Shown in pieces: positions 1 through 43,237 of a stretch of 43,237 nucleotides of DNA; the first letter of the stretch is position 1; the number at the start of each line of letters is the position of its first letter. A model generated the notes under the pieces. The model saw only the letters and a list, made by a program, of their open reading frames with translations. It was not told where the DNA came from and did no database searches. The stretch comes from a virus, in the IMG/VR virus record IMGVR_UViG_3300034106_004434, positions 1 to 43,237 of that record. One strand, given 5' to 3'. Both the position numbers and the translations under genes were made by a program.

Positions 1-18
1 ATCCAAAAGAAAGAGAAG

Positions 19-92
19 TTGGGATACCGGGGCTCGAACCCGGACTCAAGCGGTTATAAACCGCACGTTTTAACCAGTTAAACTATACCCCA
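19..92 (-). tRNA. tRNA-Ile (anticodon UAU)
   Basis: The minus strand folds into a full cloverleaf of 74 bases. The acceptor stem TGGGGTA/TATCCCA has one G-T pair, the D stem is GTTT/AAAC, the anticodon stem is TGCGG/CCGCT with a mismatch at its first pair, and the T arm is CCGGG-TTCGAGC-CCCGG. The seven-base anticodon loop TTTATAA places TAT at positions 34-36, so it reads AUA isoleucine codons. The discriminator is A and no CCA is encoded (CTT follows), so the host must add the tail. AUA is common in the AT-rich late genes of this window, which fits a phage tRNA that supplements a rare host isoacceptor. Confidence 0.93.
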
Positions 93-123
93 ATACAAGC
101 TCCTCACCCGTTAATAAAACTAC

Positions 124-654
124 TTACTGTTGCGAAGCCATCCAGGCCTCTGCATCATTCTTGTCTCGGAAGCGGGCTTGCCATACTCCGTTTAGGAATA
201 CATCATAACCCTTGCTCGTGTCAGGCCGCCACGGGCACACTTCCCATTGATCCTCCTTGACCTCTTCTACCAGATCCCAGTCCTGTTCCACCACAGAATC
301 CATTTTGCCGTTCTCGTGGTAGTAGCAAGTATAGGATTCGGCGAAGTTACCTATATCGATGATTCCTATGAATAGAAAGGCCTTGAAATGGGGGTCTTTG
401 TTCTTTTCCACCAGGACCTCGTGCTTACCGTCACGAGTCTTGTAGGTCTTACCAACTTCCAGGAAGGAGGACCAAATGCCGACCAAATCGTCATCGCTTT
501 GAACGTTTGTCAAAACTCTTCCGTCCGCATAGACATTGGTGATACATTTGTGGGTCAGAGCATCGAAATAGTTCCACAGATTATACTTGGCCGGTTTGGC
601 ATAGACTTTGATTCCGGTGCGGGTTTTGTAGAAGACGTTTTCTTTTAGTTGCAT
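124..654 (-). CDS. Hypothetical phage protein with a duplicated motif
   Basis: I do not recognise the family. The 176-residue product contains two related segments, NVFYKTRTGIKVYA near the N-terminus and GKTYKTRDGKHEVLVE about 80 residues later, which suggests an internal duplication. It is soluble-looking, rich in Asp/Glu/Lys and Trp, with no signal peptide or membrane segment. I chose the ATG at 654. The frame stays open to a TTG at 705, which would overlap the end of the next gene upstream by 8 bases and is less attractive. The gene lies directly downstream of 698-943 on the same strand and ends 32 bases before the tRNA, so these are probably co-transcribed. Confidence 0.7.
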   Translation of the reverse strand: MQLKENVFYKTRTGIKVYAKPAKYNLWNYFDALTHKCITNVYADGRVLTNVQSDDDLVGIWSSFLEVGKTYKTRDGKHEVLVEKNKDPHFKAFLFIGIIDIGNFAESYTCYYHENGKMDSVVEQDWDLVEEVKEDQWEVCPWRPDTSKGYDVFLNGVWQARFRDKNDAEAWMASQQ

Positions 655-697
655 GGTTTTAATATAATTGGGTTTTGCTGGAATTACTAGGCCATCA

Positions 698-943
698 TCA
701 GTCAATGTTCTGCGCCCATTGAACAGGACTAATATCCCCGGTCGATACGTCCCCGCCTATTTCCCCAATACTATTCCGAATAGGTTCTCCAAAACTTTCA
801 TCCGGGAAGCCAAGGAGATTAGCGGCATATGTGAGCCGACAACAATTGAATAGGGCCCCAAAAGCATCCAATTCCCTTTGAGACTGAAACTCAATATGGA
901 TACTTACAGGTTGGAATTTAACAGGTGAGGATGTAACTTTCAT
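698..943 (-). CDS. Hypothetical small phage protein
   Basis: An 81-residue protein starting MKVTSSPVKFQPVSIHIEFQ. The early part (VSIHIEFQSQRELDAFGALFN) resembles a class of short phage proteins in which a beta strand ending in EF is followed by a helix with a 'dAlfn' motif. This resemblance is from memory and no function is known. No zinc motif or membrane segment is present. The ATG at 943 has no clear Shine-Dalgarno sequence. The start MKVT is shared with the next gene upstream (976-1479), but the rest of the two proteins differs. Confidence 0.62.
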   Translation of the reverse strand: MKVTSSPVKFQPVSIHIEFQSQRELDAFGALFNCCRLTYAANLLGFPDESFGEPIRNSIGEIGGDVSTGDISPVQWAQNID

Positions 944-975
944 GCTATTATGATATAACGTTTACTAGGGAATTA

Positions 976-1479
976 CTAGATGGAAAAGGAGGGGGCTTCG
1001 ATTTCTTTTTGCACGGTGAAGGCACGCCGTTTCTTTTCTTCTTGAGCTTCCTTCTTGGGAGACTTCACGGTGATCCGGATGCTCAGGGAGTTGTAGTGCT
1101 GGGTTCCGTCCTTCCAAATCCAACCAGGCGAACAGGGACACATGGAGCAACCAGCATGGCGGCTGTGTTTGGCTTCCATCACCGAATGGGCAATCAACCC
1201 ATCCCGGACGGCCCGCTTGATGACGTCCATTTGCATGGTGACTTCTTTCCGGTTATACCGTTTCCATTCCAGATCATTGGCGGCATTCTCTCCCTTGATC
1301 CCATAAGGAGGAACCCGGGTAATGCCTGTATATGGGAGCTCTTCGGGTGACCAAGGAAGAGAGACATAAACCCGGGAACCCCTCCGTCGCCCGTCCCTTT
1401 CCTTGGAAGGACTGGTGGTAACTTCCAGGGTGCATTGCTCTTCGTAATACTGAATGGTGGCTGTTTTGGTGACTTTCAT
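976..1479 (-). CDS. Hypothetical protein with CxxCxC motif
   Basis: A 167-residue basic protein, function not recognised. It begins MKVTKTATIQYYEEQ, continues with a likely beta-rich N-terminal half, and has a Cys-rich patch CSMCPCSPGW at about residues 111-120 that could bind a metal. A charged, Lys/Glu-rich region (SPKKEAQEEKKRR) precedes the C-terminus. The gene is clearly richer in GC than the tail genes. It reads in the same direction as 124-943 with a 32-base gap. Shadow frames on both strands are open through part of it, as expected for GC-rich coding DNA, but this frame is the longest and has the most protein-like composition. Confidence 0.65.
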   Translation of the reverse strand: MKVTKTATIQYYEEQCTLEVTTSPSKERDGRRRGSRVYVSLPWSPEELPYTGITRVPPYGIKGENAANDLEWKRYNRKEVTMQMDVIKRAVRDGLIAHSVMEAKHSRHAGCSMCPCSPGWIWKDGTQHYNSLSIRITVKSPKKEAQEEKKRRAFTVQKEIEAPSFSI

Positions 1480-1581
1480 ATAAGAAGATTAGCTGGTTTT
1501 GAGGGAAATTGGAACCTTTTTCTCTATAAGGATCGCTCTCTAGAAGTCGTTGATTGGGAAGTAGTTACAAAAACCGGCCCT

Positions 1582-1734
1582 TTATTTTGAGTGTTTCATT
1601 CCTCGAGCATAGAAACCATGGACTAGCACGAAGAGAAACAGGAGGATAAAGAGCAGGAACAGGTCCTTGATAAAGAGCACTAGACCTAGTAGGAATAACA
1701 AGGACAGGAATATGCGTAAGATGAACAGAATCAT
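1582..1734 (-). CDS. Possible 50-residue membrane protein
   Basis: A short frame starting at ATG 1734 and ending in TAA encodes 50 residues that are almost entirely Leu, Phe, Ile and Val for the first 40. The only charged residues there are Arg7, Lys23 and Asp24, plus His39. This gives two potential hydrophobic helices (about residues 1-21 and 25-40) separated by a short K-D turn, with a basic tail ending in ARGMKHSK. The arrangement resembles small phage membrane proteins such as holin-like or inner-membrane peptides, but no family is recognised. No Shine-Dalgarno sequence is visible. It could be a chance product of a CT-rich strand, so the call is tentative. Confidence 0.45.
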   Translation of the reverse strand: MILFILRIFLSLLFLLGLVLFIKDLFLLFILLFLFVLVHGFYARGMKHSK

Positions 1735-2035
1735 AGGGTTAGTCAGCCATTTCGAATTTCATAGCCAACAATATAGGCGGTTTAATAGGGAAAGACTAGA
1801 AGCATTTTGAGTGGGAGGTTCCCCGCTATCCCAGCTATACTATTTAAAGAATAAGGTAAACGGCGAGCCTCGACCGCACAAACCAGGGCGAACAGGAGAT
1901 CAAACTCCGAGGATAGGGGACCGGAGGCTGCCCAGATTCTACGGTATATTTTGCCGGGAAAGGCAACACCCAAATACCCCTAACCCCCTAAGGCTCAAGT
2001 AGTTATCAAGGGGCCTTAAGGGTGAGAAGGGTGGG

Positions 2036-2068
2036 AGGAATGTGGTAGGAATGTGGTAAGAATGTGGG
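2036..2068. repeat. 11-base tandem repeat, three copies
   Basis: Two identical units AGGAATGTGGT (2036-2046, 2047-2057) are followed by a third unit with two changes, AAGAATGTGGG (2058-2068). They lie immediately before the AAGATATT-containing repeats. Confidence 0.9.
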
Positions 2069-2124
2069 AAAGTAACCAGAATAAGATATTACCACCCCCT
2101 TCTACTGCCAGAATAAGATATTTC

Positions 2125-2188
2125 TGTTCTGTAATTAAGATATTTCCCACTCTATCTGTTCTGTAATTAAGATATTTCCCACTCTATC
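2125..2188. repeat. Perfect 32-base tandem duplication
   Basis: Two identical 32-base copies (2125-2156 and 2157-2188) begin TGTTCTGTAATTAAGATATT and end CACTCTATC. A third copy starts (TGTTC) and then diverges. The AAGATATT core also occurs at 2083 and 2115, giving core-to-core spacings of 32, 22 and 32 bases. This is an iteron-like arrangement. Confidence 0.92.
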
Positions 2189-2522
2189 TGTTCCGTCCCC
2201 ATCAGGAGTCCTTTTCGGGGATTCTCCCGTTCTAACTACTCGTTTCAACTATTTCTTCTGGTAGTTGGTTTTTCCTATCCTTTCCCCTATTCCTCTGGGG
2301 TCTGGTCCTTCTCCTAATTCTAGCCGGGACCTTCCTCCTTATTTCCCCTATAATCATTCTGGACCCTTTCTCTGTCTCCTTTTAATTACTCTTTAGAACT
2401 AGTTTATACTCTTGGATATCTTGTTCTATCTAGATATAATTTTTGATTAAAAATATACTAGCAACTCTCTCTCTCTCTTATTAATCCTATATCTCTCTTT
2501 ACCTAGAACCTTGTTTAGGATC
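2189..2522. other. Long pyrimidine-rich tract
   Basis: The plus strand is dominated by C and T for over 300 bases, with runs such as TTTCCCCTATTCCTCTGG and CTCTCTCTCTCTT near 2466-2478. Both strands carry frequent stops and I see no start with a plausible product. The bias could reflect strand-specific mutation at an origin, a purine-rich minus-strand RNA, or a structure-forming tract. Confidence 0.6.
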
Positions 2523-2810
2523 TTACTTTTGTTTTGGTTTTTGTTTGGGATTTAGTTCCGGCCGTTTCTTTCCCTTTTCAATCGGCTGATCCAGACACTG
2601 CTCGAATGCCTCCCGGAACAATTTCTCCGGCCCGTACCAAGACCCCTTACTACCCACGGCCGTCACCCAGTCGCCCGCTTCTTTCAGACCCTCCTCAGGC
2701 CTTGGGCTAATATCTAACAGCCTCCATTCTCCGTCCTTGGGTCCGACTTTCCAGATCCATTCCGACCAAAGATCCAGTCTCCCTGAAAAATGACTATTGG
2801 GTTCTTTCAT
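2523..2810 (-). CDS. Hypothetical protein with basic tail
   Basis: A 95-residue protein of unknown function. It has many Trp residues in the first half (LWSEWIWKVGPKDGEWRLLDI) and a Lys/Pro-rich C-terminal tail (NPKQKPKQK). The phrase 'EWRLLDIS' resembles 'EYRWLDISH' in the small zinc-ribbon protein at 29184-29399, so a common phage fold is possible, though the match is short. The ATG at 2810 is preceded by a late-promoter-like CTAAATA with a 10-base gap, and the gene is followed by the gene-poor region. Confidence 0.62.
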   Translation of the reverse strand: MKEPNSHFSGRLDLWSEWIWKVGPKDGEWRLLDISPRPEEGLKEAGDWVTAVGSKGSWYGPEKLFREAFEQCLDQPIEKGKKRPELNPKQKPKQK

Positions 2811-2820
2811 AACATCTTTT

Positions 2821-2827
2821 TATTTAG
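2821..2827 (-). promoter_or_regulatory. Putative late promoter (CTAAATA)
   Basis: CTAAATA on the minus strand, 10 bases before the ATG of the 95-residue gene. It matches the heptamer found before virion genes here. Confidence 0.5.
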
Positions 2828-3017
2828 ACCAGGAAATTCAAAAGGAACCCAAAATATTTTAATACAAACCCAGACAGTCTTATAAAGTCGGGCGCTATTA
2901 TTCCCTAGGTCTCTATTAAAACAAAACAGAAACCGGCTTATTCAGCGGATTTTTCCTATTTCTACCGTAAAATCCACCAATCCGCTCCAAAATGGGCCAG
3001 AAAATCGCCATTTTTCT

Positions 3018-3860
3018 TTAAAAACCCGCCAGAAAATCGACCATTTTCGGAAAAAATTGCTCCTGAACCGACTGGATTCCGTTCTTTCGATACAGGCCCA
3101 GGACCCTATTTTGGTCGGAAATCTTATACCAGGTCTTAATATAATTGGTGGCCGGACCAAAGGGAATCTTCTCCAGATCCCCGGGGCGTAATGGAACCGG
3201 TTCATAAACAATCCCAGGGCGGACCGGTGCCGCGCCGTCTTTATAAAACACATAAAGATCCTTTCGGTCCAGTAATTCTTTCAGGGACTGAATGTCCGTG
3301 GTCTTTGGACCTGCCGGAGCAGGGACCGGGGCTGCAGGGGCGGGTGCAGGGGCGGGTGCAGGGGCCGGGGCGGCTTCTTTTATCAGGTCATCAAAGGAAG
3401 GGATAAAGCCAGCCGTGACTACCACCGGATTTTGGTTGACTGCTGGCTTGGCTGGGGTCTTCTGGGGGTTTAAAATGGAACGATTAGACTGCCGATTATT
3501 TTCCCGAGCCCGTGCTAATTTCGTATTAGGATCTTTGAGGCTAAGATAGAATGTTTTATTCTGGGGATTAATAGCCTTGATAGTGGCTGACCAAACCTGG
3601 CACAATTTTGGATCCTTGTCATCTATTTGCACATGGAATATTTGTTGGCCGGGTTTTAGATCATCCGTGGTTTTAATTTCCATCTGTTCCAGGTCCCTGG
3701 TCAAATGTTGAATTAAGTCTCCACCCAGTTGCCCCAAGAACCCCAAATCAATAGTGCCTGGGTCTTTGGGATTACCTAGACTCTGGACCGCTCCTTGGGC
3801 CGTCCCTGCCAGAGCATTTCCTAATACAGACCCAAACGATTCAACAATATTTTCAAACAT
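3018..3860 (-). CDS. Putative virion protein with Pro-Ala linker
   Basis: A 280-residue protein, family not recognised. The N-terminus (FGSVLGNALAGTAQGAVQSLG, split here by no charged residue) is a Gly/Ala-rich amphipathic or membrane-active stretch. A central beta-rich domain of about 100 residues follows, then a long flexible Pro-Ala linker (about residues 165-190, built from AP repeats), then a C-terminal domain containing YVFYKDGAAPVRPGIVYEP. Such N-domain/linker/C-domain architecture is common in phage structural or envelope-acting proteins. The linker is encoded by GC-rich 12-base repeats around 3335-3372. It is transcribed divergently from the 3905 gene over a 44-base gap that has late-promoter-like motifs on both strands, supporting late expression. 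Confidence 0.68.
   Translation of the reverse strand: MFENIVESFGSVLGNALAGTAQGAVQSLGNPKDPGTIDLGFLGQLGGDLIQHLTRDLEQMEIKTTDDLKPGQQIFHVQIDDKDPKLCQVWSATIKAINPQNKTFYLSLKDPNTKLARARENNRQSNRSILNPQKTPAKPAVNQNPVVVTAGFIPSFDDLIKEAAPAPAPAPAPAPAAPVPAPAGPKTTDIQSLKELLDRKDLYVFYKDGAAPVRPGIVYEPVPLRPGDLEKIPFGPATNYIKTWYKISDQNRVLGLYRKNGIQSVQEQFFPKMVDFLAGF
3335..3372. repeat. 12-base G-rich coding minisatellite
   Basis: Repeats of GGGGCGGGTGCA and close variants. On the coding strand they specify the Pro-Ala linker of the 280-residue protein. Slippage here would change linker length in steps of four residues. Confidence 0.8.
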
Positions 3861-3870
3861 AAGATCTAGA

Positions 3871-3877
3871 TACTTAT
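3871..3877 (-). promoter_or_regulatory. Putative late promoter (ATAAGTA)
   Basis: The octamer TATAAGTA on the minus strand differs from the T4 late consensus TATAAATA at one position and lies 10 bases before ATG 3860. On the opposite strand ATAAGTT (3890-3896) precedes ATG 3905 by 8 bases, a weaker match. Confidence 0.5.
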
Positions 3878-3904
3878 AGCATCTTGTCCATAAGTTATAA
3901 TAAC

Positions 3905-4879
3905 ATGGATGTTTTAACCCAATTTTTAGGCTTGTCTGGCATTTGGCAAACCGGCAGCTTTCCGCTCCTACCTTTAAAATTGCCTATCTCGGTTCTAGGA
4001 AGTTTAGATCAGACAGCCCCCATATCCCTATTAAATGCCGTTCAAACCAGGACGCCTGAATTGATAGATATCCAGCCGTTTATATCCCAGTCCCTTTCGT
4101 GTGGTTCTACGGTCTCCTCTTTACACCTGTCTTCAGTGGAATTACAGCAGATTAATCTAGGTTCTAATACGGGTTATGTTTCTATTGTCTATCAGACCAC
4201 AGGTAATCGACCTTTTCGTCTGTCCGTGGACTGGAACGGCTCCACAGTAATAGACACCCTCTGGAGAGGGCCTGTGAGTGCTAATAGTTTGTTATTGTCC
4301 TTGTGCAGTGCCTCTATCACCGGGCCTAGTTCAGGAATTATTAGCTTTTATAAGAACTATTCAGCCCCGTCTGCCACCGTTACTGTTTATGATCCGTTTG
4401 ATAATTTTGCCTGGAGCTATTATATAAACTGCCCGCAAGCTACACCCTTGCAACAGAATATACCCGGAACAGCATGGATGACGCCACCCATGATAATTAC
4501 CTATACCTGGGACGGACCTGCGGGCCCATATGATATATTCACTGGCACCACATTTTTGAGCAGCACCCTGGGTTGGTGGTCTAGTGGCTTTACTGCTCCA
4601 TATATGGTTTGGACCGACGTCTCCTCTTTGCTCTATGAAACCTTCTCCGTGCGGGTAGATGATGCCCATACTGATTCCATGTGGACGTTGTCCACAACGA
4701 TAAATCTGGTGGCTGATTGGTATATAAATACAGGAACAGGTGGTGCCGTAACTGTCACCTATAATGGAGACACTCAATCAAAGGACATCTATCCGGGCAC
4801 CGTTGGTAGTGCTATTCCGCCCACTACCCCTGTTGGTTCTATCACGGTGAATGACGATGGGACATTCGTCCTCAACTAA
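3905..4879 (+). CDS. Beta-rich putative virion/tail protein
   Basis: A 324-residue protein rich in Ser, Thr, Tyr, Trp and Gly, with few charged residues. This is the composition of phage fibre or baseplate beta-structures. The last 70 residues (GTGGAVTVTYNGDTQSKDI... to GSITVNDDGTFVLN) look like a small immunoglobulin-like or beta-sandwich domain. No known family is recognised. The ATG at 3905 is chosen; a TTG at 3884 is in frame but would invade the divergent promoter region. It is followed after 34 bases by the large vWA protein on the same strand, so it probably belongs to the same late tail unit. Confidence 0.72.
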   Translation: MDVLTQFLGLSGIWQTGSFPLLPLKLPISVLGSLDQTAPISLLNAVQTRTPELIDIQPFISQSLSCGSTVSSLHLSSVELQQINLGSNTGYVSIVYQTTGNRPFRLSVDWNGSTVIDTLWRGPVSANSLLLSLCSASITGPSSGIISFYKNYSAPSATVTVYDPFDNFAWSYYINCPQATPLQQNIPGTAWMTPPMIITYTWDGPAGPYDIFTGTTFLSSTLGWWSSGFTAPYMVWTDVSSLLYETFSVRVDDAHTDSMWTLSTTINLVADWYINTGTGGAVTVTYNGDTQSKDIYPGTVGSAIPPTTPVGSITVNDDGTFVLN

Positions 4880-4900
4880 CCAGATCCTTGGGTTTGATTC

Positions 4901-4907
4901 ATAAATA
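4901..4907 (+). promoter_or_regulatory. Putative late promoter (ATAAATA)
   Basis: The octamer CATAAATA ends 6 bases before ATG 4914. It matches seven of eight bases of the T4 late promoter TATAAATA, and no Shine-Dalgarno sequence lies between it and the start. Confidence 0.62.
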
Positions 4908-4913
4908 TACCAA

Positions 4914-7900
4914 ATGGCCTTTGATCTTAAAACTCCCGCTCCTTTAGCTCTAACTGAATGGACCAAAAGATACCCTTTATTTTCTACTCAAGACACTAAA
5001 GCGGGTTATATGGCCTATTTGCGGGCCTGGTATAAGCAACAACCAACCAGTGAACAAGATAAGATTGATGAATTTCAATTGAAATATGTTCAATTATTAC
5101 AAGAATTGTCTTATTTGTTCAGTCCAGAAGAATCTAATCTGTTTCTTTCTGATATAGACTGGACTAATGAAGAAGATATTGTATTGGTTATTCCTATTTT
5201 CGCCCGGAAGTTAAAGGAGATTTCTCAGGTGTTGGTTAATAAAAGAGAAAGTATCAAACAGGCTAAGCAGAAATACAGCATTGCCGGAACCAATGATGGA
5301 GTCGAAACTCTTTTATATCAATATATCTTAAATGGATTCACCCAAAGGAATCAAATAACCCAGATTCCATATTCCCCGTTGCGAGGTCAATTGCCAGCCC
5401 TTTCTTCTATTGGTGGAGATTTTCGAGTCGAAATAGAAGAACTCTATGATACCCAGACCTATTTTGATTCTGATCCAGCATTACCTGTTTCTGCTTATGA
5501 TCTAGTAACTTCAGCCGCCGTTCCATTTGATAATATGGGCGTAGAGCAATTAAACCAATTGCTGACCAACAGATTCTTGGCCAAAGTTTCTGATAACACC
5601 GTCGCTGCTGTATTTCGTTCTTTATATCCAGGGATTTCTGCTGATACCTTTGATGTCCAAGCTGCTTCGTTGACAGAACAGTCCCAAGCATCCAAACAGT
5701 ATATGGGCGCTGTGGTTTATAGTGTTTCGGGTGGGTATATTGACAATGCACCGGACCTGCAGTCTTCTCTTGATTTTGTTAGCGGAAATAATTGGTTTCT
5801 ATGGCCTAATGGTTCTAAGGACTTGAATCCCTCCAAATTCATTAACACCTATAAACCAGTTCCTCTTAGTTCTTCTAATTTGTTAGCTTCTGGAGCTGCG
5901 GGTGGAAATAATATTAACAATTCAGATTTATTGTTTGTAGAGTCAGCAGGAAAAGTATCTGGGGCTTGGTTGAGTTTATTTTTTGATAAGGTGTCTGCAG
6001 CAAAAATGTCAGCTCATATTAAAGGAGAGACCACCAGAGACTTTCGATATCCGTATCCCGGATTTAATTTGACTCAAATTGGTTTAAATTGGAATGGATT
6101 TAACTTATCAGATAATAATCTGCCAATATTCAACCTACTGTCTAATGAAGTGCAAGCTAGTATATTGCGCGAGTATTGGACTAAGACTCTGCCTTTGAGT
6201 GCCGCCACTGATTTAGACATAAACAAATCAGATTTAGTATCCTGTGGAGCCTTTGCTGGTCCTAATTCTCTCTCGGCCGACGTTATATCTTTACGTAGTT
6301 CGATGAACGCCTTGGATTCGGTCTATACGGATCAACTTACTGGAACATCACAGGCCTTTCTTTACAAATTCCAATATACTGATATACCTCTGTCTATTGG
6401 AGCCTCTAATATATTGTGGCCTATTGGAAATAATTCCTCTAAAGTCCAACCTACTTCTTCTTGGTGTAATAATATACCACTGCAGACCTTGTGGGTGCCT
6501 ACTAATATGACTGGGGCTGTTGCCGGTCTAACTTTAGGGTCCTCTGATCAAATTTATAAATTAAATGCCAGTGATTTAACGCCTGTGGAAGGTGCTTGGT
6601 TGAAGGGTGCAAGTATTAATAGTTTATACGAAGATCCAAAGACGGCCATTGCTGTTTATAATAGGGATGCCACGTTTTGTGCTCAGTATATTGACGGACC
6701 CATTCAACCGTCTTTGGCCCTATTGGTAGAACCTGGTGACATTCAATCCTTTATTTGGATGGATCAAGACACGCCCGCCGATCAGGTTTTTGCCTTTGTG
6801 CCCCATAAAACAGATTGCAATTACCTTATATCCAAAAAGGAATGCAATTGTAAATCAATACAATACTCTCCTATAGGCCACCAAGGAGATAAACTAACCG
6901 ACCACGGCAGTGTTACTGATATATTATTTGCAGACCCTCAAGGACTGGGTTCTAATTTTGCCATCAACACCTATACAGACACCAGAGGATTTAATGCCCT
7001 ACAAAGTCCTCAGTTCTCATTCTTTAGTTTAACTTCAGCTGCAGATGATGCTGTTGGTTGGGGTCCTGGTAACTGGAAATCTAATAATGGGGATACTATG
7101 ATTCTCAAAACGGGAAGTAGATATACCTATATACGCACTCCTTTCCCAGCTAATATTAATAAACTACCTACTTATTTTATTTGTTTATATCCGTATAAAA
7201 ATATATCCAGCCAATACAAATACGAAGAAACGGACGTTGTGTTCTTATTAGATTATAGTGGCTCTGAGTCTGCTAATATTAATATTATCAACACAGTGGC
7301 TTCGCAGATTATTAAAACGCTGTTACCAGACAATCAAACCAGTGTTCAAGTAGCTGCGTATGTTTTTGATGAAAGTGCTCGTTCTGTTTTTGGATTTATA
7401 CAGCAACCAGACATCGTAGACTATGCTTTGCAAAGCACCACATTTAATTCTCAGGCATCCACAAATTATATAGCGCCATTAAGTGCTGCTATAGGATTAT
7501 TAACTACCAACTTAAATCCTAGTTCTTACAACCTATGCAATAACATAGAGAACAATATTCTTAATGCTTCTGGGCAAGGTGGTGGACACGGGCGAGAATC
7601 TGCATTAAAGAAAATTATTATTATCGGAGACGGCCATGACACGGTTAATAACATAGATATAGTAGAATATTGGGACTCCGTTTTGCGGGCCGAGCAATAT
7701 CCAATTCAAGTTTTTTCTATATCCTTAGGAGCAGAATCTGCAGACAATACCGTAATGCAAAATATTGCCAGACCACTAACCAATCATGTGGATCTGCAGT
7801 CTGTTATTATTAACCAAGAAGTTAATCTATCTACTTTTGCGAAGCAAATAGCCCAACAGGTTGGCAACCAACCTGTTATATTTCCTTCCTGGCAAAAGTC

Positions 7901-9194
7901 TATTAATAAAAACGGAACATGGGTAGACGCTGGCGAACCATCCGATTTAATTTTATCTCCTGGGGACAATATACAATATATTCATACTACAGGCCCTAGC
8001 TATTCAGCTCAGGCCATCAATGGAGATTCAGCAATATTCAAGCAGAATGCCACCAGTTTTAAAATTAAGACCAAGTTGAACGGCTGGGATTATAAAACAT
8101 CTAACTATTCAAGTAATAATGTGGGCTTGGTATATGGATCCCAACCATTTTGGGGTAAAGTTTATAATCAACCAGATGTGGCCAATAATTTCAACAAAGA
8201 AACTGCTTATCTAGGCGGACATGTTCGATACTATAATGATTACATTCCAATCATTCAACCAGAAATTTCTGATCTGGTGTTGTCTAATAATAGTTGGATA
8301 CAATATAATCGCAAAGATGTATACCCATTGAATTGGATTCAGCCCGTAACTTTAAATATCAGTGAAGCTGGGTTGGGTTGGCTGAAATTAAAACTGACCA
8401 CAGAAGTTACTAATCTGTCTGCTCTGTTTCTAAATCAGCCAATGGATAAAGTGGTAATTCTAACCACAGAACCAAGCGATATCTTATTGGAGAGTTATAC
8501 TGATTATAATCTCAACCAATATAACTATTGGGCTCAACAACCCTTTACCTATAAGGAATCCCTATACAGTAATCCAGCGTGCCCTTCGTTATTCCCTGTG
8601 GTTACGTCGGTGTTTATCAGTCCTGCTATGCCATGGGCTAATATGGATAACGTTCACTTTCCAACCATAGCAGCTGTTTCTGTGCCACAAAATCTAAAAT
8701 CCAAAAGGGAATTAGGTTATTTGGTTCCTTCTAATCTAGGCACGTCGTCTTATCTCGGGAAGGGATATACCATGTCTCTGAATGTTGATGCTTTGTCTGG
8801 TCAGACTACTGAATCTTTGTTTTGGGATTTAAATGTTTATGGTGGACGTAATAGAGGCCTAAGCAAACAAGATCAACTAGCTCCTGTATCCATAACCAAT
8901 ATCGACAATTCTTGGTTGTCTGCTCCTTCCACTACGGGATTGTTATCTGGGACTATCATTAATGCTCGTCATTACCAAAAGATGGTCCCATACCAATCGG
9001 ACGTAGAAACTAATGGATATTCTTCCTATGGACTCAGTCGTCCTGAGGATTATAATATATTTTGGACAACTGCCCTATCCTCTACGAAAACAGACTTTAA
9101 TCAAGCCATTCTCCCATTGTTATCTGATGTTGGCACCATTACTGACTGGGCTACAGATCTTTATGGGAATGAATACGGTGTCTTTAAAAGTTAA
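4914..9194 (+). CDS. Giant tail/baseplate protein with von Willebrand A domain
   Basis: 1426 residues. The N-terminal ~250 residues are helical, and a stretch KLKEISQVLVNKRESIKQA followed by a Gly-containing turn and 'GVETLLYQYILNGF' resembles the N-terminal module of T4-like baseplate-associated virion proteins; this is an impression only. The middle is beta-rich. A von Willebrand factor A domain lies at about residues 775-980: VVFLLDYSGSES supplies the DxSxS metal-site motif, TNYIAP a candidate Thr, and IIIGDGHD the later Asp. An intact MIDAS of this kind typically binds a divalent cation and a protein ligand, so a role in adhesion or in regulated baseplate assembly is plausible (inference). 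A Cys cluster (KKECNCKS) occurs upstream of it. The ATG follows a late-promoter motif by 6 bases. The stop shares TTAA with the convergent gene. Confidence 0.85.
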   Translation: MAFDLKTPAPLALTEWTKRYPLFSTQDTKAGYMAYLRAWYKQQPTSEQDKIDEFQLKYVQLLQELSYLFSPEESNLFLSDIDWTNEEDIVLVIPIFARKLKEISQVLVNKRESIKQAKQKYSIAGTNDGVETLLYQYILNGFTQRNQITQIPYSPLRGQLPALSSIGGDFRVEIEELYDTQTYFDSDPALPVSAYDLVTSAAVPFDNMGVEQLNQLLTNRFLAKVSDNTVAAVFRSLYPGISADTFDVQAASLTEQSQASKQYMGAVVYSVSGGYIDNAPDLQSSLDFVSGNNWFLWPNGSKDLNPSKFINTYKPVPLSSSNLLASGAAGGNNINNSDLLFVESAGKVSGAWLSLFFDKVSAAKMSAHIKGETTRDFRYPYPGFNLTQIGLNWNGFNLSDNNLPIFNLLSNEVQASILREYWTKTLPLSAATDLDINKSDLVSCGAFAGPNSLSADVISLRSSMNALDSVYTDQLTGTSQAFLYKFQYTDIPLSIGASNILWPIGNNSSKVQPTSSWCNNIPLQTLWVPTNMTGAVAGLTLGSSDQIYKLNASDLTPVEGAWLKGASINSLYEDPKTAIAVYNRDATFCAQYIDGPIQPSLALLVEPGDIQSFIWMDQDTPADQVFAFVPHKTDCNYLISKKECNCKSIQYSPIGHQGDKLTDHGSVTDILFADPQGLGSNFAINTYTDTRGFNALQSPQFSFFSLTSAADDAVGWGPGNWKSNNGDTMILKTGSRYTYIRTPFPANINKLPTYFICLYPYKNISSQYKYEETDVVFLLDYSGSESANINIINTVASQIIKTLLPDNQTSVQVAAYVFDESARSVFGFIQQPDIVDYALQSTTFNSQASTNYIAPLSAAIGLLTTNLNPSSYNLCNNIENNILNASGQGGGHGRESALKKIIIIGDGHDTVNNIDIVEYWDSVLRAEQYPIQVFSISLGAESADNTVMQNIARPLTNHVDLQSVIINQEVNLSTFAKQIAQQVGNQPVIFPSWQKSINKNGTWVDAGEPSDLILSPGDNIQYIHTTGPSYSAQAINGDSAIFKQNATSFKIKTKLNGWDYKTSNYSSNNVGLVYGSQPFWGKVYNQPDVANNFNKETAYLGGHVRYYNDYIPIIQPEISDLVLSNNSWIQYNRKDVYPLNWIQPVTLNISEAGLGWLKLKLTTEVTNLSALFLNQPMDKVVILTTEPSDILLESYTDYNLNQYNYWAQQPFTYKESLYSNPACPSLFPVVTSVFISPAMPWANMDNVHFPTIAAVSVPQNLKSKRELGYLVPSNLGTSSYLGKGYTMSLNVDALSGQTTESLFWDLNVYGGRNRGLSKQDQLAPVSITNIDNSWLSAPSTTGLLSGTIINARHYQKMVPYQSDVETNGYSSYGLSRPEDYNIFWTTALSSTKTDFNQAILPLLSDVGTITDWATDLYGNEYGVFKS

Positions 9195-9697
9195 GGCGCA
9201 AGGATTTGTGCGATCCTTTTATTGACTCTCACATGTTCTTCAAAAAGGGATAAATTTACATCTTCCTCTGTTTTGAAAAAACATTTCCACACGGGTAATG
9301 GTATTAAAACATTAAGAGCCTTAATGCGGGCACCGCACTTCCTGCAGGGGTTTATTTTACCAGTTATCCATTTTACCACCCAAGACATTGGCGGTGCATG
9401 TAAGATCCATGCCACCAAATCTCCAAAGCCATTAATATATCGAAACTTTAATGAAGGGTCTTTAATTTTCAAGGCTTCTAGATCTATTGGTTGTGTTGGA
9501 GCTGCTGGGTTCTCTGGGTTATGAGAAGAATCAACCATTGACCCAGCAGTATAATCTCCGACCCAACGCCACATGGCTAAATTTTGTTGAGTTGGTGAAA
9601 TTTCTTTGAAAAGATACTTCTCCTTTAGAGCATCTGAAATAGTGTCGACAAACCCTACAATGGTTTGATCTGCCTTATCGAATATAGCATACATCAT
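9191..9697 (-). CDS. Hypothetical protein with Cys pair (possible tail accessory)
   Basis: 168 residues, no recognised family. It opens MMYAIFDKADQTIVGFVDTISDALKEKY, like small phage alpha/beta proteins. It has a possible metal or structural site with PCRKCGARI followed about 15 residues later by another Cys (VWKCFFK). The start at 9697 makes an ATGA overlap with the stop of the upstream fibre-like gene, implying translational coupling and co-expression with the tail block. An in-frame ATG at 9727 lies inside the upstream gene and is less likely. It is the last gene of the 19-kb leftward tail block and converges on the vWA gene. Confidence 0.72.
   Translation of the reverse strand: MMYAIFDKADQTIVGFVDTISDALKEKYLFKEISPTQQNLAMWRWVGDYTAGSMVDSSHNPENPAAPTQPIDLEALKIKDPSLKFRYINGFGDLVAWILHAPPMSWVVKWITGKINPCRKCGARIKALNVLIPLPVWKCFFKTEEDVNLSLFEEHVRVNKRIAQILAP
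9200..9223 (+). terminator. Putative intrinsic terminator of the vWA gene
   Basis: AAGGAT (9200-9205) and ATCCTT (9213-9218) form a 6-base stem with loop TTGTGCG, followed by TTATT. It lies just past the stop at 9194 and inside the 3' end of the convergent gene. The short stem makes this tentative. Confidence 0.45.
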
Positions 9698-10452
9698 AAA
9701 TTTATAGTTCGACCTATAGAAATCCATGCAGTGGTATCCCCAAGCTGTCTTATTTGAAAGTGTTCAATGATATTCCCCTGTATAACAGTTCGTGGCTTAT
9801 AAAAAGAGGTGGTCATCGTCCTGTCTTTGGAAGAAAAGAATCCAGGAATATTAACAGATCTAACTCCATTCAATCCCGTCAAGGTATTATATACAGGCAA
9901 TACGACATGGGCTATTGTGTTTACGGCTGATGGAAAAATATTACTTTGAGTGGTGGTGTTTTTTAAATACTGCAGGCACATCGTGGTAGAAGCCGAAAGA
10001 TTTTTTAATATCGTGGTATCTACACCATTGCCTTTAGAATATCTGGTTGGTAGGTTATTATTGTCTAATAAATCATTATAATACCAGTTCCCAGCAACGC
10101 TAAATACCGAACTTTTAGTAGACAGATAACCAGTAGTGTTAGCAGGCGCCCATCTAGAAACATCTATGTTATAAATTAAGGTAAATTCTGCTGGCACGTG
10201 CTGGTTTTGCCAATATGAACTTAAGGTATTCACTATTCCATATGCATTGGAGTATAAAAATTTAACAGCCGAAAACTCTTTACTGACGGTATCAAACGCA
10301 CTAAGGTTGTTGCTAAAGTTGGTTAATATATCTGTATAGATGCTATTGATGTTGTTAATAGCAATATCCAGACTAACCAGGTTTGTATTGATAATGGCTA
10401 GTGCATCACCTACATTGGCTGATGGGGCTATTTCGTATGTGTATAGTCGCAT
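9694..10452 (-). CDS. Tail fibre-like protein, paralogue 1
   Basis: 252 residues. The N-terminus NVGDALAIINTNLVSLDIAI matches a pattern seen in the next two genes (small-x-x-Leu-x-x-x-Asn-x-x-x-x-x-Leu-Asp). A helical or coiled segment of about 90 residues follows. The C-terminal part is a beta-rich domain containing IAHVVLPVY and STTMCLQYLK. This arrangement suggests a trimeric appendage or fibre subunit with an attachment N-terminus and a variable distal domain (inference). It lies 3 bases after the next upstream gene and overlaps the next downstream gene by ATGA, so the proteins are probably made together in the late tail operon. Confidence 0.72.
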   Translation of the reverse strand: MRLYTYEIAPSANVGDALAIINTNLVSLDIAINNINSIYTDILTNFSNNLSAFDTVSKEFSAVKFLYSNAYGIVNTLSSYWQNQHVPAEFTLIYNIDVSRWAPANTTGYLSTKSSVFSVAGNWYYNDLLDNNNLPTRYSKGNGVDTTILKNLSASTTMCLQYLKNTTTQSNIFPSAVNTIAHVVLPVYNTLTGLNGVRSVNIPGFFSSKDRTMTTSFYKPRTVIQGNIIEHFQIRQLGDTTAWISIGRTINL

Positions 10453-10455
10453 AAA

Positions 10456-11319
10456 TTAAAAGCTTGGAACCCATTTACAGTCTTTAACTATATATGTTAT
10501 AGATCGGGTGCCAATATCTTGGTGTGTCGGGTCTCTCTGCATGTTAGCTATAACATTAATAGAGGACGGAAAAGATCCTACCGACTTGCCATTAACATAA
10601 AAATAGCATCCAGCTGGCACACCTCCTCTATAACAATGAAAGTTGCCTACCGATCTCATAAGATTACAATCACAGGTGCCGGGCAGATGAATACCCGGCC
10701 ACCAAAAAGAAGCATTGCTATAATTTGTAGAACAATCTAAAGTAGCATAGCCATTATAGCCATTGGAACCGTTTGTGCGATTGCCCTGTAGCTGTCCAAT
10801 ACAAACTAGGGAATCTGAAAACGGATATGAGTAATTTAAAATAATGGGGTTATTTGGATCTTCTGTTTGGTATACAAAAAACTGAACATGTATTTTTTGG
10901 TTCTCTGTATAATTTATAGCTGTTCCACTTTGAATGGGGTAATTAATCATCAACCATTCGGGAAGTGTTTTATTGATAAATGTAGTTTCGATGACACTGC
11001 CAGTTACACCGCCGGTGCGTATATTTTTAGCAGATACACTCTGAGGATAAAATGTAAAAATGGGGGTTAACCAGGCGGCGCTATTTTTTTGAGTGGTTGT
11101 GTATGTGGAGTTCCAATCAGCGGATAACGTAGAAACCGACGAGACGGCAGTCAGCCATCCTGTTTCGTTTTGTTTCCAGAAGGAAATAAATGGTAATATA
11201 CTTTGATTGATTTGGTCTTGTATCTGGGCAATTTCAGCGTCCAGCGCTTCAAATATAAAATTTAAAGCAGAGAGATTATTACCGATGGTATTGTTTGGAT
11301 CTGGGTAATTTAGATTCAT
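10456..11319 (-). CDS. Tail fibre-like protein, paralogue 2
   Basis: 287 residues. The N-terminus has IGNNLSALNFIFEALDAEIAQ, the same pattern as its neighbours, followed by a coiled segment and 'WLTAVSSVSTLSADWNSTY', whose Trp spacing resembles the 354-residue neighbour. The C-terminal half is beta-rich with several Cys (DCSTNYS, CDCNLMRSVGNFHCYRGG), which could be disulphide- or metal-stabilised. It ends in a strand-like YIVKDCKWVPSF. Adjacent start/stop overlap at 11319 shows operon organisation. The function is inferred as a virion appendage, with the distal domain differing among the paralogues as expected for receptor-binding proteins. Confidence 0.72.
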   Translation of the reverse strand: MNLNYPDPNNTIGNNLSALNFIFEALDAEIAQIQDQINQSILPFISFWKQNETGWLTAVSSVSTLSADWNSTYTTTQKNSAAWLTPIFTFYPQSVSAKNIRTGGVTGSVIETTFINKTLPEWLMINYPIQSGTAINYTENQKIHVQFFVYQTEDPNNPIILNYSYPFSDSLVCIGQLQGNRTNGSNGYNGYATLDCSTNYSNASFWWPGIHLPGTCDCNLMRSVGNFHCYRGGVPAGCYFYVNGKSVGSFPSSINVIANMQRDPTHQDIGTRSITYIVKDCKWVPSF

Positions 11320-12383
11320 TAGGATATTATTTGCCAGTATAGACTATTACCGACAGGGGTTGCTTGAACTTTAAATGTTAGAACGGTAGCTATAAACCTT
11401 TCTTTATAGAAGTCTGAGAAATTTGATCCGGCGGGTGGATAAAATGGAGTGACTGATGGGTTTGCCCCTGGGTAACTAGAACCACTGGCGATGTATTGTA
11501 CGTGTTTAATTTGGCCTTTGGAAAGAGGTTGATAATTATTATATGATACCAAATTGGCATTCGCTGTGGGAAGGTATGGTTGGCAACCTAGTGGAGTAAT
11601 AGCATCGACGAATGCTCCGGTATTTACCGAATCTTTGCTACAACTATAGACATACGGCACAAGAATTAATCCACCATCAGGCCACAATGCAACACAGGTC
11701 GCACCGTTCGTCGATGGGTTTTCTGTGCATTTCACCCCAAAATAATTGGTTCCAAGTGGATCCCCGGTGGCTATGTTAGTCGCGCAGTAGTTGGGTGTCG
11801 CTGAACCTATCATAGGTCCATATTCATCGCATTTTACTTTATATTTTTGATCTAATATAAAATTATAAGAAACTGTTTGTAGGATTGGTAATTGTATTAC
11901 CAATATTTGACCCGTAACAAAATTCGTAGCTGGGAATGAAACATTTAACCACCCGTCTATAACTGCTTGTTGATTAGTAGCGGTATTTTTCGGCACGATG
12001 CCAGATAGACCTGTATAGGAAGGATATGCAGACACAAACCAATCCTCCCAATACTGAGGAACAGGACACACAATACTGGTGGTTTTAACCCATTCGGTAG
12101 AACTCATTTCCAAAACTGTGGTAGAGGAGCTAATCCAATTATCCTGCCAGGTGGCTATATAATTCATATTAGGCAACCAAATCGAGCTATTGATTTGAAA
12201 TACACTATATAAATTTTGTACGGCTGATGTGTTGGATTTAACTGTATCTAATAGCCTGGCAAGGGCTGAAAGACTGGTATTCAATACATCTAAGGAGGTA
12301 GATGCACATAGATTTTCATCTATTAGTAATACAGAACTGCTAACAGGAGTGGTTCTTAATGAATTGATGTAACTGAAGTTCAT
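11319..12383 (-). CDS. Tail fibre-like protein, paralogue 3
   Basis: 354 residues. The N-terminus STSLDVLNTSLSALARLLD is the same motif as in the two following genes, then comes a segment with regularly placed Trp residues (SSIWLPNMNYIATWQDNWISSS and STEWVKTT). The distal ~200 residues are beta-rich, with many Gly, Asn, Pro and Cys (GATCVALWPDG, YSCSKDSVN). An expansion of such paired paralogues is typical of phage host-recognition loci, where N-terminal attachment parts are kept and tips diverge. The start overlaps the stop of the 1083-residue gene (ATGA). No catalytic motif is seen. Confidence 0.72.
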   Translation of the reverse strand: MNFSYINSLRTTPVSSSVLLIDENLCASTSLDVLNTSLSALARLLDTVKSNTSAVQNLYSVFQINSSIWLPNMNYIATWQDNWISSSTTVLEMSSTEWVKTTSIVCPVPQYWEDWFVSAYPSYTGLSGIVPKNTATNQQAVIDGWLNVSFPATNFVTGQILVIQLPILQTVSYNFILDQKYKVKCDEYGPMIGSATPNYCATNIATGDPLGTNYFGVKCTENPSTNGATCVALWPDGGLILVPYVYSCSKDSVNTGAFVDAITPLGCQPYLPTANANLVSYNNYQPLSKGQIKHVQYIASGSSYPGANPSVTPFYPPAGSNFSDFYKERFIATVLTFKVQATPVGNSLYWQIIS

Positions 12384-15300
12384 TTGGTGTTAAGCCAATT
12401 AATTTTAAGTAATTGCGTATGGCTTGGTATTAATTTTTCGATATTAGTTTTTACAGACTCTTCTATATTAGCTTTAATTTGATCGTTGCCTGGGAAATTG
12501 TAAATGTTGATATTAAAATATTTGCTCTTGCTACCGGGCATATTAAACGTAAACCATTGCTGGATCTCTTCGATGTAATTACGTTGACCCGTTGGCATAT
12601 TCCATACCAAATCAGGCCTAGGTATATCTAAAACAGGAGAGTTCCAATATAATTGCTGAATGATATCAAACATTAAGGGTTTGCGATATATTCTTAAATC
12701 TGCGACTTTTCCGACGAACTTGCAAATATTTTCTATACCAATAATATCATTCAATGTGGTAGACATTACGGTTCCGGCAGCGAGTAGTAGAGAGGATTTA
12801 TATTTATAATCTATTTCAGACGTAAGGGCAGCCTCATCTATAAGATTTGAATCTACATAAGAGGCCAGTGTCTGAGTTTGACTGTCTGCAACCAATGTAA
12901 ATAAGTGCCACCCTGGCGCAAGTGTTGTTTGGTTGGTGGTAAGATAGGTGGGATAGGCACTGCTCTTGGTTTGTATGGCCCATGCCAATTCCTGGTTGCC
13001 TCTCAATCTTATAGAATTGAATCCTGTAAAATCTCCCTTGCCTACAAATATTGGGTCGGAGACATTTTGGGGGTTTGCTGTGGTGGGTAAATTAGAAGCG
13101 TTTAGGTAGTATAGCAAATTACCATTGTCTCCAGTTACAAATATTTCTTTAGAATAGTTGTCCAATATTACCAATAAATCCTGCATCACAGGCGCGGCGT
13201 CACATTTATCTGGAAGTTGGATGGGTGCCTTAATTATACCCACAAACCTGTCTACAGATGGAATTTTTCCTATTTGTTTGGTCCATATAAATAGGTTGGT
13301 GGTTGTATCTAAACAACTAACCATGGAACCATCTAATAAGAAATAAATCTTGTCCTGGGAATCAGCTGTCATCCCATAGCAATTTCCAATAGCAGCAAAC
13401 ATACTTCGGTTATAGACGTGACCACCTACAACTGTAGAATAGAATATGGTGCCATTTAGATATTCCCAAAGCCGGCTATCTGATGTCACCAGAGAATATG
13501 CGGCCGTCGAGAATAATAAATTATTTTCAGTATCTATAGTAATACTATGAGCAGCAGCCGGAGCACTTGATGGGGATGGTGTTGATGTGCTGCTATTGAT
13601 CAACTTAACATATTGCTGATTGGCTTGATCATAAACGTAAACATTAGATTGAGTGTCTGAAATAATGTGTGACGGTTTGTATAATGGTAAAGAAATCGAT
13701 GCTAATAATGTTTGTTGTGGATCGTAATGATATGCCCGTAAGTTTAAATCATCGACAACCCAATAACTCATATCTTCAAGGCGGCAAATTAGACTAAACT
13801 GTCCTGCTGATAATTTATTTGTATCTGTAAGCGTTAGTTTGTAATTCAGAGTATATGCATCAGCTGCATTTTGGTCTATAATGGTGATTAGTGGTGCAAT
13901 TGTTTGTTGACGATTAATTAATCCCCATCCAGACTGATCAAAATTTCCGAATATTTGGTTGCCTTGTATATTATTCCAATCTTCCACAAAGGCCCATAAA
14001 CTAACCGTAAAGTCGGTATCTAATAATATACTGGAAGCAGCAGAAAATATAATGTGACTATTGCCATCAAAGTTAAAGTATTCTGTGGGTGATATATTCA
14101 GTTGATTGATGATCCGATTATTCTGAACGTATGAGGAGGCGTCCTCGACACTGTCAGAAGCGTTCCATGCACTAATATGAAGAGTCTTAAATCCCAAAGA
14201 GTGGAAAGGATCAATCTCTATTAAATTTATAGCAGCCGTTCCGCTTTGTTTTCCTGCGTGTGTATATTGATATTCAACACCAGGCTCTAGTTCTAATTGA
14301 GACGGAATGTCCCATATATAATTCAATAGCGGATCCTTTCTTTCAATGAAGAAATTAACCGCATCAGAACTTAAAGAAAAATATCCTGGGTTATAATATC
14401 GATCCATCCACACTTTGTTACTCTGATCCCCAGAAAGCCAAGAGCACAACCACCGGCCATCAGCTGTGCCTATGCTAGATGGCGTTGGAAAATTGGTAAT
14501 TAATTTGCTATAATCTTTGCGATGGATTTCTATCCTATCAGCAATAAGAGGCACGCTGCCACCTAATGCGCCATTTTCGATAAATCCAGCAGAAGAAAGA
14601 TACATGGCTTCTGCTGTTGGACAAAATCTAAAACTAGTTGATTCATCGGGTTTAAATACTATAGTAGTAGAGTCTGCCTGATACCCAAGATATATTTTTT
14701 CGAATCCATTGGTTTGTGATCCACCCGAAAAAATAGAATTATATCGTCTTTGGACACCATAATTATCAGGTTCATAAGTATAATCCCCAAGTGGCGTTTG
14801 GTGGTTCTTGAGAGGGTGAAATTTTATATCATAAGTGGCTGCTGTGCTGGTAATGGTTGGTTGCTCTATGGCAAATTGAAATAACCAATTTTGATAAAAC
14901 TCACCGTCGTCTAACGATTTGCTATCTATTTGCAACTCTTCTGTATAGACTGTGGGGTTATTTAAATACGTCACTGCGCAGCTAGTTAATTGCATTGTAT
15001 TATTAACTATATTATTTCTAGACGTTAAAGTTAGGGCGACACCGCTAATTGATCCACCAACGCTAATAGTGTTTACTATGGATAGCTTATTTGCTTGTAG
15101 ATATAAAGCAGAAACCCAATTGGTATTAGGGACCATCAAGCACACATTGGTAGGTCCTAATAAATACTCAAATGTTTGATATAAAGATATGGACTCGGGC
15201 GCAAAAAACAATTCAGCACCGAGCATAGACAGATATAAATCTTGCTCATTGGCGATTTTTACAGAACTGCTATTAAATTTTAATGTAAAAATTTCCTGAT

Positions 15301-15631
15301 TTATTAAGTTATCCTGATAATGCAGGTCAATCGCCGATAACACTAAACGATCCCCATCCTGAACGGTTGCCAATGAGGAAGTTCCAACTGCGAGCGGGCT
15401 GTTGATGACTGTTAAGTCTGTAAGATCGTCCGGCTGCTCAAGATTTATGAACGTCGACGGGATTAATGTGTTAGAAAGGATTATGCCTGTGTGATTGTTA
15501 ATTGTGACATCCTGGGCTATTCTAAGACCTCGATGAAAGGCAAATTTTAATCCACTTTCAAACGCATATATGGTGGATGATAAACTATTAAAAGTTACAG
15601 GCCATATGGCCATGGCAGAAGCATTATTCAT
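12380..15631 (-). CDS. Large tail protein: LamG domain interrupted by a propeller
   Basis: 1083 residues. Residues 1-500 are beta-rich with no family recognised. A LamG/concanavalin-like sandwich starts near residue 517 (YFNFDGNSHIIFSAAS, then DFTVSLWAFVEDW). Its closing strands appear only near residues 905-990 (GWHLFTLVADSQTQTLASYVD, then FVGKVADLRIYRKPL). The roughly 280 residues between contain repeats of the NHL/beta-propeller type (DTQSNVYVYDQANQQYVKL, DTENNLLFSTA, DSQDKIYFLLDG). The C-terminal ~80 residues (DLVWNMPTGQRNYIEEIQQWF to LLKINWLNTK) look like an assembly domain. LamG and propellers bind carbohydrates or proteins, so surface binding is a reasonable inference. Start and stop codons overlap both neighbouring genes. 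Confidence 0.78.
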   Translation of the reverse strand: MNNASAMAIWPVTFNSLSSTIYAFESGLKFAFHRGLRIAQDVTINNHTGIILSNTLIPSTFINLEQPDDLTDLTVINSPLAVGTSSLATVQDGDRLVLSAIDLHYQDNLINQEIFTLKFNSSSVKIANEQDLYLSMLGAELFFAPESISLYQTFEYLLGPTNVCLMVPNTNWVSALYLQANKLSIVNTISVGGSISGVALTLTSRNNIVNNTMQLTSCAVTYLNNPTVYTEELQIDSKSLDDGEFYQNWLFQFAIEQPTITSTAATYDIKFHPLKNHQTPLGDYTYEPDNYGVQRRYNSIFSGGSQTNGFEKIYLGYQADSTTIVFKPDESTSFRFCPTAEAMYLSSAGFIENGALGGSVPLIADRIEIHRKDYSKLITNFPTPSSIGTADGRWLCSWLSGDQSNKVWMDRYYNPGYFSLSSDAVNFFIERKDPLLNYIWDIPSQLELEPGVEYQYTHAGKQSGTAAINLIEIDPFHSLGFKTLHISAWNASDSVEDASSYVQNNRIINQLNISPTEYFNFDGNSHIIFSAASSILLDTDFTVSLWAFVEDWNNIQGNQIFGNFDQSGWGLINRQQTIAPLITIIDQNAADAYTLNYKLTLTDTNKLSAGQFSLICRLEDMSYWVVDDLNLRAYHYDPQQTLLASISLPLYKPSHIISDTQSNVYVYDQANQQYVKLINSSTSTPSPSSAPAAAHSITIDTENNLLFSTAAYSLVTSDSRLWEYLNGTIFYSTVVGGHVYNRSMFAAIGNCYGMTADSQDKIYFLLDGSMVSCLDTTTNLFIWTKQIGKIPSVDRFVGIIKAPIQLPDKCDAAPVMQDLLVILDNYSKEIFVTGDNGNLLYYLNASNLPTTANPQNVSDPIFVGKGDFTGFNSIRLRGNQELAWAIQTKSSAYPTYLTTNQTTLAPGWHLFTLVADSQTQTLASYVDSNLIDEAALTSEIDYKYKSSLLLAAGTVMSTTLNDIIGIENICKFVGKVADLRIYRKPLMFDIIQQLYWNSPVLDIPRPDLVWNMPTGQRNYIEEIQQWFTFNMPGSKSKYFNINIYNFPGNDQIKANIEESVKTNIEKLIPSHTQLLKINWLNTK

Positions 15632-16254
15632 TAGCGAGGTGTGGAAAATTGATAAATTTTATTAGTGTTTAATTGCCATGACGCCTCTGTTTGATATGGA
15701 AAAATTACCGAAGCTATGCCCACAAAGTAGTTCGTGACTTCGGGTGTGCGAAAGGAAAATGACACATTAAAATTCCTGGTGGTCTCGTTGAAGCTAATAT
15801 CTATACCATTGACGGCAAGGGTGCCTGAAATGTAAGATGATAACGAACTAACCATTAAATTTTTTGTAATATTTTTATCAACGTCGTGGCAGAACCAAGA
15901 CATAGTTAAATTTTGGCTTAGGGTAACATAAAAAACTTCCCGGGTAACGGGAGACCACCACCACTGGGCATAATCCGTAGGGTCTAATGTTGTTAGGTTT
16001 ATCGATTCTGAAATTGGTAGTATATTTGTATCTACTTTATCAATAGCCACACCATTGCTAGTTTTAATAAGAATGCTGTCCCCAAACGCACATACTCTGT
16101 TAATTGAATTGCTGGTTATATCTTCAAAAAAACTAGTGCCACTATATTTTAAAAAGGCACTGGAGAGAGTTGTCACTGCTACCGGGAGATTATCCGTTGA
16201 CCGCTTAATCCACATTGCGCCGCTGTTCTGTTGTTTGTCTGCTATTTTACTCAT
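15631..16254 (-). CDS. Hypothetical tail-operon protein
   Basis: 207 residues, no recognised family. It starts MSKIADKQQNSGAMWIKRSTD, a Gln/Lys-containing N-terminus, and continues with beta strands rich in Ser, Thr and aromatic residues (DYAQWWWSPVTREVFYVTLSQ). The start overlaps the previous stop by ATGA and its stop overlaps the start of the 1083-residue gene (TAATG). It therefore sits inside a translationally coupled chain of tail genes. Size and composition suit a small baseplate or fibre-connector protein. That role rests on position only. Confidence 0.68.
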   Translation of the reverse strand: MSKIADKQQNSGAMWIKRSTDNLPVAVTTLSSAFLKYSGTSFFEDITSNSINRVCAFGDSILIKTSNGVAIDKVDTNILPISESINLTTLDPTDYAQWWWSPVTREVFYVTLSQNLTMSWFCHDVDKNITKNLMVSSLSSYISGTLAVNGIDISFNETTRNFNVSFSFRTPEVTNYFVGIASVIFPYQTEASWQLNTNKIYQFSTPR

Positions 16255-16793
16255 ACGGAAAGCGTTAATTGCGGTTGGCTTAATTTTTCTGTTGTGTCTG
16301 TTTTATTATCCCAATTTATTAATATGGGCAACAGATATTGAGGGAAGGTGCTCTCTATAAAATATAATACATTGTCGTTTTCCCCAAACATACTAGATCC
16401 AACCAATTTAAACCCCGACATCACGGTGCGCAACGTAGTCGGTAGTTGGGCATTAACAGCAATATTTATAACGTAAGGAACAGTATCTCCTAATGTATAA
16501 GCACACACCTGCAGATTAAACGATGATGGGGTTGTATATGTATGAGATACTGGATAATTTCTAGGATCCCCTGGTTCGTCTAGGAAACTTGAGACCACCA
16601 CTTCATCTGATGCCCTGCACGGAAAAAGTGTCACTTCTTGCTTGGTATTGTCTCCCCAAAGATAGCACAGTTTAATCAATTTGTTAGGCAACACAAACGT
16701 GTGGGGAAATATTCTAACCATATAAGGGACATGTCCAGAAACAGCCAAGCCCCCTGAAGATGATAATAAATTGATAGATGTTGAGAAAGCCAT
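16251..16793 (-). CDS. Hypothetical tail-operon protein
   Basis: 180 residues starting MAFSTSINLLSSSGGLAVSGHVPYMVRIFPHTFVLPNKL. It is beta-rich with hydrophobic and small residues and has no recognised family. The ATG at 16793 is chosen over a TTG two codons earlier because a late-promoter motif ATAAATA ends exactly 6 bases upstream, as for three other tail and head genes. It heads the downstream chain of overlapping genes to 9191, which would then be a transcription unit of its own within the tail block. Confidence 0.68.
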   Translation of the reverse strand: MAFSTSINLLSSSGGLAVSGHVPYMVRIFPHTFVLPNKLIKLCYLWGDNTKQEVTLFPCRASDEVVVSSFLDEPGDPRNYPVSHTYTTPSSFNLQVCAYTLGDTVPYVINIAVNAQLPTTLRTVMSGFKLVGSSMFGENDNVLYFIESTFPQYLLPILINWDNKTDTTEKLSQPQLTLSV

Positions 16794-16799
16794 TATCAA

Positions 16800-16806
16800 T
16801 ATTTAT
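16800..16806 (-). promoter_or_regulatory. Putative late promoter (ATAAATA)
   Basis: CATAAATA on the minus strand, in the 32-base gap between the 2023-residue gene and the next gene. The spacer to ATG 16793 is 6 bases (TTGATA). Confidence 0.62.
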
Positions 16807-16825
16807 GGCAATCTATCAAGTAATC

Positions 16826-19800
16826 CTACAAATTTAAAGGGGATTCAGTCAAAATGCAACAGTTCGACGACGCATTTTTCCATAGGGTCGAGTTTACATT
16901 ATTATTAAATAGGAAATTGGACATCAGTTCTTCGAAAGAAACTGGGTTAGTGCCACAAATAAATATAGTCGGCAGCGAAAGAGGAGATAATGACATGGCT
17001 TTCCAAGACCAACAAAACGGTTCCTTGCACGATTGCAGCCCGTTGATGCTTATATCTTCAATGGATAAGAATTTGCGCAGTTGATCCAAACCATCAAATA
17101 ATTGAGATAGGGGTCTATTTAAAGTTTGTGCTGAATGAATCTCATTTTCCCCGATGAAAATTTGGTTGTTGGTAAGAACATCACTGAACGGAATTTTTTG
17201 TAAAATTTGTTCTCCGGGGATTGGATTTAGAGCAAAATATACATACGTCGTGCCACTGGTGGTTTGTTCTGTGACGAGCGCAAAGCTGGCATTTATAGAT
17301 CTTCTGAAATCCTTTAAATTTTGAATAAATCTATTAAACCGTTGATTATAAACCACGGCCGTAGGAAATTGCGCTGGTTCTGTGAGAAGAGCAGACAAAC
17401 TCCAGGACGACGTATTTGTTCCCTCTCCAATCGCATAGAAACTTGGATAGTCCTCTAAGACCAGTGCATAGTGTTTGCCGCCGATCAAAAGACGACGGTC
17501 AAAGCAAGACCGGAAGCATGATATATTGGTTTCCGGGTCTTCTGAAATATTGGCAGACCCCACATAAGCGACGGAAGACGTAAATTTATACAAAACAGTT
17601 GAACTGGTGGCATAAAGGAAATCCCCAGATTCGTCTAACTGTATTAATTTTAGAGTGTCTGTGGTCAGTGGTAGTATTTGATTTTTGAAGAAGTATTGCG
17701 GTTGATTCGGTTCAAAAATATACAATATATTATTAAGTGTCAGAATGTAAATAAATCCGGTGGTGGGATGAACACTAAATGACACAATCTTATTCCCTTC
17801 AAATTCATCAGCATAATAGGTAAACTTATATCCCAAGGAATCTGTATAGGTTTTAACGCAAGCATTATTATAATCCAGAACATATATAGTGTTTTGAACC
17901 TTGGTAATGTGGGTTGGCGCAAAGAATTTATCAGGATCTAATCTATTTCCATAGGCGCCTATGCTGTTATAAAATGTTATAGTTCTCGTATTAGAATCCA
18001 AATTAAAGATACTAATTTTATTGGTTATTTGATTGCTTAGTATTAGAGTTGTATTGTTTTGATCTACCCATATAGAAGCAATCCCAGATACTGGCCCAAT
18101 TAAAGAATTATATCCAATCCACTCCTCGGTAGTTTCCTGGGGTGTTCCTGTATTGGTGAATATTCTTAACTGGTTATCATCTAGAATATAGATATAGTCT
18201 ACATTGCAACAAATATCTAGGACATTTGCAAACCCAGCTTTATCTGCATACGCAAGAACATTAAAGTCTGTCGCATTTGTTTCTATGGTGGACCAGGTGA
18301 TACCCTGCCAAATTCTATTAGTGTTCAGACCAAGCCACCCATAATATGTCTTGGGAGTGTTTGGATTTAGAGTTTTACAGTTTTGGGTAAGATAATCTAG
18401 ATTGTGTTGTAATCTAGTCATAGCCGTATTGAATATGTCTGCGACTCCGAATTCATTAGGCTGGATTAGCACTTCCTCTAAAGAGTAAGGAAATACTAAA
18501 GATGTATTGGATAATGATCTAAAGTCTTCTTGGTTATAACTAGGCCATTCTGGTAAAATATGAATAGGCAGGGCGCTTCCTGTTGTTTGTGTGCCGCCTA
18601 CCTTAAACGCCGTAAAGCTCAAAATCATAGTCCCGGCTGTATTGTATGTTAGATACACCGGGTTTATATTCGCAAGCGTTTGTGTTGCACTACCGTCCCC
18701 CATATTATACGCCCATCCACTTACAGCCGGTGGAACTGGGCTTGGTAATATTTGCACTGTTATTGGGGCTCCTGTTACTTGGTGATATTGGGAAACAAAC
18801 AAAGCATTGGTTGTGCTTGGTTTATAAGCTGAAACATTTATACCACTGGTGGATGGTATTTCAATCGTCTGTGTTTCGGCCAACCACAAATCCATATCTC
18901 CATTATATGCAGAATAAGCAGAAAAGGTGCTTGATGAAATTTTAGCTGCTAAATTAGCATATGCACTTACACTGTAAATGTTAAGATTGTATTCGTTATA
19001 TGTCAATGGCTCGTAAATGTCCCGGCTGTTTTGCAGCAAGAACGAAACGGGATCAAGACCCAAAACTGTCTGCGTATAAGACCAATACGGAGCACTTATA
19101 ACATAGGTAATAGAGGTCTGTCCTTCTATTAAATTTAACGGGGTGTTATCAAGACTAATGGTTGGATAAATGTTTAACTGATTTATACTATTCAAATCTA
19201 TGGACGAAGTGTTGGTGGAAATCGATAGATTTAAAGTAGGATACTCTACAATAGTTGGATTAATATTAAACCCGGTATTTCCAGAGGCACTTGTCGTTTG
19301 GGCTGACATAGCCGGGAAGCTGCTAGTGTATAATGTATTGGTGAATATATTCAATCCCGTATATTGATTACTTTGGGAGGATGGTATGGCTCTGCTGTTG
19401 ATGAACATCTTCAACGGTATACCAGACGCGCTCAAAGACTCCGAATTAATAGGTATAATAACACTACCAGAAAAACTAGATAACGTAGTTGTAATGGGTC
19501 CGGCTATAAAGTCAATAGTCGAAACATCCAACAAGACGGGCGTCGCAGAAACTACAAAGTCTTGTGTGCCGTTAATGTGGTTATTGTAAGCTGACGGCTT
19601 AATTGATATACTGTAATTGTTGTTATCTAATAGGGTTAATTTATTACCACTAGGGGCCCATGTATATGGAGGATAAACTAAAAACTCTGGAGTTATATAG
19701 AACTGGCTGGATGGGACTGTATAAAAACTACCAGTTTGATAGATGTTGTGGGCTATGTCTCCCCATCCATAAGCATAGATGTTAGTAGCACTTAGAGTTA

Positions 19801-22800
19801 TATCTACAGCACTGACCGCTCCGCTGCTTAAATCGAGTTGGTAACTAGAGACTCCAGAGGCCAGTAAAGAATAATTCGTTTGACCCACACCAGAAGACAA
19901 CCATAATAATCTAGTATCCACAGCAGAAATTAGTGACATGGCACTAACATTAGACCGCAGCATATAAACATTGGATCCGTCTGATGGACGAGTAAAAACG
20001 TAGTTGTTTGGGGAAATATCAAATACAGGGGTATTAGCACATAGAGCATATGCTACACTATACACTGCATTAGCTAATGATTTTGATGGGAAGTCATCTA
20101 CTGGAATAGTCAATTCTGCTGTGTCATTCTGTAGGTTGATTGACGCATATACGTTTAAATTTCGAATATTTAACTCACTAGCAACTGGGGTTGTTACTAT
20201 TATAGTTAAACTGGATGCCACCCCATAAGTTGTGGGTGAATGCCAATTATACGGCTGTCCGGCAGAAATTCCGTTTGTAAATACAGCACTGACATTTGCC
20301 GGATTTGGGGTATTATCATAATTCCAGAACCACAACATCGAGGTGCCTTCATTGAAAGCGGATTGCAAATATCCATTGTAACTGGTTAATTGTAAATTAT
20401 AAGTCCTTGTAAGATTCTCATTAGCCGCCGATGCTAATGTAATTAACGGACTTTGACTTTGTCCACTGGATGTGGATATGCCAGTATTGACATTGTAAAA
20501 GGATGTGGTATCTAATGCCTGGGAGGATACTGCAACTGTTATTGGAGATACTCCATAATTGTATATTGTGATGGTATCATTTAAATCATACAACACAACC
20601 GCGCTGTTAGGAATAAATGATGAGGCCTTTATACTGGAAATTATTGGCTGATTTGTGCCGCTGACGCCAACATTTGGTCCTGTAATTCCCCACACTATGT
20701 CTGTGCCATTTAAATCTTTGAACGGATAAGCCGAAACAGAGGTTAGACCGGATATAGAAAGAGTTACCGACCCCACAGATTCATTCAAAACTGTTATGGG
20801 TGTATAATAGACCATTGATTCTGGGCTAATAGTAACATCAATATTCTTAAAACAGTCAGTGAATCCGGCGAAGGTGGAAAGCTTAGGACGTATGTTTAAT
20901 TGTTGTGTTTGGGCTATATCGGTGTTTACATATCCCAAAGTAATTTGGCGGGCTGAAATAGCCGGGAACCATCTATTGGCTGATAGGGGTATAACTAATT
21001 GGTTATAAAGTGGGGCGTCGCCCGCTGATAGTTGTAGGTTGTTTATTAAACTTGGGGATGAACCAGGGAACTCAAAATAAATTTGATCAACGTATGTTTG
21101 GTTATCACAAGAAAATTTACAGGTGGAAAGATCTAAGGACGACTGATGATAATTGGTATATAGCCATGACGACAATGTTACATAACCTGCCCCAGAAGCT
21201 GTCTGAACACTGGTTAGATAATAATTAAAAGATGCTTCCGCGGACAGGGAGGATATCAATTGATGCCCTGAAAGAGATAGCCCATTGGTTGGTGCTAAAC
21301 TGGCTTTGTAAGAATAGTAGTGTGGGGGGAATTTTAAAATCCATTTAGCAGAGACTTCTGCGGAATTAGTATAATTGTGGAAAAATACTGGGTAGTAATT
21401 ATTACACGGTAGGTTAGGAAAGGTTGTGCCGTTTGGTAGTGTGTAATATTCCAGGGATGTTACTGGTTGTATAGCACTAAGAGCAGAAGCACCTACAAAT
21501 ACACCACTAAGGCTAGAAACCCCTATTACTTCCAGTATAAAATTTTGAATATTACCCGTTCCACTATTGGTGTTAGAAAAGTATGGCAGGTCTGCAATAA
21601 ATCTGGCGGATAAATTAAATACGCCAATATTTGCAGCCGAGGCACCTACTTTAATGGTGATCGTATTATTTTGGGGTTGAATATTTAAGACTAAATTGTT
21701 ATTGTCTGGGGCCCACATTGGTAGCGCGGTGTTGCCTTCATATGGGTATAATAGTGTTTGGAAATATTCAACAGAGGCGGAACTCAGTAGCTTGGTAATG
21801 GGGTTGAAGCTACTAAACAGTTGCTGGTTGGTTCTAATGTTGTAATGATTGTATCCGGAATCATTATATTGGGCTGGCGCTTCATCTGCGTATGGGGATA
21901 AATAAGCCGGCGTAATTCCTCCATTCTTTAACACCATAGAATAGGCCCATTCAATAGAATCCGGGCGGATGATTCTTGGGGATATGTGGCTAGGTAAACC
22001 TATATTTAAATTTTGCCAATTGCCTCCTATTTGTTTGGGGATACATGGAAGATTAAAATTTAAAACGGAGCCATTATACAGATTCCCCAATCCATATATA
22101 ATTTGAGTATTATTAGTGGCATATAGAGCCTTTAATTCATAAGCCAGAGCCATGCTAGAGGAGATGGGTGATAATGAATTTATGCTGAGATTGTTAATAT
22201 GGTCTACGACACTACTAGCATCAGCTAATGGATTTACACCACTAATACTAAATACTGTAGTATCCAATATTGCTGCGCTGGTGCTCATGGTCCATACGTC
22301 ATTGCCGCTAATATTTTGATGTATTATATTAGTAGGATATATCACCAGTCTCTGGGGAATGATAACTATGCCGGGATTTTCGATATTATCCGTCGGCGTA
22401 AGTTGTTGATTGTTGATACTGAATACGTTATAGAACGATCCTATTTTGTAATTTGATGAGATATTCCAATCAAATGACACATAATCAGTGCTGCTGGGAG
22501 TTTGATAATTAACATCAAAGTAAAGTAATCCTTGGCCATCAGCGGCTTTGAGAGCCACTGGGAAGGGGCTTAGTTGAGACCTTGTCTGAGCTATTCTAAA
22601 GTTATTGGCTGCAGATGTGCCGCTCGTGCTTGCAAATATGGGGAGTATGTTAACTGGTTGATTTACAGCCACTTGTGGCCATTCAGATAGAGGTGTAGCA
22701 GAAAAATTCTGATAGGTGATACCATTGACCTTGGACAATAAAAATGGGTAATAGTTATTGACTATAGTGTTCGCTTGCACTGCGGATGTTCCACCGTATT

Positions 22801-22897
22801 TGATGAGTGGATTATATACAGAAACTGTATATGACAAAGAAGGCCAGGTTCCTCTTTGCTGGATTCCGAAATAATCTAAAGACGTTAATGCAAACAT
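16826..22897 (-). CDS. 2023-residue tail protein with PKD-like and propeller domains
   Basis: The largest gene in the window. Residues 1 to about 1340 are a long series of Ser/Thr/Tyr/Asn-rich beta domains in which segments such as 'S-T-Y-hydrophobic-P' recur every 100-150 residues, which suggests stacked immunoglobulin-like repeats. A PKD-like domain is near residues 1370-1450, marked by AYNMGDGSATQT and YNTAGTMILSFTAF. Residues ~1550-1810 show NHL-type propeller blades (NVDYIYILDDNQLRIF, QNTIYVLDYNNACVKTY, TTGFIYILTLNNILYIF). The last 190 residues look helical, with Cys-containing stretches (SCKEPFCWSW; SSNCCILTESPLNL). A long rod or wedge-to-fibre linker on the tail is inferred. A late promoter precedes the ATG by 6 bases. 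Confidence 0.8.
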   Translation of the reverse strand: MFALTSLDYFGIQQRGTWPSLSYTVSVYNPLIKYGGTSAVQANTIVNNYYPFLLSKVNGITYQNFSATPLSEWPQVAVNQPVNILPIFASTSGTSAANNFRIAQTRSQLSPFPVALKAADGQGLLYFDVNYQTPSSTDYVSFDWNISSNYKIGSFYNVFSINNQQLTPTDNIENPGIVIIPQRLVIYPTNIIHQNISGNDVWTMSTSAAILDTTVFSISGVNPLADASSVVDHINNLSINSLSPISSSMALAYELKALYATNNTQIIYGLGNLYNGSVLNFNLPCIPKQIGGNWQNLNIGLPSHISPRIIRPDSIEWAYSMVLKNGGITPAYLSPYADEAPAQYNDSGYNHYNIRTNQQLFSSFNPITKLLSSASVEYFQTLLYPYEGNTALPMWAPDNNNLVLNIQPQNNTITIKVGASAANIGVFNLSARFIADLPYFSNTNSGTGNIQNFILEVIGVSSLSGVFVGASALSAIQPVTSLEYYTLPNGTTFPNLPCNNYYPVFFHNYTNSAEVSAKWILKFPPHYYSYKASLAPTNGLSLSGHQLISSLSAEASFNYYLTSVQTASGAGYVTLSSWLYTNYHQSSLDLSTCKFSCDNQTYVDQIYFEFPGSSPSLINNLQLSAGDAPLYNQLVIPLSANRWFPAISARQITLGYVNTDIAQTQQLNIRPKLSTFAGFTDCFKNIDVTISPESMVYYTPITVLNESVGSVTLSISGLTSVSAYPFKDLNGTDIVWGITGPNVGVSGTNQPIISSIKASSFIPNSAVVLYDLNDTITIYNYGVSPITVAVSSQALDTTSFYNVNTGISTSSGQSQSPLITLASAANENLTRTYNLQLTSYNGYLQSAFNEGTSMLWFWNYDNTPNPANVSAVFTNGISAGQPYNWHSPTTYGVASSLTIIVTTPVASELNIRNLNVYASINLQNDTAELTIPVDDFPSKSLANAVYSVAYALCANTPVFDISPNNYVFTRPSDGSNVYMLRSNVSAMSLISAVDTRLLWLSSGVGQTNYSLLASGVSSYQLDLSSGAVSAVDITLSATNIYAYGWGDIAHNIYQTGSFYTVPSSQFYITPEFLVYPPYTWAPSGNKLTLLDNNNYSISIKPSAYNNHINGTQDFVVSATPVLLDVSTIDFIAGPITTTLSSFSGSVIIPINSESLSASGIPLKMFINSRAIPSSQSNQYTGLNIFTNTLYTSSFPAMSAQTTSASGNTGFNINPTIVEYPTLNLSISTNTSSIDLNSINQLNIYPTISLDNTPLNLIEGQTSITYVISAPYWSYTQTVLGLDPVSFLLQNSRDIYEPLTYNEYNLNIYSVSAYANLAAKISSSTFSAYSAYNGDMDLWLAETQTIEIPSTSGINVSAYKPSTTNALFVSQYHQVTGAPITVQILPSPVPPAVSGWAYNMGDGSATQTLANINPVYLTYNTAGTMILSFTAFKVGGTQTTGSALPIHILPEWPSYNQEDFRSLSNTSLVFPYSLEEVLIQPNEFGVADIFNTAMTRLQHNLDYLTQNCKTLNPNTPKTYYGWLGLNTNRIWQGITWSTIETNATDFNVLAYADKAGFANVLDICCNVDYIYILDDNQLRIFTNTGTPQETTEEWIGYNSLIGPVSGIASIWVDQNNTTLILSNQITNKISIFNLDSNTRTITFYNSIGAYGNRLDPDKFFAPTHITKVQNTIYVLDYNNACVKTYTDSLGYKFTYYADEFEGNKIVSFSVHPTTGFIYILTLNNILYIFEPNQPQYFFKNQILPLTTDTLKLIQLDESGDFLYATSSTVLYKFTSSVAYVGSANISEDPETNISCFRSCFDRRLLIGGKHYALVLEDYPSFYAIGEGTNTSSWSLSALLTEPAQFPTAVVYNQRFNRFIQNLKDFRRSINASFALVTEQTTSGTTYVYFALNPIPGEQILQKIPFSDVLTNNQIFIGENEIHSAQTLNRPLSQLFDGLDQLRKFLSIEDISINGLQSCKEPFCWSWKAMSLSPLSLPTIFICGTNPVSFEELMSNFLFNNNVNSTLWKNASSNCCILTESPLNL

Positions 22898-22903
22898 TAA
22901 TAC

Positions 22904-22910
22904 TATTTAG
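22904..22910 (-). promoter_or_regulatory. Putative late promoter (CTAAATA)
   Basis: CTAAATA in the 29-base gap upstream of the 2023-residue gene, exactly 6 bases before ATG 22897. Confidence 0.58.
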
Positions 22911-22926
22911 TTGCCCAGACGAATTG

Positions 22927-25900
22927 TCATGGAAAAATATAATAATATAGGGAACCAGGACGCAAGAAAATCCCACCAAACATATTGAGAAACGCGCGGT
23001 CGATGAGGTTATCTGAGTTATTCAGTCGCAAACCGTTCATTAACTCAAAGGAAAAGATAGTATCTAAGATCTGTTCGTCCCCCATCCAAGCGGAAATGCT
23101 GGAGTTTGATGATAGTAGATTGGTTTGTGTGTTTTTCCAGTCTATTATCCCCTGTGCCATAGTATTATTGGATTTAGGTATAAACTGATAAAACTCATAA
23201 TAGTCAGACCAATTATCCCCCAGGGCCATGGAAGAAACCCAACTACTTAAAGAGTATGTCGATTGATTATTAAATTCTCCTAAAGATACTACCCTAAAAT
23301 CTCCTAAAGATCTGGTGTTTAATATCACACATTGTCCGGCAGTTAATATATCACTAGTTGTTAACAGGCCTCCCCGATTGTTTGGCTTATACTCTCCACA
23401 CAGCGGGCATATATGATTAGATTCGCTATCTTTTACAGTATAAACACTCTGACAATGGCACGGAGCCCCTAATAGTTTATTAAAGGATATACTAGCCAAG
23501 TTCATCCATCGTTGAATGGCTTCTGGATATGCTAATTTATAATCATCAGTTTCCAACCCAACCATTTGGGCTAGACTATACAACTCATTAATGTTACAAG
23601 TATCTATGTTTTGGGTGTTGTTTAGCCAATTAGATATTTTTTCATATGCCACTACACCCAAATCCTGATATTGCAGAGGAGCCTGGCCAAAAATACCACC
23701 AAGATATTCATCAAACAATACAGGGCTTTGTTGCATGGCTGGTAGCAGAGCCAGTTCTTTTATTTTACTAGCCATGTCATATGATTCATTCTTTTTATAT
23801 ATGCTGTGTGGATTAGAGCACAGCATATCAAACATGGTCGATATACCTGTTAAGGAAATAGTGGAGGTGCCAGTCGTATAATTGCTAATGGATGTGCCAT
23901 AGCGATTAACCCATTGCCAACCAGTCCAGTCCCCGATAGAAGATAAGCTTGGAGCCGCAGAATTGTAATGTGTTTGGGTGAGCCCGTCATCGTCTATATT
24001 AAAACTAAGGCCTGGAGGATTGATTCTAAATTTTGAGGTTTCGCTGCCAGACAAATCAATAACATGTATATTGTTGGTATTATTATTCAATACCAATATA
24101 TTGGGTGGTAAAAATTGCATACCTCCAAAGCTGCTGACGCTTAAATTATAATAGGATAGTGCACTGGTGTTTGTATTATAGGTTCCTAAAACATTTGTTC
24201 CACATGTAAACCAGGGATGTTGTTTGTCATCCACCGTAATGAACCTGATACCAGAATATGGAATAGTTATACTTTGTTCAATAGTCGTCGCTGATAGTCT
24301 TAATATATAAGAACTATTGCTACTGGTCATAGTGATCCAAGTTTTATTATTTCTATCCACAACAATGCCTTTAGGCACCGAGCTGACCGCGAGCACCGCC
24401 GAAGATTCATAGAATCCTGAATTGTTGTATTTTGTTATAAATCCGGCACTAGTATTATAACCTATACTCCAGAAATTATTATAGACGTCTGGAGATCCTC
24501 CATATATAGTCGCGGTATTTGCAGCAGAACCACCCATACTTATATTCGTTCCAGATATCAAAATAACTGCTGTGGACGGCTGAAGTGTAACCCATAGGTT
24601 CTTATTAGAATCCAAGTAAATAGACTCTAACTTAACATTGGAGTTGTTGATAGTGGATGTAAGGTCTATGCTAGTCAGTAATGTGTTCTTAGAATCTCTC
24701 TTCTGTATTATAGAAAATTCCTGATTTCCAGCCCATGTGTTATTGTCAGGGAAAGATTCAATGGCAAAACTGTTGGGGGTTTTGGTTATATAAAAATCAG
24801 AAACCTGAGCTTTGTTAATATTGGGATTATCAGCAGACAGCCATGTAGGTAATAACTGTATTTTAGATATAGTTCCTAGTGTTGGATTAGACGCCCAGGC
24901 CGCAACAGGCAACCAATTAGCTGAAAGGGCTGAAAGGGTCGTCGTTGCCACTGCTGAAATTTGGGCAGATGTAGAAGAGATAGTGCTGTTTAACGACCCT
25001 TTAATAAATCCAACAGCACCATAAGAATCCAGCAATACTGAAAGGTTTCCAGAAACAGGGCTGGTGGCTGAAAGGGTTGCACTTGAGAAACTATCAAAAT
25101 TATGGTAATGGCTTAAATTACCAGCTGAAAAATATGGAATAAAAGTATTCGTCTCATCCTCTTGATATGTTAAGGATACCACAAGGGGGTAACTTACGGC
25201 TGTCCATTTTGGATTAGTAAGATCCCAAATGGCGTTTTCTGATATCTTTAGTTTGTCGGGGTTTCGTTGATAAAAAATATAAGGCTGAACCTCTTGAGCC
25301 AGGCTATTACTAAATGATGGAAGGGCGTTTTGAGTAGATCTATTAGGATCGAACGACCTGGTCGCGCTGGTCTCTAATGTGGCTAGAATAGTGGAGTAAG
25401 GTAAGCCATCCAAATATTGATCTATGTTATAACTATCATCAATAAAATAAAATTCCGCGGTTCCTGTGTAACCGATAATACCATTCGCCCCATATAGCGG
25501 TAAATCCTCAGTCTTTATTCTGTCTATTTTATTGCCAGATAAATCTAGAAATCTCCATTGAGGCTCCAAAAAATCCCATTTGCTTGCTTTTATTTTTTCT
25601 GGTGTTGATCTGGAATACAGAGCATATAGATCCACCCAATGTTCCCCTGGTGTTATTGAGGTGATTCTAACTCTAAATGGAGCGAGCGGATAGTGGCCTG
25701 CTAGTGTAGGAGGAGGAACCCTCTCAAAACTAATAGATTCTTGTATTAAGTAACTGGCAGATACTGATCCGGTTACACTGAAAACTTCTCGCGATGGCGT
25801 TGTTACTTGAAGTGTTGGGGTAAACCGTCCAGGAGAAGAATATACGTGTTGAGGTTCTTTAGTATTGACATAACCAAAATCTCCAAAATTCCAAAAATAC

Positions 25901-26001
25901 TGAGCCCCTGGTATAGCAGCAGAGGTTCCTGTGGGAGTAAAACTAAAATCAGTAATTCCCACATATCCAGAAACTGGACTAACATTAAACGATAAATCCA
26001 T
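22927..26001 (-). CDS. 1024-residue baseplate-associated protein (PKD, propeller, Cys motif)
   Basis: An N-terminal PKD domain (about residues 5-85) is clear from FSFTPTG, QYFWNFGDFG and QHVYSSPGRFTPTLQV. Residues ~440-680 contain propeller-like blades (DSNKNLWVTLQPS, DRNNKTWITMTSS, DDKQHPWFTCG) of the streptogramin-lyase/NHL type. Near residue 850, CHCQ and CPLCGEYK, about 16 residues apart, form a probable zinc-ribbon. The gene directly follows gp6 on the same strand. In T4, gene 7 (a wedge protein of about 1030 residues) follows gene 6, so this could be a positional counterpart of gp7. I see no sequence proof of homology. The start follows the gp6 stop within 3 bases. Confidence 0.78.
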   Translation of the reverse strand: MDLSFNVSPVSGYVGITDFSFTPTGTSAAIPGAQYFWNFGDFGYVNTKEPQHVYSSPGRFTPTLQVTTPSREVFSVTGSVSASYLIQESISFERVPPPTLAGHYPLAPFRVRITSITPGEHWVDLYALYSRSTPEKIKASKWDFLEPQWRFLDLSGNKIDRIKTEDLPLYGANGIIGYTGTAEFYFIDDSYNIDQYLDGLPYSTILATLETSATRSFDPNRSTQNALPSFSNSLAQEVQPYIFYQRNPDKLKISENAIWDLTNPKWTAVSYPLVVSLTYQEDETNTFIPYFSAGNLSHYHNFDSFSSATLSATSPVSGNLSVLLDSYGAVGFIKGSLNSTISSTSAQISAVATTTLSALSANWLPVAAWASNPTLGTISKIQLLPTWLSADNPNINKAQVSDFYITKTPNSFAIESFPDNNTWAGNQEFSIIQKRDSKNTLLTSIDLTSTINNSNVKLESIYLDSNKNLWVTLQPSTAVILISGTNISMGGSAANTATIYGGSPDVYNNFWSIGYNTSAGFITKYNNSGFYESSAVLAVSSVPKGIVVDRNNKTWITMTSSNSSYILRLSATTIEQSITIPYSGIRFITVDDKQHPWFTCGTNVLGTYNTNTSALSYYNLSVSSFGGMQFLPPNILVLNNNTNNIHVIDLSGSETSKFRINPPGLSFNIDDDGLTQTHYNSAAPSLSSIGDWTGWQWVNRYGTSISNYTTGTSTISLTGISTMFDMLCSNPHSIYKKNESYDMASKIKELALLPAMQQSPVLFDEYLGGIFGQAPLQYQDLGVVAYEKISNWLNNTQNIDTCNINELYSLAQMVGLETDDYKLAYPEAIQRWMNLASISFNKLLGAPCHCQSVYTVKDSESNHICPLCGEYKPNNRGGLLTTSDILTAGQCVILNTRSLGDFRVVSLGEFNNQSTYSLSSWVSSMALGDNWSDYYEFYQFIPKSNNTMAQGIIDWKNTQTNLLSSNSSISAWMGDEQILDTIFSFELMNGLRLNNSDNLIDRAFLNMFGGIFLRPGSLYYYIFP

Positions 26002-26003
26002 AA

Positions 26004-27797
26004 TTAGAAGTCTGCTATTGTGATATTATTGGTTTTATTAATAACGACCTGAGCGACGAGGTTGCTGCTATTAAATAAGACGTATTGAAATTTCCCTAGC
26101 GGTATACTCTGTGTGTAAATTTGTTGGTATTTAGGATATTTGATATCCGTCATCAAAACAGAAATACCAGGAACACTGATTTGTAGTGTTGGGCTATATG
26201 TTTCAAGACGGCCGACCCCGTCTACATTTAATACAAGCGTGTTGAGTTCTAATAAATTTATAGTCTGCCCCAACTTTAAATTATCTCGGTGAAAGAACGT
26301 ATTGAAAATAGTAATAACTTCGGCCCGAATGGCGCTATCAGAGCGTTTGCTGTTGTTTGTTTTGGTGATCTGCAGGCTGTTGGGACTGGTGGATATATTT
26401 GCCTGATCCCCCGGAACACAAAATGTAATATCCATATACTCTGGATCCATTAAAACTACCTGAGACGTAACTATCTTAAATTTATTAACGGCATCTAATA
26501 TTGTTTGTTTTTGGGTTGGATTAATAACCCTTTGATTATTAAGGGGAACCAAATATACATAAACATTATTAAAATTACAGGCATTGGCATAGTGCACTTG
26601 ATTGAATAATACATTAGTATCCAATTGGGGCTGTGCTAGTCCTAGCTTGTATAGATAAGAAACATGGCTGCTTAAATATTCATCATTACCCATAGCCTTT
26701 ACATCGGCTAAAATGGTGCCGAATTGGCTATTTACAAAAAATTCAAAATCATTAACATTGGCTAATTTTTGTTGAGATCTAAAAACACCAGGCGCATTAA
26801 GTCTAATGTCATCCACAGATTCCGCAGGAACAACACTGGTGGATGGATAAACATTGTTCAATATTATGTTAGGCAACTGATTAGAAGTCAAAAACTTATT
26901 ATAGTCAGGAGAGACATTAGATATTAGCGCCCCATAAGATAAAGAACTAAATAATACGGGATAACTAGGATACAGAGCCCCTGCTGCTAAGTCTTCAGCT
27001 GCTGTGTCTATATTGAGATAATATATCTGCACGGTGTCTCCGGCGTTCAATTGTTTGCCGTTGACTCCATTTCCAAACTTTATTTCATACCGCAAATTTT
27101 CATTTAACCTAGCTTCAAAATTACTGTCTGTATTATTAGAATTTAACAGGCTGTCTGTGCGCGTCCATTGAGACCAAGTATTGGTATTAGCAGTTTTCAC
27201 ATAGACATCAATGTAGTAATGGTCTAGTGTTATGGAATTGTCTGTGGATAAGAATATAATCTCATTGGAGTTACCAATGGCTGTGTATGCTGGATATTCT
27301 TGGAAAGTTCCTTGATGGAGGAAGTATTGATTGGGTAAAGAAACTGTCTCATTAATATCGGTCCCCAAGACGGAAAACGATATGTCCTCAACAAATGAGT
27401 AAATAGAACCTCCTGTGGTGATATAACTATATCTGGGAATAGTATAGTTTCCGGCTGCCAAATTTAATTGATTGGCGTTGACAGTAATATCAAATCCAAC
27501 AGTTTGACCTGCTGCTCCCCGGGGACTATAAGAAATTAACCGCACGAGGCGGTTCATATTTTCATAGATCTGGGTTTCGTTGAATTGGCTCCCTGCTGCT
27601 GATTGGTTTAGATAGTAAACCAGGGTGCTATAAAAATAACCAACAATATCATTTAGTGCAGCAAGATGGGAGCCTGTGTAATTTTGATCGGTGAATACGT
27701 TATTTGCATTCAGTCGTTGAACCAACAAATCCCGGAAACTAGTTCCATCAAAGGATAGATATGTGTTATTTTTAAATGGATCTGTGTTGGAAATCAT
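26004..27797 (-). CDS. Baseplate wedge protein gp6-like (Baseplate_J family)
   Basis: 597 residues, close to the T4 gp6 length (660). The N-terminal part has typical wedge features: SFRDLLVQRLNANNVF, a short helix, and the sequence MNRLVRLISYSPRGAAGQT, which corresponds to the conserved 'LA...GY.P.P...A' entry of Baseplate_J/gp6 proteins. A beta domain follows (NYTIPRYSYITTGGSIYSFVED), then NLRYEIKFGNGVNGKQLNAGD, a well-conserved FG.G..G..p..G motif of this family. The C-terminal part contains DINFxV-like strands (LMDPEYMDITFCVPG) and the IFNTFFHRDNLKLGQTI segment. gp6 forms the inner ring of the wedge around the hub. The gene overlaps gp25 by 4 bases, the usual neighbour. Confidence 0.9.
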   Translation of the reverse strand: MISNTDPFKNNTYLSFDGTSFRDLLVQRLNANNVFTDQNYTGSHLAALNDIVGYFYSTLVYYLNQSAAGSQFNETQIYENMNRLVRLISYSPRGAAGQTVGFDITVNANQLNLAAGNYTIPRYSYITTGGSIYSFVEDISFSVLGTDINETVSLPNQYFLHQGTFQEYPAYTAIGNSNEIIFLSTDNSITLDHYYIDVYVKTANTNTWSQWTRTDSLLNSNNTDSNFEARLNENLRYEIKFGNGVNGKQLNAGDTVQIYYLNIDTAAEDLAAGALYPSYPVLFSSLSYGALISNVSPDYNKFLTSNQLPNIILNNVYPSTSVVPAESVDDIRLNAPGVFRSQQKLANVNDFEFFVNSQFGTILADVKAMGNDEYLSSHVSYLYKLGLAQPQLDTNVLFNQVHYANACNFNNVYVYLVPLNNQRVINPTQKQTILDAVNKFKIVTSQVVLMDPEYMDITFCVPGDQANISTSPNSLQITKTNNSKRSDSAIRAEVITIFNTFFHRDNLKLGQTINLLELNTLVLNVDGVGRLETYSPTLQISVPGISVLMTDIKYPKYQQIYTQSIPLGKFQYVLFNSSNLVAQVVINKTNNITIADF

Positions 27798-28303
27798 AAT
27801 ATGGATATTTGTCCGTTGTTAATAGAAATGGAAATGGATGCTAAAGTGTTGGGTTTTGCATTAATATTATAATTTACCTGTATACTATATGCATTTTGAT
27901 CGGGTAAAGGTCTAACAATACATTGACTTATTGTAACTCGTGGTTCATAGGTTTGTATGGTTCTTACTATGTTATTACCGATTAACCGACCTAAGTCCTC
28001 TGAAACCGGCTCGAATAAATATTGATCTAAGGCTGTGCTTATTTCGGGAGAAAGTATTTTATGCCCTGCCCGCATATTTAGTAAATTATTTACAGAGTTT
28101 TTGATCGCAAAATCATCAAAATCCGCCCGTATATCATTGGATCCTCTAGAATTACTACCCTGCCCAGTGGTTTGCCCTTGGGTTAAATCTAGATGCAAAT
28201 CCGAGTAGATTGGCTTACTGATGACCCTATTATTGGGAGTGGGGGAGATAAATTCCCTCTTCGGTTGTTTATTAACAAATTGGTTTAGGTCAATGGAGGC
28301 CAT
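27794..28303 (-). CDS. Baseplate wedge protein gp25-like
   Basis: 169 residues. The C-terminal ~115 residues fit the GpW/gp25 fold: NSVNNLLNMRAGHKILSPEI, then FEPVSEDLGRLIGNNIVRTI and YEPRVTISQCIV, matching the family order 'l..RpGeR...P.fG..l....f.....' and 'W.P.i.i..'. The N-terminal ~55 residues are a polar extension (FVNKQPKREFISPTPNNRV) not usual for T4 gp25 (132 residues). gp25 joins the wedge to the sheath in contractile tails and is conserved in type VI secretion as TssE. It is the first gene of the leftward tail block and is preceded by a CTAAGTA late-promoter-like motif. Confidence 0.9.
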   Translation of the reverse strand: MASIDLNQFVNKQPKREFISPTPNNRVISKPIYSDLHLDLTQGQTTGQGSNSRGSNDIRADFDDFAIKNSVNNLLNMRAGHKILSPEISTALDQYLFEPVSEDLGRLIGNNIVRTIQTYEPRVTISQCIVRPLPDQNAYSIQVNYNINAKPNTLASISISINNGQISIL

Positions 28304-28310
28304 CTTTATG

Positions 28311-28322
28311 ATAAATACTTAG
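28311..28322. promoter_or_regulatory. Overlapping divergent late promoters
   Basis: The 12 bases ATAAATACTTAG hold ATAAATA reading right (toward ATG 28341, 23 bases away) and CTAAGTA reading left (toward gp25, ATG 28303, 12 bases away). The two cores overlap by two bases, so the divergent units would compete for one site. Confidence 0.5.
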
Positions 28323-28340
28323 GAGACACATCCACATACT

Positions 28341-28898
28341 ATGAAATTTAATGAATTTGACACTCTTCTAGAATCTGCCATTGCTTTGAACGCTGGTGGT
28401 GGCTTTAAAGAGAATACGCCCGTAAAATTGCGCCCTGCCTTTTTTAAGAGTGACTACTTTAAAAATCTATTATCTGCCAATCCTCAGGTTGCTGAGTATC
28501 TAAAGGCAAAAACAGCCCAAGACTATTTCTTTTTCATTAAACAAGTGGTTTCAACCAGGGGTGCAACAGATGCTAACTCTGGCGTAGACGCCCTATATTT
28601 AAAACTGAAACACGACCCTCGGACCCCAAACGCCGCCACAGAATTGAATGAATTTGATGTTCCAGCCAGTTTAGATTATGTGGAGGTCTTGAATTTCGGC
28701 ATTAATATGCCGCCCGTTCAGGCAGATAAAACCTTAGGAGACAAGTATACCAAGTTTACCACAGGACAACCAGAACCCGCAGAAAATTACTTTATGCGGG
28801 TTGGTGATAAGCAACTTGGGGAAGCTAATCCCAAGAAAAATACCAAGCTAGCTAATACCAAGGACCCCGAAAAGTGGAAGGTCTTTAGCAAGAAGTAA
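28341..28898 (+). CDS. Hypothetical protein, possible capsid-targeted protein
   Basis: 185 residues, no recognised family. The N-terminus MKFNEFDTLLESAIALNAGG resembles in shape the capsid-targeting sequences of T4 internal proteins (M-K-x-[FY]-x-[EQ]-F-x-x-[LI]-x-E), including an L-x-E site (LLE) that a gp21-type protease could cut. The remainder is soluble and mixed, with two PF/YFK-like helices and a basic, Lys/Asn-rich end (KKNTKLANTKDPEKW). A late-promoter-like ATAAATA lies upstream, and AGGAG sits 15 bases from the ATG. If it is packaged into the head, that would be a novel role; this is inference from the N-terminus only. Confidence 0.66.
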   Translation: MKFNEFDTLLESAIALNAGGGFKENTPVKLRPAFFKSDYFKNLLSANPQVAEYLKAKTAQDYFFFIKQVVSTRGATDANSGVDALYLKLKHDPRTPNAATELNEFDVPASLDYVEVLNFGINMPPVQADKTLGDKYTKFTTGQPEPAENYFMRVGDKQLGEANPKKNTKLANTKDPEKWKVFSKK

Positions 28899-28909
28899 CA
28901 AGGAGTATT

Positions 28910-29221
28910 ATGGGTCTCTTTTTGGATGACGAAAGATGTCCAAGACATGTTACTTGGATAAAATTACCCAATACTCTTTGGACTACCGTTCGAACCTTCA
29001 ATGAATTCGTCTGGTATATCAAGAATCATCCACTACCAGACTATATTTCCTTTGATCATGATCTGGGAATGGGTCAAACTGGATATGACTGTGTCAAATT
29101 TCTTGTAGAGTATCTTCTGGATCATCCGACTAAAGATTTGCCCCAATTAACATTCCACAGCCAAAATCAAATTGGGGTGGATGCTATGAAGCAGTATTGG
29201 AAGAATTTTCTGAATCATTAG
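28910..29221 (+). CDS. cREC-type cyclic-phosphate-processing receiver domain protein
   Basis: 103 residues forming one receiver-like domain. Motifs are LFLDDERCP at the N-terminus (acidic pocket), YISFDHDLGMGQTGYD in the middle (FDHDLG then TGYD), and FHSQNQIGVDAMKQYW at the end. These fit the cREC (cyclic phosphate processing response receiver) family, found in phages and in RNA-repair neighbourhoods and proposed to act on cyclic phosphate ends; that function is predicted in the literature, not proven. The ATG at 28910 is preceded by a good Shine-Dalgarno (AAGGAG), 11 bases after the previous stop. Its 3' end overlaps the convergent gene by 38 bases. Confidence 0.85.
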   Translation: MGLFLDDERCPRHVTWIKLPNTLWTTVRTFNEFVWYIKNHPLPDYISFDHDLGMGQTGYDCVKFLVEYLLDHPTKDLPQLTFHSQNQIGVDAMKQYWKNFLNH

Positions 29222-29399
29222 TGGGTTCTGATGATTGCCAGCCGGTAACACACCAACGACAGTGAGTTCCGTTTTCGTCTTCATGGTTGGATAATTTATC
29301 TCCACATTTCTGGCATTTGTCAGAGGTTGAGGTTTCTTTAATGGGATGGCTTATATCCAGCCATCTATATTCCCCTGAGGAGGGTTCGATTTTATTCAT
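29184..29399 (-). CDS. Small zinc-ribbon-like protein
   Basis: 71 residues with CQKCGDKLSNHED and, about 13 residues later, CRWC, a four-Cys zinc-ribbon arrangement. The opening MNKIEPSSGEYRWLDISH is typical of small phage proteins. The frame is open further upstream, but ATG 29399 overlaps the previous stop (TAATG), which suggests coupling and fixes the likely start. Function is unknown; DNA, RNA or protein binding is possible. The C-terminal tail is Ser/Asn/Glu-rich and probably disordered. The 3' end overlaps the convergent cREC gene. Confidence 0.65.
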   Translation of the reverse strand: MNKIEPSSGEYRWLDISHPIKETSTSDKCQKCGDKLSNHEDENGTHCRWCVTGWQSSEPTNDSENSSNTAS

Positions 29400-29752
29400 T
29401 AATGATAGTGGGATAGAATTATCAATTCCGCCGTTTCCCCTGGAATAACATACTTCACCAAATCTTGTTCTTTCAACCAGCACCATAACTCTATGGTTTT
29501 ATCTTCGAATGATTGTAGTTTAGTTAGTGGTATTCCGTATTCATCTGTAATACACCGATAACAATAACCAGCTACCCAATATCCCCCGCCCATGCCGTCG
29601 TATAGACATCCCATGGATTTTTCTGCATTTTTACCACAATAGCCAAATCCTAAATCTCCCAGTCTTTCCTGTTCGGTTGTGTCTTGGATCTTTTCCTTTG
29701 CAATATCCAATTTGATACCCAACAGAATATATGTTTCGCTTCGGACTCCCAT
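29399..29752 (-). CDS. Hypothetical phage protein
   Basis: 117 residues with no recognised function. It has a Cys/Gly-rich middle (GFGYCGKNAEKSMGCLYDGMGGGYWVAGYCYRCITDEY) that could be a metal or structural knot. The N-terminus MGVRSETYILLGIKLDIAKEKIQ is typical of the hypothetical proteins around phage replication genes. The ATG at 29752 directly follows the clamp-loader stop, so it is in the same operon. No membrane segment is present. Confidence 0.66.
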   Translation of the reverse strand: MGVRSETYILLGIKLDIAKEKIQDTTEQERLGDLGFGYCGKNAEKSMGCLYDGMGGGYWVAGYCYRCITDEYGIPLTKLQSFEDKTIELWCWLKEQDLVKYVIPGETAELIILSHYH

Positions 29753-29753
29753 A

Positions 29754-30695
29754 TTATTTAGATCCTAGGATATTTTCTAGATTCTGCAAGCAGCAATAGA
29801 AGTTGATTTCATGGTCTAAAACCTGGTTGTCCCGATACATAGATTCTCCGATCTCGACGAGAAGTGCCTTTTTATGGTTTTCACGCAAGGACTCGCAAAC
29901 GTATGCGCTTTCAAACAGGTCTTTAAGCAACTGCTGGAAGTCACTATTGAAGGCTCTTTCCGATTCAATCACCATTTTCCTTAGATTCAGTGCTGAAACC
30001 TTCTGCATCAAGGAGCCAAGAATAGTGGCTGCAAGATTGGAAGATTCTCTCTTAATGGGGATCTGCAAAGATCCGGTAATCGAATACTTCTGCAGATCAT
30101 TAATCATCCGACGAAGATCTGGATACCGCTCTTCCAGGAAGGTTCGTAGTAGTCCCTTCTGGGCTTCGTCTATTTTAATCTTCTCCTGTAGTAAGATATA
30201 ACAGCACCGTTTCATACACCCTTCAAAATCAGGAAGTAGGGGAATAAGTTCGCACCGAGACTTGATGGGGGCGATAATCCTATTGAAGTAATTAGCTGTA
30301 AGAATAAAGCGGGTCGTCTCTGCAAATTCTTCCATGGTATTGCGAAGCATTCGTGCCCCTTCGCCTGAAATGGAATCTGCTTCATCTAACAATACAATCT
30401 TCCGCTTCCCATCCAAACTGCGGGTTTGGGCGAAACTCATTACCTTGTTTCTTATGGTGTCAATACCATTTTCATCCGAAGCATTAATATAAAGATATTG
30501 GCATTTTAACACGTCTCGAACTAATATCTTAGCAATACTACTTTTACCAGACCCCGGTCCAGAATAGAATAGTAAATTGGGCACATCGTCTGTAATCTTA
30601 GAAAAGTAATCCCTATTCCTTGGTTCTAATACTAAATCTTCCAAAGTTTTAGGAGCATATTTATGCACCCATAATTGATCGTAATGGTTACTCAT
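29754..30695 (-). CDS. Clamp-loader large subunit (T4 gp44-like AAA+ ATPase)
   Basis: 313 residues (T4 gp44 has 319). It begins with the family signature WVHKYAPKTLEDLVL (RFC box). The P-loop GPGSGKSS puts Lys at 51, the Walker B IVLLDEAD is at residues 100-107, sensor 1 ILTANY at about 131-136, and the arginine-finger motif SRC is at 146-148. The C-terminal collar region follows. It loads the sliding clamp onto DNA with ATP hydrolysis, enabling processive phage replication and, in T4, late transcription. It sits downstream of the SemiSWEET-like gene with an ATGA overlap. The small gp62-type subunit is not visible in this window. Confidence 0.93.
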   Translation of the reverse strand: MSNHYDQLWVHKYAPKTLEDLVLEPRNRDYFSKITDDVPNLLFYSGPGSGKSSIAKILVRDVLKCQYLYINASDENGIDTIRNKVMSFAQTRSLDGKRKIVLLDEADSISGEGARMLRNTMEEFAETTRFILTANYFNRIIAPIKSRCELIPLLPDFEGCMKRCCYILLQEKIKIDEAQKGLLRTFLEERYPDLRRMINDLQKYSITGSLQIPIKRESSNLAATILGSLMQKVSALNLRKMVIESERAFNSDFQQLLKDLFESAYVCESLRENHKKALLVEIGESMYRDNQVLDHEINFYCCLQNLENILGSK

Positions 30696-30955
30696 TTTTT
30701 AAATCCGTAAAATACTAATACAGTCCAGCTTACAAACTCTACCAAATAATTCATAGTAATAATCCAGTCAAATCCGAAAGTAATTGTTAGATAACTATAC
30801 ATAAAGATTGACCCAATAGCAATACATAACGAAATGTCTAAAGGAGTTCCGAGATGTTTTTTAGCTTTTAAAGTTTTATAGGCTTGAGGGACACCACAAT
30901 ATGCAAATAAAAGGCCTCCTACTAACCCAATAATTTTAACGAAAAGTGTGTTCAT
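30692..30955 (-). CDS. SemiSWEET-like PQ-loop membrane protein
   Basis: 87 residues in three predicted transmembrane helices (about 8-24, 38-56, 62-84). The first carries the PQ motif, GVPQ at residues 21-24, as in bacterial SemiSWEETs, which are about 86-95 residues long and dimerise to form a sugar/small-solute channel. The following KTLKAKKHLGTPLD and the second helix GSIFMYSYL fit the family. A phage copy would alter transport or act as a membrane peptide during infection; the substrate is unknown. It overlaps DUF1937 upstream by 20 bases and the clamp loader downstream by ATGA, so it belongs to the nucleotide/replication operon, an unexpected place for a transporter. Confidence 0.78.
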   Translation of the reverse strand: MNTLFVKIIGLVGGLLFAYCGVPQAYKTLKAKKHLGTPLDISLCIAIGSIFMYSYLTITFGFDWIITMNYLVEFVSWTVLVFYGFKK

Positions 30956-31358
30956 CTAACGTTAGTATATCTTCTAATTTCAGGTAAATCACTTCAATTC
31001 CAAGACTCTCTGCGATTTCTATTTCGCCCTTTACACCAACAGATTTGTCCCATCCATCTAACGTTAGCACGGCCAATAAAGAACAGCAGTTTAAAATGGC
31101 CTCATCATACGATTTCCAATAATCCCAGTTAACTGGTAGTTGGTGAGCTTCTGCTATAGGGTGAGTGTGGCTAATAGGTGAAAATACCTTAACACCTTTA
31201 CTCATTAAGATTCCAGCCACCTTATTAACGTGTGCAAATCTCAAAGATCTAATGTAGGGGTCTTTGTGGGAATATGGCACAGCCAGATAAACCAATCCAT
31301 ATTCCTGTAGAATATCTATAGGTTTGGTGAACAAATGAAATTCGCGTTCTAGTTTCAT
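30936..31358 (-). CDS. DUF1937-type nucleoside 2-deoxyribosyltransferase-like protein
   Basis: 140 residues. The pattern GLVYLAVPYSHKD, the Arg/Ala helix, GVKVFSPISHTHPIA, the WDYWKSYD segment with the Asp pair, and LDGWDKSVGVKGEIEIAESLG fit DUF1937, a relative of nucleoside 2-deoxyribosyltransferases. Key features are the YSH at the strand end and SxGxxxE. Members may modify or recycle nucleosides, but their reaction is not established. It follows thymidylate synthase by 2 bases, which matches a nucleotide-metabolism operon. Confidence 0.82.
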   Translation of the reverse strand: MKLEREFHLFTKPIDILQEYGLVYLAVPYSHKDPYIRSLRFAHVNKVAGILMSKGVKVFSPISHTHPIAEAHQLPVNWDYWKSYDEAILNCCSLLAVLTLDGWDKSVGVKGEIEIAESLGIEVIYLKLEDILTLDEHTFR

Positions 31359-31359
31359 A

Positions 31360-32244
31360 TTAAATAGCGACTGGGGCTGTTAAGACATCCCCAGATTTAT
31401 AATCTACCAGTTCAGTGTCTGTATACTCCCAATTAAAGATACCATTCCACTTTTCGGTTTTGATGGTTGGGGCGGCGAAAACTGGACGTTTTATGAACTC
31501 TTCTATTTGTGACATATGATTAGAATACGCATGAACATCCATTAAGAATCCAATCAATTTTCCTTCCTTCAAATTGGCTTCTTTGGCTAAAAGATGAAGC
31601 AATAATGCATAAGATGAAATATTAGCAGGAATGCCTAGATAATAATCACACGAACGTTGGTTCCATGCTAAGTTTAAGTAGCCATCGATTACAGTGACTT
31701 GCCAGCTATAATGACAAGGCGGCAAGGCCATATGTTGTAGAGATAACGGATTGAACGCATTGCATATCATCCGACGATCGCTAGGATTAGTTTTAAGGGT
31801 GTTGACGATATTTTTTAGCTGATCAATACCTTTGCCTCTAGTATGGAAATCTGGATGATCATTTATTTTGGGATCATGAAAATCTCGCCATTGAACCCCA
31901 TATACTAATCCCAAATCATCTTCAGCCGCCATTTTCTTTTTAGATTCCTCGTCATTACCATAAGGAACCTTTTGAGGATTACACCACCCATCCCAATACT
32001 TGCAACCTCTATCTTGGAGCCACTTCTTAGACCGCAAGCCTTTGATGAAAAACTCTAGTTCGACTTTCGTGGACTTGAATGGTAATTTACGCCTGGTTAA
32101 TAGCGGAAATCCATCTGCCATATCATGTTCAAACATGGCACCCGCAATAGTCAAACAATCTACACCAGTTCTGTTCCCCTTCCATTTTCCTCGTTCTAAA
32201 ATTTGATTGAGGATGCGAGCGTATTCTTCGTCGTGAGTATTCAT
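31360..32244 (-). CDS. thyA: Thymidylate synthase (ThyA type)
   Basis: 294 residues. It converts dUMP to dTMP with methylenetetrahydrofolate. The catalytic Cys lies in PPCHYSW (about residue 176). Folate/dUMP signatures include GNRTGV near the start, DRRMI for phosphate binding, RSCDYYLGIPANISSYALLLH, and DVHAYSNHMSQIEEF. The Asn in IPANISSY, corresponding to the dUMP-selecting Asn of ThyA, argues for dUMP rather than dCMP specificity, so it is not a hydroxymethylase. The end APVAI matches the family C-terminus. Together with the dUTPase it supplies dTTP. There is no strong Shine-Dalgarno sequence at ATG 32244. The next small gene upstream ends 1 base earlier. Confidence 0.96.
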   Translation of the reverse strand: MNTHDEEYARILNQILERGKWKGNRTGVDCLTIAGAMFEHDMADGFPLLTRRKLPFKSTKVELEFFIKGLRSKKWLQDRGCKYWDGWCNPQKVPYGNDEESKKKMAAEDDLGLVYGVQWRDFHDPKINDHPDFHTRGKGIDQLKNIVNTLKTNPSDRRMICNAFNPLSLQHMALPPCHYSWQVTVIDGYLNLAWNQRSCDYYLGIPANISSYALLLHLLAKEANLKEGKLIGFLMDVHAYSNHMSQIEEFIKRPVFAAPTIKTEKWNGIFNWEYTDTELVDYKSGDVLTAPVAI

Positions 32245-32421
32245 TTATTCTGTATCTAATTCCAAACCGTTTTCGTTGAAGATAAAAAGAAGCCCGCGAC
32301 TATCTTCTACCACAAATCTTACCTTGCCAGTTAATTTGGTAAATCTAGCTACGATAATTCCATTGAATTGATAATCTCCACCAACCTTTTTGACTTTGTC
32401 TCCTACTTGAAGTTTATGCAT
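32245..32421 (-). CDS. Small phage protein, 58 residues
   Basis: Starts at ATG 32421 and ends in TAA one base before the thymidylate synthase start. The sequence opens MHKLQVGDKVKKVGGDYQF, continues with a NGIIVARFTKLTGKVRFVVED segment, and ends RGLLFIFNENGLEL. This is a small SH3-like beta-barrel pattern common in short phage proteins (the 'GD.V.k.gGdy.F.G.Vv' motif). Its function is unknown. It overlaps the end of the previous gene by 8 bases. It is short and easily missed, but its position and typical pattern make it credible. Confidence 0.75.
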   Translation of the reverse strand: MHKLQVGDKVKKVGGDYQFNGIIVARFTKLTGKVRFVVEDSRGLLFIFNENGLELDTE

Positions 32422-32668
32422 CTTTCACATTCCTCCACTTAGTTTCTGTTACTTCATAAGGCTCTACTTCGGACATATAAATCCCAAAATCGTCTTGAAT
32501 GCCGTCATTATAAGATCGTACGTAGGAAACCTTCCAATACTTTCCATCTTTAGGAACCACAAAAGTCACCCGGGAACAATCGGGTTTGGTTGGAGTATCA
32601 CTTAATTCAATGACTCCATCCATTTCCATTAGTTCAAATAATTTGTCTCTATTTATTTGTTTATTCAT
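32414..32668 (-). CDS. Hypothetical small phage protein
   Basis: 84 residues, acidic, no known family. The N-terminal helix DKLFELMEMDGVIELS is followed by strands (RVTFVVPKDGKYWKVSYVRSY) and a C-terminal WRNVKDA. A Shine-Dalgarno-like AGGA lies 8 bases before ATG 32668, and the gene is adjacent to the dUTPase stop at 32670, so it is co-transcribed with the nucleotide genes. No catalytic motif is present. Confidence 0.7.
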   Translation of the reverse strand: MNKQINRDKLFELMEMDGVIELSDTPTKPDCSRVTFVVPKDGKYWKVSYVRSYNDGIQDDFGIYMSEVEPYEVTETKWRNVKDA

Positions 32669-32669
32669 A

Positions 32670-33188
32670 CTATTTTCCTGAGCTGCCGAATCCTTTGTCT
32701 CCCCTGTCTGTGGGAATTACTTCATCTAACCATCCCACAGTAGCTGGGTATACTTTTTCTACCTTAAACTGCGCAATGCGGTCTCCCTTTTTAAACTCAT
32801 ATTTCAATTTATTGTCTGGGGTGTTGCCATTTAGCAGAAATAGGCGAATCGCCAAATCTCCGCGGTAAAAATTATCTATCTCCCCCAGATGAGGTTGAAT
32901 GCTGTGTTTGAATCCCAATCCACTCCTGGGTTTAATAGCTAGACCAAACCCAGGAGAAATGTATGCTACCTTAATCCCAACTGGCACTACACCTTCTCCA
33001 AAAATAGTGATGTCTTCACATGCATACAAATCCCAACAAGAATCTGTTGGGTATGCCTTTGTGGGTAATTTGGCATCTGGATGAGTTTTAACAAATTTAA
33101 TTTTCACATCACCAGAGTTAGCTCCTATGGTGGATTTTTCGTCATGTTCTAAAATTTCTGCGTGAAGTCGCATTACATCGTTATCCAT
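32670..33188 (-). CDS. dut: dUTPase
   Basis: 172 residues, close to the trimeric family length. All five motifs are seen in order: I, PTDSCWDLYA; II, IKPRSGLGFK; III, HLGEIDNFYRGDL; IV, FKKGDRIAQFKV; V, RGDKGFGSSGK. It hydrolyses dUTP to dUMP and pyrophosphate, keeping uracil out of phage DNA and feeding dUMP to the nearby thymidylate synthase. The first ~20 residues (DNDVMRLHAEILEHDEKS) are an unusual N-terminal extension before the folded core. A Shine-Dalgarno-like AAGG precedes ATG 33188. Confidence 0.95.
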   Translation of the reverse strand: MDNDVMRLHAEILEHDEKSTIGANSGDVKIKFVKTHPDAKLPTKAYPTDSCWDLYACEDITIFGEGVVPVGIKVAYISPGFGLAIKPRSGLGFKHSIQPHLGEIDNFYRGDLAIRLFLLNGNTPDNKLKYEFKKGDRIAQFKVEKVYPATVGWLDEVIPTDRGDKGFGSSGK

Positions 33189-33192
33189 AGTA

Positions 33193-33363
33193 TTAGCCTT
33201 CTATGAGTGAACTTCCGGGAAATTGGGTGTCAATCACCTCATTTACCCTTTGCTGTGGAGTTTGCGTTCTTACACTGTTTTGAGAAAGCCATTGAAGTAG
33301 TTCTCCGAGTCTTTCTTGTGGGATTTGATAGTCCTGTCCATTTACGGTTATTCTGCTTTGCAT
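33193..33363 (-). CDS. Small phage protein, 56 residues
   Basis: ATG 33363 to TAA 33193 encodes MQSRITVNGQDYQIPQERL followed by LGELLQWLSQNSVRTQTPQQR and ends DTQFPGSSLIEG. It looks like a compact, soluble beta-plus-helix protein, with a Gln-rich helix. No family is recognised. It lies 4 bases upstream of the dUTPase gene on the same strand, so operon membership supports it. It is divergent from the small terminase gene with a 55-base gap. Confidence 0.68.
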   Translation of the reverse strand: MQSRITVNGQDYQIPQERLGELLQWLSQNSVRTQTPQQRVNEVIDTQFPGSSLIEG

Positions 33364-33406
33364 AGACCAATATTAACATTTCCTCTATCGTTTTCAACGT
33401 GGTAAC

Positions 33407-33413
33407 CTAAATA
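33407..33413 (+). promoter_or_regulatory. Putative late promoter (CTAAATA)
   Basis: CTAAATA ends 5 bases before ATG 33419 of the small-terminase-like gene. Confidence 0.5.
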
Positions 33414-33418
33414 TTAAG

Positions 33419-33943
33419 ATGAGTGACGAAATCGATGAAATAGTAGAGCAGTTAAAGGCGGATAATGTTCCTGGTATTAGGGCGTCCGCTAATACCACTC
33501 CTTCTGAAGTAGTTACTGATGCTAATGTTGAAGCATTCATCTATGATAAGGCTGCCAAGTTAATTGAGATGAGTATGGGGGCTGCTTTGGACTTAAAGGA
33601 AAGTGTCATATCTGGCGGGGAAGCCAAAGAAATTGCCGCCCTAGCTTCTTTGTTTGGGGCTGCAACCAAAGCCATCGAAACCCTGAACAAACTCAATTTG
33701 CAGAAGAAGGATGCGGTTATTCAAAAGGAACTAAAAGCCATGGAATTGGAGGCCTCTAAGAATATCGGTAAAAATATGCTAGAAAACACGAAGGGTAATA
33801 ATACTACCAATATCGTGATTACTACCCGGGAGAAAATTCTAGATCAAATCTCTGGCAAAATAACAGACGCCCTGCCGAAACGCAGAGAAAATATCAAAGA
33901 AGCAGAGATTATTCCTAATAACCTGTTAGAATCAGGAGAATGA
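33419..33943 (+). CDS. Small terminase subunit-like (T4 gp16 type)
   Basis: 174 residues, mostly helical, consistent with the coiled hairpin of T4-like gp16 proteins that recognise DNA for packaging and assemble as rings. N-terminal features are NVEAFIYDKAAKLIEMSMGAAL, then GGEAKEIAALASLFGAATKAIETLNKLNLQKKDA. A Lys/Asn-rich linker (NTKGNNTTNIVIT) and a final basic-acidic region follow. The helix-hairpin arrangement and the late promoter next to it support terminase; sequence similarity is only by pattern. The large subunit is not in the window. The start of the next gene overlaps its stop. Confidence 0.55.
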   Translation: MSDEIDEIVEQLKADNVPGIRASANTTPSEVVTDANVEAFIYDKAAKLIEMSMGAALDLKESVISGGEAKEIAALASLFGAATKAIETLNKLNLQKKDAVIQKELKAMELEASKNIGKNMLENTKGNNTTNIVITTREKILDQISGKITDALPKRRENIKEAEIIPNNLLESGE

Positions 33944-34134
33944 CACTCAAACAGGAAAACCAGAAGTTAAAGAAACTCTTGTTGGAATCTTTAGAGGAAT
34001 TGGGGTGGTTGGCAAAAGCTAATTCCTTACCAGCGATTGCTGGTAATCGATGGATGGACATCGGATTAAAAATCCACAACATGTTCCCACATGAGCCTAT
34101 TAGTAAGGATTTTCGGGAACTAATCCGTCAGTAA
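33940..34134 (+). CDS. Hypothetical small protein
   Basis: 64 residues, no recognised family. It begins MTLKQENQKLKKLLLESLEELGWLAKA, an amphipathic helix with heptad-like spacing suggestive of a coiled coil, followed by a short C-terminal stretch (GNRWMDIGLKIHNMF). The start overlaps the small terminase stop (ATGA) with a strong AGGAGA just upstream, indicating coupled translation. Its role may be linked to packaging by position. Confidence 0.68.
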   Translation: MTLKQENQKLKKLLLESLEELGWLAKANSLPAIAGNRWMDIGLKIHNMFPHEPISKDFRELIRQ

Positions 34135-34646
34135 ACCCCTTTCCAGTTGCCCTCGCCTGGATTCTCCACCATTTTGTTATAGTCAGCAAAACTGGTTCCG
34201 GCCTTAAAATCTTGAGGCTGTATGGTGGAAGCTAAGACCTTCATAAAGGCATCTTGTTCCTTGTGCAAATAGCTACCCCAACCCTTCGTCCTTGCATAGA
34301 GGTCCTTCCACAGCAACAAACGCTTGGACAGCGGATATGTCAGCAGGATTTCGCGCGTTTCTTCAGGAGTCTTGGGCTGCTCTTTCGGTAAATTGCGAAT
34401 ATTAAGCCACAACACCCTGGCATTGTTAATATTTTCTTCAATTTCAGGAGTGGCTGTTCTCTTAATCCCCTTCCACAGCCCATCTAACCAATTCAACACC
34501 CGTTCCTGATTGTCCACCGTTCTATTTTTACGAAAAAAATCATCCACTATCCGAAGCTTGTCTGGTATAGACGTATTGGACCCCTTTACTTCTACCCTAG
34601 TCATCTGCCATGCTGGGTCATATTTGGTGATATCTTTAGACTTCAT
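34128..34646 (-). CDS. Hypothetical phage protein
   Basis: 172 residues, mostly helical, no recognised family. It starts MKSKDITKYDPAWQMTRVEVKG. A central region with VLWLNIRNLPKEQPKTPEETREILLTYPL and KLLLWKDLYARTKGWGSYL, and a C-terminal end NPGEGNWKGVY, look like a conserved small phage fold. No active-site motif is seen. It overlaps the previous gene by 11 bases and the plus-strand gene by 7 bases at its end. Confidence 0.68.
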   Translation of the reverse strand: MKSKDITKYDPAWQMTRVEVKGSNTSIPDKLRIVDDFFRKNRTVDNQERVLNWLDGLWKGIKRTATPEIEENINNARVLWLNIRNLPKEQPKTPEETREILLTYPLSKRLLLWKDLYARTKGWGSYLHKEQDAFMKVLASTIQPQDFKAGTSFADYNKMVENPGEGNWKGVY

Positions 34647-34866
34647 CTATGATATTTATATCTTCTTTAGCCGGAACTTTCCAGATCTTAAAGCCAATCT
34701 TCTCATCTAAGTCAAAAGATTTGCACATCCACCAACTATAAATCCGATACCACCGATCTTGGAAGGCATCAGTTTCCTCGCAAAACCATTTAGTCTGGTC
34801 CGCCTTAGAAACCAAATTCCCCACCATGAAACAAAAATGAGCTCCTATCCAATAAAAAAGCTTCAT
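34636..34866 (-). CDS. Small hypothetical protein
   Basis: 76 residues. The N-terminus MKLFYWIGAHFCFMVGNLVSK is a hydrophobic helix that could insert in a membrane. The rest is Trp-rich (RWYRIYSWWMCKSFDLDEKIG), a pattern I associate with a family of short proteins in large T4-like phages, with no known function. Its start overlaps the end of the P-loop kinase gene by 4 bases and its end overlaps the next gene by 11 bases. Confidence 0.7.
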   Translation of the reverse strand: MKLFYWIGAHFCFMVGNLVSKADQTKWFCEETDAFQDRWYRIYSWWMCKSFDLDEKIGFKIWKVPAKEDINIIDEV

Positions 34867-35402
34867 AGGGACAATATTTCCTTTACCTGGTTTATTCTAT
34901 CTTCTACAGATCCAGTCAACTGAATCATTTTCTTGGTTAAATCATATTCTCCAAGCGTCTTATAAATGATGTCATCAATATCTCGTTGAAAGTGACTTGC
35001 TTGGGATCTAACCTGATCATCTACGATAGGAAATTCAATTGGGACATAAAAAATAAAGTCATACAAAGGTAAAAACTTTCGCATCAATTCCTTGGTAATG
35101 TTCAATGTTTCTGCGGAAACCTTTCCTTGTTTGTGAAGGTATTCCGTATAAGCATATCCGTCGATTACACACCGGTCCGCAAACCATCGATCCCTGCAAA
35201 ATTTCTGCACATGGCTGCTCTGGACAATTAATTGAACCAGATCATCCCCGTCCTCATTAATATTCATACCAGACTGAATAATATGTCGGGCAGATGAACT
35301 ATTATTTAGGACGGCAATTTGGTGGGTGGCAAGGTAATCAGCCAAACCATTCAAGACGGAACTTTTACCTGTTCCATGGGCTCCTGTAAGTGCGTATCTC
35401 AT
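34863..35402 (-). CDS. P-loop nucleotide kinase-like ATPase (AAA_28/NadR-like)
   Basis: 179 residues starting MRYALTGAHGTGKSSVLNGL, with a classic P-loop GAHGTGKSS close to the N-terminus. A region DRWFADRCVIDGYAYTEYLH corresponds to the second acidic and base-binding part, and FIFYVPIEFPIVDDQVRS with QRDID follows. The shape fits small NadR-like/AAA_28 kinases seen in T4-type phages, which may phosphorylate nucleosides or NAD precursors; the substrate is unknown. ATG 35402 is chosen over the upstream in-frame ATG 35441 because the glycine-rich loop then starts at residue 7. TATAAATA ends 2 bases upstream, but it lies inside the end of the preceding gene (encoding Tyr-Lys-stop), so it may be coincidence. 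Confidence 0.78.
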   Translation of the reverse strand: MRYALTGAHGTGKSSVLNGLADYLATHQIAVLNNSSSARHIIQSGMNINEDGDDLVQLIVQSSHVQKFCRDRWFADRCVIDGYAYTEYLHKQGKVSAETLNITKELMRKFLPLYDFIFYVPIEFPIVDDQVRSQASHFQRDIDDIIYKTLGEYDLTKKMIQLTGSVEDRINQVKEILSL

Positions 35403-35403
35403 A

Positions 35404-35703
35404 TTATTTATATTGCATATCCATCCAATTCCAATAAGCACATGCAGGGCAATGGGCTGCTAGACCTTTGTATCCGGCGTGGTTGTTTCTGGGGAAATAA
35501 TCTCTTGTCTTGAATGGCCTATCACAGTGGCCGCAAATAATAGATAACTTGGGTCTACCCCATAAACAAATATTCCACCCTCTGTAATCTTTAGCTTCAC
35601 ACAGTTTCTCATTAGGTGGTATATAGACACCAGACATACATTGAATATTCATACAGACACCAGACATACATTGAGTTTGGGTATCCATATTAATCCCAGT
35701 CAT
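35404..35703 (-). CDS. Cys-rich zinc-binding-type hypothetical protein
   Basis: 99 residues starting at ATG 35703, chosen because GGAG sits 5 bases upstream and it overlaps the previous gene only slightly. The N-terminal part carries a duplicated QCMSGV segment. The C-terminal half has a probable zinc ribbon: CGHCDRPF, then AAHCPACAYW about 28 residues later. Two upstream Cys residues (LCEAKDYRGWNICLW) may also bind metal. No recognised family. Nucleic-acid binding is possible but not shown. Confidence 0.68.
   Translation of the reverse strand: MTGINMDTQTQCMSGVCMNIQCMSGVYIPPNEKLCEAKDYRGWNICLWGRPKLSIICGHCDRPFKTRDYFPRNNHAGYKGLAAHCPACAYWNWMDMQYK
35621..35674. repeat. 24-base direct repeat, two copies
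   Basis: A near-identical 24-base unit, ATA(T/C)AGACACCAGACATACATTGA, occurs at 35621-35644 and 35651-35674, a 30-base period. It encodes the duplicated QCMSGV stretch in the Cys-rich protein and looks recent, since only one base differs. Confidence 0.9.
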
Positions 35704-35887
35704 TGTCTCCGCAAATTTCACACGTTTTGTATCGTTTGCCACCGCCATCCGTATAATTGTCCGATTTATATTTATGGGGGCACAATGCGCGAATGCTTCC
35801 GATGGCCTTCCGCACCTTGGAAAGATCTTCAATTAGTTGGTTCTCTCGTTTTAAGAGATTGACTATATTGACTAGATTATCATCCAT
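35690..35887 (-). CDS. Small Cys/His protein with helical N-terminus
   Basis: 65 residues. The N-terminus MDDNLVNIVNLLKRENQLIEDL is amphipathic and probably coiled. The C-terminus has ALCPHKYKSDNY followed by CEICGD, a possible four-ligand zinc site (Cys, His, Cys, Cys). No recognised family, but small phage proteins of this type are common. The gene is followed by the Cys-rich gene with a short overlap. Confidence 0.66.
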   Translation of the reverse strand: MDDNLVNIVNLLKRENQLIEDLSKVRKAIGSIRALCPHKYKSDNYTDGGGKRYKTCEICGDNDWD

Positions 35888-35915
35888 GTCTTATAATATC
35901 CCAGTTTTGCTTGGA

Positions 35916-36386
35916 TTACAAGTCATAAACAAATACGGCATGCTCTTTTAGCGTCCGGTTAATAATAGGTTCTATCTCTTCCCACGTTCCTCCGGCGAGG
36001 CCTGTCCCGATTCTTGGCATGTGGATGCTGGCATTGTAAATTTTGGCTAACTTAGCCACCTTATCCAAGCACCTTTCTAGTTCTAGATAATTTACATATC
36101 GCTTAGTAACCTTATAGGTTGGTGAATATCCTTCTTGGGCGATCATATTAATTACCCACAAACTATCTTCTACTTGGACCTTTTGGGTATTACCCATTTC
36201 AAACGGAGCATGCGGCCATTTAGCCTTAGACCATGAACGGTATTCCATTTCGGGTTGTTTCCATTTGTTGGAAAGAGCCAAAACAAATCCCTTACCCCAA
36301 CCGCCTTTATCGTTACAAATATGAACAATAAACCGATTTCCGCCGGTTTGGGGTTCTGTTGCGTCTCCTTTAAGATAGGTAATCAT
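35916..36386 (-). CDS. Macro domain protein (ADP-ribose-type)
   Basis: 156 residues forming a single macro domain. The ADP-ribose-binding parts are GDATEPQTGGNRFIVHICNDKGGWGKGFVLALS, where the early Asp and the N-D-G-G-W-G loop line the pocket, and PRIGTGLAGGTWEEI, the phosphate-binding loop. The form and length (about 155 residues) are those of Poa1p-like enzymes, which remove phosphate from ADP-ribose 1''-phosphate. Other macro domains remove ADP-ribose from protein or nucleic acid. In a phage this may counter ADP-ribosylation-based defence or recycle NAD-derived products; both are inference. It follows the gene at 36383 with an ATGA-type overlap. Confidence 0.87.
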   Translation of the reverse strand: MITYLKGDATEPQTGGNRFIVHICNDKGGWGKGFVLALSNKWKQPEMEYRSWSKAKWPHAPFEMGNTQKVQVEDSLWVINMIAQEGYSPTYKVTKRYVNYLELERCLDKVAKLAKIYNASIHMPRIGTGLAGGTWEEIEPIINRTLKEHAVFVYDL

Positions 36387-36745
36387 TTGCGGTTTTTAAC
36401 TCTTTTAATTTCAGTAACTTTGCCTTTAACTAGTTCAGCTCGCCATTCGATCCAACGAACCTTCTTCTTTTCGTCATTGATGTCGCCTATATAGGTATAA
36501 AACCAAATGGTTGTTGTTGGGTATTGGCGTTTCCACCTCAGATTGACTCTGACTCGTTTCCATCCTTTGGTTTTCGGATCCCTGTGGTCTTCTATATCAT
36601 ATACCTTTTTCCAAAGAGTCCCATTTTCCCGAATTTCGTAGGTCTCCATGAAATTCGGTTCGAGATCCTTAGTCTGATATTCCAATTTATTAGCTCCCTT
36701 TAAAGGTAGAGGAAAAAAACAAAAAATATAATTAAAAAGGCCCAT
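36383..36745 (-). CDS. Hypothetical phage protein (QTKDL family type)
   Basis: 120 residues from ATG 36745, starting MGLFNYIFCFFPLPLKGANKLEYQTKDLEP. This start and the YQTKDL/METYEIRENGTLW sequence resemble a widespread family of short phage proteins, recognised only by pattern. The C-terminal part is basic and Trp-rich (RWKRQYPTTTIWFYTY, EWRAELVKGKVTEIKRV). The frame is open further upstream to 36871, but that would overlap the next gene almost entirely, so the ATG giving the family start is preferred. Confidence 0.68.
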   Translation of the reverse strand: MGLFNYIFCFFPLPLKGANKLEYQTKDLEPNFMETYEIRENGTLWKKVYDIEDHRDPKTKGWKRVRVNLRWKRQYPTTTIWFYTYIGDINDEKKKVRWIEWRAELVKGKVTEIKRVKNRK

Positions 36746-36959
36746 AATCAATAAATTCTGGTGGATACCGAGCTGCGTCGCTTCCAAAATCGATACAAAT
36801 ATGGTGGTCGCCCGTATTTTTTCCGAATTCAAACACAATTTTACCATAATGACCATTATGATTGTGTTCAACAGATCGCTCCCAACCCCGACGAATTAAT
36901 TCTTCATGGGCACCTGGTTTAATGGTTACCAACCGACCTTTGTGTGTATAATCATACAT
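36732..36959 (-). CDS. Hypothetical small phage protein
   Basis: 75 residues starting MYDYTHKGRLVTIKPGAHEELIRRGWERS, with a second part rich in His, Asp and Gly (EHNHNGHYGKIVFEF, GDHHICIDFGSDAARYPPEF). The beta strands and His residues resemble small metal- or cofactor-binding phage proteins, but no family is recognised. Its end overlaps the next gene by 14 bases. Confidence 0.62.
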   Translation of the reverse strand: MYDYTHKGRLVTIKPGAHEELIRRGWERSVEHNHNGHYGKIVFEFGKNTGDHHICIDFGSDAARYPPEFIDYGPF

Positions 36960-36962
36960 AAA

Positions 36963-37529
36963 TTAGGTCCAAAAATGTTCCCTGAAATCAATCATTTCCT
37001 TTAGAATTTTAGTGTCGGTTTCTTTGATTAGTGCTTCTAGTCGGTTAACCTCTGCATACTTCTCCTCAAATGGGGTTGGATCTGGTGGGCCGAAAAGGTC
37101 TACATCTGGATAGGCGTCATTTAGTTGGTTTTCTAAAATTACACGACCATTGCGGATATAATCTGCAGATTTATCCAGCCATGCTTTAAATATCTTGCGC
37201 CCCTCTGTCGATTCCCAATCTATCCAAGAAGAATCAGCCTCCTCCTTAAACTGTAAAATGGTGGCAAAATTAATAGAGACGATCAATTCGACCAAATCAC
37301 ACCAGCGCCTTGGGATAGACTTGCGGATAATTGGGTGCGCAGGTTTAAACCAGGATCGAATGGTGTAATATGCATTATCCTTAGTTCGACAGAACCAGTA
37401 TTTAAAGTCAGATAAAGACTCTCGCAAGAAATACTGAATGGGATAGGACGCTTTCATGTCCAAACGCCATTTAACCCAATCCTTGCTCGACATGAAGTCT
37501 GGATGTTTATACCAAAAGGGTTTGCTCAT
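36963..37529 (-). CDS. Hypothetical phage protein
   Basis: 188 residues, no recognised function. ATG 37529 is chosen (MSKPFWYKHPDFMSSKDWV) because it lies one base after the previous gene's stop; upstream in-frame starts would overlap that gene. The protein is Trp-, Phe- and Asp-rich, with predicted helices (DLVELIVSINFATILQF, LDKSADYIRNGRVILENQLNDA) and an acidic C-terminal part. No nuclease, kinase or membrane motif is evident. Pro-rich FGPPDPTPF precedes a C-terminal helix. Confidence 0.66.
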   Translation of the reverse strand: MSKPFWYKHPDFMSSKDWVKWRLDMKASYPIQYFLRESLSDFKYWFCRTKDNAYYTIRSWFKPAHPIIRKSIPRRWCDLVELIVSINFATILQFKEEADSSWIDWESTEGRKIFKAWLDKSADYIRNGRVILENQLNDAYPDVDLFGPPDPTPFEEKYAEVNRLEALIKETDTKILKEMIDFREHFWT

Positions 37530-37530
37530 A

Positions 37531-37722
37531 TTAGTAAGAATTGAAAACGGCTTCCTCCTGTTCAGCACAAAGCACTTCGGACAGTTCTTCCAAAAGATGC
37601 TCGGCAGCCTCAATGGTTAGCGGAAATTCCCCAAATTTTGGAATCTGCACCAAAACCGTCTTGGGGGATTCTTTCCAAGCATGGATAATTGACTTGTTGG
37701 TAGTAGGCAATTTGTTCTTCAT
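37531..37722 (-). CDS. Hypothetical small protein
   Basis: 63 residues, MKNKLPTTNKSIIHAWKESPK at the start, then a helical acidic end (AAEHLLEELSEVLCAEQEEAVF). No recognised family. The next gene starts one base after its stop, so the two are translationally coupled. Confidence 0.6.
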   Translation of the reverse strand: MKNKLPTTNKSIIHAWKESPKTVLVQIPKFGEFPLTIEAAEHLLEELSEVLCAEQEEAVFNSY

Positions 37723-37754
37723 GGTTTAAGAATAGCTGATTTTAATGGGAATTG

Positions 37755-37943
37755 CTAGATTTTATCGAAAATTCGTTGAGATGCTTGTTTAGTATATCCC
37801 ACGATTTCTAATGGAGAAACGGAAATCAGGTCAGAAGAAAGACCGGCAAACCGGCGCCAGTGAATAGGGCGTTTAGAAATCGAAAATACTACCAGGGCAT
37901 AAACCCAAAAAGGTTTCCACCACACCCAGGTGCCGTTTTCCAT
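37755..37943 (-). CDS. Hypothetical small protein, possibly membrane-associated
   Basis: 62 residues with a hydrophobic Trp/Phe-rich start (MENGTWVWWKPFWVYALVVFSIS), which could be a membrane helix, and a soluble basic rest (KRPIHWRRFAGL). No known family. It lies between head genes and early genes, 112 bases after the 51-residue gene and 32 before the next; promoter and terminator assignment are unclear. Confidence 0.55.
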   Translation of the reverse strand: MENGTWVWWKPFWVYALVVFSISKRPIHWRRFAGLSSDLISVSPLEIVGYTKQASQRIFDKI

Positions 37944-38000
37944 TCTAGTAGGCCAAAAGGCAAACTTCTGGATTCCTTGTAGAACTGCTGATTTAACTTG

Positions 38001-38031
38001 ATTCTTGATTCATGAACCTAGAATCAAGAAT
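38001..38031. repeat. 11-base perfect inverted repeat
   Basis: ATTCTTGATTC (38001-38011) and GAATCAAGAAT (38021-38031) are perfect inverted arms with a 9-base loop. It lies just downstream of the 51-residue gene on the minus strand. No U-run follows on that strand, so it is not a textbook intrinsic terminator for the head operon; TTTTA follows on the plus strand. An mRNA 3'-end stabilising hairpin or a protein site are alternatives. Confidence 0.8.
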
Positions 38032-38055
38032 TTTATAAGGAAGGTCTAGAAAATA

Positions 38056-38211
38056 CTAGACAGGCGGCTGAACATACCGGTCTCCATTGGGAGCTACATA
38101 CCGGTCTCCATTGGGAGCCACATAGGAGGAGGAGGCGACTATAGGTTCGGCAATTATCGAAGATATATCAGGTCCTTCTAGACCCAGGCCACCTATAGAA
38201 AACCCTGTCAT
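38056..38211 (-). CDS. 51-residue protein with octapeptide repeat
   Basis: ATG 38211 to TAG 38056 encodes MTGFSIGGLGLEGPDISSI, continues to ASSSYVAPNGDRYVAPNGDR and ends YVQPPV. The octapeptide YVAPNGDR occurs twice in tandem. The start lies one base after the stop of the 84-residue gene, indicating translational coupling and supporting reality. It is probably a small virion-associated or decoration-linked protein, since it sits in the head gene cluster; this is inference. No family is recognised. Confidence 0.66.
   Translation of the reverse strand: MTGFSIGGLGLEGPDISSIIAEPIVASSSYVAPNGDRYVAPNGDRYVQPPV
38073..38120. repeat. 24-base tandem duplication
   Basis: Two 24-base units, CATACCGGTCTCCATTGGGA plus four bases (38073-38096, 38097-38120), differ at one base and encode the duplicated octapeptide of the 51-residue protein. 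Confidence 0.93.
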
Positions 38212-38212
38212 T

Positions 38213-38467
38213 TTAGTGATTAATTAATACAGCATTTCCGCTGACTAATTGCACAAAAGAAGCAGACTGCGGAAATGGTAAAAAGTCGCCAGCTCCTAGT
38301 TGAATATTGGTGAGGTTGCCTAAAAACAAGGGACACCCACTCACAGCAGAAATCATCGTATTGGTCAGTGCCTTAATACCAGCCCAAGGACCAGTGTATC
38401 CAGCCGTATCAGTGACATAACGACCTCCCCAGAGATCGAAAACAGTATTATAATCAGGTCCGCGCAT
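38213..38467 (-). CDS. Small protein downstream of the capsid gene
   Basis: 84 residues, MRGPDYNTVFDLWGGRYVTD at the start, then a hydrophobic beta-like middle with Ser/Thr/Gly (GVKALTNTMI-type helix, LFLGNLTNIQLGAGDFLPF) ending SGNAVLINH. Composition and position next to gp23 suggest a virion or capsid accessory protein. No family is recognised. A late-promoter-type ATAAGTA lies exactly 6 bases before the ATG, and the transcript therefore starts after the gp23 terminator. Confidence 0.68.
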   Translation of the reverse strand: MRGPDYNTVFDLWGGRYVTDTAGYTGPWAGIKALTNTMISAVSGCPLFLGNLTNIQLGAGDFLPFPQSASFVQLVSGNAVLINH

Positions 38468-38473
38468 ATATCC

Positions 38474-38480
38474 TACTTAT
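38474..38480 (-). promoter_or_regulatory. Putative late promoter (ATAAGTA)
   Basis: GATAAGTA on the minus strand, 6 bases before ATG 38467 and about 90 bases after the capsid terminator. Confidence 0.5.
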
Positions 38481-38568
38481 CGAGGATGGTGGTAGAATCT
38501 TACAGATACCACTACCAAACTAAATGAACGCCGCCATATCTTCCACGGGCCATTAAAATATACAAAAA

Positions 38569-38600
38569 GAAACCGCAGATCCTTTCGAACCTGCGGTTTC
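38569..38600 (-). terminator. Intrinsic terminator after the capsid gene
   Basis: A 10-base perfect stem, GAAACCGCAG and CTGCGGTTTC, with a 12-base loop. Reading on the minus strand it is followed by TCTTTTTGTATATTTT-type sequence. It lies 24 bases after the gp23 stop. T-rich DNA also follows on the plus strand, so it may work in both directions. Confidence 0.88.
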
Positions 38601-38623
38601 GTTTGATTTTGTGTTATCTACAA

Positions 38624-40099
38624 TTACGGTAGATACGTCACTTGCGAAGAAGACGACTGGAACGATGCTCCAAGGCCTTGAACAATCACCAAGTGATAGT
38701 ATAGACTTGCTCCAAAGATGTGATCGATTATGCCATAACGGGTCATTAGACCCACACGTGGTGCGAAGTCATTTGGTCCGATGGTCCTTTGGATCATAAC
38801 TGGAATGTAAGGGCAATATACAATACCTGTGTCGTAGTATTCCGAACCCTTATAACCTAACAGGGCGTATTCAATGCGGTTGCTTGCGCTTGCATTGATC
38901 TGCCGCGATTCGGTGCGGGTGTCGCGATAGACGGTGAAACGTCCACCAAGGGTTCCTACTTTCGCAATTCCGGTTGGCTGGGTGTTAATGTTTCCATTAA
39001 CGGCCATCCATTGGAACTCAGGAAGCATTTCCATGATTGCGCACACTTTCGGCGTTGCAATGATGAAGTTTGCGGATCCACGACGGTTACGAATAGCAAC
39101 GCGGTTTGCTTCGATGATAACCTTAGCATAGAAGTCACGGTTACGTTCTCCAAGCCAACGAGCATCAGCGGACTGGGCATACCAGAAGCTGTAACCCGAT
39201 CCGGAACCTGCATTCAAGCAAGTCTGGATCATGCGGATCACGACTTCACGGTCGATTTCGGCCTGAATTTCATAACTCATGGCGTTCGTCAATTCTGCAT
39301 CGACGTCCAGCCCGTTCATGTTCTTCAAGTCCTGCTCCAGTTCCACAGACCACTTAGCAGCGAGCCTACGAGTTCCGGCTTCCACAGCAGTCTTGCTGAA
39401 CTGAAGGGTCATCGTTGGGATGTTACCAGTCAATTCAAACTGGCTAAGCAACTGAGCAACGCCGATGTCTTCGACATTGAAGCCGGACATCATTGGGAGT
39501 GCCGACACATCCGAAGTGTTACGACCAGATAGCGATGCACTGGAAGTTCCGGTGTAACGAGTGTCCAGGTTCTGGTAACCAACTTCATTGGTTTGCGAGG
39601 TGCGCCATGCGGCTCCGGTCATCGCGGAGTTACCGTCTACATCACCAGACGAAACCTTACCAAGGGGATTAGCTCCATCATAGTAGTAACGAAGGGCGAA
39701 TGCGAGACCAACAGGTCCGCTCATGGGTTGAACGCCGACGATTTCGTTCGTAATCAGTTCAGGGAACGTCCTACGAATCATCGGAATCAGAACCTTAGGA
39801 AGACGGGCATCATTCGATGCATACCAGTCAGATCCACCAGGGACTGCGTTGCCGTTATTGCCAGTAGCGCCGGAACCGAAGACGGATCCACTACCACCAG
39901 ATTGAGGGCTCGATTCGTTTAGACACCAAGCTTCTTGGTTTTCCATTAGGATAGCGGTCGTAAGACGGCTATGTTCATTCTCCAAGGGAGCAACCTTATC
40001 GGAACTATAGTTCAGAATTGGTGCCCACTTTTCGAGGATTGCTTTAGCGCGGGAACGGTCGATATAACCGGGCGCGGGTTTTACAGAGTTTGTGCTCAT
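38624..40099 (-). CDS. Major capsid protein (T4 gp23-like)
   Basis: 491 residues (T4 gp23: 521). The N-terminal part KAILEKWAPIL and the ILMENQEAW segment match the T4 pro-peptide region (LLNKWKPLL; IFENQEK). A prohead-protease site LNE (residues 60-62) is followed by SSPQSGG, so cutting there would give a mature chain of about 429 residues; T4 gp23 is cut after residue 65. GVQPMSGPVGLAFALRYYYDG matches the highly conserved T4 GVQPM(N/S)SPTGQVFALR. The HK97-type fold is therefore expected. It forms the capsid hexamers. The gene has higher GC than its neighbours, a hairpin in its leader, no clear Shine-Dalgarno sequence at the ATG, and a strong terminator after it, as fits the most abundant late protein. 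Confidence 0.97.
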   Translation of the reverse strand: MSTNSVKPAPGYIDRSRAKAILEKWAPILNYSSDKVAPLENEHSRLTTAILMENQEAWCLNESSPQSGGSGSVFGSGATGNNGNAVPGGSDWYASNDARLPKVLIPMIRRTFPELITNEIVGVQPMSGPVGLAFALRYYYDGANPLGKVSSGDVDGNSAMTGAAWRTSQTNEVGYQNLDTRYTGTSSASLSGRNTSDVSALPMMSGFNVEDIGVAQLLSQFELTGNIPTMTLQFSKTAVEAGTRRLAAKWSVELEQDLKNMNGLDVDAELTNAMSYEIQAEIDREVVIRMIQTCLNAGSGSGYSFWYAQSADARWLGERNRDFYAKVIIEANRVAIRNRRGSANFIIATPKVCAIMEMLPEFQWMAVNGNINTQPTGIAKVGTLGGRFTVYRDTRTESRQINASASNRIEYALLGYKGSEYYDTGIVYCPYIPVMIQRTIGPNDFAPRVGLMTRYGIIDHIFGASLYYHLVIVQGLGASFQSSSSQVTYLP

Positions 40100-40125
40100 A
40101 TTATTGTTGTGTTGTTTTGTGTTTT

Positions 40126-40145
40126 AGAATCCAATAGGGGATTCT
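40126..40145 (-). promoter_or_regulatory. Leader hairpin of the capsid mRNA
   Basis: AGAATCC and GGATTCT form a perfect 7-base stem with loop CCTATT on the minus strand, 26 bases before ATG 40099. The remaining leader (ACACAAAACAACACAACAAT) is unstructured and A/C-rich. An AGGAG lies on the 5' side of the stem, too far for standard initiation. A role in mRNA stability or ribosome loading is possible. Confidence 0.6.
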
Positions 40146-40166
40146 CTCCTGTTGCTTTTGTGTCAA

Positions 40167-41072
40167 TTAAAATTTCTTATCAATCGACTGCAACTCACTC
40201 AGATATCCGGTGACCTGCCCATCTGGGCGGTCTGGGGTCTTACGAGGCTCGGCCTTGGGAACTACAGCATCGCGAGTCTTGGACCCGCTTACTGCTTCTT
40301 CCACAAGTTGTTCTGCCTCGGAGGACTCTTCCCTCTCGAACATCTCAACGACATAGTTAAAATTCTCACTAATATACTCAGGATCCTTATCAGAAAGGAT
40401 CTTGGTCAAATAGGTTTTCTTGGCACTGTTCATGCCTTTGGTCTTCTGCTCCAAGATCACCGAGGACTTGGACTTCTTATTGGATTCTGCTAAGACCAGG
40501 TTTTCTTTATAAGCTTCATTCAGCTGAGCTTGAAGTTCGTCGATCTTCTTACGACCATTTTCGATCGTTCCTTTGACGGACTCATTCAGCTGCTCTGGGT
40601 CAATAGCCAAGAACTTACGAATCTGACCCAATTGCTTCTTCGCATAGTTATTCGAAACGGCTTCTTCTAACTGAGCAGCAGGAATAGCCTTTTCCAAATA
40701 CAGATCCAAATAGTTACTGATCTTGCCCACCAAGGTATCACTGAACTCCGTGGCCTTCTCATTGATCGTCTTACGATACTTGTCAACAATCGTCTTGAGC
40801 TTATTGGTGTGATTCTCTGTAATGGTCTGAACCACCTTCTTCAGCTTGTTGGTGTGGTCGACATCAATCTTCTCCAAAAGAGTCTTTAGCTTGCTGGTGT
40901 GATCCTTATCCAACTTAGCAACAGCATTTTCCACTTCTAAGGAAACTTGCGTATTGGCCTTTTCCTTTACAGCACCATCAAAAGCTTCGGCAATTACCTT
41001 AGCAGTTTCTTCGTTGATGGCGGTTGTTCCATCTGGTCCTGTGATTTTCTTGAGAATGTCAGAAATGTTCAT
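40167..41072 (-). CDS. Prohead scaffold protein (T4 gp22-like)
   Basis: 301 residues, very rich in Lys, Glu and Leu and predicted almost wholly coiled coil, as for scaffolding core proteins. Three copies of HT(S/N)KLK, in KDHTSKLKTLL, VDHTNKLKKVV and ENHTNKLKTIV, spaced about 19 residues, form an unusual internal repeat. Many L-x-E-type sites (QLNE, VILE, LVLAE) are available to the gp21 protease, consistent with degradation during maturation. It directs prohead assembly and lies between the 80-residue core protein and gp23, as in T4. A late promoter ATAAATA precedes ATG 41072 by 10 bases. It has no Shine-Dalgarno sequence. Confidence 0.88.
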   Translation of the reverse strand: MNISDILKKITGPDGTTAINEETAKVIAEAFDGAVKEKANTQVSLEVENAVAKLDKDHTSKLKTLLEKIDVDHTNKLKKVVQTITENHTNKLKTIVDKYRKTINEKATEFSDTLVGKISNYLDLYLEKAIPAAQLEEAVSNNYAKKQLGQIRKFLAIDPEQLNESVKGTIENGRKKIDELQAQLNEAYKENLVLAESNKKSKSSVILEQKTKGMNSAKKTYLTKILSDKDPEYISENFNYVVEMFEREESSEAEQLVEEAVSGSKTRDAVVPKAEPRKTPDRPDGQVTGYLSELQSIDKKF

Positions 41073-41082
41073 TGTATGTAAT

Positions 41083-41089
41083 TATTTAT
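41083..41089 (-). promoter_or_regulatory. Putative late promoter (ATAAATA)
   Basis: GATAAATA on the minus strand in the 43-base gap before gp22, 10 bases from ATG 41072. Confidence 0.62.
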
Positions 41090-41115
41090 CTAGTGTAGGG
41101 TCCGTTATGGTGAAA

Positions 41116-41358
41116 TTACTTAGAATCGTCTTTGCCGGCTTTCTTTTTCTTAAAGAAAGTCTTCGGATCAAATTTCTTCTTTCCGTCTTTTTTGTCGTCC
41201 TTCTTTTTATCCTTATCTTTACCTTTAATCTTCTTTAAGGTTTCCTTCACCTTTGCCTTGACCTTTTCTTGCAAAATGGTTTCTAAATTCTGATGGGCCT
41301 CAGAGTATTGATCTGCAAAGATCTGGGTGATTAACGTAGAAATGTTCTTAGCGCTCAT
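41116..41358 (-). CDS. Small prohead core protein (gp67/gp68 position)
   Basis: 80 residues. The N-terminal half is helical (ISTLITQIFADQYSEAHQNLETILQEKVKAKVKETL), with the 'sa...le.il.eKv...' pattern of T4-like prohead core proteins. The C-terminal half is almost all Lys and Asp (KKIKGKDKDKKKDDKKDGKKK). T4 gp67 has the same length with an acidic tail, so the basic tail here is notable and would favour DNA or nucleic-acid contact, or protease-driven release of a basic peptide. It sits between gp21 and gp22. A CTAAGTA motif lies 6 bases before the ATG. Confidence 0.72.
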   Translation of the reverse strand: MSAKNISTLITQIFADQYSEAHQNLETILQEKVKAKVKETLKKIKGKDKDKKKDDKKDGKKKFDPKTFFKKKKAGKDDSK

Positions 41359-41364
41359 GTGATA

Positions 41365-41371
41365 TACTTAG
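41365..41371 (-). promoter_or_regulatory. Putative late promoter (CTAAGTA)
   Basis: CTAAGTA on the minus strand, 6 bases before ATG 41358, in the 29-base gap after gp21. Confidence 0.48.
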
Positions 41372-41387
41372 ATAGGTGATGGGATAG

Positions 41388-42062
41388 TTATGAATTCTTT
41401 AGAGCGTTAATGAATGCTAAAATATGTTCCTTCAAATACTTCTCCGTGTCTTTCTTGGGGAGAGTAGCCATATCCTTTTCAAAGGCGGCATACAGGGGTT
41501 CGAATTGTCCGGCTTCATTTAGGACCCACTGCTTTGATTCTAAGATCCCGTTTACAAAAGCTGTTGGCACACTAGGATCAGCCACCACATCAATAGCCAC
41601 GATTCTTAGACCCTCTACTCGCTTGACACTATTAGACTCTTCTACTAAACGGCCTAATGACCGACTAGACACACCTAACTTGACACCGTCTAGAACTAAG
41701 GATTTGGCTAAGATGCCCAATGGAGTCGAAAGCATCTTGCTCTTGCCTTCAAAGTAATTGCCGTTTTGTTTTAGATTCGTCACCATGTGGCAAACGCGCT
41801 CTAAATTGATTTCAGGGCTTTGAGGGTGATTTAATTCTCCGGTGGACCTCTTCGTCACAATCATCTCAGTGTTATAACGATCCACTTCCTTGACCATTTC
41901 TTCTAATGGATAACGACGTTTGTTCTTGTTCACTTCTTCAGCCATCAAGAACGGCCCAGAAAGATACATCGTGGAAGGGGCATTTCGATTTTGTTCGTCC
42001 AGCATATATGTGACGTCAAAAACTGGCTCATCTACCAATAACTTAAAAGGGGACATGATCAT
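41388..42062 (-). CDS. Prohead core protease (T4 gp21-like)
   Basis: 224 residues (T4 gp21: 212). This serine protease family degrades the scaffold and trims capsid proteins. The catalytic His lies in STGELNHPQ (His79) and the Ser in LGVSSRSLG (Ser133, the second Ser of SSR), matching the ELNHP and VSSRG motifs of phage prohead proteases. The following DVVADPSVPTAF is the typical 'vD.v.dPa' strand. A second ATG at 42056 is equally plausible, giving 222 residues. The gene has a late promoter ATAAATA 9 bases upstream of the first ATG and lies next to its substrates gp22 and gp23. Confidence 0.93.
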   Translation of the reverse strand: MIMSPFKLLVDEPVFDVTYMLDEQNRNAPSTMYLSGPFLMAEEVNKNKRRYPLEEMVKEVDRYNTEMIVTKRSTGELNHPQSPEINLERVCHMVTNLKQNGNYFEGKSKMLSTPLGILAKSLVLDGVKLGVSSRSLGRLVEESNSVKRVEGLRIVAIDVVADPSVPTAFVNGILESKQWVLNEAGQFEPLYAAFEKDMATLPKKDTEKYLKEHILAFINALKNS

Positions 42063-42071
42063 TATATTACG

Positions 42072-42078
42072 TATTTAT
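42072..42078 (-). promoter_or_regulatory. Putative late promoter (ATAAATA)
   Basis: GATAAATA on the minus strand in the gap before gp21, 9 or 15 bases from the two candidate ATG codons. Confidence 0.62.
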
Positions 42079-42103
42079 CACTATGGTAGTCCAAACGAAT
42101 CAT

Positions 42104-42319
42104 TTAGATGGCCCTTAAGAATTCTCTAATTCCGCCATCATAATGTTTATTAACACCCCTAATAATTTGCTCATCGGTTAACTCTGCTAAACTTTCTTCA
42201 TCCATATCACCCCAAGAACAATCAGCTACCCATTCTCTCATGGCTGCTATTTGCTCTGCAGTAAATATGGGATTTATATTTTCTTTTAATAAGTTACAAA
42301 AAGATTCAAAGTTTAACAT
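42104..42319 (-). CDS. Small head-cluster protein
   Basis: 71 residues. The start MLNFESFCNLLKENINP has the same shape as the targeting-like N-terminus of the 28341 gene (M-x-x-F-x-x-F/D-x-x-L-L-[EK]). The rest is acidic and helical (QIAAMREWVADCSWGDMDEESLAELTDEQIIRGVNKHYDGGI). It lies between the gp4-like and gp21 genes, where T4 has the small core proteins gp67 and gp68. A CTAAATA motif is 9 bases before the ATG. Function as a core or internal protein is inferred. Confidence 0.66.
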   Translation of the reverse strand: MLNFESFCNLLKENINPIFTAEQIAAMREWVADCSWGDMDEESLAELTDEQIIRGVNKHYDGGIREFLRAI

Positions 42320-42323
42320 ATGA

Positions 42324-42788
42324 TTAACTATTTAGGTGTTTCTCGGTTAATACTATGAATTGATAACCTTTAGATTTAGCCCACTGTGTAGCAGCAGACC
42401 ACTTGGCTTGGTTAATTCCCCAATGATATCGCTCATAGAGCATCGTGGATTGTTTTTTTCGATTAGTAACTTCGGGTGGTTTAGTTTGTTTTTCTGGTTT
42501 ATATTCGATTAATAATTTTTTAGTAGTTCCGTCTTTCATAACCATGTGACATACAAAGTCTATAAAATATCTATGCACCCTTCCATCCGCAGGACTTTCG
42601 TAAGGGACCACTACAGATTCTGAACCCCACATAGTTACGTTCGTAGAACTATCAAGCCACCTCATTACTTTTAGTTCTGCTCCTGATCTATAAACAACCG
42701 GAGTTGAACCTTTATACTTTTCTGGAAATCTAAGAGTATAAATTCCTTGGGAATACTTGCCGTTTTTCTTGTTCGGTTTAGCTTTCAT
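42324..42788 (-). CDS. Head completion nuclease-like protein (T4 gp4)
   Basis: 154 residues (T4 gp4: 150). The series YRSGAELKVMRWLD, GRVHRYFIDFVCHM, LLIEYKPEKQTKPP is the same as in T4 gp4 (also called gp50/gp65 in older maps), with a restriction-endonuclease-like core: Glu38, Asp77 and Glu95-x-Lys97 (EYK). It is thought to finish or stabilise packaged DNA at head completion, acting like TnsA-type endonucleases. ATG 42788, two bases after the previous stop, is chosen over a TTG at 42803. The N-terminal 12 residues are Lys-rich (KAKPNKKNGK). Confidence 0.92.
   Translation of the reverse strand: MKAKPNKKNGKYSQGIYTLRFPEKYKGSTPVVYRSGAELKVMRWLDSSTNVTMWGSESVVVPYESPADGRVHRYFIDFVCHMVMKDGTTKKLLIEYKPEKQTKPPEVTNRKKQSTMLYERYHWGINQAKWSAATQWAKSKGYQFIVLTEKHLNS
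42329..42335 (-). promoter_or_regulatory. Putative late promoter (CTAAATA)
   Basis: CTAAATA on the minus strand within the 3' end of the gp4-like gene, 9 bases before ATG 42319 of the 71-residue gene. Confidence 0.5.
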
Positions 42789-42790
42789 TA

Positions 42791-43237
42791 TCAACCTATC
42801 CAAAACGCGGTGCCGTGCTCTTGTCCTATTTCGGCCTTGTCGTGTTTCAAATCATTTTCCAGCCGATTTCTCTCTTCCAATCCTTGAGACATAAGATCCT
42901 GATAACTAACAGACTGTCCGCCAAATAACGAGGTTCCGCCAAATTTTCCACGAACGTGGGAGACGGACATCTTAGTCAATGCCAGGGTATATTGTTGAAC
43001 CCATATCTGACTAACAATACTCTTAATTGGTAACTGTAAGCGGACGCCCATTAGTCCGAAATATGGATCCGAGGCCTGACTGGGTTCTGGGATAATTTTA
43101 AGAATCTGAGTCGTGGGATCAAATCGTAAATATGGATCCGAAGCGAACAATTTTCTTCTTAGTTTAAGCCATCCCGACATGGCATTCCAATTCACTAAAT
43201 CAAATCCCATGTTACCCATCAAGGCCCCAAAATAGGC
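42791..43237 (-). CDS. C-terminal part of a virion structural protein (runs off the window)
   Basis: The frame is open to the right edge, so only the last ~148 residues are seen, starting AYFGALMGNMGFDLVNW. The end contains YTLALTKMSVSHVRGKFGG, SYQDLMSQGLEERNRLENDL, resembling the C-terminus of a T4-like cyanophage and marine-phage structural protein ('YT.ALaKe.LG.iR.K......Ga......L...a..Ek..L'); this is recalled and not verified. Two-residue spacing from the next gene shows operon membership. It is not a portal by any motif I can see. A first Met at TTG 43222 or ATG 43219 is unlikely to be the real start. Confidence 0.6.
   Translation of the reverse strand, partial: AYFGALMGNMGFDLVNWNAMSGWLKLRRKLFASDPYLRFDPTTQILKIIPEPSQASDPYFGLMGVRLQLPIKSIVSQIWVQQYTLALTKMSVSHVRGKFGGTSLFGGQSVSYQDLMSQGLEERNRLENDLKHDKAEIGQEHGTAFWIG

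Follow-up and report, generated by a model that had tools for sequence, protein, structure and literature searches.

A candidate structured small RNA with its own predicted early-type promoter in the largest intergenic gap of a T4-like phage record

What occupies a gap of 788 nt in a phage record whose next largest space between genes is 207 nt? The window studied here, an IMG/VR virus record analysed over its whole length of 43,237 bases, carries this gap at positions 1735-2522. A first-pass annotation made from the sequence alone described it as a repeat-rich, pyrimidine-biased island in a compact phage genome and proposed that it is a replication origin or the source of a long purine-rich RNA from the minus strand. 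We find in it divergent predicted promoters, a candidate small RNA, a repeat array and a pyrimidine-rich tract, with no coding frame, and on balance we favor a reading in which the island serves as an early-type promoter region and carries a gene for a small RNA, one that would yield a short plus-strand transcript. The conserved part of the island, at about 1838-1950, lies upstream of the repeats and was absent from the earlier description. A candidate small RNA kept across phages that are about 34% identical in their capsid protein offers a defined core, promoter and structure for testing, and illustrates that gaps left blank by protein-based annotation can hold conserved RNAs.

Results

The record is classed as linear, which often denotes a fragment. 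It encodes the T4-like proteins gp21 (protease), a gp22-like scaffold, gp23 (capsid) and the baseplate proteins gp25 and gp6, together with a clamp loader, a thymidylate synthase and a dUTPase, and these genes mark it as a piece of a larger T4-like phage. With the best-listed named phages its gp23 shares about 33-35% identity and with many IMG/VR contigs about 70%, the longest two of these contigs measuring about 211 kb; the description of a compact genome was mistaken. The G+C content of bases 1-4400 exceeds that of most of the remaining record, and a tRNA and small genes are found there; three long relatives (G005, G009 and G006) likewise have a zone of raised G+C content in which tRNAs and small ORFs lie. 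A codon model had suggested a large non-coding zone in the relatives, an idea that we abandoned, since for the most part ORFs cover that zone well beyond the level of shuffled sequences. None of the proteins encoded next to the island has a homolog in ten relatives. Further along the window, positions 4914-9194 (+) encode a 1426-aa protein that is conserved in the clade (33-39% identity) and matches a von Willebrand A domain, with no PHROG match and no homolog among named phages.

That some 790 bases lack a convincing gene was borne out: start-to-stop ORFs in 1735-2522 are all at most 63 aa, each of the six frames contains several stops in 2090-2522, and a coding reading was ruled out under the standard code and with TAG read as Q, neither of which opened anything convincing. 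The gap is bordered on its left by a small hydrophobic 50-aa gene at 1582-1734 (-), the divergent neighbor of the candidate RNA.

The candidate RNA (1848-1950, +) emerged from comparison with relatives. A blastn search of window bases 1-5000 against ten of them gave one strong match, from 1865-1939 to G009 184736-184811 (76 bp, 85.5% identity, E 2.6e-16), which sits in an ORF-free gap about 400 bases from tRNA-Asn and tRNA-Lys, and a third copy lies in G006. When a pattern with the P1 stem described below left free was run on 2.9 million IMG/VR contigs, it had four matches, namely G009, G006 and the new G015 (279 kb) and G016 (80 kb), all copies found in this way being selected for the pattern's fixed letters. 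Both new records are T4-like by gp23, segments of which are 28-40% (about 34%) identical to that of the window. A covariance model, R1, built from the five sequences (window, G009, G006, G015 and G016) scores these training copies at 76-83 bits, the window copy among them at 75.8 bits, and picks out a second copy in G015 and in G016 at 33 and 30 bits. The homolog set thus comprises five records and seven copies, the window's and six further. The second G015 copy (C1:262058-262142; L204 1501-1585) has a longer, differently built P1 and the same core.

Beyond this set, most other relatives searched with R1, including G005 (211 kb), gave no convincing match, the weak ones (E 0.001-1.5) being chance-like. 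Named phages, searched by blastn with the copies of the window, G015 and G016, and plasmids, searched with the window copy, returned only chance matches of about 18-40 nt, and a literature search by core sequence found nothing relevant. Apart from tRNAs, the Rfam 15 covariance models gave nothing above threshold; the island reached no gathering score and at E<=10 had chance matches alone, and the element matches no Rfam family. Pattern matches in genome contigs (L188-L192) were rejected as homologs, having no matching stem or flanks.

Covariation in the alignment supports a hairpin, P1, at 1895-1908 (+; GGAG-AUCAAA-CUCC, with loop A-UNRA-A). All four pairs form in all five sequences, three of the four with a compensatory (double) change, and with seven sequences 95.8% of cells pair; the stems GGAG/CUCC, GGGG/CCCC (twice), GUCG/CGAC and GGGU/GCCC enclose A-UNRA-A, and the pair types are GC, UA, AU, CG and UG. 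The covariation score was reached by 0-2 of 500 shuffles, and slid controls fail. Adjoining P1 at 1909-1940 (+) is a purine-rich segment, GAGGAUAGGGGACCGGAGGCUG, conserved in sequence in five records, together with a weaker stem, P2, in which AGGAU (1910-1914) would pair with AUUCU (1936-1940). In the fixed alignment 89-90% of P2 cells pair, with one-sided changes only; by eye, the register varies (GAGGAUA/UAUCUUU in G015, GAGAAU/AUUCUU in its second copy, AAAG-GAUA/UAUC-a-CUUU in the second G016 copy), and the stem is poor in the G006 copy. Single-sequence folding energies are ordinary, no better than those of shuffles. A 5' extension (AGCCUCGACCG...CAGGGCG; 1866-1889, +), common to the window, G009 and G006 only, is complementary to CGAGG and, in the window and G009, to the downstream GAGGCU. 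Through this complementarity to the conserved segment it may compete with P2 or form a pseudoknot. One of the G015/G016 copies has UUUUU after the second stem and the next promoter a few bases beyond.

Promoter weight matrices (PWMs) were learned in relatives: the G006 zone supplied 46 sites, against 0-3 in shuffles, and the G009 zone 30, against 4-7; a third model, for the G005 zone, failed to converge on the motif of the other two. High matches in the window's left zone lie at 657-692(-), 946-981(-), 1482-1517(-), 1766-1801(-), 1810-1845(+) and 2323-2358(+). Every minus-strand match there is directly upstream of a minus-strand gene (657-692 only with an inner-ATG start), and a few more matches occur elsewhere in the record, the best at 37725-37760(-). 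The match at 1766-1801(-) is the predicted early-type promoter of gene 1582-1734 (scores 11.4/17.7 with the G006/G009 models), and the one at 1810-1845(+) that of the RNA (14.0/15.6), with a -10 box, TATACT, at 1836-1841 from which the RNA would start at about 1848. The second predicted plus-strand promoter in the gap, at 2323-2358 (GGGACC, -10 TATAAT; 18.1/21.3), is the top promoter match of the whole record and was reached by none of 300 shuffles of the surrounding tract; it has no downstream plus-strand gene and is antisense to gene 2523-2810.

Predicted promoters of this RNA's type occupy the corresponding position in G009 (184682+) and G006 (87398-). The two G015 copies and the first G016 copy follow a TTGACA-N16-TATNNT promoter whose predicted start coincides with the element's first bases. 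A sigma70-like promoter is thus predicted from sequence directly upstream and in the same orientation in six of the six places examined (window, G009 and G006 by PWM; G015 twice; the first G016 copy). The window, G009 and G006 have at this place a promoter of the phage's own kind, with the neighboring gene running in the opposite direction. Comparison among the copies establishes the element, its orientation relative to a predicted promoter and the pairing of P1.

The repeats downstream of the RNA are as the first-pass annotation reported. They comprise an 11-bp unit present 3.4 times (GTGGTAGGAAT; 2031-2067, +), a perfect 32-base tandem duplication at 2123-2154/2155-2186 (at spacing 32, identity extends over 39 bp; TRF score 142, the record's highest) and, on the plus strand, four AAGATATT cores at 2083, 2115, 2137 and 2169, spaced 32/22/32 in an iteron-like array (2083-2200). 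On that strand TAAGATATT occurs only at the four cores, and it occurs once on the minus strand elsewhere in the record. The array units are AAGATATT plus 24, 14 and 24 bases, the 22-bp spacing being the 32-bp unit minus 10 bp, so that the cores remain near whole helical turns; this phasing, with its two independent spacings, weakly suggests protein sites on one face of the DNA. The expectation that the repeats would be conserved and their flanks would not fails for the repeats, since the array was found in no relative: a three-core pattern search of IMG/VR matched only coding repeats and unrelated arrays, the one locus inspected among 18-mer matches holds no array, and the array is known from this contig alone. 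In G009 and G006 repeats lie downstream of the RNA and are unrelated to those of the window, and G015 and G016 have no such array beside their copies. The G006 repeats include two triple direct-repeat arrays with a spacing of about 21-23 bp (86387-86454 and 85916-85978; L162 6387-6454 and 5916-5978), 0.9-1.4 kb downstream of the RNA copy and unlike the window array in sequence; near G009 185004-185053 (L138 5004-5053) the palindrome AATACCTAGGTATT occurs twice at spacing 35, also downstream of the RNA copy. In the window itself, another 32-bp tandem repeat, an imperfect one (GCCAGAAAATCGCCATTTTT...), occupies 2996-3056, where the next gap and gene end.

More than 300 bases of CT-rich plus strand had also been reported, and the tract is present at 2150-2560 (0.6-0.76 CT per 50 nt). 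Pyrimidines reach 0.71 over 300 nt, the record's maximum, versus maxima of 0.60-0.63 in ten dinucleotide shuffles of the record; the best 300-nt windows begin at 2095-2145, and the tract runs on into the flanking gene 2523-2810(-). A long purine-rich RNA from the minus strand found no support: no minus-strand promoter scores in the tract, whereas on the plus strand the tract holds a predicted promoter of the phage's own kind, with another upstream. The repeats and the tract are probably a fast-evolving, lineage-specific regulatory or replication site outside the conserved RNA.

Discussion

These comparisons make it likely that the window element is a structured small RNA. We envision a scenario in which host RNA polymerase starts at the promoter at 1810-1845, back to back with that of gene 1582-1734, and produces a short plus-strand RNA from near 1848, with homology ending near 1950. 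This RNA would fold into hairpin P1, with its UNRA-type loop, and then into a weaker stem closing over a conserved purine-rich loop (AGGGGACCGGAGGCUG), and the conserved single-stranded segments would bind a host component or a target RNA early in infection. We infer that the element is transcribed, mostly as an RNA standing alone; that it acts in trans is our best guess, tentatively held. A same-strand gene closely downstream is lacking in the window (for about 2 kb) and in G009, and in G015 the next promoter lies within about 100 nt after the RNA and serves the next gene, arrangements that fit a stand-alone RNA. An HNH endonuclease-like gene about 65 nt downstream in G006 (by eye) and a gene about 200 nt downstream in G016 make a leader role possible there. 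HNH endonuclease genes adjoin two RNA copies (L186 9667-10098(-), and downstream of the G006 copy), which could reflect chance or homing.

Could the island instead be an origin resembling T4 oriE? The transcript from 1810-1845 (or 2323) would then form an R-loop or primer and the AAGATATT iterons would bind an initiator. In T4, oriE combines 12-nt direct repeats at even spacing with dependence on an early promoter, and a transcription switch is located nearby, together with a shift in composition (PMC3016281). The window likewise has evenly spaced direct repeats (2083-2200) and a nearby predicted early promoter, 1810-1845(+), along with a strand switch, a skewed tract and spacings (32/22/32) close to whole turns of the helix, and the presence of repeats downstream of the RNA in G009 and G006 is also in keeping with this idea. 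However, T4 oriE is antisense inside gene 5 and comes with repEA/repEB, whereas the window site is an intergenic gap with unrelated repeats and no RepEA/RepEB homolog (tblastn E>=2.9, a weak test with such tiny proteins and a record that is a fragment), and in T4 itself the iterons have no established association with oriE activity (PMC3016281). The likeness to oriE in iteron-like repeats, early-type promoter and diverging transcription stands, but the origin proposed in the first-pass annotation is a possibility here and not a finding, because the array is unconserved, the cumulative GC skew of the record turns near 9-9.5 kb and 28 kb rather than at the island, RepEA/RepEB homologs are missing and the relatives' repeats are unrelated or, beside the RNA in G015 and G016, lacking. 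We regard such an origin as unlikely. A wider speculation, in which a small RNA occurring here and there among T4-like phages would act early in infection by mimicking or capturing a conserved host RNA partner (ribosomal, RNA polymerase or an RNA-binding protein) and its gene may also prime an oriE-like origin in the window's lineage, seems distinctly unlikely.

The element might also act in cis as a put-like antiterminator, the nascent RNA binding RNA polymerase, as put does at the beta' zinc-binding domain, and allowing it to read through downstream terminators. HK022 put packs a pair of adjacent stem-loops into about 70 nt near the start site of an early promoter (PMC9378689), and the element, lying at the beginning of predicted early-type transcripts or close to it, would likewise form two adjacent stem-loops in less than 80 nt, with sequence-conserved loops and with genes downstream in G006 and G016. 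This likeness is one of stem-loop layout, with P2 weak and the start predicted, and most copies have no downstream operon: there is no same-strand gene for about 2 kb in the window and none close in G009, and the next gene in G015 has a promoter of its own. We consider this quite improbable. Very improbable, in our estimate, is a plain regulatory spacer or decaying DNA consisting of an operator array and promoters with no functional RNA. The repeats are private to the contig, the flanking zone is variable and the flanking proteins lack homologs in the ten relatives, but the element has been kept, with compensatory changes, across phages about 34% identical in their capsid protein.

Extremely improbable is a mimic of part of a host RNA, 5S rRNA or the 23S sarcin-ricin loop, that titrates its partner. 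The core resembles 5S rRNA 98-119 (GAGAGUAGGGAACUGCCAGGCA), the best PWM match in the E. coli rrnB rRNAs, with a score reached by 15 of 3000 random sequences (16 of 2000 shuffles for the G006 copy, 41 of 2000 for the G009 copy), and by eye GGACCGGAG is common to the element and the sarcin-ricin loop. However, the resemblance is not significant for most other copies, nor when all rRNAs are taken into account; the covariance model does not pick out 5S and there is no RF00001 match; the likeness is partial only; and two 5S loci of other bacteria, one or both possibly read on the wrong strand, show no resemblance. We set both forms of mimicry aside as weak. A CsrA sponge acting through GGA motifs was also considered.

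Returning to a small RNA of its own kind, the element may be set beside known phage RNAs. GOLLD and ROOL are associated with tRNA genes and, like the window element, are non-coding; they are large, ornate RNAs, whereas the element is about 100 nt or less. Homology to an RNA of T4 was rejected after R1 found no match at E<=5 on the whole T4 genome, in a set with no positive control. T4 rnaC and rnaD (species 1 and 2) are small stable phage RNAs whose functions are still unknown and which are classed as late RNAs (PMC9697503); they lie directly beside the tRNA cluster (NC_000866 70908-71171). The window element is similarly a candidate small RNA in the tRNA and small-gene zone of a T4-like phage but, unlike these late RNAs, has its own predicted early-type promoter.

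Follow-up and report, generated by a model that had tools for sequence, protein, structure and literature searches.

Predicted late promoters close to the start codon in a group of uncultured T4-like phages

The Late-Gene Motif in the Window

The window, a viral DNA stretch of 43,237 nucleotides, carries a set of T4-like virion genes, including those for a gp21 protease, a gp22-like scaffold, the gp23 major capsid protein and a gp25-like baseplate protein, as well as several open reading frames (ORFs) on both strands (Table 1). The heptamer [A/C]TAA[A/G]TA, which an initial annotation had placed before 13 ATG codons, is present at all 13. The distances given there also stand (6 nt at 4914, 16793, 22897, 38467 and 41358, 5 nt at 33419 and 9-12 nt at most others), save that the motif before 28341 lies further away. 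The motifs upstream of 28303 and 28341 overlap as a divergent pair, one per strand, and the copy at gap 6 before 16793 favours this ATG over a TTG at 16799 as the start of its gene. A perfect copy of the T4 box TATAAATA, absent from the initial list, lies within an upstream ORF, and its promoter role is uncertain.

Table 1. Motif copies and gp23-associated features in the window; the gap is the number of nucleotides from the motif end to the ATG.
Feature	Position	Strand	Gap (nt)	Gene or remark
CTAAATA	2821..2827	-	10	ORF 2523-2810(-)
ATAAGTA	3871..3877	-	10	ORF 3018-3860(-)
ATAAATA	4901..4907	+	6	ORF 4914-9194(+), 1426 aa
ATAAATA	16800..16806	-	6	ATG at 16793, ORF 16251-16793(-)
CTAAATA	22904..22910	-	6	ORF 16826-22897(-), 2023 aa
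ATAAATA	28311..28317	+	23	ORF 28341-28898(+)
CTAAGTA	28316..28322	-	12	gp25-like baseplate gene 27794-28303(-)
CTAAATA	33407..33413	+	5	ORF 33419-33943(+)
Perfect TATAAATA	34653..34660	-	6	ATG 34646, ORF 34128-34646(-)
ATAAGTA	38474..38480	-	6	ORF 38213-38467(-)
gp23 major capsid gene	38624..40099	-		No motif directly upstream
gp22-gp23 leader	40100..40166	-		AGGAGA and apparent hairpin AGAATCC-CCTATT-GGATTCT, read from sequence
ATAAATA	41083..41089	-	10	gp22-like scaffold gene 40167-41072(-)
CTAAGTA	41365..41371	-	6	ORF 41116-41358(-)
ATAAATA	42072..42078	-	9	gp21 protease gene 41388-42062(-)
CTAAATA	42329..42335	-	9	ORF 42104-42319(-)

The heptamer is not enriched in the window overall (37 copies, 47.5 expected from shuffles), yet the slightly wider form [ACG]TAA[AG]TA occurs 14 times 4-20 nt before called starts, where 0.4 copies are expected by area (Poisson p ~2e-17). 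The strong enrichment at starts claimed earlier is therefore confirmed as a positional one.

Motif Spacing in Related Phages

The same positional preference is found in 150 related contigs and in two long relatives of 211 and 230 kb. Among the contigs, the gap counts rise from 6 and 9 at 3 and 4 nt to 160 at 5 nt, followed by 99, 62 and 30 at 6, 7 and 8 nt and only a few per position beyond, yielding a histogram that is nearly empty at gaps 3-4, has a steep lower edge and reaches its maximum at 5-6 nt. At least one motif at gap 4-7 is found in 119 of the 121 contigs with at least five ORFs. The 211 kb genome contributes 10 and 23 motifs at gaps 5 and 6, respectively, and the 230 kb genome 13, 22 and 15 at gaps 4, 5 and 6. 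In both the contigs and the long genomes the opposite strand gives no peak at gap 5-6, and permuted hexamers give no comparable peak, except for ATRAAT and AATART, which overlap the motif. GTG starts follow the pattern, with 29 at gaps 4-5 and hardly any elsewhere; TTG starts show no enrichment at motif gaps.

The motif is placed where intergenic room exists: it precedes 79% of the same-strand genes that begin 8-39 nt after their neighbour, but 7% of those with less than 8 nt, and in 111 of 486 same-strand motif genes it shares bases with the stop codon of the preceding gene. Orthologs of gp21 share a common start position and carry the motif in 89 of 91 cases, 33 of them at gap 5. A good share of the motif genes retain leaders of 3-20 nt.

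Promoter Architecture and Predicted Transcription Start

The T4 late-promoter box is 8 bp long, begins at -13, lacks a -35 element and is followed by AT-rich DNA (PMC2988020). The motif described here has the core TAA[AG]TA and amounts to a relaxed T4 box: the first T of TATAAATA (-13) shows no conservation, and -8 can be either A or G. Base-frequency tables are flat upstream, with no conservation around -35, and T/A-rich downstream of the motif.

An initiator signal accompanies this core. In 230 genes with gaps of 12-40 nt, a TA step spans the fifth and sixth nucleotides after the motif in 38% of cases, compared to 10-25% at other offsets (p ~2e-13), and the position of this signal is fixed with respect to the motif rather than the ATG. 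Based on the T|A step in these leadered genes of the same phages, we infer that transcription starts at the sixth nucleotide after the motif, which coincides with the start position in T4. A gap of 5 nt consequently puts +1 on the A of the ATG, as predicted for the ORF starting at 33419 in the window; in gap-5 genes the sixth nucleotide is this A, and a T precedes it in 80%. Initiation at the AUG or 1-2 nt before it is thus a well-supported prediction for the class with gaps of 5-7 nt. The earlier proposal that many late mRNAs start at or near the AUG holds in this predicted form and for “many”, not “all”, given the short leaders mentioned above and the gp23 gene.

Late-Gene Bias and Transcription Factors

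The motifs precede virion (late) genes, not replication genes. Among the motif-bearing genes checked in the 211 kb genome are gp13, gp18, gp19, gp20, gp21, gp22 and further virion proteins, and a block coding for a helicase, gp55, gp46/47-like proteins, DNA polymerase and UvsX is devoid of motifs. Within the window alone, the bias amounts to 3/5 versus 0/6 genes (p = 0.06, a small test). Some late genes also lack the motif, namely gp23, part of gp22 and operon-internal genes. The late sigma factor gp55 (phrog_234) is encoded by 16 of 19 longer relatives; the search for it came up empty among the scanned proteins of the window, which is a fragment. Together with the conserved core, the missing -35 element, the AT-rich downstream region and the confinement to late structural genes, the gp55 homologs bear out the assignment of the motif to T4-type late promoters.

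Shine-Dalgarno Sites and the Capsid Gene

Shine-Dalgarno (SD) sites are found upstream of 3% of the motif genes (background 8%) and of 15% of the motif-less and operon-internal genes (background 12%). The motif-less genes are equally without SD sites, and hence the initial explanation, that leaderlessness accounts for the missing SD sequences, is not upheld. Rather, the loss of SD sites concerns the phage as a whole and presumably also its host, and it more likely allowed the short promoter-ATG spacing than resulted from it.

The gp23 gene is the exception. Throughout the group it is usually preceded by a long leader without the motif, often with an SD-like site. No Rfam family matches in or near the gp23 leader at gathering scores in six sources; RNAalifold predicts no consensus structure for 32 gp23 leaders, in which single hairpins are visible; and in stability against mononucleotide shuffles these leaders do not exceed other intergenic stretches of 50-130 nt (mean z of -1.6 for the leaders and -2.5 for the other stretches). 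As the stability and consensus tests are negative, the case for a structured RNA is left to the sequence and to pair conservation in a subset. The ribosomal protein bS21 is encoded by 8 of the 19 longer relatives. A scheme of two late mRNA classes in an SD-ignoring host, where most messages would be leaderless, the capsid gene would use a structured, often SD-like leader, and phage bS21 would remodel ribosomes to prefer phage messages, appears quite unlikely.

Host and Relationships

The host probably is a relative of the Bacteroidota with ribosomes that do not use SD pairing. Neither the two long genomes nor the window show an enrichment of Bacteroidota sigma-A promoters (TTG-N17-21-TAnnTTTG), and a comparison of the phage bS21 with solved ribosomes (PDB) gave no decisive result. 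Bacteroidota hosts produce few leaderless mRNAs (PMC6847099, PMC9723704). A gp23 scan of GTDB contigs revealed no relative, and by megablast the first 25 kb of the window matched no phage record. In a gp23 tree, the group (99 SH-aLRT) is set apart from T4 and the cyanophages; it gives no clear grouping with RM378 or the Far-T4 clades, RM378 and an SD-using group being placed on very long branches.

Interpretation

The findings are likely to reflect a displacement of late promoters against the start codon, which would yield leaderless or near-leaderless late mRNAs through the host polymerase and gp55. The motif would serve as the -10 (TATA-box) element recognised by the host RNA polymerase together with the phage sigma factor, and most late promoters would have been drawn up to the ATG, such that transcription begins at its A (gap 5) or 1-2 nt earlier (gaps 6-7). 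In a host without SD use a leader may not be needed, and the promoter could therefore shrink to the minimal unit that keeps the AUG transcribed, i.e., six motif bases plus five.

It is rather unlikely that the promoters are genuine and leaderless mRNA is a by-product, such that after SD loss nothing kept the promoter off the ATG and the translated late mRNA mostly stems from read-through. The motif-less genes with less than 8 nt of room fit this account, having neither SD sites nor a dedicated promoter and presumably being translated from longer transcripts, and motifs lying over upstream stop codons are expected from compaction; however, under drift alone a more even distribution of gaps past the edge would be expected, and the peak where +1 falls on the A of the ATG, next to nearly empty gaps 3-4, suggests selection for an AUG at the 5' end. 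A Kozak-like, A-rich element of translation initiation instead of a promoter is very improbable. Flavobacterium translation does prefer A at -3 and -6 (PMC6847099), and the region is A/T-rich, but in the same phages the motif is missing from replication genes and from genes inside operons, the initiator tracks the motif and not the ATG, and the divergent starts 28303/28341 each have a motif on their own strand. Moreover, in T4 and cyanophages the hexamer is found about 19-28 nt before the start, and in T4 it is the known late promoter (PMC2988020).

Finally, AT-rich intergenic DNA combined with the choice of the longest ORF might have mimicked the pattern, in line with an overall heptamer frequency not above that of shuffled sequence. 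This has next to no probability in view of the positional excess, its strand specificity and the behaviour of the permuted hexamers; also, a gap of 5 nt leaves no motif stop codon in the frame of the ATG, and the gp21 orthologs share their start. The gap histogram across contigs rules out such an artefact.

T4 late transcription, a textbook case, works with leadered mRNAs that depend on SD sites; the large uncultured T4-like group described here appears to have a promoter-on-ATG arrangement unlike that of T4 and probably tied to SD-ignoring hosts. Displaced late promoters suggest how transcription and translation signals co-evolve once the host ribosome abandons SD pairing, and they provide a usable rule for start-codon annotation in these abundant phages. 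They also constitute a feature in cis by which phage and host mRNA could be told apart, a problem that work on phage-encoded bS21 raised and did not settle (PMC9723584, PMC9976891).

Comparison with Known Systems

The group shares with T4 the TATA-box core at -10, the absence of a -35 element, the AT-rich downstream DNA, the inferred start at the sixth nucleotide, the link to late genes and, in the relatives, a gp55 homolog. It differs in the relaxed positions -13 and -8 and in the spacing, as T4 gaps are mostly 24-28 nt with SD sites and those of the group 5-12 nt without. T4 also has gp33 and gp45; in the group gp45 (phrog_223) is found in 1 of 9 relatives and gp33 (phrog_254) in 0 of 9, by a search that lacked a positive control and matched nothing anywhere. 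The motif lies mainly about 19-29 nt upstream of the ATG in S-B68, RB11-B and AG-345-F15, mostly 19-28 nt upstream in cyanophages and mainly 20-33 nt upstream in a distant SD-using group. The bS21-encoding Bacteroidetes phages (Chen 2022, PMC9723584) resemble the group in their aquatic origin, their capsid/protease/portal cluster and bS21; the accessible part of that report describes no promoter or leader architecture for them.

Phage phiKZ likewise has a late promoter motif located at the start site, yet it employs its own multisubunit polymerase, nvRNAP, and a 4-nt TATG spanning -3 to +1 (PMC7618050, PMC5312081), unlike the T4-type -10 box of the group, which is probably served by the host polymerase and gp55. 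The Rhodothermus phage RM378 is a cultured T4-like phage of an FCB-group host with little SD use. It differs in its motif, in a sigma factor of another PHROG (phrog_1740) and in a very distant gp23; of the 52 copies of its motif, [T/A]TATTTAA, 30 fall 4-20 nt ahead of a start (0.5 expected), with a peak at gap 6. This analogous arrangement with a different motif in a cultured phage renders the idea testable.

Genes and Late-Type Promoter Motifs

The window, a virus fragment of 43,237 bases, has a GC content of 0.40, carries a single tRNA-Ile at its left end and encodes a T4-type structural cluster together with genes of nucleotide metabolism. Its gp23 shows a top identity of about 33–35% to phage records, and 80 IMG/VR contigs match it at 61–73% identity. 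The divergent gene pair 28303(−)/28341(+) features overlapping motifs on opposite strands, one per gene, at 28311–28322.

Features of the window considered in this section
Feature	Position	Assignment
Baseplate genes	26004-28303	PHROG matches; T4-type structural cluster
Nucleotide-metabolism block (clamp loader, thymidylate synthase, dUTPase and others)	29754-36386	PHROG matches
gp23	38624-40099	PHROG match; T4-type structural cluster
gp23 leader	40100-40166	Counterpart of the aligned leaders of related contigs
gp22	40167-41072	PHROG match; T4-type structural cluster
gp21	41388-42062	PHROG match; T4-type structural cluster

Every site of the late-promoter heptamer [A/C]TAA[A/G]TA (core TAA[A/G]TA) listed near an ATG in the initial annotation was found, and the enrichment it claimed was borne out: 14 copies of [ACG]TAA[AG]TA lie 4–20 nt upstream of starts in the window, compared to 0.4 expected. 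Across the 80 contigs, and likewise across 70 more retrieved using a more distant gp23, the distribution of gaps between motif end and ATG drops off sharply below 5 and peaks at 5–6. The same peak recurs in two long genomes of 211 and 230 kb (263 and 286 called genes, respectively), the latter of which also uses gap 4, partly with GTG starts. The reverse-complement hexamer, serving as control, yields no comparable peak. An artefact of longest-ORF calling is unlikely, since at gap 5 no stop codon of the motif falls in the ATG frame, and gap 5 occurs in 33 of 91 gp21 orthologs with a common start. In the longer relative G008, GTG opens an ORF at gap 4–5 in 18 places, which suggests that leaderless GUG starts are allowed; TTG is not enriched.

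The identity of the motif as a T4-type late promoter is well supported. The core is followed by AT-rich sequence and lacks a −35 partner, like the T4 late promoters (PMC2988020). It is a mark of late genes: motif genes of the 211 kb genome include gp13, gp18, gp19, gp20, gp21, gp22 and virion proteins (PHROG-checked), and its replication block (helicase, gp55, gp46/47-like, DNA polymerase, UvsX) contains zero motifs. The motif is found where there is intergenic room: it precedes 79% of same-strand genes with 8–39 nt of such room versus 7% below 8 nt, and it overlaps the upstream stop codon in 111 of 486 same-strand motif genes. The late sigma factor gp55, which the initial annotation suggested looking for, is present in 16 of 19 longer relatives, and the gp45 clamp in one of nine; a search for the coactivator gp33, run without a positive control, gave no match anywhere.

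Predicted Transcription Start and Shine-Dalgarno Sequences

The T4 late box comprises 8 bp starting at −13 (PMC2988020). It therefore ends at −6, and the 6th nucleotide beyond it is +1. Among 230 group genes with an ATG 12–40 nt from the motif, a TA step occurs at the 5th|6th nucleotide after the motif in 38%, compared to 10–25% at other offsets. With +1 at this position, the RNA would begin on the A of the AUG at gap 5, and would carry a 1-nt leader at gap 6 or a 2-nt leader at gap 7. The few gaps of 3–4 are what is expected if the AUG has to remain in the transcript. Judged by spacing and TA step, a substantial proportion of the late genes is likely to undergo leaderless or nearly leaderless transcription, as had been proposed; for such transcription, the proposed role as the cause of missing Shine-Dalgarno (SD) sequences did not hold.

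SD-like sequences precede 3% of motif genes (background 8%) and 15% of motif-less genes (background 12%). The motif-less genes are thus also near background. Among genes of the T4 late region that lack a close motif, the figure is 71%. SD loss is general across these phages, and therefore leaderless late mRNA cannot explain it. More likely, the argument runs the opposite way round, and the host probably ignores SD pairing. Bacteroidota do so (PMC6847099, PMC9976891), and they are predicted hosts of Far-T4-like phages (PMC7198788). Moreover, ribosomal protein bS21 (PF01165) is encoded by 8 of 19 longer relatives, 7 above the family cut-off (G003, G006, G008, G015-G019), as it is by Bacteroidetes phages (PMC9723584); in the 211 kb genome, late-promoter motifs lie upstream of its gene at gaps 16 and 24. 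SD habit, Far-T4 predictions and bS21 do not prove the putative Bacteroidota host. Leaderless mRNAs amount to 5.5% in F. psychrophilum (PMC9723704), and 87% of the leaders predicted for F. johnsoniae are longer than 10 nt (PMC6847099). Endogenous leaderless mRNAs are thus scarce in flavobacteria, and therefore leaderless late mRNA, if true, would distinguish phage messages.

The gp23 Exception

Of 114 distinct orthologs of the major capsid gene gp23, 99 have no motif, and the gp23 leader mostly measures 36–125 nt. SD-like sequences occur in 59 of the 114 distinct leaders; among 1345 other genes, 85 have one. Most of the 32 leaders that were aligned (alignment A1) from among those sharing GGTCG contain TTGAGG-loop-CCTGA ... 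GGTCGA, followed by an SD-like sequence resembling AAGGAGA. RNAalifold returned no consensus structure for these 32, and gp23 leaders from six sources matched no Rfam family.

Comparison with Other Phages

In T4 late genes, the core mostly lies 24–28 nt before the ATG with an SD in between, in contrast to the 5–6 peak of the group. The core likewise lies mainly about 19–29 nt upstream in the cyanophages S-B68 and RB11-B and the marine phage AG-345-F15, and mainly 20–33 nt upstream in a distant group retrieved via gp23 of Rhodothermus phage RM378, where 53% of genes have SD-like sites. Enrichment at gap 4–7 was not clear in the pelagiphage HTVC008M or in one T4-like phage each of Vibrio and Campylobacter. 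In titles, abstract openings and selected passages of openly available journal papers on T4-like, cyanophage, Bacteroidetes and crAss late promoters, TATAAATA and leaderless starts, no account of the layout was found. Late promoters of phiKZ also lie at the start site but are read by a different polymerase (PMC7618050, PMC5312081). In the cultured phage RM378, whose host belongs to the Rhodothermota (FCB group), 30 of 52 copies of [T/A]TATTTAA lie 4–20 nt upstream of starts versus 0.5 expected, with a gap peak at 6 and scarce SD sequences. Its annotated sigma factor falls into a different PHROG from the gp55 of the group, and therefore RM378 may have arrived independently at a start-proximal arrangement.
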